Positions 1 to 64,000 of a DNA stretch of 64,000 nucleotides are shown piece after piece. Position 1 is the stretch's first letter; every line of letters begins with the position of its first letter. This stretch comes from Microbacterium arborescens (lineage in GTDB: Bacteria; Actinomycetota; Actinomycetes; Actinomycetales; Microbacteriaceae): NCBI RefSeq assembly GCF_030369635.1, contig NZ_CP128474.1:62001-126000 (forward strand), given 5' to 3'. Both the position numbers and the translations under genes were made by a program. Under the pieces are notes generated by a model. That model searched no databases and was not told the DNA's origin. It worked only from the letters and a program-made list of their open reading frames with translations.

Positions 1-63
1 GAGGCCCGCGACGATCGCGACCCAGAATCCCACCTCGCAGGCGATGATGGCGGCCAGGATCAT
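1..63 (-). CDS. Membrane protein, N-terminal fragment (cut by window edge)
   Basis: Only the first 21 codons are in the window. They begin at an ATG read on the minus strand at 63 and encode an almost entirely hydrophobic stretch starting MILAAIIACEV, so the product begins with a membrane segment and almost no cytoplasmic lead. An AGAGGA ribosome-binding site lies 8 nt upstream of the ATG, which supports the start. It is divergent from the phosphatase gene at 172, with about 108 bp between them. Family and function cannot be told from this fragment. Confidence 0.6.
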   Translation of the reverse strand, partial: MILAAIIACEVGFWVAIVAGL

Positions 64-171
64 GGTCGAGTCCTCTCGAGGGGGGGATGTCGCTATGTTA
101 ACACGCGCGTGCTAGCAAAAATCGCGTGACTCGGTGACCCGGAGCGGGCCTGAGTCGTATTGACTGGAGGC

Positions 172-1470
172 ATGACGCACGCCCCGCCTGACACCCGGGT
201 CTCCCTTGCGGAGACGGCGCCGGTGGTCGTGGCGACCGTGCACCGGTCATGGGAGAACCCCGCACGGCAAGCCATCGTCGCCGCGTTCGTCGTCGGAGCG
301 GCCATCGCGAGCGCGGCCGTGCCCTGGCTCCCGGTGACGGACCCGACGAGGATGCGGCAGGGAGCCGCTCTCGCGGTCGTGCTGCTGGTCCTGGGCGCTC
401 TGATGGCGCGGTGGCCGGTGCTGCGGCGCGCGGAGCTGCTCATCCCTATCGGCGACTTCGTCGCGATCGGCCTGCTGCGTTTCGGCACGGGCGACACGCA
501 ATCCGTGTTCCTCGCGATCGTCGTGCTCCCGGTGATCTGGATCGCCGCCGGGCCCGGGCGCTGGCGCATCCTCGTCCCCCTCGTCGGCGTGTGCGTCACG
601 CTGCTGCTGCCGCTCGTGCTCGCGCCGGGCCAGGCGCTCACCGCGAGCGAGCTCGTCCGGCTGATCATCGCCGTGCTCGTCTACGCGGCAGCGGGCGCCG
701 TCGTCAACGAGCTGTCGCGCCGCTCGCTGCAGAAGCTCACCGCGTCGCAGTGGCACCGGCGTCTGGCCGAGGCCGAGGTGTCGCAGGCCGCGGTCGTGCA
801 ACGGTCGTTGCAGCCGGTCGACGGCTCGGACCTCCCGCCGCGCTTCCGCGTCGCCGGGGTCTGCGTGCCGGCCCGGACGGTCGGCGGTGATTTCTACGAC
901 TGGTACGCCACGCCCGACGGCGGCACGGCCTTCACTCTCGGCGACGTCATGGGCAAGGGCGTCGGCCCCGGGATGATCGCCGCCGCGGTCCGCACGGTCA
1001 TCCGCAGCAACGTCGACGATCCCGACCCCGCCGCAGCTCTGCGCCGCGCCGCCGTCGGCCTGAACACGGGACCCACCGACACGATCGGCACCCAGTTCAC
1101 GACGTGCTTCCATGCGCGGATCAGCCCGGATGGGATGCTGCGCTGGGTCGATGCCGGGCATGGCCTCACGATCGTCCGCAGCGCCGGCGGCACGAGCGTC
1201 TTCCTCCGTTCAGGTCAGCTCCCTATCGGTGTCGGCACCGGATGGAGTAGCGATGAGGTCGCGCTGCGGCCCGGCGACAGCGTCATCAGCGTCAGCGATG
1301 GCGTCCTCGACCTCTTCGGCGGGTCTTTGGACTCGATCGACCGCTACCGCGACTTCGTCACCGGTCGGGACGACATCGACGTCGTGGTCAGCGAGCTCGC
1401 CGCCCGTGCCTCACAGAGCGAGCAGGAGGATGACGTCACGGTGATCGCGGTCACCTGGGGTGCGGCCTGA
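172..1470 (+). CDS. Membrane-anchored PP2C/SpoIIE-type serine/threonine phosphatase
   Basis: A 432-residue protein. Residues about 30-190 hold several hydrophobic membrane segments; residues about 200-430 form a SpoIIE/RsbU-type PP2C phosphatase domain. Visible motifs are GGDFYDW (about residue 238), GDVMGKG (about 256), DAGHG, SDGVLDLF and a C-terminal EDDVTVIAV, which supply the acidic metal ligands of the family. Such proteins usually dephosphorylate anti-sigma-factor antagonists or partner phosphoproteins; no kinase or antagonist gene is adjacent, so the target is unknown. I take the ATG at 172; a TTG at 160 adds four residues. GGAGG sits only 1 nt before the ATG, too close for a normal ribosome-binding site, so the start is uncertain by a few codons. 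Confidence 0.85.
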   Translation: MTHAPPDTRVSLAETAPVVVATVHRSWENPARQAIVAAFVVGAAIASAAVPWLPVTDPTRMRQGAALAVVLLVLGALMARWPVLRRAELLIPIGDFVAIGLLRFGTGDTQSVFLAIVVLPVIWIAAGPGRWRILVPLVGVCVTLLLPLVLAPGQALTASELVRLIIAVLVYAAAGAVVNELSRRSLQKLTASQWHRRLAEAEVSQAAVVQRSLQPVDGSDLPPRFRVAGVCVPARTVGGDFYDWYATPDGGTAFTLGDVMGKGVGPGMIAAAVRTVIRSNVDDPDPAAALRRAAVGLNTGPTDTIGTQFTTCFHARISPDGMLRWVDAGHGLTIVRSAGGTSVFLRSGQLPIGVGTGWSSDEVALRPGDSVISVSDGVLDLFGGSLDSIDRYRDFVTGRDDIDVVVSELAARASQSEQEDDVTVIAVTWGAA

Positions 1471-1485
1471 GGCCGCCACCGATGC

Positions 1486-2499
1486 TCAGAACGCGCGGTT
1501 GCGCACCAGCTCGAGCGCGGCCTCCTCGTACCAGCTGCCCGCCGCGGGCCCGCCGTTGCAGGTTCCGTCACTCTCTCCGGGTCGCTTGATCCAGAGCAGG
1601 GCGTCGAGCCCGGAGCCGTCCGTGCCGACGCTCGGCGGCGTCCCGAGACCGACTCCGGTGGGGTTGCACCACGTGCCCTGCCATCCGCGGCCGTTGCGCG
1701 ACGTGTCGATGACGTACCGCGGGGCCCCGCCCAGAAGCGCACGCAGACGCTCCGCGTACCGTTGCTCGTCGGCGGTCGGCGAGAAGTTCGACACGTTGGT
1801 GGAGAACCCTCGGCCATCGAGCACCCCGGCGTCGCGCAACCGCTGGGCCATCGTCTCGGGCGGCACCCAGTTCGCGTTCCCCGCGTCGATGTAGGCCGCG
1901 ACGCCGGCGGCAGTGAGGGCGCGGACCGCGTCGCGGATCAGCGTCGTCCGGGGACCCTGGCCTGCGCAGTCACCGAGCATCGGCAGCGCGTCGGGTTCGA
2001 CGATCACGGCAGCGGCCGTCCCGCGCAGCGTCTGCGCGATGAGCTGCGCCCAGCCCGCATAGCGCTCGACCGTGAGGCCGCCTTGGGAGTAGGCGGCACA
2101 GTCCCGAGCCGGGATCGCGTACATGACGAACGTCGCCACCTTGTTCTGCGCGGCCGCCGCGGCGGTCTCCGCCCGGAGCACCTGCACAAGCTCGGCATCG
2201 CTGTACCACTCACCGAGCCAGGTCGCGGTGGGTCTGCTCGCGATCACGTCGAAGGCGTCGGCCACCGCCGTGCGCCCTTGAGCCCGCGCGTCCGCCGCGG
2301 CCCGGGCCGCGGCCGAATCGGTGGGCAGCGCCGCCCCGCGCGCGAGCGGGTTCGGGCCGGCGGCAGGCGTGACCGCTGGTTCCGCGGCCCGATGAGCCTC
2401 GGTGTGAGCGCTCGCGGGCGCCGCATGCGCGACTCCGTCGGCGACCGCGAGAGCGAACACCGCGGCGAGTGCCGATGGGATCCGTGGAACGCTGCGCAT
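1486..2499 (-). CDS. Secreted glycoside hydrolase family 6 (endoglucanase/cellobiohydrolase type)
   Basis: A 337-residue protein with a Sec signal peptide (MRSVPRIPSALAAVFALAV, cleavage around the AHA-AP region near residue 26-31). The catalytic domain shows GH6 hallmarks: LGEWY near the start, an RDC motif (about residue 130), VIVEPDALPM (about 165) whose Asp corresponds to the GH6 general acid, YIDAGNANW, FSTNVSNF, WCNPTG and LWIKRPGESDG near the end. The family hydrolyses beta-1,4-glucans with inversion. There is no carbohydrate-binding module, so it is a single-domain enzyme. It converges on the phosphatase gene with only 15 bp between stops. The putative start has an AAGGAGGG-like site just upstream. 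Substrate assignment (cellulose or another beta-glucan) is inferred from the family only. Confidence 0.88.
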   Translation of the reverse strand: MRSVPRIPSALAAVFALAVADGVAHAAPASAHTEAHRAAEPAVTPAAGPNPLARGAALPTDSAAARAAADARAQGRTAVADAFDVIASRPTATWLGEWYSDAELVQVLRAETAAAAAQNKVATFVMYAIPARDCAAYSQGGLTVERYAGWAQLIAQTLRGTAAAVIVEPDALPMLGDCAGQGPRTTLIRDAVRALTAAGVAAYIDAGNANWVPPETMAQRLRDAGVLDGRGFSTNVSNFSPTADEQRYAERLRALLGGAPRYVIDTSRNGRGWQGTWCNPTGVGLGTPPSVGTDGSGLDALLWIKRPGESDGTCNGGPAAGSWYEEAALELVRNRAF

Positions 2500-2661
2500 G
2501 ATCGACCCTCCTTTCGACGGTGCCCCGAGAGTACCGGGATGAGGTGCGTTCGTCAGCGGCCTTGCGCGACCTCCGCTCGGATGATGTCGGCCTTACGGTG
2601 CGCCGGGTCCTCGCTCCCGCCGGTCAGCCTCTCGCCCGATCACGCCCGCCCGGTCCACGGG

Positions 2662-3330
2662 TCACGGATGACGTGAGGCCGAGGGGTCTCCGAAGTGCGT
2701 GCGGATGTGCTCGCTGATGGCGCGTCGGCCCGCGTCCTGGTCGCCTGCGATCAGGGCGTCGAGCAGTACGCGGTGCTGCGCACCCACGGCGTGAGGATCG
2801 GCGTAGTACGAGGCATCGCGGCGGAAGTAGGCGCGGACGCGAGGCTGGATCGTCCGCCAGATCTGCAGGCAGTGCTGTTGCCCCGAGAGGACGACGATGG
2901 CCTCGTGGAATCGGGCGTCCTCGTCGGCGAGCCTTCCCAGGTCGCCGGCGCCCGCCGCGTCGTCCATGCTCGCGACGATGGCGGCCAGCGCTGCGGCATC
3001 CTCGTCCGTGCACACCTCCATCGCCTTCGCGAAGGCGAAGCGCTCGAGGGCCAGGCGAACGGGCACGAGGACGTTCTCGATCTCATCCTGTGACACCCCG
3101 AGCACCTCGGTGCCGCGATAGGGGTAGGAGACGACGAGCCCCTCCTGTTCGAGCTGCCGCAGCGCCTCGCGGATGGGTGCGCGGCTGGTGCCGAGCTGAC
3201 TCGCGAGCTCGAGCTCGGTGAGCCGATGACCGGGTTCGAGATCTCCCGACGTGATGGCTTCCCGCAGCACCTCGGCCACCTGCTCGCGACGCGAAGCGGT
3301 GGGGATCGGCGGAAGGGATGGGGTGGGCAC
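2662..3330 (-). CDS. GntR-family (FadR/FCD subfamily) transcriptional regulator
   Basis: 222 residues from the GTG at 3330. The N-terminal winged helix (about residues 10-75) shows the GntR pattern LTELELASQLGTSRAPIREA, followed by LEQEGLV; the rest is an all-helical FCD ligand domain. An open frame continues upstream to a TTG at 3372, but that would start inside the operator palindrome. The GTG at 3330 lies exactly 6 nt after a TACCGT -10 box whose -35 (TTGTCG) is 17 bp upstream and inside the operator, so a leaderless, autorepressed gene is most likely. It is divergent from the enolase-superfamily gene at 3404 and probably controls it and the HAD phosphatase at 4577, which carries a matching site. 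Confidence 0.88.
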   Translation of the reverse strand: MPTPSLPPIPTASRREQVAEVLREAITSGDLEPGHRLTELELASQLGTSRAPIREALRQLEQEGLVVSYPYRGTEVLGVSQDEIENVLVPVRLALERFAFAKAMEVCTDEDAAALAAIVASMDDAAGAGDLGRLADEDARFHEAIVVLSGQQHCLQIWRTIQPRVRAYFRRDASYYADPHAVGAQHRVLLDALIAGDQDAGRRAISEHIRTHFGDPSASRHP

Positions 3331-3336
3331 CAGGCA

Positions 3337-3365
3337 ACGGTAGCAATTACGATGGTTGTCGACAA
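3337..3365 (-). promoter_or_regulatory. Promoter of the GntR gene (leaderless)
   Basis: Read on the minus strand: -35 TTGTCG at 3365-3360, 17-bp spacer, -10 TACCGT at 3342-3337, then 6 nt to the GTG at 3330. The -35 is inside operator O1. The assignment is by pattern only. Confidence 0.5.
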
Positions 3366-3376
3366 TCGACAACCAT
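3352..3376. promoter_or_regulatory. GntR operator O1 in the divergent promoter region
   Basis: A perfect inverted repeat with 11-bp arms (ATGGTTGTCGA and TCGACAACCAT) around a 3-nt centre (CAA). It lies between the GntR gene and the enolase-superfamily gene. The putative -35 of the regulator (3360-3365) is inside it, so binding would block that promoter. Its 15-bp core is repeated, in inverted orientation and without mismatch, at 5264-5278 upstream of the HAD phosphatase. Confidence 0.75.
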
Positions 3377-3403
3377 CACGTCAGTGGTGAGAGAGGCGAA
3401 CCC

Positions 3404-4552
3404 ATGAAGATCACGGAGATCAAGACGTGTGGACTCCGCGGAGCGACCCCGGAGGGCGGATGGACGCATGAGCACGGTCCCGACGACGTCATCCACACCC
3501 TGATCGCCATTCACACCGACGAGGGCGTGATCGGTGTCGGCAGCTGCTACTCGAGCGAGTCTCTCGTGCGGGCGGCTCTCGAACTCCTCTCGCCGCTCCT
3601 GGTCGGCGCGGACCCCCGCGAGCCGGAGCGGGTGAGTCAGACCCTGAACGCGCACACATTCTGGATGGGGAGAGGCGGCGCGGTCGCGCACGCGATCAGC
3701 GGCATCGACATCGCCCTGTGGGACATCCTGGGTCAGGTGGCAGGGCTGCCGGTCGGGAAGCTGCTGGGCGGCGTCTACCGATCGCGGGTGCGTCCTTACG
3801 CGTCGTTGCTGGTAGACGACCCGGCTCCGCTGCGCGACAAGCTGCACGAGATCGCCGCCGGCGGGTTCACCGCGTTCAAGATCGGCTGGGGCGGGTTCGG
3901 GCGTCGTGACAGCCGATACGACGAGGATGTCGTCGCCGCGGCGCGCGACGCGATCGGGGCGGATGCCCTGCTCGCCGTTGACGCGGGTGGCTCGGACGGA
4001 TTCTGGGCGGGACGCTCGGCATGGGCGATCCGCACCTCGGCGATGCTCGCCGACCACGATGTCGCGTGGTTCGAGGAAGCACTCGCGCCCGACGATATCG
4101 AAGGGTACAGCGCTCTCCGCGCGCGATCCGGCGTGCCGATCGCCGGCGGGGAGGTTCTCACGCGGCGGCAGGACTTCGCGCGATGCCTGCGGGCCGGAGC
4201 GTTCGACATCGTGCAGCCCGACACGACGAAGAGCGGCGGGCTCAGCGAATCGCGCCGCGTCGCTTGGCTGGCGGAGGAGTTCGGCGTGCAGCTCATCCCG
4301 CACGGGTGGAACACAGCGGTCGGGCTGAGCGCGGATCTGCATCTCGCGTCCGCCGTCGCCGGCACCGACCTCGTGGAGTATCGCACGGGCTCCGCCTACA
4401 TCGACGGGCTGCTGGAGGCGCCTCCCCAGCTCGACGCCGATGGCATGCTCACGGTGCCCGACGCCCCCGGCCTCGGCATCCGGCTCTCGCAGGAATCCCT
4501 CGATCGGTGGGGCACGCGACCCGATCTGCTGCGGCCGAGCGCGGGCCGGTGA
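3404..4552 (+). CDS. Enolase-superfamily enzyme (mandelate racemase / muconate lactonizing type)
   Basis: 382 residues from the ATG at 3404, which has a GAGAGG site 7 nt upstream. The N-terminal capping domain is followed by a barrel with the superfamily residues: the KIGWG strand (Lys about 159), Asp in AVDAGG (about 192), Glu in WFEEAL (about 222), Glu in GGEV (about 249) and His in PHGWNT (about 299). The Lys/Asp/Glu/Glu/His set fits mandelate-racemase-subgroup sugar-acid dehydratases, racemases or related enzymes; the exact substrate cannot be read from sequence. The second residue of the usual KxK/KxH motif is not basic here (KIG), which leaves the His as the likely second base. The divergent GntR regulator and shared operator suggest catabolism of an acid sugar or similar compound. 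Confidence 0.85.
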   Translation: MKITEIKTCGLRGATPEGGWTHEHGPDDVIHTLIAIHTDEGVIGVGSCYSSESLVRAALELLSPLLVGADPREPERVSQTLNAHTFWMGRGGAVAHAISGIDIALWDILGQVAGLPVGKLLGGVYRSRVRPYASLLVDDPAPLRDKLHEIAAGGFTAFKIGWGGFGRRDSRYDEDVVAAARDAIGADALLAVDAGGSDGFWAGRSAWAIRTSAMLADHDVAWFEEALAPDDIEGYSALRARSGVPIAGGEVLTRRQDFARCLRAGAFDIVQPDTTKSGGLSESRRVAWLAEEFGVQLIPHGWNTAVGLSADLHLASAVAGTDLVEYRTGSAYIDGLLEAPPQLDADGMLTVPDAPGLGIRLSQESLDRWGTRPDLLRPSAGR

Positions 4553-4576
4553 GCCGCGGGTCACGTTGCCGGTGCG

Positions 4577-5242
4577 TCAGGTTGTCGGGGCGTCGAGGAT
4601 GATCGCGCGCATCCCGGCGCTCGTCGCTCCACGCGCGCCGACGGCGCTGTCCTCGATCGCGAGACAGCGCGCAGGCGGCACCGCGACGAGGGATGCCGCG
4701 CGGCGGTAGAGGTCGGGATACGGCTTCGGGCGGTCGCGCGGCGTCCATCCCACCAGCGGCACCCCCGTCAGCAGGGGGAGCGCGCAGGAGACGGTGTACT
4801 GCAGCCGCTCCTGCGCGCTGTTGCTGACGACGGCGATCGGGACCCTCGCGTCGATGAGGTCGCGGGCGAGGGCGTAGATCGGATCGATGGGCTGCAGGCT
4901 CTCATCGAACGCCGATCGCAGGCGGCGCCAGTACTCGCGATACACGACCTCCGTCGGAGGCAGCGAGGGATTCGTCGGCCGGAGCGTGGCGAGGCGCTGC
5001 TCGAAGCTCAGCCCGTCCGTAGCCGCACCCGGAGCCGGGCTCAGGGCGAGCTCGTCTGCGAGGGCGCGCCACACGCGGTCGCAGATCGGCTCGGAGTCGA
5101 CGAGGGTGCCGTCGCAGTCGAAAAGCACCGCATCGACCTTCTGCCGACAGACGCGATCGAGCACGGACGCGGCCACGTCGTCGATGCCCGTCCCATCTGA
5201 GGTCAGGCGCCCACGCGCGGTTTCAGTGCGGGCCTTGGCCAT
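4577..5242 (-). CDS. HAD-superfamily phosphatase / beta-phosphoglucomutase-like protein
   Basis: 221 residues. The HAD motif I, LFDCDGTLVDSE, starts near residue 40; motif II is VVSNS, motif III the Lys in RPKPYPDLY, and motif IV is AIEDSAVGARGA. The helical cap between motifs I and II marks subfamily I (phosphoglycolate phosphatase/beta-PGM type), acting on a small phosphorylated sugar or sugar acid. The ATG at 5242 has AAGGAG 7 nt upstream, and a palindrome matching the GntR operator is 20 bp upstream. It converges on the enolase-superfamily gene with 24 bp between stops. Co-regulation suggests it processes a phosphorylated intermediate in the same pathway; this is inference. Confidence 0.83.
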   Translation of the reverse strand: MAKARTETARGRLTSDGTGIDDVAASVLDRVCRQKVDAVLFDCDGTLVDSEPICDRVWRALADELALSPAPGAATDGLSFEQRLATLRPTNPSLPPTEVVYREYWRRLRSAFDESLQPIDPIYALARDLIDARVPIAVVSNSAQERLQYTVSCALPLLTGVPLVGWTPRDRPKPYPDLYRRAASLVAVPPARCLAIEDSAVGARGATSAGMRAIILDAPTT

Positions 5243-5261
5243 GCCACCACTCCTTCGAAGA

Positions 5262-5280
5262 AATGTCGATTGTCGACATT
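5262..5280. promoter_or_regulatory. GntR operator O2 upstream of the HAD phosphatase
   Basis: Inverted repeat with 8-bp arms (AATGTCGA and TCGACATT) around TTG. The 15-bp core TGTCGATTGTCGACA (5264-5278) is the exact reverse complement of the core of operator O1 at 3357-3371. It lies between the phosphatase ribosome-binding site and the end of the YhgE-like gene, so it most likely controls the phosphatase. Confidence 0.7.
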
Positions 5281-5299
5281 CTACCGAGGCGGCCGGAGC

Positions 5300-7243
5300 T
5301 CACCCGATGAGGCTCGGCTGCAGGTCGCGCAGGGTGCGTCCGTGCGTCATCCGGGCCACGCCGATCGCGGCGAGCACCAGTGCGCCCACCATCCACGTGA
5401 ACAGCACCGCGAGGTCGAGGCTCACCCGACTGAGGTCGCCGCCGTACATCCACTGCCGCATGCCGTCGACGACGTAACCCATCGGCAGAACGTGGTGCAG
5501 GGCCGCGAGAGGTGCCGGCAGGGTCTGCCAGGGGAACGTGCCGCCCGCCGTGACGAGCTGGAGCACCATCAGCACGAGACCGATGAACTGTCCCACCGAC
5601 CCCAACCACACGTTGAGCGCGAGGATGATCGCGGCGTAGGTGAACGACGCGGTGATGAGCATCCCCAGGGTCCCCACGGGGCTCGAGAAGTTGAACCCGA
5701 GCGCGATCGACAGCACGCCGAAGAGGACGATCATGCCGATGCCGCCGAGCATCGCGGGAGTCAGCCACCCCGCGAGGGTCACGCGCAGCGGCGACCGCAG
5801 CGCGGTCACGGCTCGGCGCGACACCGGCTTGACGATGAGGAACAGCGCGTAGATGCCGATCCACCCGGCGAGGGCCGCGAAGAAGGGGGCCAAGCCCGCG
5901 CCGTAGTCACCGGCCTTCGCGATGTTCCCGGAATCGACCGCGACCGGGTCGGCGATCGTCTGCGCCTGCTGGTCGCGCAGCTCGGGCGACGAATCGGGCA
6001 GCTGGGCGACACCCGAGCTCAACCCGTCGCGCAGTGTCACGAGCCCGCCGTCGAGGGTGCCGAGTCCCGTCGCGAGTTGACGTGCGCCATCGTCGAGCTG
6101 AGCCGCACCGGTCGCGGCCTCGTCGGTCGCGGCGGCGAGCTGACCGGCGCCCGACGAGACGGATGCCGCGCCGTCGGCCGCCTGCGCTGCTCCACTCGCG
6201 AGCTGCGCCGCGCCCGAGCTCACCTGCGCGGCGCCTGCGGCCAGCCGGTCGATCTGACCGGTGGCCTCGTCGACGCGCGTCACGCCCGACTGCAGGCGCT
6301 CGCCGATCGGATCGAGGCGGGCGAGGACCTCCGCGATCTGCGCCTGGTCGAGCCCGCGGTCTGCGAGCAGCGCGGCGATATCGGTGCGTACCTGCGGAAG
6401 CTGACCCGCTGCGTCGTCGACGACCGACCGCACGCGGTCGGCGTAGCCGGCGAGCTCGGCGGTGCCGTCCGAAACTTGAGCCGCGCCGGAAGCCAGGTCG
6501 GATGAGCCCTGTGCCAGCGTGCGCGTGCCGTCGGCGAGTTGCGACGCGCCTCCGGCGAGCTGGTTGGCTCCGTCGCGCAGCTGCACCGCGCCGGCCGAGA
6601 GCTGGCCCGTGCCGTCGGCGAGCTGGTTGGCCCCGTCGAGGGCCTGACCTGCGCCGTCGACGAGCTGGTTCGCGCCATCGGTGGCGTTCTGCAGCTGCAC
6701 GCGGATGTCGGCGATGCCGGTGAGCAGGCGCGATGCGGCCTCACGGCCGACGAGTTCGGCGACCGACGAGCGGATGCGTTCGACCGCCTGCGAGCCGATA
6801 GACGACGCGAGGTAGTTGTTCGCGTCGTTGGTGGCGAGCACCAGCGTCGCCTGTCGGGGCTCGTCGCCCGCCGCGCTCGTGAGGGCGAGCGAGAAGTCCT
6901 CGGGAAGCGTCACGGAGAAGTCGACCTCGCCGGTGCGCAGTGCCTCCTGCGCCTCGGCGGCATCCATCTGCTTCCAGCCGAAGTCTTTGCCCTCGACGAG
7001 CTTGTCGGCGACCTCCGACCCGTAGTTGACCGTGCCGTCGCCGTCGCTCGCCGGAGCACCGGAGTCGAGATCGACGAGGGCGACCGGGATGTCGGCGAAC
7101 TTCCCGTACGGGTCTTGATTGGCCCAGAGGTACAGGCCGCCGTACAGGACGGGGACGAGCATGAGCGCGATCAGGGCGACCACCGACATCCGGGTGGCCG
7201 TCAGGCGTCGCAGCTCCGCGCTGATCAGGGCGGGGATCTTCAT
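5300..7243 (-). CDS. YhgE/Pip-domain membrane protein (ABC-2 permease-like)
   Basis: 647 residues from the ATG at 7243 (AAGG about 8 nt upstream); the open frame continues upstream but overlaps the next gene. One TM segment near the N-terminus (RMSVVALIALMLVPVLYGG) precedes a large extracytoplasmic region and a block of about 12 imperfect repeats of the form QLADGAxQLxxGA (about residues 210-420), then five or so TM segments to the C-terminus. This is the YhgE/Pip architecture (phage-infection-protein-like, ABC-2 membrane fold). The function in Gram-positives is poorly defined; links to export and envelope processes are reported. It overlaps the upstream ABC-like gene by 4 nt (ATGA), third in a TetR operon, so it is probably a TetR-controlled exporter component. 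Confidence 0.85.
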   Translation of the reverse strand: MKIPALISAELRRLTATRMSVVALIALMLVPVLYGGLYLWANQDPYGKFADIPVALVDLDSGAPASDGDGTVNYGSEVADKLVEGKDFGWKQMDAAEAQEALRTGEVDFSVTLPEDFSLALTSAAGDEPRQATLVLATNDANNYLASSIGSQAVERIRSSVAELVGREAASRLLTGIADIRVQLQNATDGANQLVDGAGQALDGANQLADGTGQLSAGAVQLRDGANQLAGGASQLADGTRTLAQGSSDLASGAAQVSDGTAELAGYADRVRSVVDDAAGQLPQVRTDIAALLADRGLDQAQIAEVLARLDPIGERLQSGVTRVDEATGQIDRLAAGAAQVSSGAAQLASGAAQAADGAASVSSGAGQLAAATDEAATGAAQLDDGARQLATGLGTLDGGLVTLRDGLSSGVAQLPDSSPELRDQQAQTIADPVAVDSGNIAKAGDYGAGLAPFFAALAGWIGIYALFLIVKPVSRRAVTALRSPLRVTLAGWLTPAMLGGIGMIVLFGVLSIALGFNFSSPVGTLGMLITASFTYAAIILALNVWLGSVGQFIGLVLMVLQLVTAGGTFPWQTLPAPLAALHHVLPMGYVVDGMRQWMYGGDLSRVSLDLAVLFTWMVGALVLAAIGVARMTHGRTLRDLQPSLIG

Positions 7244-7905
7244 CGGGAGGCCTTCGGACGGGTGCCGCGCAGTCGGATGCCGCTGGGCACCAGACGCCGA
7301 TGCGGCGCGAGGGGATCGGTTTCCGTGAGGAGGGTCGCAGCGGCCTGCCCGGCGATCACGAGCACGGCCTGCCCGCGGCCCGCGAACTCGCGGGCGAGCG
7401 TCCACCAGGCGTGGGGATCGCCGCCGTGGCGGTCGGGTGAGACGAGCACGATGCCCTCGACTCCCGGGCGCAGGACCGCGAGCTCGAGCAGCATCCGGAT
7501 GCGGTCGGTCGCCGGCACATCGCCGATGGGGACACGCGAGTACGAGCGGAGGTCGTGCTCGTCGAGCCACCGCCGCGCCGAGATCGGGTCGGCGAGGCGG
7601 CCGGCGAACATCAGCTCCTCGCTGACGACGCCGACCGTGGAGATGTTCGGGGGCGGGTCGCTGACGTCGGGCGCGTCGATCAGCGCGGTCTTGTGTCGCA
7701 GGGTGCGCGACGCACGGGCGCCGTCGAGAAGCACGGTGCCGCCGTCGGGGCGCATCCGCCCGCTCGCGATCAGGCCCAGAACGGTCGGACGCTGCTCGGT
7801 CTCGGCGATCGCGAGCGTCGCGCGTCCGGTGCGGAACGTCAGGCTCGTGGGCGGCAGGGCCAGGTCTTTCCGGCCCTTGGCCACCTCGCGCAGTTCGACG
7901 CGCAT
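7240..7905 (-). CDS. Degenerate ABC-transporter ATPase-like protein (Walker motifs lost)
   Basis: 221 residues, between a TetR gene (1-nt overlap, TGATG) and a YhgE gene (4-nt overlap). The order of elements follows an ABC ATPase: an N-terminal beta region, a segment ending GGTVLLDG as after a normal P-loop, a helical region, a signature/Walker B-like region and a C-terminal AVLVIAG strand. However, the P-loop position reads AETEQRPTV instead of GxxGxGKST, the LSGG position reads VPATD, and the Walker B position reads GIVLVSPD, with no catalytic DE. It therefore cannot bind or hydrolyse ATP in the normal way, yet the frame is intact and translationally coupled. It is either a structural partner of the YhgE permease or an evolved regulator; the fold call is inference from pattern. 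Confidence 0.65.
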   Translation of the reverse strand: MRVELREVAKGRKDLALPPTSLTFRTGRATLAIAETEQRPTVLGLIASGRMRPDGGTVLLDGARASRTLRHKTALIDAPDVSDPPPNISTVGVVSEELMFAGRLADPISARRWLDEHDLRSYSRVPIGDVPATDRIRMLLELAVLRPGVEGIVLVSPDRHGGDPHAWWTLAREFAGRGQAVLVIAGQAAATLLTETDPLAPHRRLVPSGIRLRGTRPKASR

Positions 7906-8543
7906 CAGGATGCCGCTCCCACGACGTCCGAGTGGGCGTCGATGAGGGCGGCGGCGTCGCGCCACGAGAGCCCGGCGATCGAGAGCACCGCCCTGACGAC
8001 GAGCGAATGCGCCTCGGGCGACGATGCGTCGAGGCGGACGATGACCGTTCGGGCGGTCTCCTCGATGAGGCGGGCGAGGGTCGGGGCGGCGACATCCGTG
8101 CGGAGGGTGCCCTCGTCCTGCCCACGACGCACCAGATTCATCAGCGCGCGGCGGAGCGGGGCGAGCGCGGCAGCGGAGTCTTCCACGTGCCGCTCGTCGA
8201 GGGCGACGGCCGCGGCGACCTGCACGTGCGACGCCTCGCCCCAGAGCCGACCCGTCAAGCGGGCGAGCGCGACAGGCACGGACTCGGTGTCGAGTCGCAG
8301 CCCCGGGTCGGTCGCGATCGCGTTGAAGCGCTGCGCCCCCGACGCGACGAGCTCGCGCACGAGCGCGTCGCGATCGTCGAAATGGCCGTAGAGCGCGCGA
8401 CGGCTGAGGCCGGCGGCCCGGGCGATCGCGTCGACGGAAGCGCTCGGGTCGAGCGCCAGCGTGCGCGCGGCGGCGGAAAGGAGCCCGGCGCGATTCGCGG
8501 CGGCATCCTTCCGCGGACGACGAGGGGAGACGGTGTCGGTCAC
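7905..8543 (-). CDS. TetR-family regulator
   Basis: 212 residues from the GTG at 8543. The N-terminal helix-turn-helix (about residues 15-60) has the TetR pattern SVDAIARAAGLSRRALYGHFDDRDALV; the rest is a helical ligand domain. An in-frame ATG at 8570 lies within the operator palindrome and upstream of a good -10 box, so it is rejected as start. The GTG at 8543 follows TATCAT by exactly 6 nt, which predicts a leaderless message. It is first in an operon with the ABC-like and YhgE genes and probably represses all three through the palindrome at 8559-8580. Confidence 0.88.
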   Translation of the reverse strand: MTDTVSPRRPRKDAAANRAGLLSAAARTLALDPSASVDAIARAAGLSRRALYGHFDDRDALVRELVASGAQRFNAIATDPGLRLDTESVPVALARLTGRLWGEASHVQVAAAVALDERHVEDSAAALAPLRRALMNLVRRGQDEGTLRTDVAAPTLARLIEETARTVIVRLDASSPEAHSLVVRAVLSIAGLSWRDAAALIDAHSDVVGAAS

Positions 8544-8549
8544 CCGTCG

Positions 8550-8578
8550 ATGATACGAACTTGCACACACATGTGCAA
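8550..8578 (-). promoter_or_regulatory. Promoter of the TetR / ABC-like / YhgE operon
   Basis: On the minus strand: -35 TTGCAC (8578-8573), 17-bp spacer, -10 TATCAT (8555-8550), then 6 nt to the GTG start at 8543. The -35 and the spacer are inside the operator palindrome. Confidence 0.6.
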
Positions 8579-8580
8579 GT
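8559..8580. promoter_or_regulatory. TetR operator
   Basis: Perfect inverted repeat, arms ACTTGCACA and TGTGCAAGT, with a CACA centre. It covers the spacer and -35 of the TetR promoter, so binding would give autorepression. Confidence 0.75.
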
Positions 8581-8603
8581 AACGCTGCGTTGGCGCGGTC
8601 AGG

Positions 8604-10169
<1,566 letters not shown>

Positions 10170-10179
10170 GCTGCAGGCG

Positions 10180-11022
10180 TCAGTCCTTCGTGACGGGGAC
10201 GACGAGGCCGCCCCAGGTCTCGTTCTCGAAGTCTGCGGTCTCGGATGAGGTCAGCAGCTCGTACAGCGCGACGATCCGGGGGTCGTCCTTCAGGTCGGGA
10301 CGCGTGGCCAGCACGTTGTAGTACGGGCTGCCCTCGCCCTCGGTGAGGATCGCCTGGTCGGCGGTGAGGCCCGCGGGAAGCGCGAAGCTGATCGTGACGA
10401 ACGCCGCATCGACGTCCGGCACGGCCTGCGGCAGCGTCGCGTTCTCGATCTCCTGGAACTGGAAGTCGCGCGGGTTGTCGGTGATGCCGGTCAGGTCGAC
10501 GACGTCGTCGGAGACCTCGATCAGACCCTCCTGCGCGAGCAGCTTGAGCGCACGGCCCTCGTTCGTCGGGTCGTTGGGGATCGCGATGGTCGCCCCGTCC
10601 TCCAGGTCGTCGAGGCTGTCGACCTTGCTGGAGTAGAACGCGGCCGAAGGCAGGTAGGCCTCGCCGACGCTGATGAGGTCGGAGCCGGTGTTGGTGTTGA
10701 AGTTCTCGAGGAACGTCGAGTTCTGGAACAGGTTCGCGTCGATCGAACCGTCGACGAGCGCGGTGTTGGGCGTGTTGTAGTCGGTGAACGGGACGAACTC
10801 GATCGTCAGCCCCAGCTCCGCGGCGCCGTTCTCGGCGATGTGGTTGAGGATGTCGCCGGCGGGCGTCTGCAGCGCGCCGACCTTGAGCGTGCCGAGGCTG
10901 TCGCCGTCGGCGCCGCCCGACTCGGATGCCGGCGAGCCGGCGCAGCCGGCCAGCAGCAGGGCGGCTGAGGCGACGGCGGCGATGAGGAGGGGGGTGCGGG
11001 CGGTGCGGGCCGTGCGGGACAT
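10180..11022 (-). CDS. metQ: Methionine-type ABC transporter substrate-binding lipoprotein (NlpA family)
   Basis: 280 residues. Lipoprotein signal with lipobox LLAGC (Cys about 27), then an NlpA/MetQ fold: LKVGALQTPAGDILNHIAEN, FTDYNTPNTALVDGSIDANLFQ, IAIPNDPTNEGRALKLL and DAAFV. Its place after an ATPase with a NIL domain and a MetI-like permease supports a D/L-methionine (or related amino acid) importer. AGAGGA lies about 9 nt before the ATG. A 78-nt gap separates it from the permease gene. It is followed by the 17-bp-arm hairpin. Confidence 0.9.
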   Translation of the reverse strand: MSRTARTARTPLLIAAVASAALLLAGCAGSPASESGGADGDSLGTLKVGALQTPAGDILNHIAENGAAELGLTIEFVPFTDYNTPNTALVDGSIDANLFQNSTFLENFNTNTGSDLISVGEAYLPSAAFYSSKVDSLDDLEDGATIAIPNDPTNEGRALKLLAQEGLIEVSDDVVDLTGITDNPRDFQFQEIENATLPQAVPDVDAAFVTISFALPAGLTADQAILTEGEGSPYYNVLATRPDLKDDPRIVALYELLTSSETADFENETWGGLVVPVTKD

Positions 11023-11100
11023 GGAGGGTTCCTCTCGGGATGACTGCGGAGCTGGCGGTGCGGGCGGAGCTGGCGGTGCGGGGCGAAGCGGGTGGGCGCG

Positions 11101-11844
11101 TCAGGCGGTGCTGCGGGCGTCGGCCCGCTGCATCCGCGCGCTCGGGGCGGCGGTGCGGGAGCGGGGTGAGCGGCGCGCGAGACGGCGGGCGCCCCAGCTC
11201 GCGAGGCCCTGCAGCACCATGACGATCGCGAAGATCACGACGATGACGCTGACGATGTGGATCCAGCTGTACTGCTGGTAGCCGTAGCGGATGGCGACAT
11301 CGCCGAGACCGCCGCCGGCGACGGTGCCCACCATCGCCGAGAAATTGATGATCGACGTGACGGTCGTCGACAGGCCGAGCAGCATCGCGGGCGCGGCCTC
11401 GGGCAGCAGCACCTTCGTCACGAGCTGCCAGCGGCTCGCCCCCAGCGATGCGGCTACCTCGAGGAGGCCGTCATCCACTTCCTTGATCGCGATCTCGACC
11501 ATGCGGGCGAAGAACGGGATGGCCACGACCGACAAGGGCACGATCGCAGCGGTCGGTCCGATGAAGGTGCCGACGAGGAGGCGGGTGAAGGGGATCAGCG
11601 CGACCATCAGGATGATGAACGGCACCGATCGGCCGAGGTTGACGATGAAGTCGAGCACGCGGTTGACGACGATGCCGACCCGTCGTGAGCCGAACGGGGT
11701 CGCGAGGAAGCGTCCCTGCTCGGTGCCGACGAGCACGACGCCGAGCGGCAGGCCGATGACGATCGTCGCGAGCAGGGCGACGCCCACCATGTAGAGCGTC
11801 TGGCCGGTGGCGACCAGCAGCAGATTGAGCAGTTGCTCGTTCAC
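11101..11844 (-). CDS. metI: Methionine-type ABC transporter permease
   Basis: 247 residues from the GTG at 11844, which overlaps the ATPase stop by 4 nt (GTGA); the frame is open further upstream but only as a shadow of the ATPase gene. About five TM segments and the binding-protein-dependent permease loop EVAASLGASRWQLVTKVLLPEAAPAML (EAA motif, about residues 140-166) are visible, as is GRSVPFIILMVALIPF typical of MetI. The C-terminal 25 residues are Arg-rich and lie in the cytoplasm. It is the middle gene of metNIQ order. Confidence 0.92.
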   Translation of the reverse strand: MNEQLLNLLLVATGQTLYMVGVALLATIVIGLPLGVVLVGTEQGRFLATPFGSRRVGIVVNRVLDFIVNLGRSVPFIILMVALIPFTRLLVGTFIGPTAAIVPLSVVAIPFFARMVEIAIKEVDDGLLEVAASLGASRWQLVTKVLLPEAAPAMLLGLSTTVTSIINFSAMVGTVAGGGLGDVAIRYGYQQYSWIHIVSVIVVIFAIVMVLQGLASWGARRLARRSPRSRTAAPSARMQRADARSTA

Positions 11845-12827
11845 GCGGCATCCCCTCCCTGCAGGACGTCGACGATGAGACCCTGGCCGTGCAGGTCGGC
11901 GATGACGGCGGATGCCGCGGCCGCGGGCACCTCGAGCCGGGTGCGGCCGGCCTGCGTGCCGGCGATCTGCTCGACGAGCGCGCCGAGGAGGGACACGTCG
12001 ACGTCGTGATCGCGGGCGATCCTCGCGATCACGGGACGATCCGCGGTGCCGCCGGCGAAGGTGATGTCGATGACCGTCGCGCTCGGGTCGGCTCCGGCGG
12101 GGATCGGACCGAGCGGGAAGAGCTGCGAGGTGAGCCGTGAGCCGGGCGTGCGGATGACGTCGGTCAGGCGACCGCTCTCGACGATGCGCCCGTGCTCGAG
12201 GAGGGCTGCCGAATCGCACGTCGACTTCACGACATCCATCTCGTGGGTGATGAGGAGCACGGTCAGTCCGAGCTCCGCGTTGATACGGCGGTAGAGGTCG
12301 AGGATCGACGTCGTCGTCTCGGGGTCGAGGGCGCTCGTCGCCTCGTCGGAGAGCAGCACGCTCGGGCCGCTCGCGAGGGCGCGGGCGATGCCGACGCGCT
12401 GCTGCTGCCCGCCCGACAGCTCGTGCACGGCGGCATCGCCGCGGTGGCCCAGGCCGACGAGATCGAGCATCTCCTGCGCGCGGTCGCGCCGCCGGGCCCG
12501 GGGGCTGCCGTCGAGCTCGAGGGCGAGCTCGACGTTGCCGCGCACCGACCGGCTGCCGAGGAGGTTGAAGCGCTGGAACACCATGCCGATCCGGCGGCGT
12601 GCCGTGCGCAGGCTGTTCGGGTCGAGGGCGGTCAGATCGACCCCATCGACGACCACCCGGCCTGTATCCGGGCGCTCGATGAGGTTGACCATGCGGGCGA
12701 GCGTGCTCTTTCCCGCGCCGGACTGGCCGACGATGCCGTAGATCTCCCCGGAGGGGATCTGCAGTGAGACGTCGTCGACGGCGGTCAAGCCGCCGTAGCT
12801 CTTCGATACGTGCTCGAGCGCGATCAC
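11841..12827 (-). CDS. metN: Methionine-type ABC transporter ATP-binding protein with NIL domain
   Basis: 328 residues from a GTG with GAAAGG 7 nt upstream. Walker A is GQSGAGKST (about residue 34), the Q-loop is VFQRFNLL, the signature is LSGGQQQRVGIARAL and Walker B LLSDEATSALD; the switch His is in LLITHEMDVV. The C-terminal 75-80 residues (from ATVIDITFAG) are a NIL/ACT-like domain that binds substrate for trans-inhibition in MetN proteins. It is the first gene of the operon. No SAM riboswitch could be recognised in the 130 nt upstream. Confidence 0.94.
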   Translation of the reverse strand: MIALEHVSKSYGGLTAVDDVSLQIPSGEIYGIVGQSGAGKSTLARMVNLIERPDTGRVVVDGVDLTALDPNSLRTARRRIGMVFQRFNLLGSRSVRGNVELALELDGSPRARRRDRAQEMLDLVGLGHRGDAAVHELSGGQQQRVGIARALASGPSVLLSDEATSALDPETTTSILDLYRRINAELGLTVLLITHEMDVVKSTCDSAALLEHGRIVESGRLTDVIRTPGSRLTSQLFPLGPIPAGADPSATVIDITFAGGTADRPVIARIARDHDVDVSLLGALVEQIAGTQAGRTRLEVPAAAASAVIADLHGQGLIVDVLQGGDAA

Positions 12828-12962
12828 GGTCGGGCCTTTCGGAGGTCAGCGCCGTCGGGTCGCCGGCGTCACCCCCGAGTTTCGCGTTCGCGCGCAGCTC
12901 GACGAATTCTCGTTACCCCAGATGTCGTCGACGGTTGCGGTCGCGCGGACGTGGGCTGCCGC

Positions 12963-13032
12963 CCGAGAACGTACCGTCGCCGCGAGCGCGCACCCTGAAC
13001 GGTACGTTTTCGCGGGAAGGGTGCGTTCTCGG
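12963..13032. repeat. 70-bp four-unit palindromic element, copy 1
   Basis: Four 14-bp units: U1 CCGAGAACGTACCG (12963-12976), U2 GCGAGCGCGCACCC (12982-12995), then inverted U3 CGGTACGTTTTCGC (13000-13013) and U4 GGGTGCGTTCTCGG (13019-13032). Spacers are 5, 4 and 5 nt, the same as in the copies at 15323 and 34793. It sits between the divergent metN and MFS genes; the rest of this 299-bp gap holds no other feature I can support. Confidence 0.8.
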
Positions 13033-13126
13033 GGCCGCGCCGCCACACGCGGGCACCGGCCGGACGGTCGGATGCCGCGGACGTTCGGTCGGGCGCCGAG
13101 CCGGAGGAGCGAGGAGCATCGGAAGC

Positions 13127-14335
13127 ATGACCTCGACCACACCCATCCCGCTGACCCACGAGAACGCCGCGCCCATGAGATATGGCGGCCTCATCGTCGT
13201 CATGCTCATGGGCTTCCTCGTGGTCACCGCGGAGTTCCTCCCCAACGGCGTGCTCACCGAGATGGCCGCGGGCCTCGGGGTGACGCCCGGGCAGGCGGGT
13301 CAGACGGTGACGGTCACCGCGCTCGCCGGGCTCATCGTGGCCCCGACGGTCGGCCTCGTCTTCCCGCGCATGGATCGACGGACTCTGCTCGTGTGGGCCG
13401 CGGCGGCGGCATCCGTGTCGAGCATCGTCGTCGCGCTCTCACCGCACCTCATTACGATCCTCGTCGCACGCTTCTTCCTCGGCGCCTCGATCAGCGCCTT
13501 CTGGTCGATGTCGATCACGGTCGCCGCCCGCCTCGCGGGCCCAGACCGCATCGGTCGGGCGATGATGTTCACCTCCGCTGGAGTGTCGCTCGCGACCGTG
13601 GCCGGTGTGCCGCTCGGCGTGCTCCTGAGCGAGGCCCTCGACTGGCGCATCGCGTTCGCCGTCGTGGGGGTGGCGACGGCTGCCGTCGCGTTGGCCGTGC
13701 GCCTCACCCTGCCTGCCGTGCCGGCCGCGGCGACGTCCAGTCTGCGGCTGCTCGTCGACTCGCTCCGGCGCACCGGTGTCGCAGCGGGCATGATCGGCCA
13801 TGTCCTGGTGGTGCTGGGACACTTCCTGGCGTACACCTACATCCGGCTGGCGCTGGAGCGGGTTCCGGATGTCGGCGCCGAGACGATCGTGCTGCTGCTG
13901 GCGGTGTTCGGCGCGGGCGGGCTCATCGGGAACCTCGCGATCGGGTTGCTCGTCGACCGAGCGTTCCGCGTGCTCGCCGTGACGGCGCCCGTCGTCATCG
14001 CCGCCGCGATCGCTCTCCTGGTGCTGCTGCCCGGGTCGATTCCGGTCGTCATCGCCGCCGTGTTCGCGTGGGGGTTCTTCTTCGCGTCGTGGCTCATCAT
14101 CGTGAACACGTGGGCGGGTCACCGGATGCCCGACCGGCTCGAGGCCGGCGGCAGCCTCACCGTGACCGGCTTCCAGCTCGCGATCATGCTCGCGGCCGGC
14201 CTCGGCGGGCTGCTGGTCGATCTCGCCGGTGTCGTCGCCGTCGATATCGTGGCCCTGTCGCTGCTCACGGTCGGCGCGGTGCTGTTCGGCTGGGTCGTCC
14301 GGACCCACGAGGCCGACCGGATGCGGCACGCCTGA
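13127..14335 (+). CDS. MFS transporter, DHA1 drug/nucleoside exporter type
   Basis: 402 residues from the ATG at 13127 (GAGGAG about 10 nt upstream). Twelve hydrophobic segments are visible. After TM1 (GFLVVTAEFLPNGVLTEMAAGLGVTPGQAGQTVTVTAL) comes the AraJ/NepI/YdhP pattern typical of the DHA1 subfamily, and the motif-A loop reads FPRMDRRTLLVW. The substrates of close families are sugars, arabinosides, purine ribonucleosides or drugs, and cannot be told apart here. The convergent AraC regulator ends 44 bp after it, so the two may form a regulator/transporter pair, but there is no shared promoter. Confidence 0.86.
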   Translation: MTSTTPIPLTHENAAPMRYGGLIVVMLMGFLVVTAEFLPNGVLTEMAAGLGVTPGQAGQTVTVTALAGLIVAPTVGLVFPRMDRRTLLVWAAAAASVSSIVVALSPHLITILVARFFLGASISAFWSMSITVAARLAGPDRIGRAMMFTSAGVSLATVAGVPLGVLLSEALDWRIAFAVVGVATAAVALAVRLTLPAVPAAATSSLRLLVDSLRRTGVAAGMIGHVLVVLGHFLAYTYIRLALERVPDVGAETIVLLLAVFGAGGLIGNLAIGLLVDRAFRVLAVTAPVVIAAAIALLVLLPGSIPVVIAAVFAWGFFFASWLIIVNTWAGHRMPDRLEAGGSLTVTGFQLAIMLAAGLGGLLVDLAGVVAVDIVALSLLTVGAVLFGWVVRTHEADRMRHA

Positions 14336-14379
14336 CGAGGCTCCCTCGGCGAGGTGCCGCGCCGGGGGCGGCGTGGTCG

Positions 14380-15252
14380 TCAGCGCAACGCCGCCGCCGA
14401 CGCCCGGGCGCGCCACAGCGAGGGCGCCATCCCGGTGTGGCGGCGGAAAGCGCGGCTGAAGCCTTCGTCCGAGCCGTAGCCCAGGGCGCGTGAGGTATCC
14501 GAGACGGACGCACCCGACTCGAGCATGTCCTTGGCGTGCTGCATCCGGATCTCGGCGACGTAGCCCGCGGGAGAGCGTCCGTAAGCGCGCCGGAACCGTG
14601 CGGCGAACACTGTCCGCGACATGGCGCTGAGGCTCGCGAGCTGGTCGATGGTCCAGTCGTGACCGGGGTCGGCGGCGACGGCCTCGGCGGCGCGGCTGAG
14701 GAACGGGTCGACTGTCGGTGCGGGCCAGACCGAGGCGCCGGCGGTGTGCGCCGCCCACGCCCGGATGGCCGAGAGCAGCACGGTCTTGACCATCATCCGG
14801 CAGATCACCGCGTCGCCGGATCGCGCCGAGGTGGTACCCGCGCCGAGGTGGCTGACGAGTGCGGCCGCCGCAGGCTCGAGTGCGACGAAACCGTCGACGA
14901 AGACGAACGGAGGCAGCGGCGTCACGGCAGCGAGCGAGACGTCGGCCGGGACGACGGTGAGTTGCGCGCCCGACTGCGAGGTCAGTGAGATCGGACGACA
15001 TCCGAGGCTCACGAAGGCGTCGCCGGCGAGGAGCGTGCGCGCCCCGGAAGCGGCGGCGGCATCGCCCGAGAGCCCGGCGACCGTGCAGCTCGTGCCGGAT
15101 GCGGGATCCCCGGTGATCTCGCCCGATCGCACATAGACCAGCGTGGCTTCGCCGGTGCCGAGGTGCAGCGACCCGTCGGGGGCGAGGTGCGTTCGGCGGG
15201 CCGTGCCCGGACGGATCTCGAGGGATGCCAGGGCCTGCTCGAGCGCGATCAC
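14380..15252 (-). CDS. AraC-family transcriptional regulator
   Basis: 290 residues from a GTG. The N-terminal 180 residues form a cupin-type AraC ligand domain (as in the cupin_6 group, with RSGDAVICRMMVKTVLLSAIRAW). The C-terminal 100 residues hold the double helix-turn-helix: WTIDQLASLSAMSRTVFAARFRRAYGRSPAGY and VSDTSRALGYGSDEGFSRAFRRHTGMAPSLWR. It converges on the MFS gene and may control it, as AraC/cupin_6 regulators often neighbour exporters or oxidoreductases. Upstream lies the second copy of the 70-bp element. Confidence 0.9.
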   Translation of the reverse strand: MIALEQALASLEIRPGTARRTHLAPDGSLHLGTGEATLVYVRSGEITGDPASGTSCTVAGLSGDAAAASGARTLLAGDAFVSLGCRPISLTSQSGAQLTVVPADVSLAAVTPLPPFVFVDGFVALEPAAAALVSHLGAGTTSARSGDAVICRMMVKTVLLSAIRAWAAHTAGASVWPAPTVDPFLSRAAEAVAADPGHDWTIDQLASLSAMSRTVFAARFRRAYGRSPAGYVAEIRMQHAKDMLESGASVSDTSRALGYGSDEGFSRAFRRHTGMAPSLWRARASAAALR

Positions 15253-15322
15253 GCTTCCGACAACGCCATCCCCCGCGGCCCCATTCCGCCGCGCGTCCCC
15301 GGGCGCCCCCGCGCGCTCGCGC

Positions 15323-15392
15323 GCGAGAACGCACCGCCGCCGCGAGCACGCACCCGGCGCGGTGCGCTCTCGCCGAGAGGGTGCGTCCTCGC
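15323..15392. repeat. 70-bp four-unit palindromic element, copy 2
   Basis: U1 GCGAGAACGCACCG (15323-15336), U2 GCGAGCACGCACCC (15342-15355), inverted U3 CGGTGCGCTCTCGC (15360-15373) and U4 GGGTGCGTCCTCGC (15379-15392), with 5-4-5 nt spacers. U1 pairs with U3 at 13 of 14 positions and U2 with U4 at 13 of 14. It lies between the AraC gene start and the cyclophilin stop, both on the minus strand. Confidence 0.8.
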
Positions 15393-15420
15393 CCCGCCGC
15401 CGCCGCCGCCCGCCTCGGGC

Positions 15421-16089
15421 TCAGCCGAGCGTGACGCCGGTGATCGTGACCGGAGTCGCGGGCGCGCCGTCGGCAGCGCCGCCCTCGGCACCGGCCGCGG
15501 CCACCTCGCGCACGACGGCGAGGCCCGCCTCGTCGAGCGTGCCGAAGACGGTGTACTTGGCGGGCAGCGGGGTGTCCTCGTACACGAGGAAGAACTGCGA
15601 GCCGTTCGTGTTCGGCCCGGCGTTGGCCATCGCGACCGTTCCGGCCGGGTAGGTCTCGCTGCCGTCGAGCTCGTCGGCGTAGTTGTATCCGGGGCCACCG
15701 CGGCCGGTTCCCGACGGGTCGCCGCACTGCAGCACGAAGATACCCGAGGTGGTGAGGCGGTGGCAGGGCGAGTCGTTGTAGTACCCCTGCTCGGCGAGCG
15801 ACACGAAGCTGCCCACCGTGCAGGGCGTGCGCTCGGCATCCAGGGTCATGGGGATGTCGCCGGCCGACGTCTGCAGGACGGCCGACACCTGACCCGTCAC
15901 CTCCGACTCGGCGGGCGGGAGCTGCACGTCGCGCACGCCGCCAGCAGCCTCGACGTAGGCGCAGGCGCCCTCCGGGACGGTCTCGGCGGTCGGCATCGTG
16001 TCGGGCTCGGCTGGCGTGGGCGACGATGCGCATCCGGCGAGAGCGAGAGCCGACAGGACGAGGAGGGCGGAACCGAGGCGAGCGCGCAT
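15421..16089 (-). CDS. Cyclophilin-type peptidyl-prolyl cis-trans isomerase lipoprotein
   Basis: 222 residues. Lipobox LALAGC puts the modified Cys at about residue 20, so the protein is anchored outside the membrane. A Pro/Glu-rich linker precedes the cyclophilin fold (about residues 75-222): TLDAERTPCTVGSFVSLAEQGYYN, CHRLTTSGIFVLQCGDPSGTGRGGPGY, GTVAMANAGPNTNGSQFFLVY and KYTVFGTLDEAG. Catalytic-loop residues of active cyclophilins (HR..., QFF) are kept. A role in folding secreted proteins is inferred. The ATG follows TAGGCT by exactly 6 nt with no ribosome-binding site, so the gene is probably leaderless. Confidence 0.92.
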   Translation of the reverse strand: MRARLGSALLVLSALALAGCASSPTPAEPDTMPTAETVPEGACAYVEAAGGVRDVQLPPAESEVTGQVSAVLQTSAGDIPMTLDAERTPCTVGSFVSLAEQGYYNDSPCHRLTTSGIFVLQCGDPSGTGRGGPGYNYADELDGSETYPAGTVAMANAGPNTNGSQFFLVYEDTPLPAKYTVFGTLDEAGLAVVREVAAAGAEGGAADGAPATPVTITGVTLG

Positions 16090-16247
16090 GATCAGAGCCT
16101 ACGGTCTCGGATGCCGCCTGCCGGGCACCGGAATCGACGCGATTCGGTAGCGGGAGCGAGGCCCGGATGCCGGAGCTGGCCAGCACGCGCTGCGAGTGGC
16201 ACGATCGGACCGTGATGCTCGCGTCGCGGGCCGCGGAAGGGGTGGCG

Positions 16248-16694
16248 ATGGGTGACAACACGGCGGGCGGTGCCGGGTTCTCCGACGAGGAGAAGGCCGC
16301 GATGAAGCAGCGGGCCGAGGAGCTGCGTTCGACGAAGGGGCTGAAGGGCGCCGCGAAGCTCGCGAAGGAGCTCGAGGCGTGCATGGAGGCGATCGACGCG
16401 CTCGCGGGGATCGACGGCGAGGTCGCCCGCATGGTCCACCGGATCGTCTCGGAGGAGGCATCCGACCTCGACCCGAAGACGTTCTACGGATTCCCCGCCT
16501 ATGCGCGCGCCGGCAAGGTCGTCATCTTCGTGCAGCCCAAGTCGAAGTTCGACACCCGCTATCCGACGCTGAACTTCGACGAGACGGCCTCGCTCGATGA
16601 CGGGGCGATGTGGCCGACGTCGTTCGCGATCGTCGAGGTCACTCCCGAGGTCGAGCGTCGCGTGCGGGATCTGGTTCGCGCTGCGATCGACTGA
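16248..16694 (+). CDS. DUF1801/YdhG-like protein of unknown function
   Basis: 148 residues from the ATG at 16248, which has GGAAGG 7 nt upstream; the frame is open back to 16167, but without a site. The N-terminal 50 residues are charged and helical (KAAMKQRAEELR, KGAAKLAKELEACMEAI). The rest matches the DUF1801 pattern FYGFPAYARAGKVVIFVQPKSKFDTRYPTLNF followed by LDDGAMWPTSFAIVEV. Proteins of this group are small, soluble and uncharacterised (some are annotated as iron chaperones). Its last 56 bp overlap the 3' end of the PAP2 gene on the other strand. Confidence 0.75.
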   Translation: MGDNTAGGAGFSDEEKAAMKQRAEELRSTKGLKGAAKLAKELEACMEAIDALAGIDGEVARMVHRIVSEEASDLDPKTFYGFPAYARAGKVVIFVQPKSKFDTRYPTLNFDETASLDDGAMWPTSFAIVEVTPEVERRVRDLVRAAID

Positions 16695-17382
16695 GCTCCG
16701 ATCGACTGAGCCCCGGGGTCGGCGAGAGCGGGATCGCCCGCGGTTCTCGCGTCGCCGCGATCGCGATGACCGTCAGCAGAGCGGGCACGGCGAGGCCGAG
16801 CAACGATCCCGCGGCTACGTCATGCAGATAGTGGGCGCCTTCGAACAGCCGCCCCGAAAAGACGATGAGCGCCGCGGCAACGGCCATCCACGTCGCCCAC
16901 GCCCGGCGCGCGGCGACAGCGATGACCCAGACCGCCCCCATCGCGAGCACGGCGTGGTTCGAGGGGAAGGCGTAGTCCGTGGGGTCGCAGACGGTCAGCG
17001 CGGTCCAGCGGGTGCACGGGCGGGCCTGCATGAGCGCCACCTTGACCATCTCGCTGGTGGCGTAGGCGATCACCACTCCGCCGGCCGCGGCGATCGAGAT
17101 GATGCGGCGTCGCGAGCCGCCCCGCAGTGCGACCGCCAGTGATACGACCGTGCCGACGGCGAGGAGCGCCAGGAAGCCGTCCGAGAGGTAGGCGGTCGCC
17201 GGCAGCGCGAGTCCGACGGTCATCGCCTCGCGCGTCACCAGGACGCTGAGGCTCGCGCCCCACCAGGGAATGATCAGCGCGGCTGCCGCGACCAGGGCGA
17301 CAGCGGACACAGGCAGTATCGAGGAACGGGGTACGGCGGTGCTCACCTCAGCCACGCTAGGAAACGCCGCGTCGCGCGGCAT
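16639..17382 (-). CDS. PAP2-superfamily membrane phosphatase
   Basis: 247 residues with about six TM segments. The three acid-phosphatase motifs are present: KVALMQARP (KX6RP type), PSNH in YAFPSNHAVLAMG, and SGRLFEGAHYLHDVAAG (SR-X-H type with Gly-Arg). The family dephosphorylates lipid phosphates such as phosphatidate or undecaprenyl pyrophosphate at the membrane. The last 40 residues are polar and run antisense into the 3' end of the DUF1801-like gene (56 bp overlap), so the true C-terminus relies on the reading frame alone. The ATG at 17382 has a weak GAAAG upstream; GTG codons about 10 residues downstream are possible. Confidence 0.85.
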   Translation of the reverse strand: MPRDAAFPSVAEVSTAVPRSSILPVSAVALVAAAALIIPWWGASLSVLVTREAMTVGLALPATAYLSDGFLALLAVGTVVSLAVALRGGSRRRIISIAAAGGVVIAYATSEMVKVALMQARPCTRWTALTVCDPTDYAFPSNHAVLAMGAVWVIAVAARRAWATWMAVAAALIVFSGRLFEGAHYLHDVAAGSLLGLAVPALLTVIAIAATREPRAIPLSPTPGLSRSELSRSQREPDPARDARPRE

Positions 17383-17427
17383 CCGCTTTCAGGCGGTCTC
17401 GCATCCTCCCCGAGGTGTATTCCTCGC

Positions 17428-18111
17428 TCAGGAGAGCAGCGCCTCCGCTCGCAGGGTGAGCGCGATCGCGACGAGCGTCGACAGCAGTCCGGAGGCCAGC
17501 AGCAGACCCGGATGCGCGAGCCCGATCACGATCTGGCGCGTACGCGGCGCATCGGCGAGGAAGTGCTCGGGGATGCGGTGGCGCGTGGGCACCGCTGACC
17601 AGCCCCGCAATCGCACGAGGTAGCCCGCATAGCGGATGATCAGCACGCAGTACAGCAGGACGGTCACCGGCGGAACGATGCGCGCGAAGAGGTCGGCTGC
17701 GGTGAGCCAGGCCGTCTCGATGTTCGTGCCGCTCTCGTCGGCGAGCTGAACGGCGATCGCGCCGCCGATCACGACCGAGCCCAACCAGAACACGAAAGCG
17801 CTGAAGAGAGCGAGGAAGCGTGCGAAGAAGTGGGTCAGGATCGACGGTTCGTACTCCAGGTGCGATCTCGGGGTCTGCGACAGCACGATGAGCGTCGCTA
17901 CCAGCGGCGGAAGCGCCGCGGTGAGGGTGAGGGTCGCGCGCAGCCAGTGCGGTCCGCCGAGGAGGTCGCACACGATGAGCAGGACCACCACGGCCATCAT
18001 CCACACCAGGCCGAGCGCTGTCGGGTGCGAGGTCACGAACGAGGGATGATGCTCCTCCAGCCGGGCCCCGGCTCGCTCGACGAGGCGCCGCCCCCGATCA
18101 TTCGTCGTCAC
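17428..18111 (-). CDS. Hypothetical integral membrane protein
   Basis: 227 residues from a GTG with about four or five hydrophobic segments: LGLVWMMAVVVLLIVCDLL, TLTLTAALPPLVATLIVL, FLALFSAFVFWLGSVVIGGAIAVQL, VPPVTVLLYCVLIIRYAGYLVRL and LLLASGLLSTLVAIALTL. The N-terminal 35 residues are cytoplasmic and charged. I do not recognise the family. The GTG follows TAGCAT by 6 nt and has no ribosome-binding site, so it is likely leaderless. The downstream neighbour is the PAP2 phosphatase on the same strand after a 45-bp gap. Confidence 0.75.
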   Translation of the reverse strand: MTTNDRGRRLVERAGARLEEHHPSFVTSHPTALGLVWMMAVVVLLIVCDLLGGPHWLRATLTLTAALPPLVATLIVLSQTPRSHLEYEPSILTHFFARFLALFSAFVFWLGSVVIGGAIAVQLADESGTNIETAWLTAADLFARIVPPVTVLLYCVLIIRYAGYLVRLRGWSAVPTRHRIPEHFLADAPRTRQIVIGLAHPGLLLASGLLSTLVAIALTLRAEALLS

Positions 18112-18193
18112 GGGTGGATGCTATCGCCGGCGACGCCCCGGCGGGCAGGGTTCATGCTGAGGGGACGAGGAACTGGGGAAGGACGACGGCCTG

Positions 18194-18712
18194 TCAGACG
18201 CGTTCGGGCTGGAGGAGTGTCTGCAGCAGTGACCGTGCTCGTGCGTGTCGACTGCGCACGGTCGCGGGGTTCATCCCGAGGTGTAGCGCGACGTCCGCCA
18301 GGGTGAAGCCGTCCCAGTAGACGAGGCGGATGATCTCTTGATCAATGGTCTGGAGTTCGGCGATCGCGGCGCGCACGTCGGCGGCGTGGTCGTGTTCCTC
18401 GGCCGGCGCCATATGTGCGAGGTGGTGGGCGAGCTTGTCTGTGAGCGCATGCCGACGCGCACGTGACCGCCAGCTTTGAGAGAGCAAGCGGCGAGCGATA
18501 CCGAACATCCACATCCGCGCCTCAACGGGGTCGGTAGGGACAAGCCGCACCTTCCGCCACACGACGACGAGCGTCTCACCCAGAAGGTCAGCAGCGTCCT
18601 CGCGATCGGGAACTCGCCGCACGAAGTAGTCCAGGAGCGAACCGGCGTGGTCCTTCACCAACTGAGCGACCCGCTCGTCGTTCGTCACAGCGGGTTCAGG
18701 CGCCCCCGTCAA
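18194..18712 (-). CDS. ECF-type RNA polymerase sigma factor
   Basis: 172 residues. Sigma region 2 (about residues 25-85) reads LLDYFVRRVPDREDAADLLGETLVVVWRKV and WMFGIARRLL. Region 4 (about 115-168) is ELQTIDQEIIRLVYWDGFTLADVALHLGMNPATVRSRHARARSLL. The start is a TTG at 18712 that overlaps the stop of the upstream gene (ATTGA). A GGGAG site 7 nt before the TTG lies inside that upstream gene and supports this start over the GTG at 18688. It is the second gene of a two-gene operon behind a one-TM protein, the reverse of the usual sigma/anti-sigma order. Confidence 0.9.
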   Translation of the reverse strand: MTGAPEPAVTNDERVAQLVKDHAGSLLDYFVRRVPDREDAADLLGETLVVVWRKVRLVPTDPVEARMWMFGIARRLLSQSWRSRARRHALTDKLAHHLAHMAPAEEHDHAADVRAAIAELQTIDQEIIRLVYWDGFTLADVALHLGMNPATVRSRHARARSLLQTLLQPERV

Positions 18713-19239
18713 TGCAACTCTCCCGTGCAGTCGGTGTCACTGCCGACACCACCGTCGCCGGGGAGGATGTACTCGTCGGCGCCAGCGAAGATCACATCCT
18801 GCGCCGCCCCGAAGAATGGCGCGAATTCACCGGCCACGTCGCGTTTGACGGCCTCGTCGTAGATCCGCTGTCCTACGCCGTCCCAGTTCTGCGCCGCGAT
18901 GAACTCGACGGCTTTCGTGTTTGTCTCGGAGTAGTTCGTTTCGCCGTTGAAGAGCTCGATCGAGCACGAGATCTCGCGGCCGGTGTCGGTGACGTACGAG
19001 ATGGGGATCTCGAGATCGGGGATCATTCGCGGGTCGGTGCCGGCTGTGGACGCGAGTGCGATCCCCGGGAGGGCGAGCACGGGCACCGCGACCCACGACA
19101 GGCGGCGGACACGGCGTCGCCGCGCCGCGCGAACACGCGCCGCGACCCCAAGGCGGTCGATTTCAGCTGCGACCATTCCGTCCGTTGATGCGCGGTGCGG
19201 GGCACTTGCCCGCAGCAGGCTATCGATCGATGTGTCCAT
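18709..19239 (-). CDS. Single-TM protein coupled to the ECF sigma factor (possible anti-sigma partner)
   Basis: 176 residues. The N-terminal 40 residues are cytoplasmic and Arg-rich (ARVRAARRRRVRRLS), then comes a TM segment (WVAVPVLALPGIALA) and a 110-residue external domain beginning with DPRMIPDLEIPISYVTDTG and ending in an acidic tail. Two Cys (in SCSIEL and DTDCTGE) lie outside and could form a disulfide. It overlaps the sigma gene by a few bases. The topology fits a membrane regulator of the sigma factor, but no zinc anti-sigma motif (HxxxCxxC) is seen in the cytoplasmic part, so the role is inferred. AGGAGG lies 5 nt before the ATG. Confidence 0.7.
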   Translation of the reverse strand: MDTSIDSLLRASAPHRASTDGMVAAEIDRLGVAARVRAARRRRVRRLSWVAVPVLALPGIALASTAGTDPRMIPDLEIPISYVTDTGREISCSIELFNGETNYSETNTKAVEFIAAQNWDGVGQRIYDEAVKRDVAGEFAPFFGAAQDVIFAGADEYILPGDGGVGSDTDCTGELH

Positions 19240-19416
19240 GGCGTCCTCCTAGATGCTCACCACGTACATGGCCGGCACTCGTCCAAACGTTGCACGACAG
19301 CGGAAAGTCAGAGCGGAGGGTGCGAGCCACGTTGGTCGCGTCGCCCGGTGGCGGTCCGACGGCCTTCACGACCCGAGGCGGTCGTCCGCTACCGCTGCGC
19401 CCGGGCGGGTAAGGAG
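19240..19416. other. Intergenic region without a recognised gene
   Basis: This is the first part of the 455-bp gap between the sigma operon and the FBP-domain gene. It must hold the promoter of the minus-strand sigma operon and the -35 of the plus-strand leader transcript. I see no reading frame with coding character, repeat or clear -35/-10 pair. Confidence 0.4.
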
Positions 19417-19422
19417 TAGCCT
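19417..19422 (+). promoter_or_regulatory. -10 box of the FBP leader transcript
   Basis: TAGCCT, exactly 6 nt before a GTG that opens a 34-codon frame. The same -10/N6/start spacing is seen at many leaderless genes in the window. No clear -35 is seen. Confidence 0.5.
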
Positions 19423-19428
19423 GGGCGT

Positions 19429-19533
19429 GTGAGTACCGTCCGTCTGCCGATGCCCTCTGGGCGTGAGGGGGTCTCCGGCGCGCTCAGCGCCGGCGGCACA
19501 GGCGCGGCATCCTTCGTCCTCCTCGCCGGTTGA
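19429..19533 (+). CDS. Putative leader peptide upstream of the FBP-domain gene
   Basis: 34 codons from a GTG at 19429 to TGA at 19531-19533, beginning VSTVRLPMPSGREGV and ending ASFVLLAG. It has no ribosome-binding site, but a TAGCCT -10 box ends exactly 6 nt before it, so a leaderless message starting at this codon is likely. The frame covers a perfect 7-bp hairpin (CCGGCGC/GCGCCGG, 19475-19493), and its stop codon lies in the loop of GCCGG-TTGAT-CCGGC. A further 160 nt of structured leader precedes the downstream ATG. This layout resembles translation-attenuated leaders of ribosome-protection genes. Its translation is not proven; the frame could also be chance. Confidence 0.4.
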   Translation: MSTVRLPMPSGREGVSGALSAGGTGAASFVLLAG

Positions 19534-19580
19534 TCCGGCGCGCGTCGCGTCGACCCGTGTCCGCGATGCGCTCTCCCGGT

Positions 19581-19607
19581 CCCGGGCGACGACTCCGTCG
19601 TTCCGGG
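19581..19607 (+). promoter_or_regulatory. Stem-loop in the FBP leader
   Basis: CCCGG...CCGGG outer and ACGAC-TCC-GTCGT inner pairing form a hairpin between the leader-peptide stop and the FBP start. There is no U-run after it, so if it acts it may be as an antiterminator or a translational block rather than a classical terminator. Confidence 0.3.
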
Positions 19608-19694
19608 ATGATCCGCTCACGACCGTCCGCTCGCCGTCTCTTCCTGGCGTGATGCGACGGTGGTGCGCGAACGCGTACTCAGACAGGACCCTTC

Positions 19695-20186
19695 ATGTTC
19701 GCTCTCACCGCGAAGTCCATTCGCTCCTCCTTCGTCAACGTCTCGCTCCGCGAGCGCAACTCGCTCGTCGTCCCCGCCGACCTCGGCGACGTCGACTGGT
19801 CGACCCGTGACTGCTACGGGTGGCGCGACCCCAAGACCCCGCTGCTCGGCTTCGTCGTCGCCGAGGTCGACGGGCAGGCCGTCGGCCTGCAGCTGCGACA
19901 GGCCGACCAGGCCACGCGCACCCGTCCGCAGTGCTCGTGGTGCTGCGACGTCACCCTCCCCAACGAGGTTGTCTTCTTCGCCGCGAAGCGGGCGGGCAAG
20001 GCCGGTCGCGCGGGCAATACCGTCGGGACGCTGCTGTGCTCGGGGTTCGAGTGCTCGCGCAACGTCCGTCGCCTCGACCCGCCGCCCTACCTCGGGTTCG
20101 ACGCCGCCGCAGCGCGCGATCGCCGCATCGCCATGCTGCAGACCAACGTCGACGCGTTCTTCCGCGACCTGCGCGACGGGGCCTGA
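19695..20186 (+). CDS. FBP-domain (EF-G-binding-like, treble-clef zinc finger) protein
   Basis: 163 residues. The C-terminal half has the FBP_C pattern: RTRPQCSWCCDVTLPNEVVFFAAKRAGKAGRAGNTVGTLLCSGFECSRNVRR, with CxxC (CSWC) and a second Cys pair (LLCSGFECSRNVR) that would hold one zinc, as in FusB-type proteins that bind elongation factor G and rescue ribosomes from fusidic acid. Actinobacterial homologues are mostly untested. AGGA lies 8 nt before the ATG, and a 270-nt transcribed leader with a probable leader peptide precedes it, which supports a translation-linked control. Role in translation or antibiotic response is inferred. Confidence 0.82.
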   Translation: MFALTAKSIRSSFVNVSLRERNSLVVPADLGDVDWSTRDCYGWRDPKTPLLGFVVAEVDGQAVGLQLRQADQATRTRPQCSWCCDVTLPNEVVFFAAKRAGKAGRAGNTVGTLLCSGFECSRNVRRLDPPPYLGFDAAAARDRRIAMLQTNVDAFFRDLRDGA

Positions 20187-20217
20187 ACCGCGCGACGGGC
20201 CACGCCGCTCGCGCGGT

Positions 20218-20484
20218 TCAGGCCGTCGTCGCGATGTCCGCAAGCATCGCGTCGGCCGCCAGCGTGTCGAGCGAGAGCCCGAGGCTCGTGGCGACAGCGG
20301 CGACGGTCGCGAACGACGGGGTCGCGAGGCGGCCGGTCTCGATCTTCCGCAGCGTCTCGGGCGAGACGCCGGCGGCAGCGGCGACGTCCGTGATCGACCT
20401 GTCGCCCCGCGCTCGCCGGAGGTGTGCGCCGAGGCGGCGGCCGCGCTCGACGGCTTCGGGCGTGAGCGCGCGACGGACCATCAT
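20218..20484 (-). CDS. XRE-family regulator
   Basis: 88 residues from the first of two adjacent ATGs (20484). The HTH_3 domain (about residues 15-75) reads LGAHLRRARGDRSITDVAAAAGVSPETLRKIETGRLATPSFATVAAVATSLGLSLD. The frame is open further upstream to 20682, but that part is a shadow of the MetAP gene. The ATG follows TACGAT by exactly 6 nt, so it is probably leaderless, and that -10 overlaps the palindrome TACCGGTA (20495-20502). It is divergent from, and probably controls, the methionine aminopeptidase gene at 20540. Its 3' end lies 31 bp from the FBP stop. Confidence 0.88.
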   Translation of the reverse strand: MMVRRALTPEAVERGRRLGAHLRRARGDRSITDVAAAAGVSPETLRKIETGRLATPSFATVAAVATSLGLSLDTLAADAMLADIATTA

Positions 20485-20494
20485 GCGCTCATCG

Positions 20495-20528
20495 TACCGG
20501 TATAGTTTGACCGGTATTTTTATACCGG
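20495..20528. promoter_or_regulatory. XRE operator array between xre and the MetAP gene
   Basis: Three copies of an ACCGGTAT-type half-site: TACCGGTA palindrome (20495-20502), ACCGGTAT (20510-20517), and ATACCGG inverted (20522-20528), the last two separated by TTTT. The first covers the xre -10 box; the last abuts the MetAP ribosome-binding site. The short AT-rich centre contrasts with the surrounding sequence. Dual control of both genes is inferred. Confidence 0.65.
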
Positions 20529-20539
20529 AGGAGCCACGA

Positions 20540-21310
20540 ATGATCGAGATCTTCACGCCGCGCGAGGTGGACCGCGCCCGCGAGACGGGAGCCATCGTCG
20601 GCGGCATCCTCCGCGACATCCGTTCCCGGGTGCAGGTGGGCACGAACCTGCTCGAGATCGACGAGTGGACGCGCGAGCTCATCGCCGAGAGTGGCGCGGA
20701 GTCCTGTTACGTCGACTACGCCCCGTCTTTCGGACGGGGGCCCTTCGGTCATTACATCTGCACGGCCGTCAACGATGCGGTGCTCCACGGGATGCCGCAC
20801 GACTACCGCCTCGCGGACGGCGACCTCCTCACTCTCGACCTCGCCGTCATCAAGAACGCCCTCGCCGCCGACGCGGCCATCAGCTTCGTCGTCGGCGACC
20901 GGCGCCCGGACGGGGCGGAGGCCCTGATCGACGCGACCGAGCGTGCCCTCGCGGCCGGGATCGAGGTCGCACGCGCGGGCAACCGGGTGGGCGACATCTC
21001 GCGCGCGATCGGCAACGTGCTCTCCGGTGCCGGGTACTCCATCAACACGGAGTTCGGCGGACACAGCATCGGGTCGGTGATGCACGGCGACCTCCACATC
21101 CCCAACACCGGGAGGCCCGGGCGGGGCTACATCCTGCGACCGGGGCTGCTCATCGCGATCGAGCCGTGGGTCATGGAAGACACGAACGTGCTCATGACCG
21201 ATGCGGACGGCTGGACGCTGCGCAGTTCGACCGGATGCCTCACCGCGCACACTGAGCACACGATCGCCATCACCGACGGGGCGGCGGAGATCCTCACTCT
21301 GCCGCGATGA
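20540..21310 (+). CDS. map: Methionine aminopeptidase, type I
   Basis: 256 residues from an ATG with AGGAG 8 nt upstream. Metal ligands of the pita-bread fold are present: Asp in LTLDLAV and Asp in LAADAAISFVVG, His in FGGHSIGSVMHGDLHIPN, Glu in IAIEPWV, and Glu in TAHTEHTIAI; the substrate-side His is HGMPHDYRL. It would remove N-terminal Met from new proteins. An essential housekeeping map normally sits near secY/infA, so this isolated copy with its own divergent XRE repressor is probably a second, regulated enzyme. No N-terminal SH3/zinc extension is present. The C-terminus overlaps the Pr6Pr gene by 17 bp. Confidence 0.92.
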   Translation: MIEIFTPREVDRARETGAIVGGILRDIRSRVQVGTNLLEIDEWTRELIAESGAESCYVDYAPSFGRGPFGHYICTAVNDAVLHGMPHDYRLADGDLLTLDLAVIKNALAADAAISFVVGDRRPDGAEALIDATERALAAGIEVARAGNRVGDISRAIGNVLSGAGYSINTEFGGHSIGSVMHGDLHIPNTGRPGRGYILRPGLLIAIEPWVMEDTNVLMTDADGWTLRSSTGCLTAHTEHTIAITDGAAEILTLPR

Positions 21311-22010
21311 CCTGAGCCGGCAGGGTGCGGGCACGACGTCGGGTGACCCATACGGTGCCGAAGCCGACGACGACGAAGGCGATCGCGATGACCACCACAT
21401 ACGCCGCGACCATGCCCCAGCCTCCCGGGTTGTCGGGGTTCAGAAACGGATACGGGTACCAGTGGGGCTCGCCCGTCGTGGGATTCGTCACGAGCGGGCC
21501 GCGGATCAGCGTATAGGCGACCCACAGCAGCGGGAAGGCGATCACGACCCACACGACCTGCCAGCGGACCGCGCGGCGGCGGGTGCCGATCAGAAGATCG
21601 AGCACGAGGAAGATCGGGCCGATCAGGTGCAGCACCTCGTTGGACCACGGCACCGGCTCGGATCCCTGCGGAAGCGTGATCCCGCGCAGGAGTGCGTTGT
21701 AGACGACCCCGGTGATGACCATGTACGTCGTCGCACAGGCGAGCGCGGCGGAGAGCCCCAGCGACGATCGCGCCTCGGCGGGGCGAGTGAGCGAGCGGAT
21801 TCCCGCCGTCGCGAGGACCACCGCTGCGACGACGTTCGAGAGGATCGTGAAGAAGCTGAAGAAGTTCGCGAACACCGTCGCGACATCGCCGCCGGTCTCG
21901 GCTGTGCGAATCAGCGACACGGTGAGTTGGGTGATGACCGCGGCAAGGATGACGATCGCCATCCCCAAACGCAGAAGCGACCACGCCGTCGCCTGCCTCG
22001 AGCTCTGCAC
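21294..22010 (-). CDS. Pr6Pr-family integral membrane protein
   Basis: 238 residues from a GTG with six TM segments. The family motif FFSFFTILSNVVAAVVL is near residue 45, followed by YMVITGVVYNALLRG, HLIGPIFLVLDLLIG and PYPFLNPDNPGGWGMVAAYVVVI, all typical of the Pr6Pr (FAR-17a/AIG1-like) group, some eukaryotic members of which are fatty-ester hydrolases. The bacterial function is unknown. The GTG follows TAGTGT by exactly 6 nt and has no ribosome-binding site, so it is likely leaderless. It converges on the MetAP gene with a 17-bp overlap of the coding ends. Confidence 0.86.
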   Translation of the reverse strand: MQSSRQATAWSLLRLGMAIVILAAVITQLTVSLIRTAETGGDVATVFANFFSFFTILSNVVAAVVLATAGIRSLTRPAEARSSLGLSAALACATTYMVITGVVYNALLRGITLPQGSEPVPWSNEVLHLIGPIFLVLDLLIGTRRRAVRWQVVWVVIAFPLLWVAYTLIRGPLVTNPTTGEPHWYPYPFLNPDNPGGWGMVAAYVVVIAIAFVVVGFGTVWVTRRRARTLPAQVIAAE

Positions 22011-22193
22011 GAGGGCACACTATCGCTCGCGGAGCTCACGTGAACGCATGTGGCGGCGGTGCGGGATGCCGCGTCGGGTCGCGGCTAGCGTCGCCATGCG
22101 GCATCCGCGGGCATGGATCGGCGCTTCTGCGCGTTGGGTCCCACGGCGACCGCGACGGATGCGACCCGCGGTGCGCGTGAGAGGACGAACCTG

Positions 22194-22940
22194 ATGACCA
22201 TCACCACCCCTCCTGTTCTGGGAGACTCCGACGTTCGCGACAACGCCGCGTGGCATTCGCTGACCGGGGCGCACGCGCACCTCGCCATCGGCGACGACCT
22301 CGTCCGCCGGTATCCCGACGACGTCGCCGGCTTCGTGGGCGTGCGCACGTGGGACGACCCCGCGGTGTGGGATTCGCTCGCGAGCGTGGTGGGCTCGGGC
22401 AACGAGTTCAGCATCAGCACGCCCCTGCGCGCGGATGCGACCGGCGCCGGCGCCGGCAGCGCCGAGCCGGAACTGCCCGAGGGCTGGGTCCGCACGTTCG
22501 GTGGAGCAGGAGTGCAGCTCGTCGAGACGGACCGTCTGCGCCCGCGGCCGGATGACGAGGCGATCGAGCTCGGAGAGGCGGATGTCGCCGACATGCTCGC
22601 ACTCGTCGAGCGCAACCGGCCCGGTCCCTTCCGCCCGCGCACCTACCTTCTCGGCCGGTACATCGGCATTCGGCGCGACGGCCGGTTGATCGCTATGGCT
22701 GGCGAACGGTTGCAGCCGGGCGAGTGGACCGAGATCAGCGCGGTCGCGACGGACGAGGCGTACCGCAGGCAGGGGCTGGCGTCGCGGCTGGTGCTGGATG
22801 TGGCCTTCCATATCCAGCAGCGAGGTGGCCGTGCGATGATGCATGCCGCGGCGTCGAACGTCAATGCGATCGCCGGCTACGAGAAGCTCGGATTCGAGCT
22901 GCGGCAACGGACGAACTTCACGGGCGTGCAGGTTCCCTGA
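22194..22940 (+). CDS. GNAT-family N-acetyltransferase (FR47-like)
   Basis: 248 residues from the ATG at 22194, with AGAGGA 8 nt upstream; an open frame back to 22113 is less likely. The C-terminal GNAT core (about residues 115-240) shows TEISAVATDEAYRRQGLASRLVLDVAFHIQQRG (acetyl-CoA loop RRQGLA) and NAIAGYEKLGFELR. The N-terminal 90 residues form a separate helical/beta region with no motif I recognise. Such enzymes acetylate amino groups of small molecules or proteins; the substrate is unknown. A short upstream frame (22096-22194) ends at this start codon (TGATG), but I do not treat it as a gene. Confidence 0.85.
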   Translation: MTITTPPVLGDSDVRDNAAWHSLTGAHAHLAIGDDLVRRYPDDVAGFVGVRTWDDPAVWDSLASVVGSGNEFSISTPLRADATGAGAGSAEPELPEGWVRTFGGAGVQLVETDRLRPRPDDEAIELGEADVADMLALVERNRPGPFRPRTYLLGRYIGIRRDGRLIAMAGERLQPGEWTEISAVATDEAYRRQGLASRLVLDVAFHIQQRGGRAMMHAAASNVNAIAGYEKLGFELRQRTNFTGVQVP

Positions 22941-23085
22941 CCCGGCGGGTCTCGTGACTGGGCGGGTCTCGGGCTCAGCGCGTCTCGTAACCCGGTGATT
23001 CCTCCCCAGGGAGTGGCTTGATCGAGTTTTGCAGTTCGCATCTTTGTTCGACGGTAATGTCTGACCTGACTGCCACAATGGGAAC

Positions 23086-24465
23086 ATGTCAGCGAACATG
23101 GGTGGTGGTGCGGGTGGGCTCGTCGGCTCGCCGCACGGCCCTGCGATCGCGGCATACCGTGAGGCGCTCGCGCTGGTGCATCACGCGGATATCGCATCGG
23201 TGCGGGCCCTGGCCGAGTTGGGGCGGTCAGCGCTTCGTGAGGCGCGCCGCGACGGGGTGCGTGGGATGGCGTCGGACATGGAACTGCGGTCGGTCGCGGC
23301 CGAAGCGGCCGGGCTGGCGCGGCGCAGCGACCGGCGGCTGCAGGCCGACATCGACCACGCGTTGACGATCGTCGATGACTACCCGGCCGTGTTCGCGGCG
23401 TGGGAGCAGCGGCGGATCACCCGTGACCACGTCGACGTGGTCGTGAAAGCGGCGACCGGGCTGCCGGGCGAGGTGCGGGGAGAGTTCGAGACCGCCGCGA
23501 TCGCGATATGCGAGCGCGACATCGCCACCCGGGTCACACCCGCCCTGCGCGCCCTGGCAGAACGGCTCCACGAACGCACCTTCACCGATCGGCACCGAGA
23601 AGCCGCCGCGGGGCGGTGCGTGCGGGTCCTGCACGGGGTGGATGGAATGTCCGACGTCATCGCGACCGTCCCGACCGTCATCGCGGTGGGGATACTCGAC
23701 CGACTCACCCAGATGGGCCAATCCGTGAAAGACGCCCGGGCAGAAGGTGCCGCCGCGGGCGGAGCCGATGCCGCGGGCACGGATGAACCGTCTGACACGC
23801 GAACGATGGATCAGCTGCGCGCCGACATCCTCGGCGACCTCGTCCTCAGCGGAGCACCCGTGGTCGACCCCACCCGCGGGACCGACCGGGCCGGCGGGCT
23901 CGGAGCGATCCGCGCACGCGTGCAGGTCGCCGTCACGGCCGAGACTCTGATGGGTTCGGACGAGCACCCGGCTGAGACGGTGAGTGCCGGGTTGATCGAT
24001 TCCGACACCGCCCGGCAGCTCGCCGGACAGGTCTCCGAGTGGGACCGACTCTTCATCGATCCCGTCACCCGCACCCCGGTCGAGATCGACACGTACCGGC
24101 CCACCACGGCGATGAAGAAGCTCCTCACCGCCCGTGACCAGCACTGCCGGTTCCCCGGATGCCGCCGGGCCGCGATCCGTTGTGAACTCGACCACACCAT
24201 CGACTACGCCCTCGGCGGCCACACCCATATCTACAACCTCGCCCACCTATGCCAGCGACACCACTCGATGAAGCAATTCACCCGGTGGGAAGTACGACAG
24301 GTCGGCGGCGGGGTCCTCGAATGGACCTCACCCCTGGGGCGGGTCTACCGCGAAGACGCACCTGTGCCCGCGGTCTGCTTCACCACCGAAACCGCCGACA
24401 CCGACGATCCACCACCGGGCGGTCGAACTGCCGGAGCACCGCCACACGAACCGCCACCCTTCTGA
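23086..24465 (+). CDS. DUF222/13E12-family protein with HNH endonuclease domain
   Basis: 459 residues. A DUF222 (13E12 repeat) region fills residues about 20-330, and a C-terminal HNH nuclease domain (about 340-400) reads CRFPGCRRAAIRCELDHTIDYALGGHTHIYNLAHLCQRHH, with zinc Cys pairs, the DH of the HNH fold and the final HH. The C-terminal tail is low-complexity, Pro/Thr-rich. These proteins are abundant, multi-copy and of uncertain role in actinobacteria; some are thought to be mobile or linked to introns. The ATG follows CACAAT by 6 nt with no ribosome-binding site, so it is probably leaderless. No inverted or direct repeats typical of a mobile element flank it. Confidence 0.88.
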   Translation: MSANMGGGAGGLVGSPHGPAIAAYREALALVHHADIASVRALAELGRSALREARRDGVRGMASDMELRSVAAEAAGLARRSDRRLQADIDHALTIVDDYPAVFAAWEQRRITRDHVDVVVKAATGLPGEVRGEFETAAIAICERDIATRVTPALRALAERLHERTFTDRHREAAAGRCVRVLHGVDGMSDVIATVPTVIAVGILDRLTQMGQSVKDARAEGAAAGGADAAGTDEPSDTRTMDQLRADILGDLVLSGAPVVDPTRGTDRAGGLGAIRARVQVAVTAETLMGSDEHPAETVSAGLIDSDTARQLAGQVSEWDRLFIDPVTRTPVEIDTYRPTTAMKKLLTARDQHCRFPGCRRAAIRCELDHTIDYALGGHTHIYNLAHLCQRHHSMKQFTRWEVRQVGGGVLEWTSPLGRVYREDAPVPAVCFTTETADTDDPPPGGRTAGAPPHEPPPF

Positions 24466-24752
24466 GGGCTGCTGGGCGTGTGCGGTGCGGCGATGCTCGC
24501 ATCCCTCTGACATGCGCGCGGACGCTATGCGAGGGTCGAGGGGAGGAAAGGGTCGCGTCGAGATGAATGACCGGATTGCTGACGGGCTGCGTGCCCGGGA
24601 TCGGGAGACCCTGGTTCCCCGATCCAGGCGGTGGCTCGCTGTCGCGGCATTCGCGGGCGTTGTTTCCCTCGTTCCCGCGAGCCTCGTCGACTGCAGCGCT
24701 CTTCCTGCTCGACGTCCTGACGTAGCGGGACCCGTCCGCGTGCGGTGCGTCG
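24466..24752. other. Intergenic region with one weak short frame
   Basis: This 287-bp region lies between the HNH gene and the LysE 3' end. It contains a frame from an ATG at 24563 (MNDRIADGLRARDRETLV...) that runs 53 bp antisense into the LysE gene. The first 15 residues faintly resemble the start of an ECF sigma factor, and a GGAGGAAAGG stretch is upstream, but the rest has no recognisable fold and a Cys/Arg-rich tail. It may be a gene relic or chance. Confidence 0.25.
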
Positions 24753-25385
24753 TCAGCTCTTCGCGCCAGCGAATGCCAGTGTGCCCCCGAGGCCGATCAT
24801 CATGACGCCGCCCGTCCCGGCGAGCGTCGACATGCGCCGCGGCGAGGTGGCGAACCACGCACGAGCGGTACCCGCCGCCAGAGCCCACATGCTGTCGCAC
24901 ACGACGGCGAGCACCTGGAAGAGGAGGCCGAGCGCGAGGAGCTGCATCCAGATCGGTCCGGCGCCGGGGGCGACGAACTGCGGCAGCACCGCCACGAAGA
25001 ACGCGATCGTCTTCGGGTTGGTCATACCGACGACGAACCCCTGAGTGAGCAGACGCGTCGGCGAGGTCCGTTCGTTCCCCGACCCGTGGATGCTCGCGCG
25101 GCGATGGCGGATCGCCTGCACGCCCAACCACACCAGGTAGGCGGCTCCCGCGATCTTGATCACGGTGAACGCGGCGACCGACGACGCGACGATCGCGCCG
25201 ACGCCGAACGCCACCGCGATCACGGCGGGCACGGTGCCGAGAGCATTGCCGACGACGCTGAGCACCCCAGCGCGACGCCCCAACGCGATCGACCGCCCGA
25301 TGACGAACAGCACGCTCGGTCCAGGGATCACGATGATGACGACCGCGGTGAGCAGAAAAGCCAGCAGGTTCTCGAACGGGATCAC
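24753..25385 (-). CDS. LysE/RhtB-family amino-acid exporter
   Basis: 210 residues from a GTG with six TM segments. The N-terminus has the family pattern LLTAVVIIVIPGPSVLFVIGRSIALGRRAGVLSVVGNALG (PGP motif about residue 21), then AAYLVWLGVQAIRHR and LLTQGFVVGMTNPKTIAFFVAVLPQFV. The family exports Lys/Arg, homoserine, threonine or other amino acids; the specific substrate cannot be told. The GTG follows TAGCGT by exactly 6 nt with no ribosome-binding site, so the gene is probably leaderless. The LacI regulator ends 25 bp upstream on the same strand, but an independent promoter fits the leaderless start. Confidence 0.88.
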   Translation of the reverse strand: MIPFENLLAFLLTAVVIIVIPGPSVLFVIGRSIALGRRAGVLSVVGNALGTVPAVIAVAFGVGAIVASSVAAFTVIKIAGAAYLVWLGVQAIRHRRASIHGSGNERTSPTRLLTQGFVVGMTNPKTIAFFVAVLPQFVAPGAGPIWMQLLALGLLFQVLAVVCDSMWALAAGTARAWFATSPRRMSTLAGTGGVMMIGLGGTLAFAGAKS

Positions 25386-25410
25386 GAGCGAACGCTACTC
25401 CGTCGATGTT

Positions 25411-26418
25411 TCAGTCATGCGGCGGACGCTCGCCCGACCCGCGCTGCACCAGCGACGTCGCGATCTCGACGCGTCGCGGCGGTGCCGTCGGGCGATCGAT
25501 CCGATCGATGGCCAGCAGCGCGGCTGCGCGCCCGAGCGCGTGCGCATCGTGCGCGACGACGGAGATCCCCAGCATCTCGGCGAGCTCGAAATCATCGAAG
25601 CCGATCAGTGCGCACGGCGACTCGAGGTCGCGCAGCGCCTGCAACGTCGCTGTCGTCGCCCGGTTGTTCCCCGTCACGATCGCGGTCGGCGGATCGCTCG
25701 AGCGCATCAGCTCGACGACGGCGTCACGCGTGCTCGCCGTCGGGTCGTCGCCGAGGACCAACCAGCGGTCGGTCTCGCTCACCCCGACCTCCGCGAGCGC
25801 GTCGCGGTATCCGGCCAACCGCTCGCGAACCGTGTGCACCGAGGCGGGATTCGCGACGAACGCGATCCGGCGATGCCCGCGAGCGGTCAGCGACCGCACG
25901 GCCTCGGCCATCCCGGCGCGGTTGGTGAGCAGGACCGTGTCGGAGAGCAGGTTCTCGAGCGGTCGGTCGACGCCGACGATCGGTGTGCCGAAGTGCCGCT
26001 CCGCTTCGAGATACGACTGATCGTCGGCGACGGGGATCAGCAGCAGCGCGCGCACGCCCTGCGACAGCACAGCATCCACCACGCGGCGCTCCGTCTCAGG
26101 CGAATCATCCGTCGTCGCCAGCAGCATCGTGTACCCGTGCTGCGCCAGCTCGTACTCGATACCGCCGGCCACGGTGAAGTAGAAAGGGTTCTGAATATCG
26201 CCGATCACGAACCCCACGGTGTTGGTCACCCCGCCGCGGCGCAGATCCCGCGCGACGCGGTTCGGGCGGAATCGCAGACGTTCGGCGGCATCCATCACCC
26301 GCGCGCGTGTGTCTGCCCGCACCTGGTCCGACCCATGGAACACGCGCGAGACGGTCTTCGCGCTCACCCCGGCGAGCCGGGCGACGTCCTGGATCGTTGC
26401 CCGCGTCGGATTCGGCAT
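25411..26418 (-). CDS. LacI-family transcriptional regulator
   Basis: 335 residues from the ATG at 26418 (GGAG about 6 nt upstream); a start seven codons earlier is possible. The N-terminal HTH and hinge read ATIQDVARLAGVSAKTVSRVFHGSDQVRADTRARVMDAAERLRFRPNRVARDL. The rest is a periplasmic-binding-like sugar domain (VGFVIGDIQNPFYFTVAGGIEYELAQHGY, GHRRIAFVANP, CALIGFDDFELAEML). It is divergent from the sugar ABC operon at 26552, with one operator-like palindrome next to each promoter, so it should repress both itself and the operon until an inducing sugar or sugar phosphate binds. Confidence 0.93.
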   Translation of the reverse strand: MPNPTRATIQDVARLAGVSAKTVSRVFHGSDQVRADTRARVMDAAERLRFRPNRVARDLRRGGVTNTVGFVIGDIQNPFYFTVAGGIEYELAQHGYTMLLATTDDSPETERRVVDAVLSQGVRALLLIPVADDQSYLEAERHFGTPIVGVDRPLENLLSDTVLLTNRAGMAEAVRSLTARGHRRIAFVANPASVHTVRERLAGYRDALAEVGVSETDRWLVLGDDPTASTRDAVVELMRSSDPPTAIVTGNNRATTATLQALRDLESPCALIGFDDFELAEMLGISVVAHDAHALGRAAALLAIDRIDRPTAPPRRVEIATSLVQRGSGERPPHD

Positions 26419-26433
26419 CCTCGCTCCCTCCGA

Positions 26434-26448
26434 TGACAACGATAGACA
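26434..26448. promoter_or_regulatory. LacI operator-like site next to the regulator's promoter
   Basis: TGACAACGATAGACA, sharing the half-site TGACAACG and the GACA end with the site at 26510. It lies directly behind a TAGAAT -10 box of the regulator gene on the minus strand (26453-26448). Confidence 0.5.
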
Positions 26449-26468
26449 TTCTATCTGCGGGGCGATGC

Positions 26469-26497
26469 TTCACACATCGCGGGGCGGGGCGTAGAGT
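26469..26497 (+). promoter_or_regulatory. Promoter of the sugar ABC operon
   Basis: -35 TTCACA (26469-26474), a 17-bp spacer and -10 TAGAGT (26492-26497). The LacI operator at 26510 lies where transcription would start and clear. Confidence 0.6.
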
Positions 26498-26509
26498 GAC
26501 GTCGCTCGA

Positions 26510-26523
26510 TGACAACGTTGACA
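26510..26523. promoter_or_regulatory. LacI operator for the sugar ABC operon
   Basis: TGACAACGTTGACA, an even palindrome (12 of 14 positions symmetric) with the central CG typical of LacI-family operators. It sits about 13 nt after the -10 box of the operon. Confidence 0.65.
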
Positions 26524-26551
26524 TCCGATGAGCTGGGGCAGAGGAGCTTTG

Positions 26552-28116
<1,565 letters not shown>

Positions 28117-28120
<4 letters not shown>

Positions 28121-29460
28121 CTCAGCCCGACACCGCCCCCGTCCGCACCGGCGGGCTGGCCGACATCCGCAAAGCGTTCGGCAGCGGACAATCCACTCTG
28201 CGGCAGTTCGGCATCCTCGGATCGCTCGTGCTGATCATCCTCGTGTTCCAGATCTGGACGAACGGTCTGACCCTGTCGTCGGGCAACCTCATCAACGCGA
28301 TCAACCAGAACTCCTACATCCTGATCCTCGCGATCGGCATGGTGATGGTCATCATCATGGGGCACATCGACCTGTCGGTCGGGTCGGTCGCCGCCTTCAC
28401 CGGCATCGTGGTGGCGAAATCAATGGCTGACTGGAACCTCCCATCGTCGCTCGCGATCGTGCTCGGCCTCGTCGTCGGCGTGCTCATCGGCGCGTGGCAG
28501 GGATTCTGGGTCGCCTACATCGGCGTGCCGGCGTTCATCGTCACCCTCGCGGGGATGCTGATCTTCCGGGGTCTGAACCAGATCGTCGGGCAGTCGACCA
28601 CGCTCGCCGTGCCCGCCGACTTCCAGATGATCGGCGCGGGGTACCTGCCCGAGCTCCCCTTCATCCCGCTGCCGTTCAACGTGCTGACGCTCGCACTCGG
28701 CGTCCTCGGAGCGCTGTGGATCGTCGTCAACGAGATCCGCCTGCGCCGGCGCCAGGCCAAGACCGGCGCCGAATCCGCCCCGCTGTGGGTCTCGATCCTC
28801 AAGGTCGTCGTCGTGGGTGGCGTCATCCTCATCGCCGCGTACTTGTTCGCCACGGGGCGGCCGGGCACCGGTTTCCCGATCTCGGGCGTCATCCTCGTCG
28901 CGCTCGTCATCCTGTACTCGTTCATCACCAACAACACGACCTTCGGCCGACGCATCTACGCGGTCGGCGGCAACCGTCTCGCAGCGACGCTCTCAGGGGT
29001 GAAGGACCGCCGCGTCGACTTCTTCGTGATGATGAACATGTCGGTGCTGGCCTCGCTCGCGGGCATGATCTTCGTCGCCCGCTCGGGTGCCTCCGGGCCG
29101 CAGGACGGCAACGGGTGGGAGCTCGACGCGATCGCGGCCGTGTTCATCGGCGGCGCCGCGGTCTCGGGCGGCATCGGAACGGTCATCGGCGCCATCATCG
29201 GTGGACTCGTGATGGCCTTCCTCAACAACGGCCTGCAGCTCGTCGGCACCGGCGCCGACCTCGTGTCGGTCATCAAGGGCCTCGTGCTGCTGTTCGCCGT
29301 CGGCATCGACGTGCTGAGCAAGGCGACCGGGCGCCCGTCGATCATCGGCCTCTGGTCGGCGCGACGCCGTGCCCGAGCCGACGTCCCCACACCTCCGACT
29401 GTCTTGCCGACCGCCGGAACCAATGAGACCAGTCAGCCCGTCGATGCCGGTCGTCGATGA
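28117..29460 (+). CDS. mmsB: Monosaccharide ABC transporter permease (MmsB/GguB type)
   Basis: 447 residues from the ATG at 28117, which overlaps the ATPase stop (ATGA). There are about ten TM segments, longer than the 330-residue RbsC family, as in the GguB/XylH group. The AraH/RbsC-type motif [20 protein letters not shown] is at about residue 80, and [44 protein letters not shown] near the C-terminus. A 30-residue polar tail ends the protein. It is the membrane channel partner of the ATPase and ChvE-like protein. Confidence 0.93.
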
Positions 29461-29510
29461 CGACACCGCTCGCTGATGGCTCTCCGCACCGAAGAAAAGA
29501 GATGAATGCA

Positions 29511-30629
29511 ATGAAGAAGATCGCTCTCGCCGTCACCGCACTCGCGGTCACGGCGCTGGCCCTGTCGGCGTGCTCCAATGCGCGCACCGACGCGGGCGCC
29601 GGCGGCGACGCCTCCGCTGCGGCGGGCTTCGCGGCCGACGCGACGATCGGCGTCGCTCTGCCCGACAAGACCAGCGAGAACTGGGTGCTCGCGGGCGACC
29701 TGTTCACGAAGGACCTCGAGGCCGCCGGCTTCAAGGCCGACGTGCAGTACGCGCCGGCATCCAACACGGTCGCCGAACAGCAGAACCAGATCTCCGCGAT
29801 GATCACCAACGGTGCGAAGGTCATCGTCATCGGCGCGAAGGACGGCAAGCAGCTCGGGACCCAGCTGCAGCAGGCCGCCGACGCCGGCGTGATGATCATC
29901 GCCTACGACCGGCTGCTCGAGAACAGCGAGAACGTCGACTACTACGTCGCGTTCGACAACTTCAAGGTCGGGCAGCTGCAGGGGCAGGCGCTGCTCGACG
30001 GGCTCGAGGCCCGGTCGGGCCATGGCGCGCCGTGGAACATCGAGTTGTTCTCGGGGTCGCCCGACGACGCGAACTCTGCTGTGTTCTTCAACGGTGCGAT
30101 GGACGTGCTGCAGCCGAAGATCGATGACGGCACGCTCGTCGTGAAGTCGGGCCAGACCGAGATCGCGCAGACCGCGACTCAGGGCTGGAAGGCCGAGAAC
30201 GCTCAGAGCCGCATGGACTCGATCCTCACCTCGACCTACAGCAGCGACACGCTCGACGGTGTGCTCTCACCGAACGACACCCTGGCCCGAGCCATCCTCA
30301 CCTCGGTGAAGCAGGCCGGGAAGGATGTCGCGACCTTCACGGTCACCGGTCAGGACTCCGAGGTCGAGTCGGTGAAGTCGATCATGGCCGGCGAGCAGTA
30401 CTCGACCATCAACAAGGACACCGCCCTGCTCGTCGAGCAGACGGTCAAGATGATCGGCCAGCTGCAGCAGGGCGAGGATGCCGATGTCAACGACACCGAG
30501 CAGTACGACAACGGCGTGAAGGTCGTTCCCGCGTACCTGCTCGAGCCCGTGATCGTCACGAAGGAGAACGCCGCCGAGGCGTACGCCAACGTCCCGAGCC
30601 TCCTCGAGATCGTGACGGCGGCGCAGTAA
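29511..30629 (+). CDS. chvE: ChvE-type monosaccharide-binding lipoprotein
   Basis: 372 residues from the ATG at 29511; ATGs at 29502 and 29457 are in frame upstream. Lipoprotein signal MKKIALAVTALAVTALALSACSN (Cys about 21). The mature protein has the ChvE features GVALPDKTSENWVLAGDLF, AYDRLLENSENVDYYVAFDNFKVG, LFSGSPDDANSAVFFNGAMDVL and TGQDSEVESVKSIMAGEQYSTINKDT. ChvE proteins bind xylose, glucose, galactose or arabinose. It is the last gene of the operon and is followed after 15 nt by a strong terminator. Confidence 0.94.
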   Translation: MKKIALAVTALAVTALALSACSNARTDAGAGGDASAAAGFAADATIGVALPDKTSENWVLAGDLFTKDLEAAGFKADVQYAPASNTVAEQQNQISAMITNGAKVIVIGAKDGKQLGTQLQQAADAGVMIIAYDRLLENSENVDYYVAFDNFKVGQLQGQALLDGLEARSGHGAPWNIELFSGSPDDANSAVFFNGAMDVLQPKIDDGTLVVKSGQTEIAQTATQGWKAENAQSRMDSILTSTYSSDTLDGVLSPNDTLARAILTSVKQAGKDVATFTVTGQDSEVESVKSIMAGEQYSTINKDTALLVEQTVKMIGQLQQGEDADVNDTEQYDNGVKVVPAYLLEPVIVTKENAAEAYANVPSLLEIVTAAQ

Positions 30630-30644
30630 CCCGTAAACGCTCTC

Positions 30645-30689
30645 AGAACCGGCCCCCAGCTCTCTCGCTGGGAGCCGGTTCTCTGTGTT
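30645..30689 (+). terminator. Intrinsic terminator of the sugar ABC operon
   Basis: Stem arms 30645-30660 and 30667-30682 pair over 16 positions with one mismatch (AGAACCGGC.CCCAGC), around a 6-nt loop, followed by CTGTGTT. The stem starts 16 nt after the chvE stop codon. Confidence 0.85.
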
Positions 30690-30809
30690 ACGCCGTATCT
30701 CCGTGCGTGTCGCCGTGTGAGCAGACGCCACGACACCGGTGTCTTCGGCGGCCTACTGTCGTGCGATCCGCAGCAGTCGCTGCATCCGCGCCGTTCCGAG
30801 GAGACCCGA

Positions 30810-31823
30810 ATGACCGACACCGTCTCGCGCGTCGACCCCGCCGTCGGCGATCCCGCGCCCGCCACGCGGCGCGTCGACCTCGGCGACATCCCCGTCGTCC
30901 GCACGCGGCATTGGTTCCGCTGGGCGATCGCGGCGATCATCGTGTTCGTCGTCGCGCAGTTCCTGTGGTCGCTCGTGACGAACGAGAACTACGAGTGGGA
31001 CTACTTCGCGCAGTACTTCTTCTCCGACCCGGTACTGCAGGGCCTCGGCCTCACCCTCGTATACACGGGGGTGTCGGCGACCATCGGGTTCCTCCTCGGC
31101 ACGGTGCTCGCCCTCGCGCGGCTGGCGAAGTCGCCGCTGCTGAACGCCGCGGCATGGAGCTTCATCTGGTTCTTCCGCTCGGTTCCCCTCGTCGTGCAGC
31201 TGGTCGTCTGGTACAACCTCGGGTACCTGTATCCGACGCTCGGACTGGGCACCCCGTTCACGACGGACTTCTGGATCGTGGAGTTTCCCACCGTCCAGCT
31301 CATCAGCGCGTTCGCGGCGGGAGTGCTCGGCCTGAGCCTGCACCAGGCGGCCTACTCCGCCGAGATCATCCGCGGGGGCCTGCTCTCTGTCGACCAGGGC
31401 CAGCTCGAGGCGGCGGCGGCTCTCGGCATCCCGCCGCGTCGCCGGCTCAGCCGCATCGTGCTGCCGCAGGCCATGCGGTCGATCATCCCGAACGCCACCA
31501 ACGAGGTGATCGGTCTCGTGAAGGGCACCTCGGTGCTGTTCGTCATCGCGATTCCCGAGCTGTTCTACGCGGTGCAGGTGATCTACAACCGCAACAGTCG
31601 CGTCATCCCGCTGCTGCTCGTCGCGGTCGTCTGGTACACGATCATCACCACAGTGCTCAGCATCCTGCAGTACTACATCGAGCGTCACTACGCGCGGGGA
31701 TCGGTGCGGGTACTGCCGCCCACCCCCGTGCAGCGAGCGCGCCACTGGGTCGCCGTGCAGTGGGCCCGCCTCGGCGACGATGCGCCGGCACCCCGTCCCC
31801 TCGCCCACGGAGGAGAGTCATGA
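30810..31823 (+). CDS. Polar amino-acid ABC transporter permease
   Basis: 337 residues from the ATG at 30810 (AGGAG 7 nt upstream). After a 60-residue cytoplasmic N-terminus come about five TM segments and the His/Glu-type permease motifs: LGLTLVYTGVSATIGFLLGTVLALARLAKSPLL, FFRSVPLVVQLVVWYNLG, and the EAA loop QLEAAAALGIPPRRRLSRIVLPQAMRSIIPNATNEVIGLVKGTSVLFVI. It is the first gene of a permease-ATPase-binding protein operon (4-nt overlap with the ATPase). A likely -10 (TACTGT) is about 55 nt upstream. Homodimeric use is implied, as no second permease is nearby. Confidence 0.93.
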   Translation: MTDTVSRVDPAVGDPAPATRRVDLGDIPVVRTRHWFRWAIAAIIVFVVAQFLWSLVTNENYEWDYFAQYFFSDPVLQGLGLTLVYTGVSATIGFLLGTVLALARLAKSPLLNAAAWSFIWFFRSVPLVVQLVVWYNLGYLYPTLGLGTPFTTDFWIVEFPTVQLISAFAAGVLGLSLHQAAYSAEIIRGGLLSVDQGQLEAAAALGIPPRRRLSRIVLPQAMRSIIPNATNEVIGLVKGTSVLFVIAIPELFYAVQVIYNRNSRVIPLLLVAVVWYTIITTVLSILQYYIERHYARGSVRVLPPTPVQRARHWVAVQWARLGDDAPAPRPLAHGGES

Positions 31824-32587
31824 CCATCGGTCTCGTCGAGATCCACAACGTCCACAAGAGCTACGGGGGCATCGAGGTGCTCGGCGGCATCGACCTCACG
31901 GTGCAGCCGGGCGAGATCGTCGCGATCCTCGGCGCCAGCGGCTCGGGCAAGTCGACGCTGCTGCGCACCATCAACCACCTCGAGACGGTCGACCGTGGAT
32001 CGGTCACGGTCGACGGCGAGTTCATCGGCTACGAGCAGCGCAACGGCAAGCTCTACGAGCTGCGCGAGAAGGCGGTGCTCGAGCGGCGCACGCAGATCGG
32101 GATCGTCTTCCAGAACTTCAACCTCTTCCCTCACCTCACGGCGCTCGAGAACGTCACCGAGGCGCCCATCGCCCTCGGCCGGCTGTCGAAGGACGACGCC
32201 CGCGAGCTCGCGATCGGCCTGCTCGACCGCGTGGGTCTCGGCGACAAGGCCGGCCATTACCCGCGTCAGCTCTCGGGCGGTCAGCAGCAACGCGTCGCGA
32301 TCGCCCGCGCCCTGGCCCTCAAGCCCAAGGTGATCCTGTTCGACGAGCCGACGAGCGCACTCGACCCCGAACTCGTCGGTGAGGTGCTCGACGTCATCCG
32401 CGACCTCGCGCAGCTGGGCACGACCCTCATCATCGTCACCCACGAGATCGGCTTCGCCCGCGAGGTCGCCGACCGCGTCGTCTTCCTCGACGGTGGCCGG
32501 ATCATCGAGCAGGGTCCGCCGACCGAGGTGCTCGTCGCGCCGAAGCACCCGCGCGTGCAGGAGTTCCTCGCCAAGGTCCTCGCCTGA
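31820..32587 (+). CDS. Polar amino-acid ABC transporter ATP-binding protein
   Basis: 255 residues from the ATG at 31820, overlapping the permease stop (ATGA). Walker A is GASGSGKST (about residue 38), the Q-loop is VFQNFNLFPHLTALENVTEAPI, signature LSGGQQQRVAIARAL, Walker B VILFDEPTSALDPELVGEVLDV and the H-loop IIVTHEIGFAREVADRVVFLDGG. This is the GlnQ/HisP-type subfamily. An insert, IGYEQRNGKLYELREKAVLERR, is the usual one for this group. Confidence 0.95.
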   Translation: MTIGLVEIHNVHKSYGGIEVLGGIDLTVQPGEIVAILGASGSGKSTLLRTINHLETVDRGSVTVDGEFIGYEQRNGKLYELREKAVLERRTQIGIVFQNFNLFPHLTALENVTEAPIALGRLSKDDARELAIGLLDRVGLGDKAGHYPRQLSGGQQQRVAIARALALKPKVILFDEPTSALDPELVGEVLDVIRDLAQLGTTLIIVTHEIGFAREVADRVVFLDGGRIIEQGPPTEVLVAPKHPRVQEFLAKVLA

Positions 32588-32638
32588 CCTTCCCCGTCCC
32601 GTTCCGCCCCACCACACCCTTCGAGAAAGACCCACAGC

Positions 32639-33631
32639 ATGGCCATCAGCAAGAAGCAGAGCATCGCCGCCGGACTCGGCGTCGTCGCGGTCGCGGCGAT
32701 CGTCGGCGGCATCGTCACCGCCGTGAACCTCAACCGACCCGCCGAGGCCGAGGCTGCGGCGCCCGCGGCCACCACGGCGAACGTCGCGACCGACGACATC
32801 CACTGGGTGCACCTCGACGAGCCCGTCGCCGATGCCGTCGCGGCCCTCGAGGCGAGCGGCTTCGAGCCTGTCGAAGAGGGGAAGCTCACCGTCGCCCACT
32901 CCGCTTACCTGCCGCCGCTCGGCTACATCCCCGAGGGTGAGACCAGCGCCGCGGGCACCGAGCCGAACATCGGCTCGCTGATCGCCGAGGCGCTCGGCCT
33001 CGAGTACAACCCGGTGGTCGTGGCGTGGGCCGACTGGCCCCTCGGCATCCAGTCGGGCAAGTACGACCTCATCACCTCGAACGTCACCGTCACCGAAGAG
33101 CGCAAGGAGCTCTACGACTTCGCGAGCTACCGCGAAGACCTGCTCGGCTTCTACGTCCGTGCCGACAGCGACATCGAGAAGATCGAGGAGGCCGCCGACA
33201 TCTCGGGTCTGAGAATCGTCGTCGGCTCGGGCACGAACCAGGAGCAGGTGCTGCTCGCCTGGAACGACGAGCTCGAGGCGGCCGGCGAGGCCCCGGCCGA
33301 GCTGCAGTACTACGACGACAACGCCGCAGCCGTCCTCGCGCTGCAGTCCGGACGCGTCGACGCCACCTTCGGACCCAACGCCACCTCGGCCTGGTCGGCG
33401 CGCGAGACCGGTGACACCAAGCTCGTCGGCCTCGTGCCGGGAGGCTGGCCGCAGACCGCCAACATCGCCGCGGCGACCGCGAAGGCCAACGGCCTCGTCG
33501 AGCCGGTGTCGATCGCGATCAACGCCATCATCGAGGGCGGCCAGTACGACGAGGTCCTCGAAACCTGGGGGCTCGAGTCGGAACGCGTCGAGAAGAGCGA
33601 GATCAACCCTCCTGGCCTTCCGGCGTCGTGA
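32639..33631 (+). CDS. Family-3 amino-acid substrate-binding protein
   Basis: 330 residues. The N-terminus (MAISKKQSIAAGLGVVAVA) is a signal sequence or membrane anchor with an AEA cleavage site near residue 38, and unlike the other binding proteins here it has no lipobox Cys. The solute-binding fold shows GKLTVAHSAYLPPLGY, EPNIGSLIAEALGLEYNPV, YDLITSNVTVTEERKELYDFASY and GLRIVVGSGTNQEQVL. It completes the ABC transporter with the two upstream genes after a 51-nt gap. How it is retained at the cell surface is not clear from the sequence. Confidence 0.9.
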   Translation: MAISKKQSIAAGLGVVAVAAIVGGIVTAVNLNRPAEAEAAAPAATTANVATDDIHWVHLDEPVADAVAALEASGFEPVEEGKLTVAHSAYLPPLGYIPEGETSAAGTEPNIGSLIAEALGLEYNPVVVAWADWPLGIQSGKYDLITSNVTVTEERKELYDFASYREDLLGFYVRADSDIEKIEEAADISGLRIVVGSGTNQEQVLLAWNDELEAAGEAPAELQYYDDNAAAVLALQSGRVDATFGPNATSAWSARETGDTKLVGLVPGGWPQTANIAAATAKANGLVEPVSIAINAIIEGGQYDEVLETWGLESERVEKSEINPPGLPAS

Positions 33632-33678
33632 ATGGGTATGCGTCGTGAACGGGTCTCGGTGAGAGGTAGCGTCACATC

Positions 33679-34785
33679 GTGACATCGACCGCGACAGCCC
33701 TCACCATCCGGCTCGTCCGCACCGAGGAGTTCGCTCGGGCGGGCGACCTGACCGCCCGTGCCTACCGGCACAGCTACGGCGAGCTCTCGGAGCACTACCT
33801 CGCCTCGCTGCGCGACGTCGCCACACGCGTGCAGAGCGGCGACGTGTGGGTGGCGGTGGATGGCGGCGGGCGCGCGGATGCCGCCGCAGATACCGCTGCC
33901 GAGGCCGACATCCTCGGAACCGTGTGGGTCGCTCGGCCGAACCGGCCGCTGGCCGGTGTCGCGCAGCCCGGCGAGACCGATTTCCGACAGCTCGCCGTTG
34001 CGCCCGAGGCGCGCGGCCGCGGCGTCGGCGAGGCGCTCGCCCGGCACGTCATCGAGCTGGCCCGCCAGCGCGGATCGCACCGCGTCGTCATGAACAGCGG
34101 GCCCGAGATGACCGCCGCGCACGCGCTCTACGCCAAGCTCGGTTTCTCGCGCCTGCCCGAACGCGAGGGACGAATCGAGGTCGAGCCGGGCCGTTTCGTC
34201 GATCTGCTCGCCTTCGGTTACGACCTCGAGCCGGAGCCCTCGGCCCCGACCGGCACCGCCTCGACCGGCACCCCCGCGGGCGGCTCGGCGCCGACGTGGC
34301 TCCTCGAGCACATCGACTACGACGACTCCCGTGCGGTCGCCCTCCGCGCCGAGATGGACCGCGAGGTCGGCCCGCGATACGCCGACCGCTTCGACGAGGC
34401 CGACCCCGAAGCCGCCGCCCGATCCGCCCGCGCTTTCGCCCTCGACCCCGAGACGATCGTGGCGACGGTGCTCGTGACGGATGCCGCGGGCGAGGCGCTC
34501 GGTCACGGTGCGCTGCGCGACCTCGAGCACGACGGCATCCGCGACCTCGAGATCAAGCGCGTGTACGTGCACCCGCGGGCTCGCGGGCTCGGCGCGAGCC
34601 GTGCTCTCATCGCCGAGCTCGAACGCATCGCGCGCGACCGCGGCGCCGCGCGCGTCATCCTGCAGACCGGCGACCGCCAGCATGACGCCGTCGTGCTGTA
34701 CGAGCGCCTCGGGTACACGCCGATCCCGATCTACGCCCCCTACACCGAGTACACGTTCTCCCGCTGCTTCACCAAGCCCCTGTAG
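33679..34785 (+). CDS. Tandem (two-domain) GNAT acetyltransferase
   Basis: 368 residues from a GTG. Two GNAT domains are fused: domain 1 (about residues 8-180) with TDFRQLAVAPEARGRGVGEALARHVIELARQRG and HALYAKLGFSRLPER, and domain 2 (about 205-365) with LEIKRVYVHPRARGLGASRALIAELERIARDRGA and VLYERLGYTPIPIY. A Thr/Pro-rich linker (SAPTGTASTGTPAGG) joins them. The GTG follows TAGCGT by exactly 6 nt, so it is likely leaderless and separate from the ABC operon. Its place beside an amino-acid transporter and two flavin monooxygenases fits N-acetylation of an S-modified cysteine, but that is inference. Confidence 0.85.
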   Translation: MTSTATALTIRLVRTEEFARAGDLTARAYRHSYGELSEHYLASLRDVATRVQSGDVWVAVDGGGRADAAADTAAEADILGTVWVARPNRPLAGVAQPGETDFRQLAVAPEARGRGVGEALARHVIELARQRGSHRVVMNSGPEMTAAHALYAKLGFSRLPEREGRIEVEPGRFVDLLAFGYDLEPEPSAPTGTASTGTPAGGSAPTWLLEHIDYDDSRAVALRAEMDREVGPRYADRFDEADPEAAARSARAFALDPETIVATVLVTDAAGEALGHGALRDLEHDGIRDLEIKRVYVHPRARGLGASRALIAELERIARDRGAARVILQTGDRQHDAVVLYERLGYTPIPIYAPYTEYTFSRCFTKPL

Positions 34786-34792
34786 ATTCCCG

Positions 34793-34862
34793 CCGAGCAC
34801 GCACCGTCTCCCCGAACACGCACGCTAAGCGGTGCGTTCTCGGCGCAACGATGCGTTCTCGC
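34793..34862. repeat. 70-bp four-unit palindromic element, copy 3
   Basis: U1 CCGAGCACGCACCG (34793-34806), U2 CCGAACACGCACGC (34812-34825), inverted U3 CGGTGCGTTCTCGG (34830-34843) and U4 CGATGCGTTCTCGC (34849-34862), with the same 5-4-5 nt spacing as the copies at 12963 and 15323. It starts 7 nt after the GNAT stop. Confidence 0.8.
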
Positions 34863-34977
34863 CGGCATCAGCCGGGTCGACTCTGCATCATCCGGGCCGG
34901 AATTCCATCCGTTGCGGGCTCGGCGACGAAGACACTATGCACGGTAGGAGTGATCTGCCGATCGAGAGGCGACAGCG

Positions 34978-36612
34978 ATGGCGAAATCGACCGCATCCGC
35001 GAACGAGGCGAAGACCCGGCGCGGGGTCTGGGCCTTGTCGAGCGCGCTCGCCGGCATCGTCAGCGCTGCCGCCTTCCTCGCCGTAGCCGAGCTGGTCGCG
35101 CTCCTCGTCGCGCGTGAGAGCAGCCCGATCCTCGCCGTGGGCGCCTTCGTCATCGATATCGTGCCGCAGCCGCTCAAGGAGTTCGCGATCGCGACGTTCG
35201 GCTCGGCCGACAAGATCGTCCTGCTCGGCAGCCTCGCGCTCGCCGTCGTGGTCGCCGCCGCGATCGCCGGCATCCTGCAGTTCTTCGCCCGGCCGTTCGG
35301 GGTCATCGTCATCGCCCTCGCCGGGGTGATCTCGACGGCCGCCATCGTCACTCGCACCGGAGCCAGCCCGCTCGCCTTCGTGCCGCCCGTGATCGGGACG
35401 CTGGCCGGAGTGATCATCCTCGTCTTCCTCATCACGCGCCTCCGGCGCTGGGCGGGCGCAGCGGGCGCCGCGGATGTCGCGGCTGCCGCGGATGCCGTCA
35501 ACCCGACCACCCCGGCGTACCCGGCCGCTGAGCAGCGCGGCCTCGGTCGGCGATCGTTCCTGGTCGCCACGGGAGGCGTGGGCCTCGCCGCCGTCATCGT
35601 CGGGGTCGGCGCCCGCCTGCTCAATGCGACGTCGGCTTCGGTCGACGCGCTCCGCCGTGAGCTGCGCATCCCCGAGCCGCGGTCGACCGTCACGATCCCC
35701 GACGGCGCCGAGCTGGATGTCGAGGGGATCTCGCCCCTCATCACCCCGAACGCCGACTTCTACCGCGTCGACACGGCCCTCACGGTGCCGTCGGTCGACC
35801 CGACCACGTGGCGTCTCGTCATCGACGGCATGGTCGATCAGCGCGTCGAGCTGAGCTTCGACGATCTCGTCGGCATGGGTCTCGACGAGTACGCCGTCAC
35901 GCTCACGTGCGTCTCGAACGAGGTCGGCGGCGGTCTGGTGGGCAACGCCATCTGGCAAGGCGTCCCGATCCGCGACATCCTGCGCATGGCGGGCCCGCAG
36001 TCGGGCGCCGACATGGTGCTGTCGAAGAGCGTGGACGGGTACACGGCATCCACCCCCCTCGAGGCCCTGACCGACGACTCGCGCGACGCGATCTTCGCCG
36101 TCAAGATGAACGGCGAGCCGTTGCCCCTCGAGCACGGCTTCCCGGTGCGCATGGTGGTCCCGGGGCTGTACGGCTACGTCTCCGCGACGAAGTGGGTCAC
36201 CGAGCTCAAGGTCACCACGTTCGAGGCCGACGAGGCCTACTGGACCCCGCGCGGGTACGCAGCCGAAGCGCCGATCAAGTTCTCGTCCCGCATCGACACC
36301 CCGCGCACGGGCACACCGGTCGCCGCGGGCACCGTCGCCATCGCCGGCATGGCCTGGGCTCAGACAGTCGGGATCGACCGCGTCGAAGTGCGGATCGACG
36401 ACGGCGACTGGCAGGCTGCGACGCTCTCCAACCCGATCAACGCCGATACCTGGGTCCAGTGGATGCTGGAGTGGCAGGCCGACGCGGGAACCCATTACGT
36501 CGAGGTGCGCGCCGTCAACAAGGACGGCGACACGCAGATCGAGGAGCGCGCCCCGATCGCCCCCGACGGCTCGAGCGGCTGGCAGCGCGTCCTGGTGACG
36601 GTCTCCGCCTGA
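34978..36612 (+). CDS. Membrane-anchored molybdopterin oxidoreductase (sulfite-oxidase-like)
   Basis: 544 residues. The N-terminal 190 residues carry four or five TM segments. A Tat-like RRSFLVATGG stretch (about 196) starts an internal TM, after which the Moco domain lies outside. The Mo-coordinating Cys is in VTLTCVSNEVGGGLVGNAIWQGVP (about residue 313), and PVRMVVPGLYGYVSATKWVTEL is also typical. The C-terminal 110 residues (IDTPRTGTPVAAGTVAIAGMAW) are the Mo-co dimerisation Ig-like domain. GAGAGG lies 9 nt before the ATG. Its family oxidises sulfite or reduces S/N-oxides; a role in sulfite removal would fit the neighbouring monooxygenases. Confidence 0.88.
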   Translation: MAKSTASANEAKTRRGVWALSSALAGIVSAAAFLAVAELVALLVARESSPILAVGAFVIDIVPQPLKEFAIATFGSADKIVLLGSLALAVVVAAAIAGILQFFARPFGVIVIALAGVISTAAIVTRTGASPLAFVPPVIGTLAGVIILVFLITRLRRWAGAAGAADVAAAADAVNPTTPAYPAAEQRGLGRRSFLVATGGVGLAAVIVGVGARLLNATSASVDALRRELRIPEPRSTVTIPDGAELDVEGISPLITPNADFYRVDTALTVPSVDPTTWRLVIDGMVDQRVELSFDDLVGMGLDEYAVTLTCVSNEVGGGLVGNAIWQGVPIRDILRMAGPQSGADMVLSKSVDGYTASTPLEALTDDSRDAIFAVKMNGEPLPLEHGFPVRMVVPGLYGYVSATKWVTELKVTTFEADEAYWTPRGYAAEAPIKFSSRIDTPRTGTPVAAGTVAIAGMAWAQTVGIDRVEVRIDDGDWQAATLSNPINADTWVQWMLEWQADAGTHYVEVRAVNKDGDTQIEERAPIAPDGSSGWQRVLVTVSA

Positions 36613-36630
36613 CCCTCGGCTCCCACCTGC

Positions 36631-36694
36631 CGTCGACTCGCCAGGAAGTGCGGATGCTGCCCCCCGCGCACTCGCCATTCGTGGCGAGTCGACG
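36631..36694. repeat. Dispersed hairpin element with TCGACTCGCCA arms, copy 1
   Basis: Perfect 13-bp arms CGTCGACTCGCCA (36631-36643) and TGGCGAGTCGACG (36682-36694), followed on the left by GGAAGTGCGGATGC. The copy at 58672 has a matching order of arm and GCGGATGC. It lies between two convergent stops and could end transcription from both sides, although no T-runs are present. Confidence 0.7.
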
Positions 36695-36716
36695 AAGGGG
36701 AAGGGGGAGCAGGGGG

Positions 36717-38615
36717 CTACGCGAGGCGAGCGAGCGGCGTAGTGGCGCCGAGGACCGCGTCGACGATCGCTCCTGCCGTGCGGTCGGTCTGGCGGATCGA
36801 GAGCGCGTTCGATCCCGGGCGGGTGAAAGCACCGCTCTCGGGCAGCGACGTGAACGGGCCGAGCGCGAAGGCGGATGCCGTCGGTGAGCCGTCCCGCCGC
36901 AGTACCCGGCCGTCGGCATCGGTGAGCACGCGTACCTCCGCCCCCTGCTGGCGGGCCAGCGCTCGCAGCACGCGGTTCTCGCTCACGGCGGCTCCCGGCC
37001 CGGGCAGCCACGCGTCGACGAGGCTGCCCGCGACGGTCTCGCCCGGGACGCGACGGCTGGAGGCGACGAAGCCGCGCTCCGGATCGATGCGGACCTCGAT
37101 CTCGGGCCCGAGCAAGCGAACGATCCCGGCATCGGCGAGGGCCACGAGCTCCTCGAGCCGGTGCGGGGGCGGGCCGCTTGCGACGTAGCTGAAGAAGGTG
37201 TGCCACCGGACCGGCAGCGATCGTGTGCGCGAGTGCTCGTTCCACCGATCGGCGGGGATCTCGGCAAGCGCGAGGAACGACAGCAGCGCTGCGAGGAAGA
37301 CGCCCTGCGCGGCGCTGCGTTCCGGGGCCGTACGCAGATGCAGGTCGGTGACGATGTGTGCGCGCACCCGCTCGTGCGCGTCGTCGCCGCCGGCAAAGGC
37401 CGCCGCGGCGAACGGCCGGTCGAGCGACGCGACGTCGAACCGGTCGAGCGGATCGGGCACCGCCGCCGCGATCGCGTCGAGCAGGGCGGGGTCGTCCCAC
37501 GCGTGCGACCGCAGCACCGCACGGAACGTCGTCCAATCGCCGACGACGCGGTCGGGGTGTCCCGTGAACAGCTCGCGGTAGTGCCCGTGGAGCAGCTCGC
37601 CCGCGATGAGCGGCCAGACATCGGCCTCGAAGTCGATGACACCGGGGCGGGCCACAAGCTCGGCGATCGCCGCGGGCGTCAGCACCTCGCGTTGGGATGC
37701 CTCGCCGCGCAGCGCCGACGACACCTTCGAACGGTAGGGAACGCCCCGCCGCGATCCGAGGTGCAGACGCGGCTCGCGTCCCGACGGCACGTACCGCAAC
37801 CCGTCGCCCTTCTCGACGAAGCGGCCGCCGCGGCCTTGGGTGAGCAGCACCACGAGGTCGACCGCGGCGAGTCCCATGCCGCGCACGATGACGTCGTCGC
37901 CGGCCCCGAGCTGCGAGAGGTCGGCGTCGGCGGTGAAGGCGGGCGGCACATAGTGCAGCCGCGCGCGGCGCGCCCCGGCGATGAGGCCGGCGGTGACGGC
38001 ATCCGGTTCACGACCGGTGTGACCGAGCGCGAAGACGACACCGTCGGCGTCGATCTCGAGCCCGCTCGCCAGGGTCACGCGGTTCTCCGGGCTCACGCTC
38101 GCCACCGTGTCGCGGCGCCAGCGCACCGTGACGCCGGCAGGGGCCTCGGCGACCGTGCGCCGGTAGAACCACTCCAGGTAGTAGCTGTGCAGTCGCCGCG
38201 TGGGAAAGCTCTCGCCGTGCAGCCCGCGCGCCTCGGCAGCCGCCACCTCGTCGTCGATCTCGATGCCCCGGCCGGTCGCGGCCAGCTCGCCGCTGCGCCA
38301 GAGCTCGGCCCATTCGATGAGCGAGGGTCCCGGCCGGATCGGACCGTCGATGACGCAGCTCTCGTCGGTGAAGACCGTCACGTCGCGCGCCATCGAGTTG
38401 AGCTTCAGCAGCGGCGACTGCGCCCGCCGCCAGATGCGACCGGCCCCCGGAGGATGCGGGTCGACCAGCTCGACATGCAGGCGCGGCGCGCCGACCGCGC
38501 GCGCATCCGCCGCATCCCCTGCGCCCGCCGCGACGCCGAACCGCGCGACGATCCGCTCGAGGAGCATGATCGCGCGCGGGCCGGCGCCGACGAAGACCAG
38601 CCGGTGGACGCTCAC
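36717..38615 (-). CDS. FAD/NAD(P)-binding protein (FAD_NAD-binding_9 family)
   Basis: 632 residues from a GTG that overlaps the stop of the monooxygenase gene (GTGA). An N-terminal dinucleotide-binding site, LVFVGAGPRAIMLLERI, is followed by FADs with LLKLNSMARDVTVF, a HYVPP region and DDVIVRGMGLAAVDLVVLLTQGRGG, which looks like the second Rossmann segment. A long C-terminal region of about 300 residues lacks motifs I can name. Such proteins often neighbour LLM monooxygenases and ABC transporters in actinobacteria. It might recycle flavin or act directly on an amino-sulfur compound; that is inference. Third gene of a three-gene operon. Confidence 0.82.
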   Translation of the reverse strand: MSVHRLVFVGAGPRAIMLLERIVARFGVAAGAGDAADARAVGAPRLHVELVDPHPPGAGRIWRRAQSPLLKLNSMARDVTVFTDESCVIDGPIRPGPSLIEWAELWRSGELAATGRGIEIDDEVAAAEARGLHGESFPTRRLHSYYLEWFYRRTVAEAPAGVTVRWRRDTVASVSPENRVTLASGLEIDADGVVFALGHTGREPDAVTAGLIAGARRARLHYVPPAFTADADLSQLGAGDDVIVRGMGLAAVDLVVLLTQGRGGRFVEKGDGLRYVPSGREPRLHLGSRRGVPYRSKVSSALRGEASQREVLTPAAIAELVARPGVIDFEADVWPLIAGELLHGHYRELFTGHPDRVVGDWTTFRAVLRSHAWDDPALLDAIAAAVPDPLDRFDVASLDRPFAAAAFAGGDDAHERVRAHIVTDLHLRTAPERSAAQGVFLAALLSFLALAEIPADRWNEHSRTRSLPVRWHTFFSYVASGPPPHRLEELVALADAGIVRLLGPEIEVRIDPERGFVASSRRVPGETVAGSLVDAWLPGPGAAVSENRVLRALARQQGAEVRVLTDADGRVLRRDGSPTASAFALGPFTSLPESGAFTRPGSNALSIRQTDRTAGAIVDAVLGATTPLARLA

Positions 38616-39937
38616 GCCGGTACGGATGCGGGTGCCGGAACCACGGCCGGCAGCCCGAGCAGGTCGCGCAGCGTCGCTCCCTCGTCGTACGAGTCGCGGT
38701 ACGACCCGCGCTCCTGCAGGAGGGGGACGACGCGCGTGGCGAACTCGTCGAGGCCGTGCGGGGTGAGGTGCCCGACGACGGTGAATCCGTCGGTCGCCCG
38801 CTCCTGCACGTAGCGGTCGATCTCGCCCGCGATGTGCTCGGGGGTGCCCACGAATGTGTGCTTGGCCGTCAGCCGGATGACGAGCTCGCGCACGCTCAGC
38901 CCCTCGGCTTCCGACAGCTCCCGCAGCGACGCGATCCGCGCCTGCACGGCCTTGTGGCGATTGGCCCAGCCGCGTGCGGTCTCCGAGCCGGTGTCGGGCT
39001 CGACGTCGGGCAGCGGGCCGTCGGGGTCGTAGCCGCTGAGGTCGCGGCCCCAGACCTGCTCGAGGTAGGTCAACGCCTGCTCGGGCCGCACCTGCTGCAG
39101 GGCGATCTCACGCGATCGTTCGCGCGCCTCGGCATCCGTGTCGCCGATGACGAACGTCGCCGCGGGCAGGATCTTCAGCGAGCCCTCGTCGCGCCCCCAC
39201 GCGGCCAGGCGCCCCTTGACGTCGTCGTAGAACACGCGGGCCGCATCGAAGTCCTGGTGCAGCGAGAAGATGACTTCGGCGTGCTCGGCTCCGAAGTCGC
39301 GTCCGTCGGCGGAGTCACCGGCCTGCACGATCACGGGGCGCCCCTGCGGCGAGCGGGGCACGTCGAAGAGGGCGTCGACGTCGAACTGCGGACCCGAGTG
39401 GCGGATGCGGCGGGGCAGCGCTTCGCCCTCGTCCCACGAGTCCCAGAGCTTCTTCGACAGGGCGGCGAACTCTCTCGCGCGCTCGTAGCGGTCGGCGTGG
39501 TCGAGGAACCCGCCGCGGCGGAAGTTCGCGCCGTGGAACGCGTCGGAGCTCGTCACGGCGTTCCATCCGGCGCGGCCGTCCGACAGGTGGTCGAGTGTCG
39601 CAAGCTGACGGGCGAGCTCGTACGGCTCGTTGAACGTCGTGCTCAGGGTGCCGACGAGACCGACGTGATCGGTGACGGCGGTCAGCGCCGCCAGGATCGC
39701 GAGGGTGTTCGGGCGGCCCAGCACGTCGAGCTCGTGCACGCGGCCCTTGTGCTCGCGCAACCGCAGGCCCTCGGCGAGGAACACGTAGTCGAAGAAGCCG
39801 CGCTCGGCCGAGCGCGCGAAGTACTCGAATGCGGCGAAGTCGATCTGGCTGCCCGAGGCGGGGTCGGTCCACACCGTGGTGCTGTTGACACCGGGGAAGT
39901 GTGCGGCCAGGTGGATCTGGCGGGGCGAGCGGCTCAC
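38612..39937 (-). CDS. NtaA/SnaA/DszA-family flavin monooxygenase
   Basis: 441 residues from the GTG at 39937, overlapping the upstream stop (GTGA). The frame is open upstream only as a shadow. Typical pieces of this FMN-dependent subgroup of the luciferase-like family are IHLAAHFPGVNSTTVWTDPASGSQIDFAAFEYFARSAERGFFDYVFLAEG, STTFNEPYELARQLATLDHLSDGRAGWNAVTS, FRRGGFLDHADRYERAREF and SPQGRPVIVQAGDSADGRDFGAEHAEVIF. Relatives cleave C-N or C-S bonds in aminopolycarboxylates, dibenzothiophene sulfones and (YtnJ/CmoJ) S-modified cysteines. It needs reduced FMN from a partner reductase that is not obvious here. Confidence 0.9.
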   Translation of the reverse strand: MSRSPRQIHLAAHFPGVNSTTVWTDPASGSQIDFAAFEYFARSAERGFFDYVFLAEGLRLREHKGRVHELDVLGRPNTLAILAALTAVTDHVGLVGTLSTTFNEPYELARQLATLDHLSDGRAGWNAVTSSDAFHGANFRRGGFLDHADRYERAREFAALSKKLWDSWDEGEALPRRIRHSGPQFDVDALFDVPRSPQGRPVIVQAGDSADGRDFGAEHAEVIFSLHQDFDAARVFYDDVKGRLAAWGRDEGSLKILPAATFVIGDTDAEARERSREIALQQVRPEQALTYLEQVWGRDLSGYDPDGPLPDVEPDTGSETARGWANRHKAVQARIASLRELSEAEGLSVRELVIRLTAKHTFVGTPEHIAGEIDRYVQERATDGFTVVGHLTPHGLDEFATRVVPLLQERGSYRDSYDEGATLRDLLGLPAVVPAPASVPA

Positions 39938-41136
39938 AGGGCGACCTTCTCTCGTGTCGGGGCGGCGTCGTGGGCAGAGTCGTGGGCTGGGCCGGCGTAC
40001 CTGCTCGCGGGACGCGGCAGGCCGAGCCGGCCGCGCAAGGTGGCGGCGTCGTCGTCGCGCAGCACACGGGTCGCGCGCAGCAGCGGGGCGAGACGCTCGG
40101 CGATCGCGACGACGTCGTCGGGCTGGCGTGCCGGCCGCAGCCGCACACCGTCGACGCCGGTCTCTGCGAGGGCCCGGATGTGCTCGGCGACCTCGGTCGG
40201 CGTGCCGGCGACGACCCGCGCGTCCGAGCGGAACTCGCCTCCGACGAGGTCGTCGAGCCGCGCGAGCGCGTCGCGTGCAGCCGCACTCGTCTCCTCGACG
40301 AGCACGATCACGTCGGCGAACACGCGCAGGCGCTCGCCAGAGCGGCGCAGCTCGGCGGCGGCTCCGTCGAGCTCGGCGAGGATGCCGGTCGCGGCGGCCG
40401 CATCGTGGGGCGTGACGAACACGACGTCGGCGTGCTCGGCGGCGAGGCGGAACGGCACGGTCTGGTGCGCGAGCACCGAGATGATGGGGCGGCCCTGGGG
40501 CGAGCGGGGCACGATCGAGGCCCCGGTGATCGAGAAGAACTCGCCCGCGACGTCGATGTTGTGGATGCGGTCGGCGTCGACGAAGCGGCCGCTCGCGGCA
40601 TCCCGGATGATCGCATCGTCCTGCCACGAGTCCCACAGGCGCCCGAGCGCGTCGGCGACCTCGCCCGCCTCGCGGAACCCGGTCTCGAGATCGATCTCGT
40701 CGCGCCGCCCGAAGTTCGCGCGCTCCGCGGCCGACCCGCCGACGACGAGCCTCACGCCCGCGCGGCCGCGGCTCGCGAAGTCGAGCGTCTGGATGCCGGT
40801 GGCGACGTGGAACGGCTCGGTGTGCGTCGTCGTGACCGTCGGGATCAGGCCGATCCGGTGCGTGAGCGGCGCGAGCGCGGAGGCCAGCAGCACCGCGTCG
40901 ATACGCCCGTGCAGCCGCCCGGGGTCGGGGTCGTTCGCGTCTTCCAAGCGGTCGGTCAGCGAGAGCGCGTCCTCGATGGTCGCGAGAGTCACGCCCGCCC
41001 CGTCGAGGAGTCGCACCTGGTCGGCCCACTGACGGGATGTGGTGAACGCGCGCGGCGAGAGCCCGGACGCGCGCCACGCGGCGGGGTGCCAGCCGGCCCG
41101 CTCGAGAGCGACGGCGAGATGGATGCGGTGAGACAT
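39934..41136 (-). CDS. Luciferase-like (LLM) flavin-dependent monooxygenase
   Basis: 400 residues from the ATG at 41136; an open frame extends 16 codons upstream. A TIM-barrel LLM enzyme of the same NtaA/SnaA group as its neighbour: IHLAVALERAGWHPAAWR, AGVTLATIEDALSL, IGLIPTVTTTHTEPFHVATGIQTLDFASRGRAGVRLVVG and SPQGRPIISVLAHQTVPFRLAAEHADVVFVTP. It is the first gene of a three-gene operon (two LLM enzymes, then the FAD/NAD(P) protein), all joined by GTGA overlaps. The ATG follows GACAGT by 6 nt, so the mRNA may be leaderless. Two LLM enzymes in a row fit successive oxidations of one substrate. Confidence 0.89.
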   Translation of the reverse strand: MSHRIHLAVALERAGWHPAAWRASGLSPRAFTTSRQWADQVRLLDGAGVTLATIEDALSLTDRLEDANDPDPGRLHGRIDAVLLASALAPLTHRIGLIPTVTTTHTEPFHVATGIQTLDFASRGRAGVRLVVGGSAAERANFGRRDEIDLETGFREAGEVADALGRLWDSWQDDAIIRDAASGRFVDADRIHNIDVAGEFFSITGASIVPRSPQGRPIISVLAHQTVPFRLAAEHADVVFVTPHDAAAATGILAELDGAAAELRRSGERLRVFADVIVLVEETSAAARDALARLDDLVGGEFRSDARVVAGTPTEVAEHIRALAETGVDGVRLRPARQPDDVVAIAERLAPLLRATRVLRDDDAATLRGRLGLPRPASRYAGPAHDSAHDAAPTREKVAL

Positions 41137-41238
41137 GAGCCCACTGTCGACCTCGCCCCGAGCGCTGCCAAGGCCGCCCGTCATCCGGCGACACCTGTCG
41201 TAACCGGGGTTCGCGTCGCGCGCTCAGATCACATCAGG

Positions 41239-41802
41239 TCAGGCGCTGCGCAGCCGGTACCGCGTCGCCACAGCCCCCGAGCGGAATGCTGTGCGGTCGA
41301 CCGCTTCGAGCTCGATCTGCCCGTGCAGGCCCGCGAGCAGCGTCGGCCCCCGTCCCGCGACGACGGGCTGCACGACGAACTCGAACTCGTCGATGAGGCC
41401 GAGGTCCGCCAGGGCGGTGGGCAGCATGACGCCGCCGACCCAGAGCCCGGCGCCCGGCTCGGCCTTCAGCGCTCGGACGGCGGTCTCCAGGTCGCCCGAG
41501 ATGAGCTCGGCGTTCCAGTCGGGATCGCCAAGGGTCGACGACACGACGAACTTCCGGGCGCCGTCGATGGCCTCGGCGAATCTGATCTCGGCGTCATCCA
41601 TCCACTCGGGCCACTCGCCCGAGGCGGGCCGTCGCCAGGCGGCGGCCATCATCTCGTACGTCACGCGGCCGAGCAGCAACGCGTCGACCCCGGCCATCTG
41701 CGCCGTCCAGTAGCCCATCGATTCTTGGTCGGGCGGCAGCCCCGCCTCATGGTGGCAGCACCCGTCGAGCGTCACATTGATCGAGTACCGCAGAGGTCTC
41801 AT
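41239..41802 (-). CDS. RibD C-terminal/dihydrofolate-reductase-like protein
   Basis: 187 residues from the ATG at 41802, overlapping the upstream stop (ATGA). The DHFR/RibD_C fold shows LRYSINVTLDGCCHHEAG, YWTAQMAGVDALLLGRVTYEMMAAAW, KFVVSSTLGDPDWNAELISGDL, GAGLWVGGVMLPTALADLGLIDEFEFVVQPVVAGRGPTLL. The GGxxLPxxL segment binds NADPH. Many actinobacteria carry several of these small reductases with unknown substrates. The C-terminus reads RYRLRSA, usual for the group. The upstream neighbour is a polytopic membrane protein in the same operon. Confidence 0.87.
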   Translation of the reverse strand: MRPLRYSINVTLDGCCHHEAGLPPDQESMGYWTAQMAGVDALLLGRVTYEMMAAAWRRPASGEWPEWMDDAEIRFAEAIDGARKFVVSSTLGDPDWNAELISGDLETAVRALKAEPGAGLWVGGVMLPTALADLGLIDEFEFVVQPVVAGRGPTLLAGLHGQIELEAVDRTAFRSGAVATRYRLRSA

Positions 41803-43118
41803 GCCGCATCCCGTCTGCGGCGGATGACGCCGCGACGCCAGTCTGGACCCGCGGGCATCGATATGCGAGGGGTCCAGGCCAGGAGGACGGCGAAGACGAC
41901 ACGTGTCGCGAGCAGGACCCCCCAGATGGCCTCGGCCGAGCCGGAACGTGTGACGGCGAGCAGCGTCAGCCCCGACCCACCGACCGCCCCGTACGCGATC
42001 ACGAGGGCGGGCAGCCCAGCCGCTGTCGACAGCGCGATCTTGCGGTAGGAGTACAGGACACCTGCCCACGGTTCGATGAGCAGTTGCACGGACATCATCG
42101 CGACGATCAGCCAGCCGAGCTGGTCGAAGACCGGCAGAGCCAGGCGCGAGATCGTCAGCGCCACCGCGATCGCCGCGAGCAGGACGAGACAGTTCGCCTG
42201 CACCGTCGACAGGCGCATGGCCCGCCCGCGCCCGAGCCCGCGCCCGCCGCCTCCCCCGCGCTCGGCGATGACGAATCTTGCCCCGACCACGCCGAACTGC
42301 TTCAGCGGGACGATGACGGAGCGCATCACCGCCACCGACAGCGCGACCACCGCACCGTCGGCGGGGGAGTGCGCAGTGGCCACCATGATCGCTGCCGTGA
42401 AGGTCACCAGGAAGACCAGTCCGTCGACCGACGCGGCCGCGCGCTCGCCGAGTGACCGGATGACGGCGACGGGATGCGCGAGAGCCTCACGCGCCGCCGA
42501 CGCCACCATGCGCCACGAGATCATGTCCGCTCGCGCGAGCTGTGATCCGCGCACCAGCACTCCCAGGATCGACGCGACCGACGTCGTGGCGCCGACGGCA
42601 GCCACAGCCGCGAGCGGTGGGACGCCGAGCGCGACGACGACGGCCGCGACGGCGGCTTTCACGAGCGTTCCGGTGACCGCGGTGATCAGGTTGGTGCCGT
42701 CGCGGTGCTGCGCCTGGAACGCGCCGTTGAAGACGAAGCCGATCGGCGTGAGCACCGTCGCCGGGATGGTGGCGATCCAGTAGACGGCGAAGTACCCGCC
42801 CGCGTCCGAGCGCGAGACGACCGGACTGAGGAGCGCGATCGCGATAGCGGCCAGCAGCAGAAGCATCGCCGCCCCCACCGCCCCCGTCAACTCTCCTTCG
42901 AGGGAGTGCCCCGCCGTGCGCGCGCGGATGGTGGTGACCACGAAACCGGATGCCACGACCGTCACGATCGCGGCGGTGGAGCCCCCGAGGCCGATCGCCG
43001 CCTGGACCTCGTCGGAATAGGCGATCGCCATGACGAGCAGGATGACGACGCTGCCGATCCCCGGCAGGAACATCGCGGATGCCGCCAGCGCGGCACGCCC
43101 CAGGTAGTCGCGCCTCAC
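41799..43118 (-). CDS. Polytopic membrane protein, MATE/flippase-like topology
   Basis: 439 residues from a GTG with about 12 TM segments and few loops. It ends in an Arg-rich cytoplasmic tail (DWRRGVIRRRRDAA). Hydrophobic segments include MFLPGIGSVVILLVMAIAYSD, LTGAVGAAMLLLLAAIAIALLSPVV and VQANCLVLLAAIAVALTISRLALP. The layout resembles polysaccharide or lipid flippases, but I see no diagnostic motif, so I give no function. It precedes the DHFR-like gene (4-nt overlap). The intergenic region to the phosphatase gene at 43226 (107 bp) holds both divergent promoters. Confidence 0.7.
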   Translation of the reverse strand: MRRDYLGRAALAASAMFLPGIGSVVILLVMAIAYSDEVQAAIGLGGSTAAIVTVVASGFVVTTIRARTAGHSLEGELTGAVGAAMLLLLAAIAIALLSPVVSRSDAGGYFAVYWIATIPATVLTPIGFVFNGAFQAQHRDGTNLITAVTGTLVKAAVAAVVVALGVPPLAAVAAVGATTSVASILGVLVRGSQLARADMISWRMVASAAREALAHPVAVIRSLGERAAASVDGLVFLVTFTAAIMVATAHSPADGAVVALSVAVMRSVIVPLKQFGVVGARFVIAERGGGGGRGLGRGRAMRLSTVQANCLVLLAAIAVALTISRLALPVFDQLGWLIVAMMSVQLLIEPWAGVLYSYRKIALSTAAGLPALVIAYGAVGGSGLTLLAVTRSGSAEAIWGVLLATRVVFAVLLAWTPRISMPAGPDWRRGVIRRRRDAA

Positions 43119-43225
43119 AACTCGATACTGTCAGCAACCCGATTGGCCTGCCCAGCGCCGTTGAGGCTTGCTCTGCCGGTTCCGGCAGGTTCTCGTCGTC
43201 TCTGGCTGCCGATAGCGTCGGGCGG

Positions 43226-44014
43226 GTGGATCTCCAGCGCGCCGCAGACCTGGCCATCGCCCTCGCCCGTGAAGCCGGCGACGTCGCCGTCGCGGAGCGG
43301 ACGACCGCCCGCATCGACGCGAAGGGCGACGGCGCCGACCTCGTGACGCACGTCGATCGCGAGACAGAGCGGCGGATCGTCGAGGCCCTGCGGCGCGCGT
43401 ATCCGGAGCACGCGATCCTCGGCGAGGAGGGCGGCGAGCAGGGCAGCGACGAGGGCGAGTACCGCTGGCTCATCGACCCGCTCGACGGCACGCACAACTA
43501 CGTGCTGGGGCTCGATGTCTACGGCGTCTGCATCACGCTCTGCCAGCGCGACCGTCCGGTGATGGCGGTCGTCCACGACTCACCGCGGCGCCGCACGTTC
43601 TGGGCCATCGAGGGGAGCGGGGCATTCACCGCCGGCGACTCCGACGAATCCGGATCCACCGCACCGCGCGTCGTCATCGAGGGGGCGGGTGCGCTCGCTC
43701 ACGAGACCGTCGCCTTCACACAGGGTTACGACGTCGGCCATGACGACCCGCGTCGCAACGAGCTGTTCGATCGCCTCGAGCGCGGCACGAAGCGGGTCCT
43801 GCGCAGCTGGGCTCCGTCGTCGGACTGGGCGCTGCTCGTGACGGGCGGACTCGGCGCCCTCGTGGCCTACCGCAACGAGATCTGGGACCTCGTCGGCGGC
43901 GCGCTCATCGCGACCGAGGGGGGAGCGGCATCCTGGACCTCCGCCGACGGCGCCCTCGTGATCGTCGGCCGACCGGATGTCGTCACGGCGCTGCGCGAGC
44001 TCGTCACTCGCTGA
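43226..44014 (+). CDS. Inositol monophosphatase-family phosphatase
   Basis: 262 residues from the GTG at 43226. FIG-superfamily metal motifs: ILGEEGGEQG (Glu), WLIDPLDGTHNYVLGLDVYGVCITL (DPLDGTxN, about residue 88), and EIWDLVGGALIATEGGA (WD, about 228). It dephosphorylates inositol-1-phosphate, fructose-1,6-bisphosphate or, in some actinobacteria, histidinol phosphate; I do not choose between them. The GTG follows TAGCGT by 7 nt with no ribosome-binding site, so it is likely leaderless. It converges on the CDF gene with an 11-bp overlap. Confidence 0.9.
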   Translation: MDLQRAADLAIALAREAGDVAVAERTTARIDAKGDGADLVTHVDRETERRIVEALRRAYPEHAILGEEGGEQGSDEGEYRWLIDPLDGTHNYVLGLDVYGVCITLCQRDRPVMAVVHDSPRRRTFWAIEGSGAFTAGDSDESGSTAPRVVIEGAGALAHETVAFTQGYDVGHDDPRRNELFDRLERGTKRVLRSWAPSSDWALLVTGGLGALVAYRNEIWDLVGGALIATEGGAASWTSADGALVIVGRPDVVTALRELVTR

Positions 44015-44984
44015 CCGGAACGACGATCGGCAGCTCGCGCACCGGCACCAGCACGATGTCCTGCACCTTCCAGTCGAGCTCGACGCAGCCTTCGCGCGCC
44101 GCTTCCAGCTCGTCGAGGGTCGGCATCCGACCGTCGCGCGGCACGACGAACGACTCGACGTGGAACACGTGTCCCTCGTCACGCACCCGGCTGCCCGCCG
44201 CCGACACCCACGGGAGGCTCGCGAGGTAGGCGTCGATCTCGCCCGCGAGCGGATGAGGCTCAGCATCGTCGAACGTCGTCGCTCGCGCGTCCATGAGGTC
44301 GATGATCGCGGCCCGCAGGTTCTTCAGCCCGTCGCGCAGGATGCCCGCCGCGATGAAGAGCGCCGCCGCCGCGTCGAGCCACCACAGCCCGAGGCCGATG
44401 CCCGTGACGCCCACGATGGACCCGACCGCGGTCATCCAGTCGGCCTTGTTCATGTCGGCATCCGCGTAGAGCACCTTGTTGTGCAGCTCGCGCGCCAGCG
44501 TGATCTTCGCGCGCCCGAGCAGGACAGGCGGCACGGCTGTCAGCGCCATGACCCCGATCATCAGCCACCCGAGCCAGATCGACGCGCCGAACAGCTCGAC
44601 CGTGCCGATCGTCGGGTGCTCGCCGCTCAGCAGCCCGATGCCCGACTCGACGATCAGGTAGGTGCCCATCGTGGTCAGGGCGACAGCGGCGACGAGGTGA
44701 CCGACTCCGACCGAGCGGTGATAGCCGTACGGATGCCGCAGCGTCGGTCGTCGCCGGTTGACGCGGATCGCGATGAGGAACGCCAGCGGCGGGATGAACG
44801 ACAGCAGGTCCTCGATCCACGCCGCCTTCATCGCCTGCGAGTTGCCGAGCACGAGGAAGACGAGGGTCACGGTGACCGCCAGGAACCCGATCGTGATCCA
44901 TTCGAGCCGCACCGCGCGGCGAAGCACCTCGACCTGACGTTCCGGCAGCTCGGTCTGTCCGAACCGCACCTCCGACCGGTTCAC
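44004..44984 (-). CDS. Cation diffusion facilitator (CDF) family transporter
   Basis: 326 residues from the GTG at 44984, overlapping the upstream stop (GTGA). Six TM segments: TIGFLAVTVTLVFLVLGNSQAMKAAWIEDLLSFIPPLAFLIAIRV (with the metal-binding Asp in WIEDLLS), HLVAAVALTTMGTYLIVESGIGLL, and YADADMNKADWMTAVGSIVGVTGI holding the second Asp pair. The C-terminal 90 residues are the cytoplasmic dimerisation domain (VSAAGSRVRDEGHVFHVESFVVP). The family exports Zn, Fe, Mn or Co in exchange for protons; the D/D/N-D pattern does not fix the metal. It is co-transcribed with an unusual half-size binding protein. Confidence 0.88.
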   Translation of the reverse strand: MNRSEVRFGQTELPERQVEVLRRAVRLEWITIGFLAVTVTLVFLVLGNSQAMKAAWIEDLLSFIPPLAFLIAIRVNRRRPTLRHPYGYHRSVGVGHLVAAVALTTMGTYLIVESGIGLLSGEHPTIGTVELFGASIWLGWLMIGVMALTAVPPVLLGRAKITLARELHNKVLYADADMNKADWMTAVGSIVGVTGIGLGLWWLDAAAALFIAAGILRDGLKNLRAAIIDLMDARATTFDDAEPHPLAGEIDAYLASLPWVSAAGSRVRDEGHVFHVESFVVPRDGRMPTLDELEAAREGCVELDWKVQDIVLVPVRELPIVVPVSE

Positions 44985-45478
44985 AGCTCTCCCGCTCTCG
45001 CCCGCTCCGAGAGGAAGGTCTCGAGGCGCGACAGGAACGCGTTCTCGCCGAGCGGCACGAGCATGACGACCTTGAGCGTGCTGCCGTCCTTCGCGGTCGC
45101 CTCCGCGTACGGGCGTGTGACACCCGCCTTGTCTGTCCACGGGGTCTGGTCGGTGATGCCGCCCGCGATGAGATCGAGCCCGCCGTTCTCGAGTTCGCGC
45201 ACGAGCGCCTCCTCCGACCCGACGGTCCATTCCACGTCGGCGTCGAGCGAGTCGGCGAAGGCTCGGATCGCATCGGGCTCGCTGCCCTGCGGTTCCTCGC
45301 CGTCGACCTGCACCCATTCGCCGTCGGGGGATACCCCGGCCCGAAGCGTCCCTCCCTCGACCGAGGTGAGCGTGCCCGACGGGTCGGTCGGTATCGACAG
45401 CCCGCACCCCGCGAGTGCGAACGACGACGTCAGTAGCAACAGGACCGCGCCGACCGCTGTGGCGAGCCGGTGGTGCAT
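44981..45478 (-). CDS. Half-size family-3 solute-binding lipoprotein
   Basis: 165 residues from an ATG with GGAGG about 8 nt upstream. Lipobox ALAGC (Cys about 25). It keeps the first lobe of the family-3 binding-protein fold (GTLRAGVSPDGEWVQVDG, GSEPDAIRAFADSLDADVEWTVGSEEALVRELENGGLDLIAGGITDQTPW, AGVTRPYA) and a final helix (ENAFLSRLETFLSERA), but the 90 or so residues that normally form the second lobe are missing, so no classic Venus-flytrap is possible. The frame is intact, and it overlaps the CDF gene (GTGA). It may present a metal or solute to, or regulate, the CDF transporter; no ABC permease is nearby. Confidence 0.75.
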   Translation of the reverse strand: MHHRLATAVGAVLLLLTSSFALAGCGLSIPTDPSGTLTSVEGGTLRAGVSPDGEWVQVDGEEPQGSEPDAIRAFADSLDADVEWTVGSEEALVRELENGGLDLIAGGITDQTPWTDKAGVTRPYAEATAKDGSTLKVVMLVPLGENAFLSRLETFLSERARAGEL

Positions 45479-45577
45479 GAGACCCTCCTCCATAGGCGTC
45501 TGGTGTGGGTATGCGATCTGCATCCCCACTCTGGCGCGCGTGTTGCGATCGCCGTAAGGGGGTTGCGCCCGTGTCGA

Positions 45578-45583
45578 TAGGAT
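45578..45583 (+). promoter_or_regulatory. -10 box of purA
   Basis: TAGGAT, about 37 nt before the purA start codon. No convincing -35 is seen. The 142-bp gap between the binding-protein gene and purA otherwise holds nothing recognisable. Confidence 0.35.
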
Positions 45584-45620
45584 GGGGTGCAATCCCTCCT
45601 CGACAGAAAGGGAGATCCGC

Positions 45621-46907
45621 ATGCCGGGAATCGTCATCGTCGGCGTCCAGTGGGGCGACGAGGGCAAGGGCAAGGCCACCGACCTGTTGGGCGATCGCAC
45701 CGACTGGGTCGTCAAGTTCAACGGCGGCAACAACGCCGGGCACACCGTCGTCATCGGTGACGAGAAGTACGCCCTGCACCTGCTGCCGAGCGGCATCCTC
45801 TCGCCGGGCGTCAACGCCGTCATCGGCAACGGCGTCGTCGTCGACCTCGAGGTGCTCTTCGCCGAGCTCGAGGCGCTGTCGGCGCGCGGGCTCGACATCT
45901 CGCGCCTCAAGGTCAGCGCCAACGCGCACCTCATCACGCAGTACCACCGCACGCTCGACAAGGTGACCGAGCGCTTCCTCGGCAAGCGCCAGATCGGCAC
46001 CACCGGTCGCGGCATCGGACCGGCCTACGCCGACAAGATCAACCGCGTCGGCATCCGCGTGCAAGACCTCTTCGACGAGAACATCCTGCGCCAGAAGGTC
46101 GAGGGAGCCCTCGACCAGAAGAACCACCTGCTGGTCAAGGTGTTCAACCGCCGTGCGATCACCGCCGACGAGATCGTCGAAGACCTGCTCTCGTACGCCG
46201 AGCGTCTGCGGCCCATGGTGTGCGACACGGGCCTGCTGCTGAGCAACGCGCTCGACAACGGCGACGTCGTCGTCTTCGAGGGCGGGCAGGCGACCATGCT
46301 CGACGTCGACCACGGCACCTACCCCTTCGTCACGTCGTCGTCGGCGACGGCCGGCGGCGCCGCCACCGGTGCGGGCGTCGGACCCAACCGTCTCGACCGC
46401 ATCGTCGGCATCGTCAAGGCGTACACGACGCGCGTCGGGTCGGGCCCGTTCCCGACCGAGCTGTTCGACGAGAACGGCGACTTCCTCCGGTCGCGCGGAT
46501 TCGAGTTCGGCACGACGACCGGCCGCCCCCGCCGTGTCGGCTGGTACGACGCCCCGATCACGCGGTACGCGACGCGGATCAACGGCATCACCGACCTCGT
46601 GCTCACCAAGCTCGACATCCTCACCGGGCTCGACCGCATCCCGGTGTGCGTCGCATACGACGTCGACGGCGAGCGGTTCGACGAGGTGCCGGTCAACCAG
46701 TCCGACTTCCACCACGCCAAGCCGGTGCTCGAGTACTTCCCCGGTTGGAAGGAAGACATCTCGACGGCGCGCACGTTCGACGACCTCCCCATCGCCGCCC
46801 AGGAGTACGTGCTGGCGCTCGAGAAGATGAGCGGCACGCGCATCTCGGTGATCGGTGTCGGGCCCGCCCGCGACGCCGTGATCGTCCGCCACGACCTCGT
46901 CGACTGA
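45621..46907 (+). CDS. purA: Adenylosuccinate synthetase
   Basis: 428 residues from the ATG at 45621 (GGGAG 7 nt upstream), the normal length. GTP-binding and active-site motifs: [17 protein letters not shown] (about residue 8-24), [77 protein letters not shown] and [10 protein letters not shown]. It joins IMP and aspartate using GTP in the first committed step to AMP. It is followed after one nucleotide by a beta-propeller gene. The other purine gene in the window, purL, is 10 kb away on the minus strand. Confidence 0.98.
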
Positions 46908-46908
46908 C

Positions 46909-48084
46909 GTGCGGCTGCTGCTCGGCGGCTACACCGCCGACATGGGCGGCGACGCCACGGGCATCGGCCTGGTGCACGCCGGCGACCCCGACGGCCCGAC
47001 CGCCGACGGCCAGCTCTCGTTGCGCACCGAGGTCGTGGCGGCGTCGTCGCCGTCGTGGCTCGCCCGCCATCCGCGTCTGGACGTCGTCTACGCCGCGCTC
47101 GAGTTCCGCGGTGAGGTGCAGGCCTACCGGCGCACGGGTCCCGACGCGTGGATGCCGCTCGGGCGCCCGGTCGCCGCCGGTGAGGCCGTGTGTCACGTCG
47201 CCGTCGCCCCCGACGGAGCCTCGCTCGTCGCCAGCTGCTGGAGCGACGGCCGCGTCGTCCGCATGAGCATCGACGACGCCGGCGTCCCGTCGGCTCCGGT
47301 GATCGCGCCCGCCGCGGTCGACCCCTACGGACCCGTTGCTTCGGCGGAGCCGGCCGCGGACGACCTCGATCTCGCCGCTGCCGCGCGGGCTCTGCGCGAG
47401 GCCGCCGGTCCCGAGTTCGCCCATCTGGTGCCCGGCTCGGACGCGCCCGCCGCGCCGCATCCCGGTCCGGATCAGGAATCCGAGGCCGCACGCCCGTCTC
47501 GGTCGCACCAGGCGCGTCACCTGCCGGGCGGTCTGATCGTGACGACCGACATGGGGCTCGACCTCGTGCGGTTCTGGCGTGACAGTCCGCGCGGGCTCCG
47601 GCTCGTCGGGCAGGTCACGCTGCCGCTCGGCAGCGGACCGCGTCACACCCTCTGGCATCCGAGCGGTCACCTGTACGTCCTCACGGAACTATCTCGCGAG
47701 GTGTTCGTGCTCGGCGCCGATCGCGCCGGGGAATGGCGGATGCTGTCGGCGACAGGCCTCATCGGTTCCCTCGACGACGACACAGCTGCTGAGATCGCCA
47801 TGACGCCCGACGGTGAGACCGTCTACGCGGGCATCCGCGGCAGCAACACCCTCGGGGTGCTGCGCGTTCGCGGCACCGGTGACCGGCTCGAGCAACTCGC
47901 CCTCGTCGATGCCGGCGTCGATTGGCCGCGCCACCACGTCGTCGTCCGAGACACCCTGCTCGTCGCCGGGCAGCTCTCGGGCGAGGTGGTGTCGATGACG
48001 CGCGACCCGCGAACCGGGGTGCCGGGGCGCGTGCGTCACCGCGTCGCAGCCCCCAGCCCGACCTGCATCCTGCCGGTGGCGTGA
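46909..48084 (+). CDS. Lactonase-type beta-propeller protein (6-phosphogluconolactonase-like family)
   Basis: 391 residues from a GTG one nucleotide after the purA stop. Repeated blades with the pattern LARHPRLDVVYAALEF, CHVAVAPDGASLVASCWSDGRVV, GPRHTLWHPSGHLYVLTEL, EIAMTPDGETVYAGIRGSNTLGVLRV and WPRHHVVVRDTLLVAGQ fit the seven-bladed lactonase family (YbhE/Pgl type). A long Pro/Ala-rich insert (about residues 140-205) interrupts the blades, and there is no signal peptide. The His/Arg pattern at the ends (GPRHT, WPRHH) is typical. Enzymatic role is not proven for this group; it could be a 6-phosphogluconolactonase. Confidence 0.8.
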   Translation: MRLLLGGYTADMGGDATGIGLVHAGDPDGPTADGQLSLRTEVVAASSPSWLARHPRLDVVYAALEFRGEVQAYRRTGPDAWMPLGRPVAAGEAVCHVAVAPDGASLVASCWSDGRVVRMSIDDAGVPSAPVIAPAAVDPYGPVASAEPAADDLDLAAAARALREAAGPEFAHLVPGSDAPAAPHPGPDQESEAARPSRSHQARHLPGGLIVTTDMGLDLVRFWRDSPRGLRLVGQVTLPLGSGPRHTLWHPSGHLYVLTELSREVFVLGADRAGEWRMLSATGLIGSLDDDTAAEIAMTPDGETVYAGIRGSNTLGVLRVRGTGDRLEQLALVDAGVDWPRHHVVVRDTLLVAGQLSGEVVSMTRDPRTGVPGRVRHRVAAPSPTCILPVA

Positions 48085-48118
48085 TTCCCGGTCCCGCGAA
48101 CGGGGGCCGCTATCAGAG

Positions 48119-49267
48119 TCAGTGCGGCAGTTTCTTCGCGTCCTGACGCGGAATGACGATCTGGTTGATGATCAGCAGGATCGACGCGGTGACGGGAATC
48201 GCGACGAGCGCGCCCAGCAGACCCAACAGGGTGCCGCCGACGAGAGCCCCGATGACCACGAGCGATCCGGGCACCGAGACGGTGCGGTTCATCACGCGGG
48301 GCGTGAGGACGTATGCCTCGACCTGCATGTACAGCAGGTACGCGGCCGCGAAGATGATCGCCGGCAACGGCGCGGTGGGATTCGTCAGCAGTGTGATGAC
48401 GGATGCCCCGACCCAGAAGATCACCGTTCCCACGAGCGGGATCAGCGTGATCGCGAACGCGAGCACAGCCATCAGGGCCGCGAACGGCACCCCGAGGATG
48501 GTCAGCAGGATGAAGCCGAAGGTTGCGTTCATGAGGGCGAGAACGACCATGCCCGACAGGTAGCCGCCGATCGACTCGGTGATCTGCCGGGTCATGTCGG
48601 CGACGGTCGAGCGGGAGCGTGCGGGCGAGATGCGCACCAGCGCGTTCTTCATGCGGGGGAGCGACGCCAGGAAGTACAGGCTGAGCACGAGCACGATGAT
48701 CGACCCCGAGATGGCGGTCACGACGTTCACGCCGACCTGCAGCAGCCCGCCGCCGATCGCGGCGATGTTCGACGGGTTGGTGACGAAGCTCTGCACCTCG
48801 TTCAGCACGTCGCTCAGGCTGTCGCCGAACGTGTTCTCGAGCCAGCGCACCGTATCGCTGCGCAGCATGTCGTTGACGATCGACGGCACATCCTTGGCGA
48901 ACTGTTCGACCTGGCGCACCACCGGTGGCAGGACGACCCACAGGATGCCGGCGATGATGAGCGCGAGCGCGGCGAACGTGATGACGATGCCCCAGGCGCG
49001 CGGGATGCCGCGGCGCACGAGGAACCGCACCACCGGGTCGAGCGCCAGCGCGACGAACAACGCGATCGCGACGTAGATGAGGACCGTCGACAGGCTCGAG
49101 ATCGCCAGCCCCAGAACGATCGCCGCGAGGGCGCCCAGAGCGAGGAAGAAGCCGGCCGCGAACGGGCGGGACAGCGCTCCCCAGAGGGGCTGATCACGCG
49201 TGGCCGCTGCGGACACCGGGGCGGTGGGGGCCGCGGGGGCCGGGGTGCTCGGGCGAGGCTTCGTCAT
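48119..49267 (-). CDS. AI-2E/PerM-family membrane protein
   Basis: 382 residues from the ATG at 49267; an in-frame GTG two codons earlier is possible. After a Pro/Ala-rich cytoplasmic N-terminus, the family pattern is clear: STVLIYVAIALFVALALDPVVRFLVRRGIPRAWGIVITFAALALII, WVVLPPVVRQVEQFAKDVPSIVNDML, GSIIVLVLSLYFLASLPRMKN and TLLGLLGALVAIPVTASILLIINQIVIPR. The family includes transporters proposed for autoinducer-2 export and Na/Li-H antiport, with weak support for either. The ATG follows TAGAGT by exactly 6 nt, so it is probably leaderless. It converges on the propeller gene. Confidence 0.9.
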   Translation of the reverse strand: MTKPRPSTPAPAAPTAPVSAAATRDQPLWGALSRPFAAGFFLALGALAAIVLGLAISSLSTVLIYVAIALFVALALDPVVRFLVRRGIPRAWGIVITFAALALIIAGILWVVLPPVVRQVEQFAKDVPSIVNDMLRSDTVRWLENTFGDSLSDVLNEVQSFVTNPSNIAAIGGGLLQVGVNVVTAISGSIIVLVLSLYFLASLPRMKNALVRISPARSRSTVADMTRQITESIGGYLSGMVVLALMNATFGFILLTILGVPFAALMAVLAFAITLIPLVGTVIFWVGASVITLLTNPTAPLPAIIFAAAYLLYMQVEAYVLTPRVMNRTVSVPGSLVVIGALVGGTLLGLLGALVAIPVTASILLIINQIVIPRQDAKKLPH

Positions 49268-49355
49268 GGTCACACTCTAGGGGCGCGGCTTACAGCGCCG
49301 CGGTGGGATCGCGCTCGCCCGTCGAGCAGATAGGGTCGGCGGGGGAGGAGCCACC

Positions 49356-49652
49356 ATGACCGACGCCACGACCGAACTCCATCGCCTGCGCGCGAGCATC
49401 GACAACATCGACGCCGCGCTCGTGTTCATGCTGGCGGAGCGGTTCCGCTGCACGAAGCAGGTCGGCGAGCTCAAGGCGACTCACGGCATGCCGGCATCCG
49501 ATCCCGGTCGCGAAGAACGGCAGGTCGCCCGCCTGCGGCGCCTCGCCGAGGAGGCCGACCTCGACCCCGAGTTCGCGGAGAAGTGGTTCGGATTCGTCGT
49601 CGCCGAGGTCATCCGCCACCACCGCATCGCGGCGGAGGACATCGCGGACTGA
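49356..49652 (+). CDS. Chorismate mutase (AroQ-type)
   Basis: 98 residues, a single AroQ helical domain, from an ATG with GGAGGAG about 7 nt upstream. Active-site residues of the family can be aligned: Arg and Asp in LRASIDNIDAALVFMLAERFRCTKQVGELKA (helix 1, with RxxID and ERF....K), and GREERQVARLRRLAEEADLDPEFAEKWFGFVVAEVIRHH (helices 2-3). It converts chorismate to prephenate for Phe/Tyr synthesis; no other aromatic gene is adjacent. Size and order match other actinobacterial stand-alone mutases. A TAGGGT -10 box lies at 49331-49336. Confidence 0.92.
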   Translation: MTDATTELHRLRASIDNIDAALVFMLAERFRCTKQVGELKATHGMPASDPGREERQVARLRRLAEEADLDPEFAEKWFGFVVAEVIRHHRIAAEDIAD

Positions 49653-49655
49653 GCC

Positions 49656-50180
49656 TCAGTCACCCGCTGCCGCGAGCTGCCGGATCGATCGTTCGATGCC
49701 GGCGCGCTGACCGGCGTCGAGATCGAGGAACCCCGTCGCGCGGCTCACCCACAGTCCGAGCGCCGCCGCCACGGCGGTCAGCTGTGCGGGCGTCGCGCCT
49801 TCCGGCTGCAGCCAGTGCGCCCGGATGCCCTGCCATCCGTCGTGCATCCGTCGCCCGCCGAGGGTCTCGACCGCCAGCCGCAGTTCGGCGGGTGTCGCAT
49901 CTCCTTCGAGCATGCCTGCGACGAAAGCAGCGAGCCGGTGCGGAGGATCGTCGGGCGCTCCGGCGAGATGGGATGCCGCTGACTCCGCCCAGCCGTCGAT
50001 CAGTCGCCCCGCGACGGCCTCGAGGATCAGCTGCCGCGTGGCGAAGTGGTAGACGATGCCGCTCTTGGTCAGCCCGGTCCGTGCCGCGAGGTCGTCGAAG
50101 GTGACCGAATCCGCGCCCGAGTCTGCGAACAGCTCGACGGCCGCGTCGACGATGAGCTCGCGATTACTGGGACGCACCAT
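49656..50180 (-). CDS. TetR-family regulator paired with a GNAT gene
   Basis: 174 residues. The HTH (about residues 8-52) reads ELIVDAAVELFADSGADSVTFDDLAARTGLTKSGIVYHFATRQLILEAVAGRLI. The rest is a TetR ligand domain with HWLQPEGATPAQLTAVAAALGLWVSRATGFLDLD near the end. The ATG at 50180 lies 17 bp inside the 3' end of the GNAT gene, so the two genes overlap and are translated from one message. It likely binds the palindrome at 50826-50852 and controls the pair. Its stop is 3 bp from the chorismate mutase stop on the other strand. Confidence 0.88.
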   Translation of the reverse strand: MVRPSNRELIVDAAVELFADSGADSVTFDDLAARTGLTKSGIVYHFATRQLILEAVAGRLIDGWAESAASHLAGAPDDPPHRLAAFVAGMLEGDATPAELRLAVETLGGRRMHDGWQGIRAHWLQPEGATPAQLTAVAAALGLWVSRATGFLDLDAGQRAGIERSIRQLAAAGD

Positions 50181-50820
50181 CTGCTCCGCTCGACTCCGCG
50201 TGGCCGCCGCGCCACATGGCCAGGGGTCCGGCCCCGTCGGGCCAGGGGACCCTCGTCAGGGGCACGAAGCCGTGCCGACGATAGAGCGCGGTCGTGCGGG
50301 CGTTCGACGATTCCAGGTACGCGGGCGAGCCGTCGGCGTCGACGACCTCGAGTCGTGACGCGAGCAGTGTTCTGCCGATGCCGCCGCCGGTAGCGTCCGG
50401 CGCGACGCCGACCGCCTTGAGGTACCAGTGCGGCACGGCCGGCCGGTGCGCGTCGATCGCGTCCGAGACGCGAAGAGCCCGGGCCAGACCGCCGAGGCCG
50501 ATCGCCCGCACGTACTCCGGCAGGGCGGCCGTGCGCATCCCGGTCTCGCCGGGGGCGGACCACACCGCGACGCCGAGGAGCCTGCCGGTGTCGGGATCGC
50601 GCACACCGTCGACCGTGCCGTTCTGCAACGGACCACCGAGGAGGACGGCGCGGAACAGGCGGTGGCGCGCGCGTTCGTCGTCGCCGCGTTCCTGCAGGAG
50701 GGCCCGCGTCGGGGCGTCTTCGGCGAACGCGCGGGTCAGCAGATCAGCCGCCGCGTCGATCTCTCCGCGAGCGACGGGTGTGACGGTGCGGGTCGTCGGG
50801 GGGATAGGCGTGCGAGTCAT
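50164..50820 (-). CDS. GNAT-family N-acetyltransferase, TetR-controlled
   Basis: 218 residues from the ATG at 50820; a TTG two codons earlier is in the frame. The GNAT core is in the C-terminal half: WYLKAVGVAPDATGGGIGRTLLASRLEVVDADGSPAYLESSNARTTALYRRHGFVPLTRVPW, with acetyl-CoA loop ATGGGIG and the LYRRHGF end motif. The N-terminal helix contains AADLLTRAFAEDAPTRALL as in other members. The ATG follows TACAGT (50832-50827) by 6 nt and has no ribosome-binding site, so it is probably leaderless. The operator overlaps that -10. Substrate unknown; drug or metabolite acetylation is possible. Confidence 0.86.
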   Translation of the reverse strand: MTRTPIPPTTRTVTPVARGEIDAAADLLTRAFAEDAPTRALLQERGDDERARHRLFRAVLLGGPLQNGTVDGVRDPDTGRLLGVAVWSAPGETGMRTAALPEYVRAIGLGGLARALRVSDAIDAHRPAVPHWYLKAVGVAPDATGGGIGRTLLASRLEVVDADGSPAYLESSNARTTALYRRHGFVPLTRVPWPDGAGPLAMWRGGHAESSGADGASQ

Positions 50821-50825
50821 GGACA

Positions 50826-50852
50826 AACTGTACGTGTACTACACATACAGTT
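50826..50852. promoter_or_regulatory. TetR operator for the GNAT/TetR pair
   Basis: Inverted repeat with 11-bp arms, AACTGTACGTG (50826-50836) and CACATACAGTT (50842-50852), one mismatch, around TACTA. It overlaps the -10 box TACAGT of the minus-strand pair, so binding would block transcription. Confidence 0.7.
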
Positions 50853-51167
50853 ACCTGAGAAAGACCACCGGTTTGCCTGCGCGGGCGCGCGCGTTTACCG
50901 GAAGTGCCGATCAGAGGTCAAATCGTCGGTTCGATTTGCGACCTCCCCGGGAACGTGAAACGTTGGATGCGGCCCACAGCGGGCCCCTACCCGACCAGTC
51001 CGCGGTCGTTGGTGGCAGTCCCTGTGGGTGCCAGACCGGCGAGCGTATGGTCGGCGGCCTGTGCTCGTGGGTCCGACATCCGCAGCCGAGACGCCGTCGC
51101 AAGACGCGCCGAGAGGCCGCCACCCGGGCGTAACCGATGCAGCCTGCACCGGCTGCCGAGGTGACCT
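50853..51167 (+). promoter_or_regulatory. Leader/promoter region of the betaine transporter operon
   Basis: 315 bp without a gene. It contains a dyad at 50914-50945 (GAGGTC-AAATCG ... CGATTT-GC-GACCTC), then further hairpins such as GGCCC-ACAGC-GGGCC and TGGCA...TGCCA. No known riboswitch class is matched with confidence. The dyad could be a regulator site or the start of a structured 5' UTR that senses osmotic conditions. Confidence 0.3.
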
Positions 51168-52493
51168 GTGACCAGTCCGTCTTCTTCGGGGGAAATGACC
51201 TCCCCCGCGCTGGAAGCCAAGAATCTGTACAAGGTCTTCGGGCGCAACCCGAAGTCCGTCGTCGAGAAGCTGCGGGCCGGAGCCCAGCGCAACGAGATCG
51301 CCGACGCCGGAACCGCCGCCGTCATCGACGCCTCGTTCACCGTGCAGCCGGGTGAGATCTTCGTCATCATGGGCCTCTCCGGCTCGGGCAAGTCGACGCT
51401 CATCCGCATGCTCAACGGCCTGCACGACGCCACCGCCGGAACGATCACCGTGAAGGGCGACTCGATCACCGATGTCGCGCCCGCCCGGTTGCGCAGCATC
51501 CGTCGCGAGCGCATCGCGATGGTCTTCCAGCACTTCGCCCTGCTGCCGCACCGCACCGTCGCCGCGAACGTGGCCTACCCGCTCGAGCTGCGGGGTGTCG
51601 GCAAGGCCGAGCGCCTGGCCAAGGCCGAGGAGATCCTCGCGCTCGTCGGCCTCGAAGGCTGGGGCGACAAGCTGCCCTCGGCCCTCTCCGGCGGAATGCA
51701 GCAGCGTGTCGGCATCGCCCGCGCGCTCGCCGCCGACAGCGACATCCTGCTCATGGACGAGGCCTTCAGCGCGCTCGACCCGCTCATCCGACGCGAGATG
51801 CAGGAGCAGCTGCTCGAACTGCAGCAGAAGCTGCAGAAGACCATCATCTTCATCACGCACGACCTCAACGAGGCGATGTTCCTCGGCGACCGCATCGCCG
51901 TCATGCGCGACGGCCGCATCGTGCAGATCGGCACGCCCGAAGACATCCTGACCGACCCGGCGAACGACTACGTCGAGCAGTTCGTCCAGGACGTCGACCG
52001 TGCCCGCGTCCTCACGGCCGCGAACGTCATGGAGCGCCCGCGGCCCGTCGTCGCCGAATCGGCAGGACCCCGCGTTGCCCTCAAGCAGATGCGGGATGCC
52101 TTCATGTCGGCGGCCTACGTCGTCGGCCGCGACCGCAAACTCCTCGGTGTCGTCACCGATCGCGACGCGGTCAAGCTGGTCCGTCGCGGCGAGTCGGCGC
52201 TCTCATCGGTCATCAAGCCGGCCCCGCAGACCGTCAGCCAGGACGAGGTGCTCATGAACCTCTTCGTCCCGGCCGTCGAGTCGCCGCTGCCGCTCGCCGT
52301 CACCGATGCAGACGGACGCCTCGTCGGCGTCATCCCGCGCATCACCCTCCTCGCCGCCCTCGGCCCCGGCCCCGGCGCGACGGAGGAGATCACGATCCCC
52401 CTGCAGCCGATGCCGCAGGCCGCGATCGACGAAGTGCTCGCGGAGGCGACCGCCGTCGACGGTGCCGCCCTCCAGAACGGGGAGGTGCGCTGA
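51168..52493 (+). CDS. proV: Glycine betaine/proline ABC transporter ATP-binding protein (OpuA/ProV type)
   Basis: 441 residues from a GTG with GAGGTGA just upstream; an ATG at 51195 is possible. The ProV/OpuAA family is recognised by the extended N-terminus (LEAKNLYKVFGRNPKSVVEKLRAG), Walker A MGLSGSGKST, FQHFALLPHRTVAANVAYPLELRGV, signature LSGGMQQRVGIARAL and Walker B ILLMDEAFSALDPLIR. The C-terminal 130 residues include two CBS motifs (ALKQMRDAFMSAAYVVG..., VMSE-type LGVVTDRDAVKLVRRGE and ADGRLVGVIPRITLL). CBS domains in this family sense ionic strength. Overlaps the permease gene (TGATG). Confidence 0.93.
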   Translation: MTSPSSSGEMTSPALEAKNLYKVFGRNPKSVVEKLRAGAQRNEIADAGTAAVIDASFTVQPGEIFVIMGLSGSGKSTLIRMLNGLHDATAGTITVKGDSITDVAPARLRSIRRERIAMVFQHFALLPHRTVAANVAYPLELRGVGKAERLAKAEEILALVGLEGWGDKLPSALSGGMQQRVGIARALAADSDILLMDEAFSALDPLIRREMQEQLLELQQKLQKTIIFITHDLNEAMFLGDRIAVMRDGRIVQIGTPEDILTDPANDYVEQFVQDVDRARVLTAANVMERPRPVVAESAGPRVALKQMRDAFMSAAYVVGRDRKLLGVVTDRDAVKLVRRGESALSSVIKPAPQTVSQDEVLMNLFVPAVESPLPLAVTDADGRLVGVIPRITLLAALGPGPGATEEITIPLQPMPQAAIDEVLAEATAVDGAALQNGEVR

Positions 52494-53416
52494 TGGATGG
52501 TTTCCGTATTCCGCTCGGCCAGTGGGCCGAGGTCGCGGTCGACTGGATCCGCGACAACGTCTCGTGGCTGCTCGGCGCGATCTCCACCGCCGTCGGCTGG
52601 CTCGTCGGCTCGCTCGCCGACCTGCTGCTGAGCGCCCCGATCGTCGTCGTCATCGTCGTCGCCGCGCTGCTCGGCTGGTTCCTGCGGTCGTGGAAGTTCG
52701 CGATCGGCACGGCTATCTCGTTCGCGATCATCCTCGGCGTGGGGCAGTGGGTCACGGCGATGCAGACGCTCGCGCTCGTGCTCATCGCGACGATCATCGC
52801 CGTCGTCATCGCCGTGCCCCTCGGCATCCTCGCCGCCCGCAGCGACCGCTTCAGCGCGGTCATCAAGCCCGTGCTCGACCTGATGCAGGCGATGCCGGGG
52901 TTCGTGTACCTGATCCCCGCGATCGTGTTCTTCAGCATCGGCTTCGTGCCGGGTCTGGTCGCCACCGTGATCTTCGCGCTGCCCCCGGGCGTGCGTCTGA
53001 CCGAGCTCGGCATCCGCAGCGTCGACTCCGAGACCGTCGAGGCCGGGCACGCGTTCGGCGCGACGCCGGGCCAGATCCTGCGCGGCGTCCAGCTGCCCCT
53101 CGCGATGCCGACGATCATGACCGGCGTCAACCAGGTGATCATGCTCGCGCTCTCGATGGCCGTCATCGCCGGAATCGCCGGCGCCCCCGGCCTCGGCAAG
53201 GAGATCGTCCAGGCGATGTCGACCGTCAACATCGGCACCGGTGTCGAAGCGGGGCTCAGCGTCGTCATCCTCGCGATCTACCTCGATCGCCTCACGTCCG
53301 CTCTCGGCGACATGAAGGGCCAGAAGGGGTCGGTCCTCGGCGCGATCGGTCGTCGTCGCACGGCGGCAGCCGCCGCGACCGCCGCGGAGAAGCGCGAGCT
53401 CGCCCCGGCCGCCTGA
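52493..53416 (+). CDS. proW: Glycine betaine/proline ABC transporter permease (ProW type)
   Basis: 307 residues from the ATG at 52493, overlapping the ATPase stop. About seven TM segments, with the permease motif FGATPGQILRGVQLPLAMPTIMTGVNQVIMLALSMAVIAGIAGAPGLGKEIVQAMSTVNIGTGVEAGLSVVILAIYLDRLTSAL, characteristic of ProW/OpuAB, and the DLMQAMPGFVYLIPAIVFFSIGFVPG segment. The N-terminus has an extra 80-residue amphipathic section (WIRDNVSWLLGAISTAVGWLVGSLADLLL), as in other actinobacterial and E. coli ProW. The C-terminus is Ala-rich and cytoplasmic. Confidence 0.94.
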   Translation: MDGFRIPLGQWAEVAVDWIRDNVSWLLGAISTAVGWLVGSLADLLLSAPIVVVIVVAALLGWFLRSWKFAIGTAISFAIILGVGQWVTAMQTLALVLIATIIAVVIAVPLGILAARSDRFSAVIKPVLDLMQAMPGFVYLIPAIVFFSIGFVPGLVATVIFALPPGVRLTELGIRSVDSETVEAGHAFGATPGQILRGVQLPLAMPTIMTGVNQVIMLALSMAVIAGIAGAPGLGKEIVQAMSTVNIGTGVEAGLSVVILAIYLDRLTSALGDMKGQKGSVLGAIGRRRTAAAAATAAEKRELAPAA

Positions 53417-53487
53417 GCCGCGGCATCCCGAACGTATCCCCCTGCACCACCCATACGGAACGAATGAATCCATACGGAAGGCACACG

Positions 53488-54399
53488 ATGAACAAGCGAC
53501 ACCTCACCGGGATCGTGGCGCTCGGCGCCGCGGCATCCCTCGCCCTCGCCGGATGCGCGAGCGGTAACCAGGCCGAAGGCGGCTCTGGCGAGAACGGCGA
53601 CAGCAAGGGCACCATCACGCTGGGCTACCTGCCCTCGTGGACCGACGGCCTCAGCACCGCATACCTGCTCGAGAACCAGCTCGAGCAGCTCGGCTACACC
53701 GTCGAGATGCAGGAGCTCACCGAGGCGGGGCCGCTCTACGCCGGTCTCGCGCAGGGTGACGTCGACATCTACCCGTCGGCATGGCCCGAACTGACCCACG
53801 CCTCGTACATGGAGCGCTACGGCGACCAGATCGACGACCTCGGCGCCTACTACGACAACGCCAAGCTCACGATCGCGGTGCCCGAGTACGTCGACATCAC
53901 CTCGATCGAAGACCTCGCCGCCAACGCCGACCGCTTCGGCGGCCAGATCTACGGCATCGAGCCGGGCGCAGGCCTCACGAAGCAGACGCAGGAGTCGATG
54001 ATCCCCGAGTACGGCCTCGACGGCACGTACGAGCTCGTCACCTCGTCGACCGCCGCGATGCTCACCGAGCTCGACACGGCGATCGCCGCGCAGCGCGACA
54101 TCGTCGTGACGTCGTGGCGTCCGTTCTGGGCCAACGAGCGCTACGGCCTCAAGGACCTCGAAGACCCGCGCGGCGCGATGGGCGACACCGAGGCACTGCA
54201 CTTCCTCGCGACGTCCGGCTTCGCCGACGAACACCCCGAGGCGGCCGAGCTGATCGGCAAGATCAAGCTGGACGACGAGCAGTACGCCGCGCTCGAGGAC
54301 ATGGTCGTCAACCAGTACGGCGAGGGCAAGGAAGCCGAGGCGATCACCGCTTGGCTCGAGGAGTACGGCAGCCAGGTCGACGGCCTGCAGACCAGCTGA
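53488..54399 (+). CDS. proX: Glycine betaine/proline-binding lipoprotein (OpuAC/ProX type)
   Basis: 303 residues from an ATG with GGAAGG 7 nt upstream. Lipobox LALAGC (Cys 23). Mature protein: TITLGYLPSWTDGLSTAYLLENQLEQLGY, AGLAQGDVDIYPSAWPELTHASYMERYG, IYGIEPGAGLTKQTQESMIPEYGL and VVTSWRPFWANERYGLKDLEDPRG, a family of type II binding proteins for glycine betaine, proline betaine or carnitine. Trp residues in PSWTD, PSAWPE and SWRPFWAN could form the aromatic cage that holds the quaternary ammonium. The operon ends at the terminator at 54416. Confidence 0.94.
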   Translation: MNKRHLTGIVALGAAASLALAGCASGNQAEGGSGENGDSKGTITLGYLPSWTDGLSTAYLLENQLEQLGYTVEMQELTEAGPLYAGLAQGDVDIYPSAWPELTHASYMERYGDQIDDLGAYYDNAKLTIAVPEYVDITSIEDLAANADRFGGQIYGIEPGAGLTKQTQESMIPEYGLDGTYELVTSSTAAMLTELDTAIAAQRDIVVTSWRPFWANERYGLKDLEDPRGAMGDTEALHFLATSGFADEHPEAAELIGKIKLDDEQYAALEDMVVNQYGEGKEAEAITAWLEEYGSQVDGLQTS

Positions 54400-54415
54400 C
54401 CCCCTGACGGAGACG

Positions 54416-54443
54416 AAACCCCCGGGAGCCATCCCGGGGGTTT
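54416..54443. terminator. Bidirectional intrinsic terminator
   Basis: Perfect 12-bp arms AAACCCCCGGGA (54416-54427) and TCCCGGGGGTTT (54432-54443) around a GCCA loop. The A/T ends give a U-run in both directions. It serves the betaine operon on the plus strand and the hypothetical gene at 54450 on the minus strand. Confidence 0.9.
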
Positions 54444-54449
54444 CGTGCG

Positions 54450-55184
54450 TCAGGACGCCGTCGGGGGGAGCTGCAGCGCGGCCTTCTCGGCTAGGCGCTC
54501 CATCGCGGCATCCGACACCGCGATGAGCCCGTCGAGCTCGGCTCGAACGCGCTCGTACGCCGTCCGGCGCTCGGCGGGCGTGGCAGCTTCGTCCACCGCG
54601 ACGTTGAGCAGACGCTTGGCCGTGTCGAGTCGACGGCGCTCCGGCTCGCTGAAAGCTCGATCGCGCTGACGGCGGGCATCGCGTTCCGCGACGTCGAACG
54701 CGACCTCGGCGTCGGTGAGCGCATCGCGGTAGGCCGTCAGGTCGGCGGCACCGATGCGGACTGACGTCGTCGGCGGTCGTAGGCCGTCGGCGACCTTCTT
54801 CGCACGCAGGAAGGCGGCGGTGAGCGGCTGTCGCCCGTCGCTCATGGCCGGGAAGGCGATGAGCTTCGCGACGTCGAGTTCGTACTCGAGCCAGCGGTGC
54901 GTCAGGTCGTCATGGGCGTCGAAAAGCTGTTGCAGGCGAGCGCCGGTGCTCAGTTGTTCGTCGTCCGCGGCGACCGGCATCCCGTCGCCGGCGCGGACCG
55001 CGCCCGATCGCATGATGCTCTTCGCTTCGGCCTTCGCTCGGATGATCTCGAGACGGCGCTTATGCCGTCGACGCGCAGACTGCTCGAGAGCCTTCGCCGC
55101 GCCGCCGGCGGCGGGTCCGATGATGAAGATCAGCCACCAGTAGCTGCCGGCGAACTCCCACAGCCCGGGCCAGAATCCATCCAC
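54450..55184 (-). CDS. Membrane-anchored helical protein of unknown function, paralogue of the next gene
   Basis: 244 residues. An N-terminal TM segment (WEFAGSYWWLIFIIGPAAGGAAKAL) is followed by charged helices. The block LFDAHDDLTHRWLEYELDVAKLIAFPAMSDGRQPLTAAFLRAKKVADGLRP and ADLTAYRDALTDAEVAFDVAERDARR matches, in the same order, the neighbouring gene at 55213. No known domain recognised. Probably cytoplasmic helices anchored at the membrane by the N-terminal segment. The two genes are 28 bp apart on the same strand and may be one operon. Confidence 0.72.
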   Translation of the reverse strand: MDGFWPGLWEFAGSYWWLIFIIGPAAGGAAKALEQSARRRHKRRLEIIRAKAEAKSIMRSGAVRAGDGMPVAADDEQLSTGARLQQLFDAHDDLTHRWLEYELDVAKLIAFPAMSDGRQPLTAAFLRAKKVADGLRPPTTSVRIGAADLTAYRDALTDAEVAFDVAERDARRQRDRAFSEPERRRLDTAKRLLNVAVDEAATPAERRTAYERVRAELDGLIAVSDAAMERLAEKAALQLPPTAS

Positions 55185-55212
55185 CCCGCCATGCTAGCCC
55201 TGCGCGGTGGCG

Positions 55213-56055
55213 TCAGTCGGGCCGGTCGGACCGGTCGGACCGGTCGGGACGAGAGGGCCGGTCGCGCCGCATCCGGTTCCACATCTCGGTCGAGCGCGTG
55301 ATCGCGCGCTGCGCATTGTCGAGGAGGTCTTGCGCGACCTCCGCCCAGTCGGGTGAACGGTCGTCGGGCTCGGGAAGCTCGCGCGGCGTGCCCTGCCGGG
55401 CGGCGCGCTCAGCGGCATCGAAGGCGTGGGTCGCCCGACGGACCGCCTCGCGGTACGCGCTGTAATCGGCCGGCGCCATGCGCGCATCGCGTGAGGCCGG
55501 ACGCAGCCACGATGCCTGCTGGTGCTCGCGGAGGAAGAGATCCATCGGAGGCCAGCGCGCATCGAGCATCATCGGGAACCCGATCGCCTTCGCAGCATCG
55601 GTCTCGTAGTCCATCCAGCGAGCCAGGAGCGCGTCGTGCTCGGCCATCAGCCGGGCCAGCGGCATCCGGTCGATCTCCTTGCGCGATGCCGGCATCATCG
55701 CGCGCGCCGCCTGCACGCCCGCGCGGCGCGCCTTCAGCTCCGCGACGGCGGCGCGCGCCTGACGCTCCGCGACCTGCAGCCGACGTCGTGCTTCCGGAAC
55801 CGCGCCCGCCGTCGCGCGAGGGGTCGCCTTCTCGGCCTGTGCGCGCATCAGCTCGGCGCGGGCAACCTTGAGCTGCGCGCGGGCGTGCGTGACGCCCTGC
55901 TGTGCGCGGCGGAGGTCGAGCTGCGCGGCATCGAGCTCGAGACGGCGCTGCGAAGGGCGTCTGCGGCGCAGGCCAGCCCAGCCGAGGGCGCCCGCGCTGG
56001 CTCCCGCCGGCGCGATCCACCACCACTCGGCCGCGAGCGCGAGGATCGGATCCAC
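55213..56055 (-). CDS. Membrane-anchored coiled-coil protein of unknown function
   Basis: 280 residues from a GTG. An N-terminal TM segment (LALAAEWWWIAPAGASAGALGWAGL) is followed by about 100 residues of Ala/Arg/Glu-rich coiled coil (DLRRAQQGVTHARAQLKVARAELMRAQAE). Then comes the shared block LMAEHDALLARWMDYETDAAKAIGFPMMLDARWPPMDLFLREHQQASWLRP and ADYSAYREAVRRATHAFDAAERAARQ, matching the gene at 54450. The C-terminus is Asp/Arg/Ser repeats. The partner gene lacks the long coiled coil. No function is known to me. The pair may form hetero-oligomers. Confidence 0.72.
   Translation of the reverse strand: MDPILALAAEWWWIAPAGASAGALGWAGLRRRRPSQRRLELDAAQLDLRRAQQGVTHARAQLKVARAELMRAQAEKATPRATAGAVPEARRRLQVAERQARAAVAELKARRAGVQAARAMMPASRKEIDRMPLARLMAEHDALLARWMDYETDAAKAIGFPMMLDARWPPMDLFLREHQQASWLRPASRDARMAPADYSAYREAVRRATHAFDAAERAARQGTPRELPEPDDRSPDWAEVAQDLLDNAQRAITRSTEMWNRMRRDRPSRPDRSDRSDRPD
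55222..55248 (+). repeat. Tandem 9-bp repeat in the 3' end of a hypothetical gene
   Basis: Three copies of CCGGTCGGA (the last ends GGG). They fall in frame near the 3' end of the minus-strand gene at 55213 and encode its C-terminal RSDRSDRPD-like repeats. Confidence 0.75.
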
Positions 56056-56125
56056 TCCTTCAGCCTACGCACCTCGCCGCACCCGCGTCTTCGCGCATAC
56101 CCGCTCTGCGCGCCCCTGAGCTGTA

Positions 56126-56284
56126 TCAGCCGAAGAGCAGTGCGAAGACGGTCGAGCCGCCGCCCACGACGATCAGCGAGATGATCGCGACCCACGCGGT
56201 CACGCGCATGCGACGCGAGCGCCCCCGGGCGAACCCGGCGTACTCGTCGTCTTCGCCCTGCGGCGTCAGGTCACGCCCGCTCAT
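56126..56284 (-). CDS. Small single-TM membrane protein downstream of purL
   Basis: 52 residues from the ATG at 56284, 7 nt after the purL stop. It starts MSGRDLTPQGEDDEYAGF, then an Arg-rich stretch (RGRSRRMRVTAW) and one TM segment (VAIISLIVVGGGSTVFALLFG) to the end. The positive-inside rule puts the N-terminus in the cytoplasm. It is likely translated from the purL message. It resembles small membrane proteins often kept beside purL in actinobacteria by position only; no function is known. Confidence 0.7.
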   Translation of the reverse strand: MSGRDLTPQGEDDEYAGFARGRSRRMRVTAWVAIISLIVVGGGSTVFALLFG

Positions 56285-56291
56285 GACACGC

Positions 56292-58613
56292 TCACGACGT
56301 CGGCACCTCGTCGACGATCTCGCCGAAGGCGGCCGGCAGGGTCGCGCGCGACGTGGCACGGATCTCAGCCACGGGCACCGAGAACAGACCCTGGATGTCG
56401 AGCACGGACTCGACACCCTCGGCGGCATCCGTCACGCCGATACGGATGACGGGGTAGTTGCGGCCCTCGCAGAGGCCGCGGAACTTCACGTCCTCCTCGC
56501 GCGGGACCGAGACGATGACGCGACCGGTCGACTCGCTGAACAGCGCCGTCGCCACGTCGACGCCATCGCGCTCGACGATCTCGCTGAGCCAGACGCGCGC
56601 TCCCACGCCGAACCGGGTCGTGGCCTCGGCGAGGGCCTGGCCGAGGCCGCCCGTCGACAGATCGTGCGCGGACGAGACGAGGCCCTGCTGCGACGCGGCC
56701 TGGATGAGGCCGGCCAGACGCTTCTCGGCGGCGAGGTCGACTCTCGGGGGACGCCCGCCGAGGTGGCCGTGGATCGTGTCGGCCCAGGCCGAGCCGTCGA
56801 GCTCCTCGGCGGTCGTGCCGAGCAGGTAGATGTTCTCGCCGGCATCCTGCCAGCCCGACGGGATGCGGCGGGCGACGTCGTCGACGATGCCGAGCACACC
56901 CACGACGGGAGTCGGGAAGATCGGCTGGTCGCCGGTCTGGTTATAGAACGACACGTTGCCGCCGGTGACCGGCACGCCGAGCTCGAGGCAGGCGTCGGAG
57001 AGTCCGTCGACGGCTTGGCCGAACTGCCACATGACCTCTGGGTTCTCGGGGCTGCCGAAGTTGAGGCAGTCGGTCACCGCGGTCGGGGTGGCGCCCGTGA
57101 CAGCGACGTTGCGGTACGCCTCGGCGAGGGCCAGCTGAGCGCCCGCGTACGGGTCGAGCTGGCAGTAGCGCCCGTTGCAGTCGGTCGCGATCGCGAAGCC
57201 CAGGCCCGACTCCTCGTCGACGCGGATCATTCCGGCGTCGTCGGGGAAGCTGAGCGCGGTGTTGCCGAGCACGTAGTAGTCGTACTGGTTCGTGATCCAC
57301 GAGGTGTCGGCGAGGTTCGGGCTCGCGACGAGCTGCAGGAACTCGTCGCGCAGCGTGTCGCCGTCGGTGGCGCGGGGGAGGGATGCCGCCGAGTCGGCCT
57401 GCAGCCCGTCGATCCAGGTCGGGTAGGCGACCGGCCGGTCGTAGACCGGGCCGTCGACCGCGACGGTCGAGGGGTCGACGTCGACGATCTGCTCGCCGTG
57501 CCAGAAGATCTGCAGGCGGCCGTCGCCGGTCACCTCGCCGAGCACGCTCGTCTCGACATCCCACTTGCCGACCACGGCGAGGAAGGCGTCGAGCTTCTCG
57601 GGAGCGACGATCGCCATCATCCGCTCCTGGCTCTCGCTCATGAGGATCTCCTCGGGCGTGAGCGAGGGGTCGCGCAGCAGCACGTTCTCGAGGTCGACCC
57701 GCATGCCCGATCCGCCGTTGGCGGCGAGCTCGCTCGTGGCGCACGAGATGCCGGCGGCGCCGAGGTCTTGGATGGCCTCGACGAGCTCGCCCGCGTACAG
57801 CTCGAGGCAGCACTCGATGAGCACCTTCTCGGCGAACGGGTCGCCGACCTGCACCGCGGGGCGCTTGGTCGGCCCGCCGTCGGCGAAGGTGTCGGAGGCG
57901 AGGATCGATGCGCCGCCGATGCCGTCGCCGCCCGTGCGGGCGCCGAACAGCACGACCTTGTTGCCCGCGCCGGTGGCGTTGGCGAGCTTGATGTCCTCGT
58001 GGCGCATGACGCCCACCGCGAGGGCGTTCACGAGCGGGTTGCCCTGGTAGACCGAGTCGAAGACCGTCTCGCCGCCGATGTTCGGCAGGCCCAGGCAGTT
58101 GCCGTAGAACGAGATGCCGCTGACGACGCCGTGCACCACGCGCGCGGTGTCGGGGTGGTCGATGGCGCCGAAGCGCAGCTGGTCCATGACGGCGACGGGC
58201 CGCGCGCCCATCGAGATGATGTCGCGGACGATGCCGCCGACGCCGGTCGCGGCGCCCTGGAACGGCTCGATGTAGCTCGGGTGGTTGTGCGACTCGACCT
58301 TGAAGGTCACCGCCCAGCCCTCGCCGACGTCGACGACGCCCGCGTTCTGGCCCATGCCCACCATGAGGCGGGTCTTCATCTCGTCGGAGACCTTCTGGCC
58401 GAAGCGGCGCAGGTAGTTCTTGCTCGACTTGTAGGAGCAGTGCTCGCTCCACATGACCGAGTACATCGCCAGCTCACCCGAGGTGGGGCGGCGGCCGAGG
58501 ATCTCGCGGATCTTGGCGTACTCGTCGGGCTTGAGGCCCAGGGCTCCGTAGGGCTGCTCACGCTCCGGAGTAGCGGTGGCGTTCTCGACGGTATCTGCGA
58601 CAGGGGTGCTCAC
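56292..58613 (-). CDS. purL: Phosphoribosylformylglycinamidine synthase, subunit PurL (small type)
   Basis: 773 residues from a GTG, the length of the small PurL that works with PurS and PurQ (not in the window). Visible family motifs: [120 protein letters not shown] and [19 protein letters not shown]. It turns FGAR, glutamine-derived ammonia and ATP into FGAM in purine synthesis. A probable -10 (TAGACT) is at 58652-58657 on the minus strand, between the gene and the hairpin element at 58672. Confidence 0.97.
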
Positions 58614-58671
58614 GCGGCTGGACTCCAGGACTCGGGATGCCGGACGCGATCAGTCTAGTTGGCGCGCAGAA

Positions 58672-58737
58672 CCGTCGAGTCGCCAGAAAACGCGGATGCG
58701 GGAGGTCCGGCATCCGCGCTTTGCGGCGACTCGACGG
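58672..58737. repeat. Dispersed hairpin element with TCGAGTCGCC arms, copy 2
   Basis: Outer arms CCGTCGAGTCGCC (58672-58684) and complement (58725-58737) and inner arms CGCGGATGC (58691-58699) and GCATCCGCG (58710-58718) pair into a long, nearly continuous stem with a 10-nt loop. The left half has the same order (TCGNCTCGCCA then GCGGATGC) as the copy at 36631. It lies after the phosphoesterase stop and before purL. Confidence 0.72.
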
Positions 58738-58751
58738 CTCGGGCCGGTGTG

Positions 58752-60506
58752 TCAGGGGGTGTTGTACGCGCCGAAGAGGCCCGTGCCGTGCTCGACGAGC
58801 GCGTCGTATGCCTCGCCGTACGTCGCGGGCAGGGTGCTGCCGGGGTCGAAGCGCGACGTCAGCAGCCCGAGCAGTCCTCGCGCCGGCGGGGTGAGCGGCC
58901 GCTTGTGGTGCTTCTCGTCGGGGGCCTTCGCCGCCCCCTTCTCGGGGTTCGGCGGGGCATAGAGCGACTGCGGCTGCGGCCAGGTGTAGGGCTGACGCGG
59001 CGTCGTGAGGTTGACCGCGTTGAAGATCGGGTTCGCGGTCTCGTCGCGGACGTTGAGCGGCCGCAGCCCGTGCAGACGACACAGCGTGTTGATCACCGAG
59101 CCGTGGTGCATCTCGTCGTGGATCACGGTTCCGGCCGCGGTGTACGCGCTCACCACGATGGCCGGCACCCGCAGACCGAGGCGGTCGAAGGCGAACCCCA
59201 TCTCGCCGGGGCCGCTCGCGTCGGGCGGTGGCGCGGCCGGTGGGGCGACGTGGTCGAAGGTGCCGCCGTGCTCGTCGAAGGTGATGACGAGCGCGGTGTT
59301 CATCGCGTTCGAACCGGATGCCGACGCGCTCGTGCGGATCGCGTCGTACACGTCCTGCGCGAGCTTGTCGCCGGCGCGCACGTCGCTGTCGGCGCTGTTG
59401 GTGATGCGGATGCGGCTGCCGTCGGGCAGCTCGAGCTCGCCCTCGCGGGTCGCGCCCCACGGCGGGTGCATGTCGTTGTGGTTGAACACCATGCGCGGCT
59501 CGATGAAGGCGTAGTCGGGCAGCTCGCCGTTCGCGGCATCCTCGTAGAACTGCTCCATGACGCGGAAATTGGTCTTCCAGTACCGCTCGAGCACGGGCGC
59601 GTGGAGCATGCCGGTCAGCGACACGAGCTGCGTCGCGTCGTAGTAGACACGCCACGACAGGCCGGCGTCTTCGAGGCGGTTGAAGATCGTCGGCGCCGCG
59701 GGCGCGTCGATCCACTTGTCGTAGTTGTCGCCGGTGTGGTTGACGACGTAGCCGTGCGAGGTGGAGGCATGGAAGAAGCTGCGGTTGCAGAAGGTCTGCG
59801 ACGGCACCCCGGCGAACCAGCGGTCGTAGACGGCGAACTCGCGGGCGAGCGTCGAGATCACCGGCAGCATCTCGGGCGAGAAGCCGCCCATGGCCGTCGT
59901 GTACTCGTCGACGGTGGGCTCGCGCTTCTTCGCGAGGCGGTAGTTGACGATGTAGTCGTGCACGAACCCGTCGTTGCGCGGCGCGCTCCCCGCGGCGGGC
60001 GCGTTGTACGGCGGCTGCAGCCCATTGCGGGCGATGTCGGCGTTGGCGGGCGGATCGATCGTCCCGAACAGCTGCGTGTTGACGTGCGGGTAGGTCTCGC
60101 CCGGGTCGGGCTGCGGCTGCTGCATGATGTGGTCGGTCGCGCCCGTGTAGACGTGCGCGGGCACGACCGTGCCGTCGGGAGCGGTGTTGGCGTAGTCGCC
60201 CTGCAGGATGCCGTCGAAGTCGGCCGCACTCTTCTCGTCGGCCGTGTAGAGGTGGCCGAGGAGGTTGTCGAAGCTGCGGTTCTCGAACATGAGCACCACG
60301 ACGTGGTCGAAGCCGGCGACGTTCCGCGCGGCGAGGGGCGCGAACTCGGGCGGATGGGCGGTCATCGCCGCCGTCACCGCGGCACCGGCCGAGCCCCCGA
60401 CCGCAAGGCCCGCAGCCCCGAGGCCCGCACGGCGGAGGAAGTCGCGACGCGACGGTCGGCGGCTCGCCCAAGAGGCGTCGGTCTCGTTGCGATCGGCGTC
60501 GGTCAC
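58752..60506 (-). CDS. Tat-exported phosphoesterase (phospholipase C / acid phosphatase family)
   Basis: 584 residues from a GTG. The N-terminus has a twin-arginine signal (SRRDFLRRAGLGAAGLAV). The phosphoesterase fold starts with VAGFDHVVVLMFENRSFDNLLGHLY (metal-ligand Glu-Asn, the family's catalytic nucleophile region), with ALVITFDEHGGTFDHVAPP and VPAIVVSAYTAAGTVIHDEMHHGSVINTLCRLHGL downstream, all typical of PlcA/AcpA-type enzymes. It would cleave phospholipids or phosphomonoesters outside the cell. The C-terminus is soluble and charged. The substrate is not fixed by the sequence. Confidence 0.92.
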   Translation of the reverse strand: MTDADRNETDASWASRRPSRRDFLRRAGLGAAGLAVGGSAGAAVTAAMTAHPPEFAPLAARNVAGFDHVVVLMFENRSFDNLLGHLYTADEKSAADFDGILQGDYANTAPDGTVVPAHVYTGATDHIMQQPQPDPGETYPHVNTQLFGTIDPPANADIARNGLQPPYNAPAAGSAPRNDGFVHDYIVNYRLAKKREPTVDEYTTAMGGFSPEMLPVISTLAREFAVYDRWFAGVPSQTFCNRSFFHASTSHGYVVNHTGDNYDKWIDAPAAPTIFNRLEDAGLSWRVYYDATQLVSLTGMLHAPVLERYWKTNFRVMEQFYEDAANGELPDYAFIEPRMVFNHNDMHPPWGATREGELELPDGSRIRITNSADSDVRAGDKLAQDVYDAIRTSASASGSNAMNTALVITFDEHGGTFDHVAPPAAPPPDASGPGEMGFAFDRLGLRVPAIVVSAYTAAGTVIHDEMHHGSVINTLCRLHGLRPLNVRDETANPIFNAVNLTTPRQPYTWPQPQSLYAPPNPEKGAAKAPDEKHHKRPLTPPARGLLGLLTSRFDPGSTLPATYGEAYDALVEHGTGLFGAYNTP

Positions 60507-60553
60507 GCTGCTCCCCTCGCTCGGCGCTCGGCGATCAGGCTACTCTCACACCC

Positions 60554-61204
60554 ATGGATGACGGCCTGCGTTTCGATCGGGGTGCCCGCTACGGGGCGGC
60601 GATCGTCGCGGCGACGTTCGCGACGTACCTCGCCGTCGCGTCGGACTTCTCGGCGATCGTGCAGGCCGAGATGTACGCCGGCACCATCACGAACGACATG
60701 CCGTACGTCGACACGTTCCAGTTCGTTCTCGTCGTCGCGACCCTCGTCGCCGCGTTCGCGCTGCTGCCCACCTCGCCGATGCGTCGCGTCGGCGGGGTGA
60801 CGCTCGCCTGCGTCGCCCTCTTCCTGTGGGCGACGTTCGGGCTGCTGCGCGGAGCCGGTCACCTCGCGCACCTCGACCCGCTGTGGGCGGTCGTGCTCAA
60901 CCAGGGGTTCATCGCGCTGCTCGCCGGCGTGGGCGGCTGGGTGGTCGCGCGGGGGCGGCATCCGTTGTCATGGGTCGTCATGGTCGTCGCGCTGGTGCCG
61001 CCGATCGTCGGTCCGCGGTTGGTCGAGGCGAACGTCACGAGCGGCGGCTACGCGTTGGCGATGCAGGGCATCGTGATCGTCGGCGGGCTCGCCGCGGCGT
61101 GGGGCGCGGCCGGCATCGACTGGTGGGTGCGCCGGCGGCTCAGTGGTCGGGATGCAGCGACGGGTCGGCAGCCACGCTCCGCCACGACACGAATCGAACC
61201 GTGA
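60554..61204 (+). CDS. Hypothetical integral membrane protein
   Basis: 216 residues with about five TM segments: IVAATFATYLAVASDF, FVLVVATLVAAFALLPTS, GVTLACVALFLWATFGLLRGAG, VVLNQGFIALLAGVGGWVV and ALAMQGIVIVGGLAAAWGAAGIDWWV. An Arg-rich C-terminal tail of 30 residues ends it. I do not recognise the family. The ATG follows TACTCT by 7 nt with no ribosome-binding site, so it is likely leaderless. Its last 65 bp overlap the 3' end of the DUF1349 gene on the other strand. Confidence 0.72.
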   Translation: MDDGLRFDRGARYGAAIVAATFATYLAVASDFSAIVQAEMYAGTITNDMPYVDTFQFVLVVATLVAAFALLPTSPMRRVGGVTLACVALFLWATFGLLRGAGHLAHLDPLWAVVLNQGFIALLAGVGGWVVARGRHPLSWVVMVVALVPPIVGPRLVEANVTSGGYALAMQGIVIVGGLAAAWGAAGIDWWVRRRLSGRDAATGRQPRSATTRIEP

Positions 61205-61727
61205 GCCCGGCGCGCGTCGGCGCGCAGCAGAACGGTCCGGCAGCGACCTCCGCCGCCGGGTCGAGCGGCGCCACCCGGACGAGGCGCCAGTCCTCGTCGT
61301 CGACGCGGGCTCTGATCGTGACGGCGTCGCCCGACCGGCTCGCGCGCACCGTGACGACTCGGCCCGCCCAGTCGGCGACGGGGGAGAGCGACCAGTCAGA
61401 CATCCCGCGGGTCACGACCGCGCCCAAGCTGTCGGTGCCGTCGCTGTGCTCGACGCCGGCTTTGATCCACGTCTCGTCGTCGACGCGCAGGAAGACGCCC
61501 GCCTGATCGAACTGCGCCGAGAAGTCGAGCACGAACGCGACCTCGACCGCGGTGCCCTGTGCCATCGGCGCGAGCAGGGCGTGCTCGTCGTCGTGCACGA
61601 ACCCGTACGACGTCACGCGCCAGGCATCGCTTCCCTCGTGCGCCGTGACGAGCAGGTCGTGGCCGTCGAGCGTCGCGGCGGCGGGCTCGTTGGTCCACGA
61701 TCCGGCGGACCAGGCGATGTCGGTCAT
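61140..61727 (-). CDS. DUF1349-family protein
   Basis: 195 residues from an ATG with GAGAGGA nearby. A jelly-roll (concanavalin-like) pattern typical of DUF1349/YesU: SWTNEPAAATLDGHDLLVTAHEGSDAWRVTSYGF, AVEVAFVLDFSAQFDQAGVFLRVDDETWIKAGVEHSDGTDSLGAVVTRGMSDWS and VTIRARVDDEDWRLVRVAPLD, and GPFCCAPTRAGLTVRF. Such proteins are thought to bind or act on small sugars or regulate sugar use. 65 bp of its 3' end run antisense to the membrane-protein gene. It is followed upstream on the same strand by the SnoaL-like and VOC genes, which may form one operon. Confidence 0.86.
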   Translation of the reverse strand: MTDIAWSAGSWTNEPAAATLDGHDLLVTAHEGSDAWRVTSYGFVHDDEHALLAPMAQGTAVEVAFVLDFSAQFDQAGVFLRVDDETWIKAGVEHSDGTDSLGAVVTRGMSDWSLSPVADWAGRVVTVRASRSGDAVTIRARVDDEDWRLVRVAPLDPAAEVAAGPFCCAPTRAGLTVRFVSWRSVAADPSLHPDH

Positions 61728-61742
61728 GGGGTTCCTCTCGGG

Positions 61743-62135
61743 TCAGTCGCGCAGCTGGGCCAGCAGCGCGGCGTGATCGGTCGTGCCGGCGAGCTCGACG
61801 ATGCGCCCTCCCGCCACCCGCAGGAACCCGAACTCCGCCACATTGACGTGGCGGCGGGTGGGTCGGATGCCGCGGAACGGGCCGGTGTGCGTGCCGCTCG
61901 CGCGCACGTGCGCGGCGATGCGGTCGTCCTCGACGACGAGCTGGATGCGGCGCACCTGCCAGTCAGGGAAGGCGTCGAGCACCTCGACGACGTCGGCCAT
62001 CCACGCGTCGGCGCCGGCCGGCAGGTGCGCTCGCCGGACCTCTGGGTCGATGAAGGAGCGGATGGCGTCGAGGTCGTGGCGGTTGCAGGCCTCGAGGTAC
62101 TCGGCGTACCAGGCGTGCATCTCCCACGGTTCCAT
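61743..62135 (-). CDS. SnoaL-like/NTF2-fold protein
   Basis: 130 residues. The NTF2 fold starts with WYAEYLEACNRHDLDAIRSFIDPEVRRAHLPAGADAWMADVVEVLDAFPDWQ and ends VAEFGFLRVAGGRIVELAGTTDHAALLAQL. The fold is shared by SnoaL polyketide cyclases, ketosteroid isomerases and many small enzymes with an acidic active-site residue; RRIQLVVEDDRIAAHVRASGTHTGPFRGI is usual for the SnoaL group. Substrate unknown. It lies between the DUF1349 and VOC genes on the same strand (15 and 24 bp gaps), suggesting an operon. Confidence 0.85.
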   Translation of the reverse strand: MEPWEMHAWYAEYLEACNRHDLDAIRSFIDPEVRRAHLPAGADAWMADVVEVLDAFPDWQVRRIQLVVEDDRIAAHVRASGTHTGPFRGIRPTRRHVNVAEFGFLRVAGGRIVELAGTTDHAALLAQLRD

Positions 62136-62159
62136 CCGCCCATTATCGGCGGTGCGGTG

Positions 62160-62582
62160 TCAGCTGCCCGCGCGACGATCAGGCAGGGGTGATTCGTCCG
62201 CCGCGACGACCTCGACCTTGAAGCCCGCCGCGTTCTCGAGCCAGCCGGCGTAGTGCTGGGGGCCGCCGGCGTGCGGGTAACGCTCCTGGTACAGCGGCAT
62301 CCAACCTGCGGACGGGGCGTCGGCCATGATCGCGTCGACCTCGGCGGGGGAGCCGCCGCGGAAGGCCAGGTGGTTCAGGCCCGGGCGCCGACGGTCGTGC
62401 TCGGTGCCGGCCGTGTTCGGGGAGGTGGTGAGCGTCAGGTACGCCCCGCCCGCGGCCCACGACTCGCCCTGCGGCCACGTGCTCTCGAGGTCGAAGCCGA
62501 CCCGCCGAAGCAACCAGCCCCATTCCCGGCGGGCGGACTCGATGTCGCTGACCCAGAGCTCGACATGATGGAAACCTGCCAT
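62160..62582 (-). CDS. VOC-superfamily (glyoxalase/bleomycin-resistance-like) protein
   Basis: 140 residues from the ATG at 62582; a start 10 codons earlier (62612) is possible. The VOC fold has FHHVELWVSDIESARREWGWLLRRVGFDL, with the first metal His (FHH), GLNHLAFRGGSPAEVDAIM, second His (NHLAF), and YAGWLENAAGFKVEVVA with the final Glu. The metal pattern suits a glyoxalase, dioxygenase or resistance protein, and no substrate is implied. It shares a strand with the SnoaL-like and DUF1349 genes. Confidence 0.88.
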   Translation of the reverse strand: MAGFHHVELWVSDIESARREWGWLLRRVGFDLESTWPQGESWAAGGAYLTLTTSPNTAGTEHDRRRPGLNHLAFRGGSPAEVDAIMADAPSAGWMPLYQERYPHAGGPQHYAGWLENAAGFKVEVVAADESPLPDRRAGS

Positions 62583-62677
62583 GGCTCCCAGTCTCGTGCA
62601 GCAGCTCGGCATCCTTCTCCGGCGGTGGCTATGCTGCGGCGGGAGTGTCCGACCGTCCCCGGTGTGAAAGGTGTCCC

Positions 62678-63880
62678 ATGACCGGCCCGAGAGATGTGAC
62701 CGATCAGCCGGCTGGTTCCGTCAGCGATTGGGGGTCGTATCGGCTCGACCTCACCGGTCCCGACAGTCATGTCCTCACGATCCAACCCGGACGAGGAGAC
62801 CTCTCGCTCGGGCCCGCCGACGGGAAGCCGGTCGACCTGCAGATCGGGCCGGACGACGCGATCGACTGGTCGGCGTTCGATCCCTTCGCGACACCTGCAG
62901 GTTCTCCGTGGCCCAGACACATCGTCTATCGCGGTAACGACGCCGGCTTCTTCGCCTGGGCACGGCGGCGCCCGATCGAGAACTTCTCGTGGACGCCCGA
63001 GTTCGCCGACGACCGCGACGTGGATGCCGCGGGTTCCGACATCCACAGCCTGTTCCTCCGTCTGGGCGAGCTGCGCGGATCGTTGCGTCTGACGATGCCG
63101 GCGGTCTACCACCTCAGCGTCGCGGGCGACCTCGCCCGGCTGCGGACGGACGGGGCGCTTCCGCGATCGCTCTCGCTGCTGCCGGCGCTCGGCCGCGCGA
63201 CGGGGGAGCCGGTCGTCGTCCCCGACCTGGGTCCGTTACGAGACGTCGAGTCGGTGACGCTGTCGGGCGCTCCGCTCGGTCGTCCGATCTCGCTGACGGC
63301 GCTCCGGCAGTTCACCCGGATCGAGAGCCTGTCGCTGCACGGGAGCTTCACCGACTGGGAAGCGCTGGGCGAGCTCGACGCGCTCCGCGGTCTCGAGATC
63401 CGCTTCGTGCCGAACCTCGACGGGATGCCGTCGCTCGACACGTGGCCGTCGCTCGAGCGGTTCATCGCATTCAACGTCGACGAGGCGGGCGGAAAGGTCC
63501 TCCGCTCGCAGATGCGTGCGCGCGCGAAGACGCGACCGTGGGACGACTACGCATCGGTCGTGAAGCTGCGAAAGCCCGAGTGGTGGCAGCAGGAGTACGG
63601 CCGCCCGTTCGCGGGCTGGGACGCCCGACGAGCGAAGATCGCCAATGCCGCCTACGACGCCGCGCTCGCGTCGCTCGCCGCGTCGCAGGACCTCGGCGAG
63701 GCTCGCGCCGCGATCGTCGCCTTCGTCGAACGCTTCAACAGTGTGCCCGGCATCGAGACGACCGAACGCGAGGACGTCGGCGACGCGGTGCTGCAGCTGC
63801 AGACCCAGGCGCGTCCCATCGCGCTGGGCGTCACCGCGGAGGACGCGCTGAGCTGGTTCGACGAGACGCGAGACTTCTGA
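62678..63880 (+). CDS. Hypothetical protein with leucine-rich-repeat-like central region
   Basis: 400 residues from the ATG at 62678 (AAAGG about 7 nt upstream); a GTG at 62645 is an alternative. The N-terminal 130 residues contain SYRLDLTGPDSHVLTIQPGRGDLSLGPADGKPVDLQIG. The centre (about residues 140-260) has LRR-type periodicity: LYHLSVAGDLARL, LSLLPAL, VESVTLSGAPLG, IESLSLHGSFTDWEALGELDALRGLEIRFVPNLDGM. The C-terminus is helical (RRAKIANAAYDAALASLAASQDLGEARAAIVAFVERFNSVPG), ending ALSWFDETRDF. No signal peptide or TM. I do not recognise the family; protein binding by the repeats is inferred. Confidence 0.68.
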   Translation: MTGPRDVTDQPAGSVSDWGSYRLDLTGPDSHVLTIQPGRGDLSLGPADGKPVDLQIGPDDAIDWSAFDPFATPAGSPWPRHIVYRGNDAGFFAWARRRPIENFSWTPEFADDRDVDAAGSDIHSLFLRLGELRGSLRLTMPAVYHLSVAGDLARLRTDGALPRSLSLLPALGRATGEPVVVPDLGPLRDVESVTLSGAPLGRPISLTALRQFTRIESLSLHGSFTDWEALGELDALRGLEIRFVPNLDGMPSLDTWPSLERFIAFNVDEAGGKVLRSQMRARAKTRPWDDYASVVKLRKPEWWQQEYGRPFAGWDARRAKIANAAYDAALASLAASQDLGEARAAIVAFVERFNSVPGIETTEREDVGDAVLQLQTQARPIALGVTAEDALSWFDETRDF

Positions 63881-63975
63881 CGGAGGCGGGTGCGACTTCG
63901 GGAGGAGCGTCCGACCTTCGGATGATCTCGTGCCGGAGCGGGCGAATCCGCTGCGAGCGAGCCGCGCCGGTGGCA

Positions 63976-63981
63976 TAGCCT
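63976..63981 (+). promoter_or_regulatory. -10 box of the last, partial gene
   Basis: TAGCCT, exactly 6 nt before the ATG at 63988, with no ribosome-binding site between. It matches the leaderless pattern seen across the window. Confidence 0.5.
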
Positions 63982-63987
63982 CGCCCC

Positions 63988-64000
63988 ATGACACCCCTCG
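63988..64000 (+). CDS. Start of a gene cut by the window edge
   Basis: Only four codons (MTPL) are present. The ATG lies 6 nt after TAGCCT, which is the only evidence that it is a start. No function can be given. Confidence 0.4.

What the first reader, a model, noticed from the sequence alone, without database searches (positions are those of the whole stretch)
12963..34862. Three copies of a 70-bp, four-unit intergenic element with fixed internal geometry
Seen in sequence: at 12963-13032, 15323-15392 and 34793-34862 there are four 14-bp units (two forward CGAGnACGCACCn, two inverted nGGTGCGTTCTCG) separated by exactly 5, 4 and 5 nt in all three copies, although the sequences differ at several positions. 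The genomic contexts differ (divergent promoters; between co-directional genes; just after a stop), so this is not simply a terminator or one regulator's operator. Fixed spacing with sequence drift suggests a selected structure, for example a REP/BIME-like mobile element, a DNA-binding platform, or a folded RNA. I know of no named family that matches it.
Basis: partly seen in the sequence, partly recalled or inferred. Interest (0 to 1): 0.72.

Follow-up and report, generated by a model that had tools for sequence, protein, structure and literature searches.

The report
Four-box DNA elements with partner protein
The three repeats belong to a widespread, apparently unnamed kind of bacterial DNA element: four near-identical short boxes at strictly fixed spacing, scattered between genes and probably recognised by its own AbiEi-like protein, whose gene usually lies beside or between copies of the element.

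Summary
The window holds three 68-bp elements, each with four 12-bp boxes (two forward, two inverted) starting at 0/19/37/56. The genome, probably Microbacterium, holds 29. They do not behave like RNA or hairpins: no box pairing covaries in 28 copies. Between species 9-12% of box positions change but 24-42% of spacer positions (three relatives), and the spacing holds. Families differ in middle spacing mostly by one helical turn (18 or 28-29), so I read the boxes as double-stranded binding sites. Other genomes carry families with other boxes and the same geometry. The likely partner is a ~310-aa protein, AbiEi-like at its N-terminus, perhaps nuclease-like at its C-terminus. Of 70 homologue loci 59 have an element within 900 bp and 43 on both sides, against 18 and 2 of 73 control loci. 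Box sequence tracks protein similarity (0 of 2000 permutations). The window genome's partner gene lies outside the window, is bracketed by two elements, and is under purifying selection (dN/dS 0.15-0.28). This resembles REP/RAYT organisation with an unrelated protein; no RAYT was found. Binding, cleavage and mobility are inferred.

The parts
12964..13031 (.). four-box element 1 (boxes 12964-12975 +, 12983-12994 +, 13001-13012 -, 13020-13031 -), between divergent genes that I read as an ABC-transporter ATPase and an MFS transporter
   Evidence: element at the same place in Microbacterium sp. AG238, sp. Yaish 1, M. arborescens and sp. SMR1; a decayed half in sp. cf332
15324..15391 (.). four-box element 2 (boxes 15324-15335 +, 15343-15354 +, 15361-15372 -, 15380-15391 -), between two minus-strand genes: about 29 nt past the stop of a gene read as a peptidylprolyl isomerase and upstream of one read as AraC-like
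   Evidence: element at the same place in the same four relatives
34794..34861 (.). four-box element 3 (boxes 34794-34805 +, 34813-34824 +, 34831-34842 -, 34850-34861 -), 8 nt past the stop of a gene read as a GNAT acetyltransferase
   Evidence: present in G164 and G165, absent in G166 and G074, one box left in G167

Best explanation
Each element is a double-stranded DNA platform for monomers of a cognate AbiEi-like protein, most simply one per box: four asymmetric 12-bp boxes, two direct on each side of a dyad, held in fixed helical phase. The likely cognate protein of the window's family is a 318-aa protein encoded outside the window (G000:C1:2972516-2973469, minus strand) and bracketed by two copies of the element. 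Related proteins in the genus tend to have their own box sequence and their own bracketing elements. The elements spread in ancestors of each clade, often to 3' ends of genes, and were then inherited vertically with selection on the boxes. I infer that the protein's C-terminal domain, perhaps a nuclease, once drove the spread, REP/RAYT-style. Shown by computation: geometry, dispersal, bracketing, selection, protein-box co-variation. Inferred: binding (about 0.85), four monomers (about 0.7), protein-driven spread (about 0.4).
For: Fixed geometry. Boxes conserved while spacers drift: G000 against G165, boxes 92/960, 7-nt gaps 75/280, central six 50/120 changed. No pairing covariation. Spacing classes about 10 bp apart. 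Elements near 59 of 70 and on both sides of 43 of 70 homologue genes, against 18 and 2 of 73 controls. Upstream and downstream boxes of one locus alike, 0.817 against 0.531 between loci, 40 loci. Mantel r 0.22, 0 of 2000 permutations. Partner protein dN/dS 0.15-0.28 in six genomes. Of 149 genomes 4 hold window-type elements, and 3 of these (the window genome included) are among the 4 with the closest proteins. Precedent: the AbiEi relative Rv2827c binds four inverted repeats at once, its pairs 10 bp wider than AbiEi's (passages of PMC7319586).
Against: No binding, cleavage or movement is shown. 11 of 70 homologue loci have no element nearby. G072 has window-type elements but no homologue at E 1e-10; G155 has a 56% homologue but no window-type element at E 1e-9. 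At least four sites beside the same genes carry elements of another box type in other genomes, two of them with both neighbours the same, which plain independent spreading does not predict. The two sites that I aligned in relatives look like losses rather than insertions, and I made no systematic search for target duplications. The nuclease assignment is weak: invariant D and E residues and single-member Pfam matches (PF18741 E 0.005, DUF559 E 0.065) among unrelated matches of like E-value.
Confidence: 0.75

Rival explanations
1. The elements serve the host: DNA-bound protein at gene ends acts as a bidirectional roadblock terminator or a chromosome organiser; the AbiEi-like protein is a domesticated regulator and its bracketing elements are its operators.
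For: Boxes and protein are both under purifying selection across species. 14 of 28 own elements with both neighbours called lie between convergent genes, 11 between co-directional and 3 between divergent ones. Some sites carry elements of different box types in different genomes, two with both neighbours the same, as if the place mattered. Some element pairs around single genes are conserved.
Against: By my reading the flanking genes share no function. Box sequence turns over between clades, and most of the 114 elements compared from other genomes share no neighbour with the window genome's elements. Bracketing on both sides is more than autoregulation needs.
Confidence: 0.3
2. The elements are RNA or single-stranded DNA hairpins, as in REP/BIME sequences, mobilised by a RAYT-like enzyme.
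For: The element is an imperfect palindrome, and a few single elements in other families have largely complementary spacers (L327, L334, L335). In seven other genomes boxes 1 and 4 match above expectation (z 2.86), and in G422 the two spacers do (z 3.3).
Against: In the window's genome no excess: boxes 1-4 match 294 against 294.9 expected, boxes 2-3 260 against 271.8. In the other genomes direct pairs co-vary as strongly (1-2 z 2.5, 3-4 z 2.95) and boxes 2-3 do not (z 0.39), so it looks like subfamilies. No PF01797 match, no Rfam match.
Confidence: 0.05
3. The elements are recombination sites (integron- or Xer-like) that gain and lose gene cassettes.
For: Gene segments between two elements are present in the window genome and G164 while G165 has a single element (140717/141793 and 1408808/1410449). 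Bracketing copies are more alike in direct orientation at 22 loci, inverted at 13, tied at 5; 6 against 1 for differences of 0.15 or more.
Against: The single element is not a clean hybrid of left and right halves. A central spacer of either 6 or 16 bp does not suit one crossover geometry.
Confidence: 0.12

Closest known systems
REP/BIME elements with REP-associated tyrosine transposases (RAYT)
   Same: Short dispersed palindromic intergenic elements, family-specific, with a single protein gene flanked by them (the RAYT arrangement is recalled; for papers I saw a listing and abstract starts).
   Different: Unrelated protein (AbiEi-like), four boxes of double-stranded type, no hairpin constraint seen, no PF01797 match in the genome.
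AbiEi / Rv2827c operators of type IV toxin-antitoxin loci
   Same: Asymmetric inverted boxes; Rv2827c binds four at once and its pairs are spaced 10 bp wider than AbiEi's (passages of PMC7319586); our protein's N-terminal half matches AbiEi profiles.
   Different: Their repeats are 23 bp and lie in one promoter; here the boxes are 12 bp and 19 bp apart, elements lie on both sides of the gene and are dispersed over the chromosome; the C-terminus may be a nuclease; a toxin partner was not sought.

Membership tests
REP/BIME with RAYT | RAYT (Y1_Tnp, PF01797) gene in the genome | tested here: not met
   0 matches in the window's genome; the same search rings in 5 of 14 control genomes
REP/BIME with RAYT | conserved hairpin with pairing arms | tested here: not met
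   no pairing-specific covariation in 28 own copies; in seven other genomes no more for inverted than for direct box pairs
REP/BIME with RAYT | many dispersed intergenic copies | tested here: met
   29 copies in 3.37 Mb; by my own gene finder between genes, three of the 29 overlapping a gene end by 22-34 nt
AbiEi operator | AbiEi-family DNA-binding protein encoded at the site | tested here: met
   best PADLOC AbiEi profile E 5e-11, 2e-12 and 6e-14 in the three proteins scanned; Pfam AbiEi_4 at E up to 0.1 in 15 of 49, in the window genome's protein 24.3 bits against a cut-off of 25, and no Pfam family in the other three proteins; holds for the partner gene only, not for the dispersed copies
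AbiEi operator | binding of the protein to the boxes | not testable with these tools
   needs EMSA or ChIP; indirect support from co-variation
AbiE type IV toxin-antitoxin system | adjacent DUF1814 (AbiEii) toxin gene | not tested
   neighbours of the gene were not searched for AbiEii
known structured RNA (Rfam) | match at gathering score | tested here: not met
   0 matches in the window

The most novel reading that the evidence does not exclude
A new class of self-dispersing DNA element: an AbiEi-type DNA-binding protein fused to a nuclease-like domain spreads its own four-box recognition site through the chromosome. Its specificity has split into some two dozen protein-site pairs within one genus (25 box clusters at similarity 0.75 in 59 loci), and the sites are then kept by selection.
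Probability: 0.4. Interest if true: 0.88.

Novelty: new variant of a known kind. Interest (0 to 1): 0.8.

Why it matters
It would be a second, unrelated way for bacteria to make REP-like dispersed elements, and would give a genome-wide role to AbiEi-like proteins otherwise known as antitoxins. The 59 loci are predicted natural pairs of a protein and its site, a ready data set for learning how one DNA-binding fold changes specificity. It also makes testable why selection keeps such sites at the ends of unrelated genes.

Tried and rejected
Pairing between boxes that I saw by eye in single copies did not survive the permutation test. RAYT partner: no PF01797 match. Cassette recombination at the element centre: suggestive gene gain and loss, but no hybrid elements. 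Parent transposon with separated halves: the 38 half-element matches in the window genome lie in full elements. Locations across box types: a first look at 44 elements found one shared neighbour of another box type, L145 (L124 is of the window's own type, L128 a weak ABC match). A recount over 114 elements of 49 other genomes at 60% identity found four sites of other box types (L145 and L378 in G128, L339 in G081, L147 in G161) besides L124, two of them (L378, L339) with both neighbours the same, so sites are shared more than I first thought. Dispersed copies of the second family in the genome: pattern search with 0 matches, but it missed even that family's two bracketing elements, so it says little. 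Viruses, phages, plasmids: viral contigs 0 by strict pattern, 0 relatives of the protein alignment, plasmids 0, phages 0. Solved structures by sequence: none. Literature (held library only): no paper for the box letters, AbiEi with DUF559, DUF559 with inverted repeats, Microbacterium with intergenic, palindromic and repeat element, Actinobacteria with REP sequences and RAYT. Listings only were seen; of PMC7319586 I saw passages. Structure prediction was not run: its stated rule does not list loci from the genome search or the fetch from genomes, and no homologue was found in the window or the 80 loci from the search for related loci.
Full report
What is there. The window has three 68-bp elements: four 12-bp boxes, consensus CGAGAACGCACC, the first two forward and the last two inverted, box starts at 0, 19, 37 and 56. 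A scan that tests only the geometry and the likeness of four boxes finds just these three in 64 kb.

Genome. The window is part of a 3.37-Mb single-contig genome. Its genus is inferred as Microbacterium from the records whose loci match a window protein best: Microbacterium sp. AG238, sp. Yaish 1, M. arborescens, sp. SMR1 and sp. cf332; four of these are G164, G165, G166 and G167 (M. arborescens was not held). A sequence-only model gives 29 full copies. The 38 half-element matches lie inside full elements, so the four-box set is the unit. By my own simple gene finder, 14 elements lie between convergent, 11 between co-directional and 3 between divergent genes (28 with both neighbours called).

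Not a fold. If boxes had to pair, they would match each other within an element better than between elements. In the window's genome they do not: boxes 1 and 4 match at 294 positions against 294.9 expected, boxes 2 and 3 at 260 against 271.8, boxes 1 and 3 at 287 against 285.9, boxes 2 and 4 at 284 against 280.2 (28 copies, 13 positions each). Pooled over seven other genomes there is co-variation (boxes 1-4 z 2.86), but it is as strong for direct pairs (1-2 z 2.50, 3-4 z 2.95) and absent for 2-3 (z 0.39), which fits subfamilies; in G422 the two spacers also co-vary (z 3.3). A few single elements of other families have complementary spacers; I could not test those.

Selection on boxes and spacing. 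Elements at the same places in relatives were compared. Against G165 (20 pairs): boxes 92 of 960 positions changed, 7-nt gaps 75 of 280, central six 50 of 120, aligned intergenic flank 158 of 970 with 417 further gap columns. G166 (19 pairs): 79/912, 66/266, 39/114, 137/836. G167 (8 pairs): 44/384, 27/112, 20/48, 56/273. G164 (26 pairs): 27/1248, 21/364, 15/156, 59/1525. Left out: G000_278520 (a tandem duplicate), G000_1408808 (read with a shifted inner box), one ambiguous G166 pair, and pairs without both flanks matched. With spacings free, 104 of 108 elements read 19/18/19 and the other four have the same total length. A caveat is ascertainment: decayed copies are missed, as in cf332 at element 1; element 3 is absent in G166 and G074 and down to one box in G167.

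A large kind. A broader model matches 88 of 149 Microbacterium genomes at E 1e-4 and 24 of 297 genomes of the order at E 1e-5, in 12 of 94 genera. Genomes differ in box sequence, and some hold two families (G006, G240, G422). Most elements lie beside other genes than in the window's genome, but four sites of other box types share a neighbour and two of these share both: either favoured places or a change of boxes in place. With free spacings, box 1 to box 2 is 19 or 20 bp in 79 of 84 elements at the partner loci, six loci with tandem arrays left out. Of 96 elements found with the middle left free, 55 could be anchored on the start of their boxes: middle distance 18 in 8, 28 in 28, 29 in 7, none from 19 to 25, and 12 at scattered other values or with outer spacing 20; 41 could not be anchored. 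Other calls show 17 as well and one element at 22 (L338). The main step of about one helical turn points to proteins in fixed phase on double-stranded DNA.

The partner. Comparing 275 genes beside 143 elements from 50 genomes, several families recurred. Most were generic (ABC, helicase, SDR), or recurred mainly among genomes with one kind of box (permease, PaaK-like). One stood out because it recurred beside different box types in three families of the order: an AbiEi-like protein, in the window genome, G214, G335 and G409. In all four its gene has an element on both sides. In the window genome it is G000:C1:2972516-2973469 with elements at 2972343 and 2973572, outside the window. Homologues occur in 124 of 149 Microbacterium genomes. 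I scanned 70 homologue loci with the box-agnostic scan: the 30 returned first, plus 40 that I chose, partly because their genomes carried elements. 59 of 70 have an element within 900 bp and 43 of 70 on both sides; for the first 30 alone 24 and 16. Control: 73 of the 80 loci around an MFS gene (7 under 8 kb left out) gave 18 and 2; that control is biased upwards because the gene was chosen as a neighbour of an element. Shuffles of the first 30 loci give 0.1 elements per 117 kb against 50 found.

Specificity follows the protein. Upstream and downstream boxes of a locus are alike (0.817) and less like those of other loci (0.531; 40 loci); in 23 of 40 the locus's own downstream element is the best match or tied. 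Over 59 loci, box similarity rises with protein identity (Mantel r 0.22, 0 of 2000 permutations); the four closest protein pairs (81-91% identical, different genomes) have box similarity 0.81-0.86 against a mean of 0.53. The 59 loci form 15, 25 or 37 box clusters at similarity 0.70, 0.75 or 0.80. As a later check, window-type elements (model R1, E 1e-9) were sought in 149 genomes: G000, G074, G100 and G072 have them. The closest proteins are in G000, G074 (81%), G155 (56%) and G100 (54%). Three agree, one being the window genome itself; G072 has elements without a detected homologue, and G155 a homologue beside boxes of its own type.

What the protein is. The N-terminal half matches AbiEi profiles (PADLOC; Pfam AbiEi_4 just below its cut-off). 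Invariant in 49 aligned members are D202, E210, D242, E253, D255, G256 and R281, among others, and K259 in at least 90%. I read these as a PD-(D/E)XK-like site, from recall of such motifs. The only profile support is two single-member matches (PF18741 restriction-endonuclease family, E 0.005; DUF559, E 0.065) in a list that also holds unrelated families at like E-values. The protein has no internal stop and is constrained in six genomes (dN/dS 0.15-0.28).

Precedent. AbiEi binds two 23-bp inverted repeats 3 bp apart as monomers, and Rv2827c of M. tuberculosis binds four, pairs 13 bp apart, with four bound species (passages of PMC7319586). That supports one monomer per box and the meaning of a 10-bp step. 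Dispersal over the chromosome and bracketing are not described in the passages I saw.

Verdict. Four-box elements are most likely binding platforms of cognate AbiEi-like proteins, spread in a REP-like way and then kept by selection. Binding is strongly suggested, not shown; the spreading mechanism and the nuclease are inference. I file them neither as REP elements (two defining features tested and not met) nor as a type IV toxin-antitoxin system (toxin not tested).

Noticed in passing
G000:C1:901845-902750 (locus L431): A second AbiEi-like homologue in the window's genome, bracketed by elements with another box (about CGAGTGCACGG). A pattern search for dispersed copies gave 0 but missed even the two bracketing elements.
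   Followed up: partly
G000:C1:278357 and 278520; L145 and L378 (G128): What look like recent tandem duplications of whole elements (163 bp apart in G000; three copies about 130 bp apart in L145, three about 150-175 bp apart in L378).
   Followed up: partly
L388, L392, L393, L408, L443, L372, L375: Direct tandem arrays of boxes with a 20-bp period beside AbiEi-like genes or elements, as if single boxes can multiply into iteron-like arrays.
   Followed up: no
L327, L330, L334, L335: Single elements in other families of the order whose boxes or spacers are also largely complementary, with G-U-like mismatches in some; a hairpin may matter there.
   Followed up: no
L339 (G081), L378 and L145 (G128), L147 (G161): Elements of other box types beside the same genes as elements of the window's genome (2629409, 3266690, 1886472), twice with both neighbours the same: favoured places or a change of boxes in place.
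   Followed up: partly
L186, L188, L190, L171, L181, L197, L184, L196, L215, L229: Four-box elements with quite different boxes (e.g. CGAGCCACCACG, CTTTCCCTCCCC) in loci around MFS genes, also in Agreia and Rathayibacter; suggests many families per genome.
   Followed up: partly
G000:C1:140717-141861 and 1408808-1410516 against G165: Gene segments between two elements present in the window genome and G164, where G165 has a single element.
   Followed up: partly
G006:C10:280688 and C15:58678: A second family (box about CGAGATCACACG, 19/29/19) in a genome whose main family is 19/28/19; the same box brackets a homologue in G088 (L426).
   Followed up: partly
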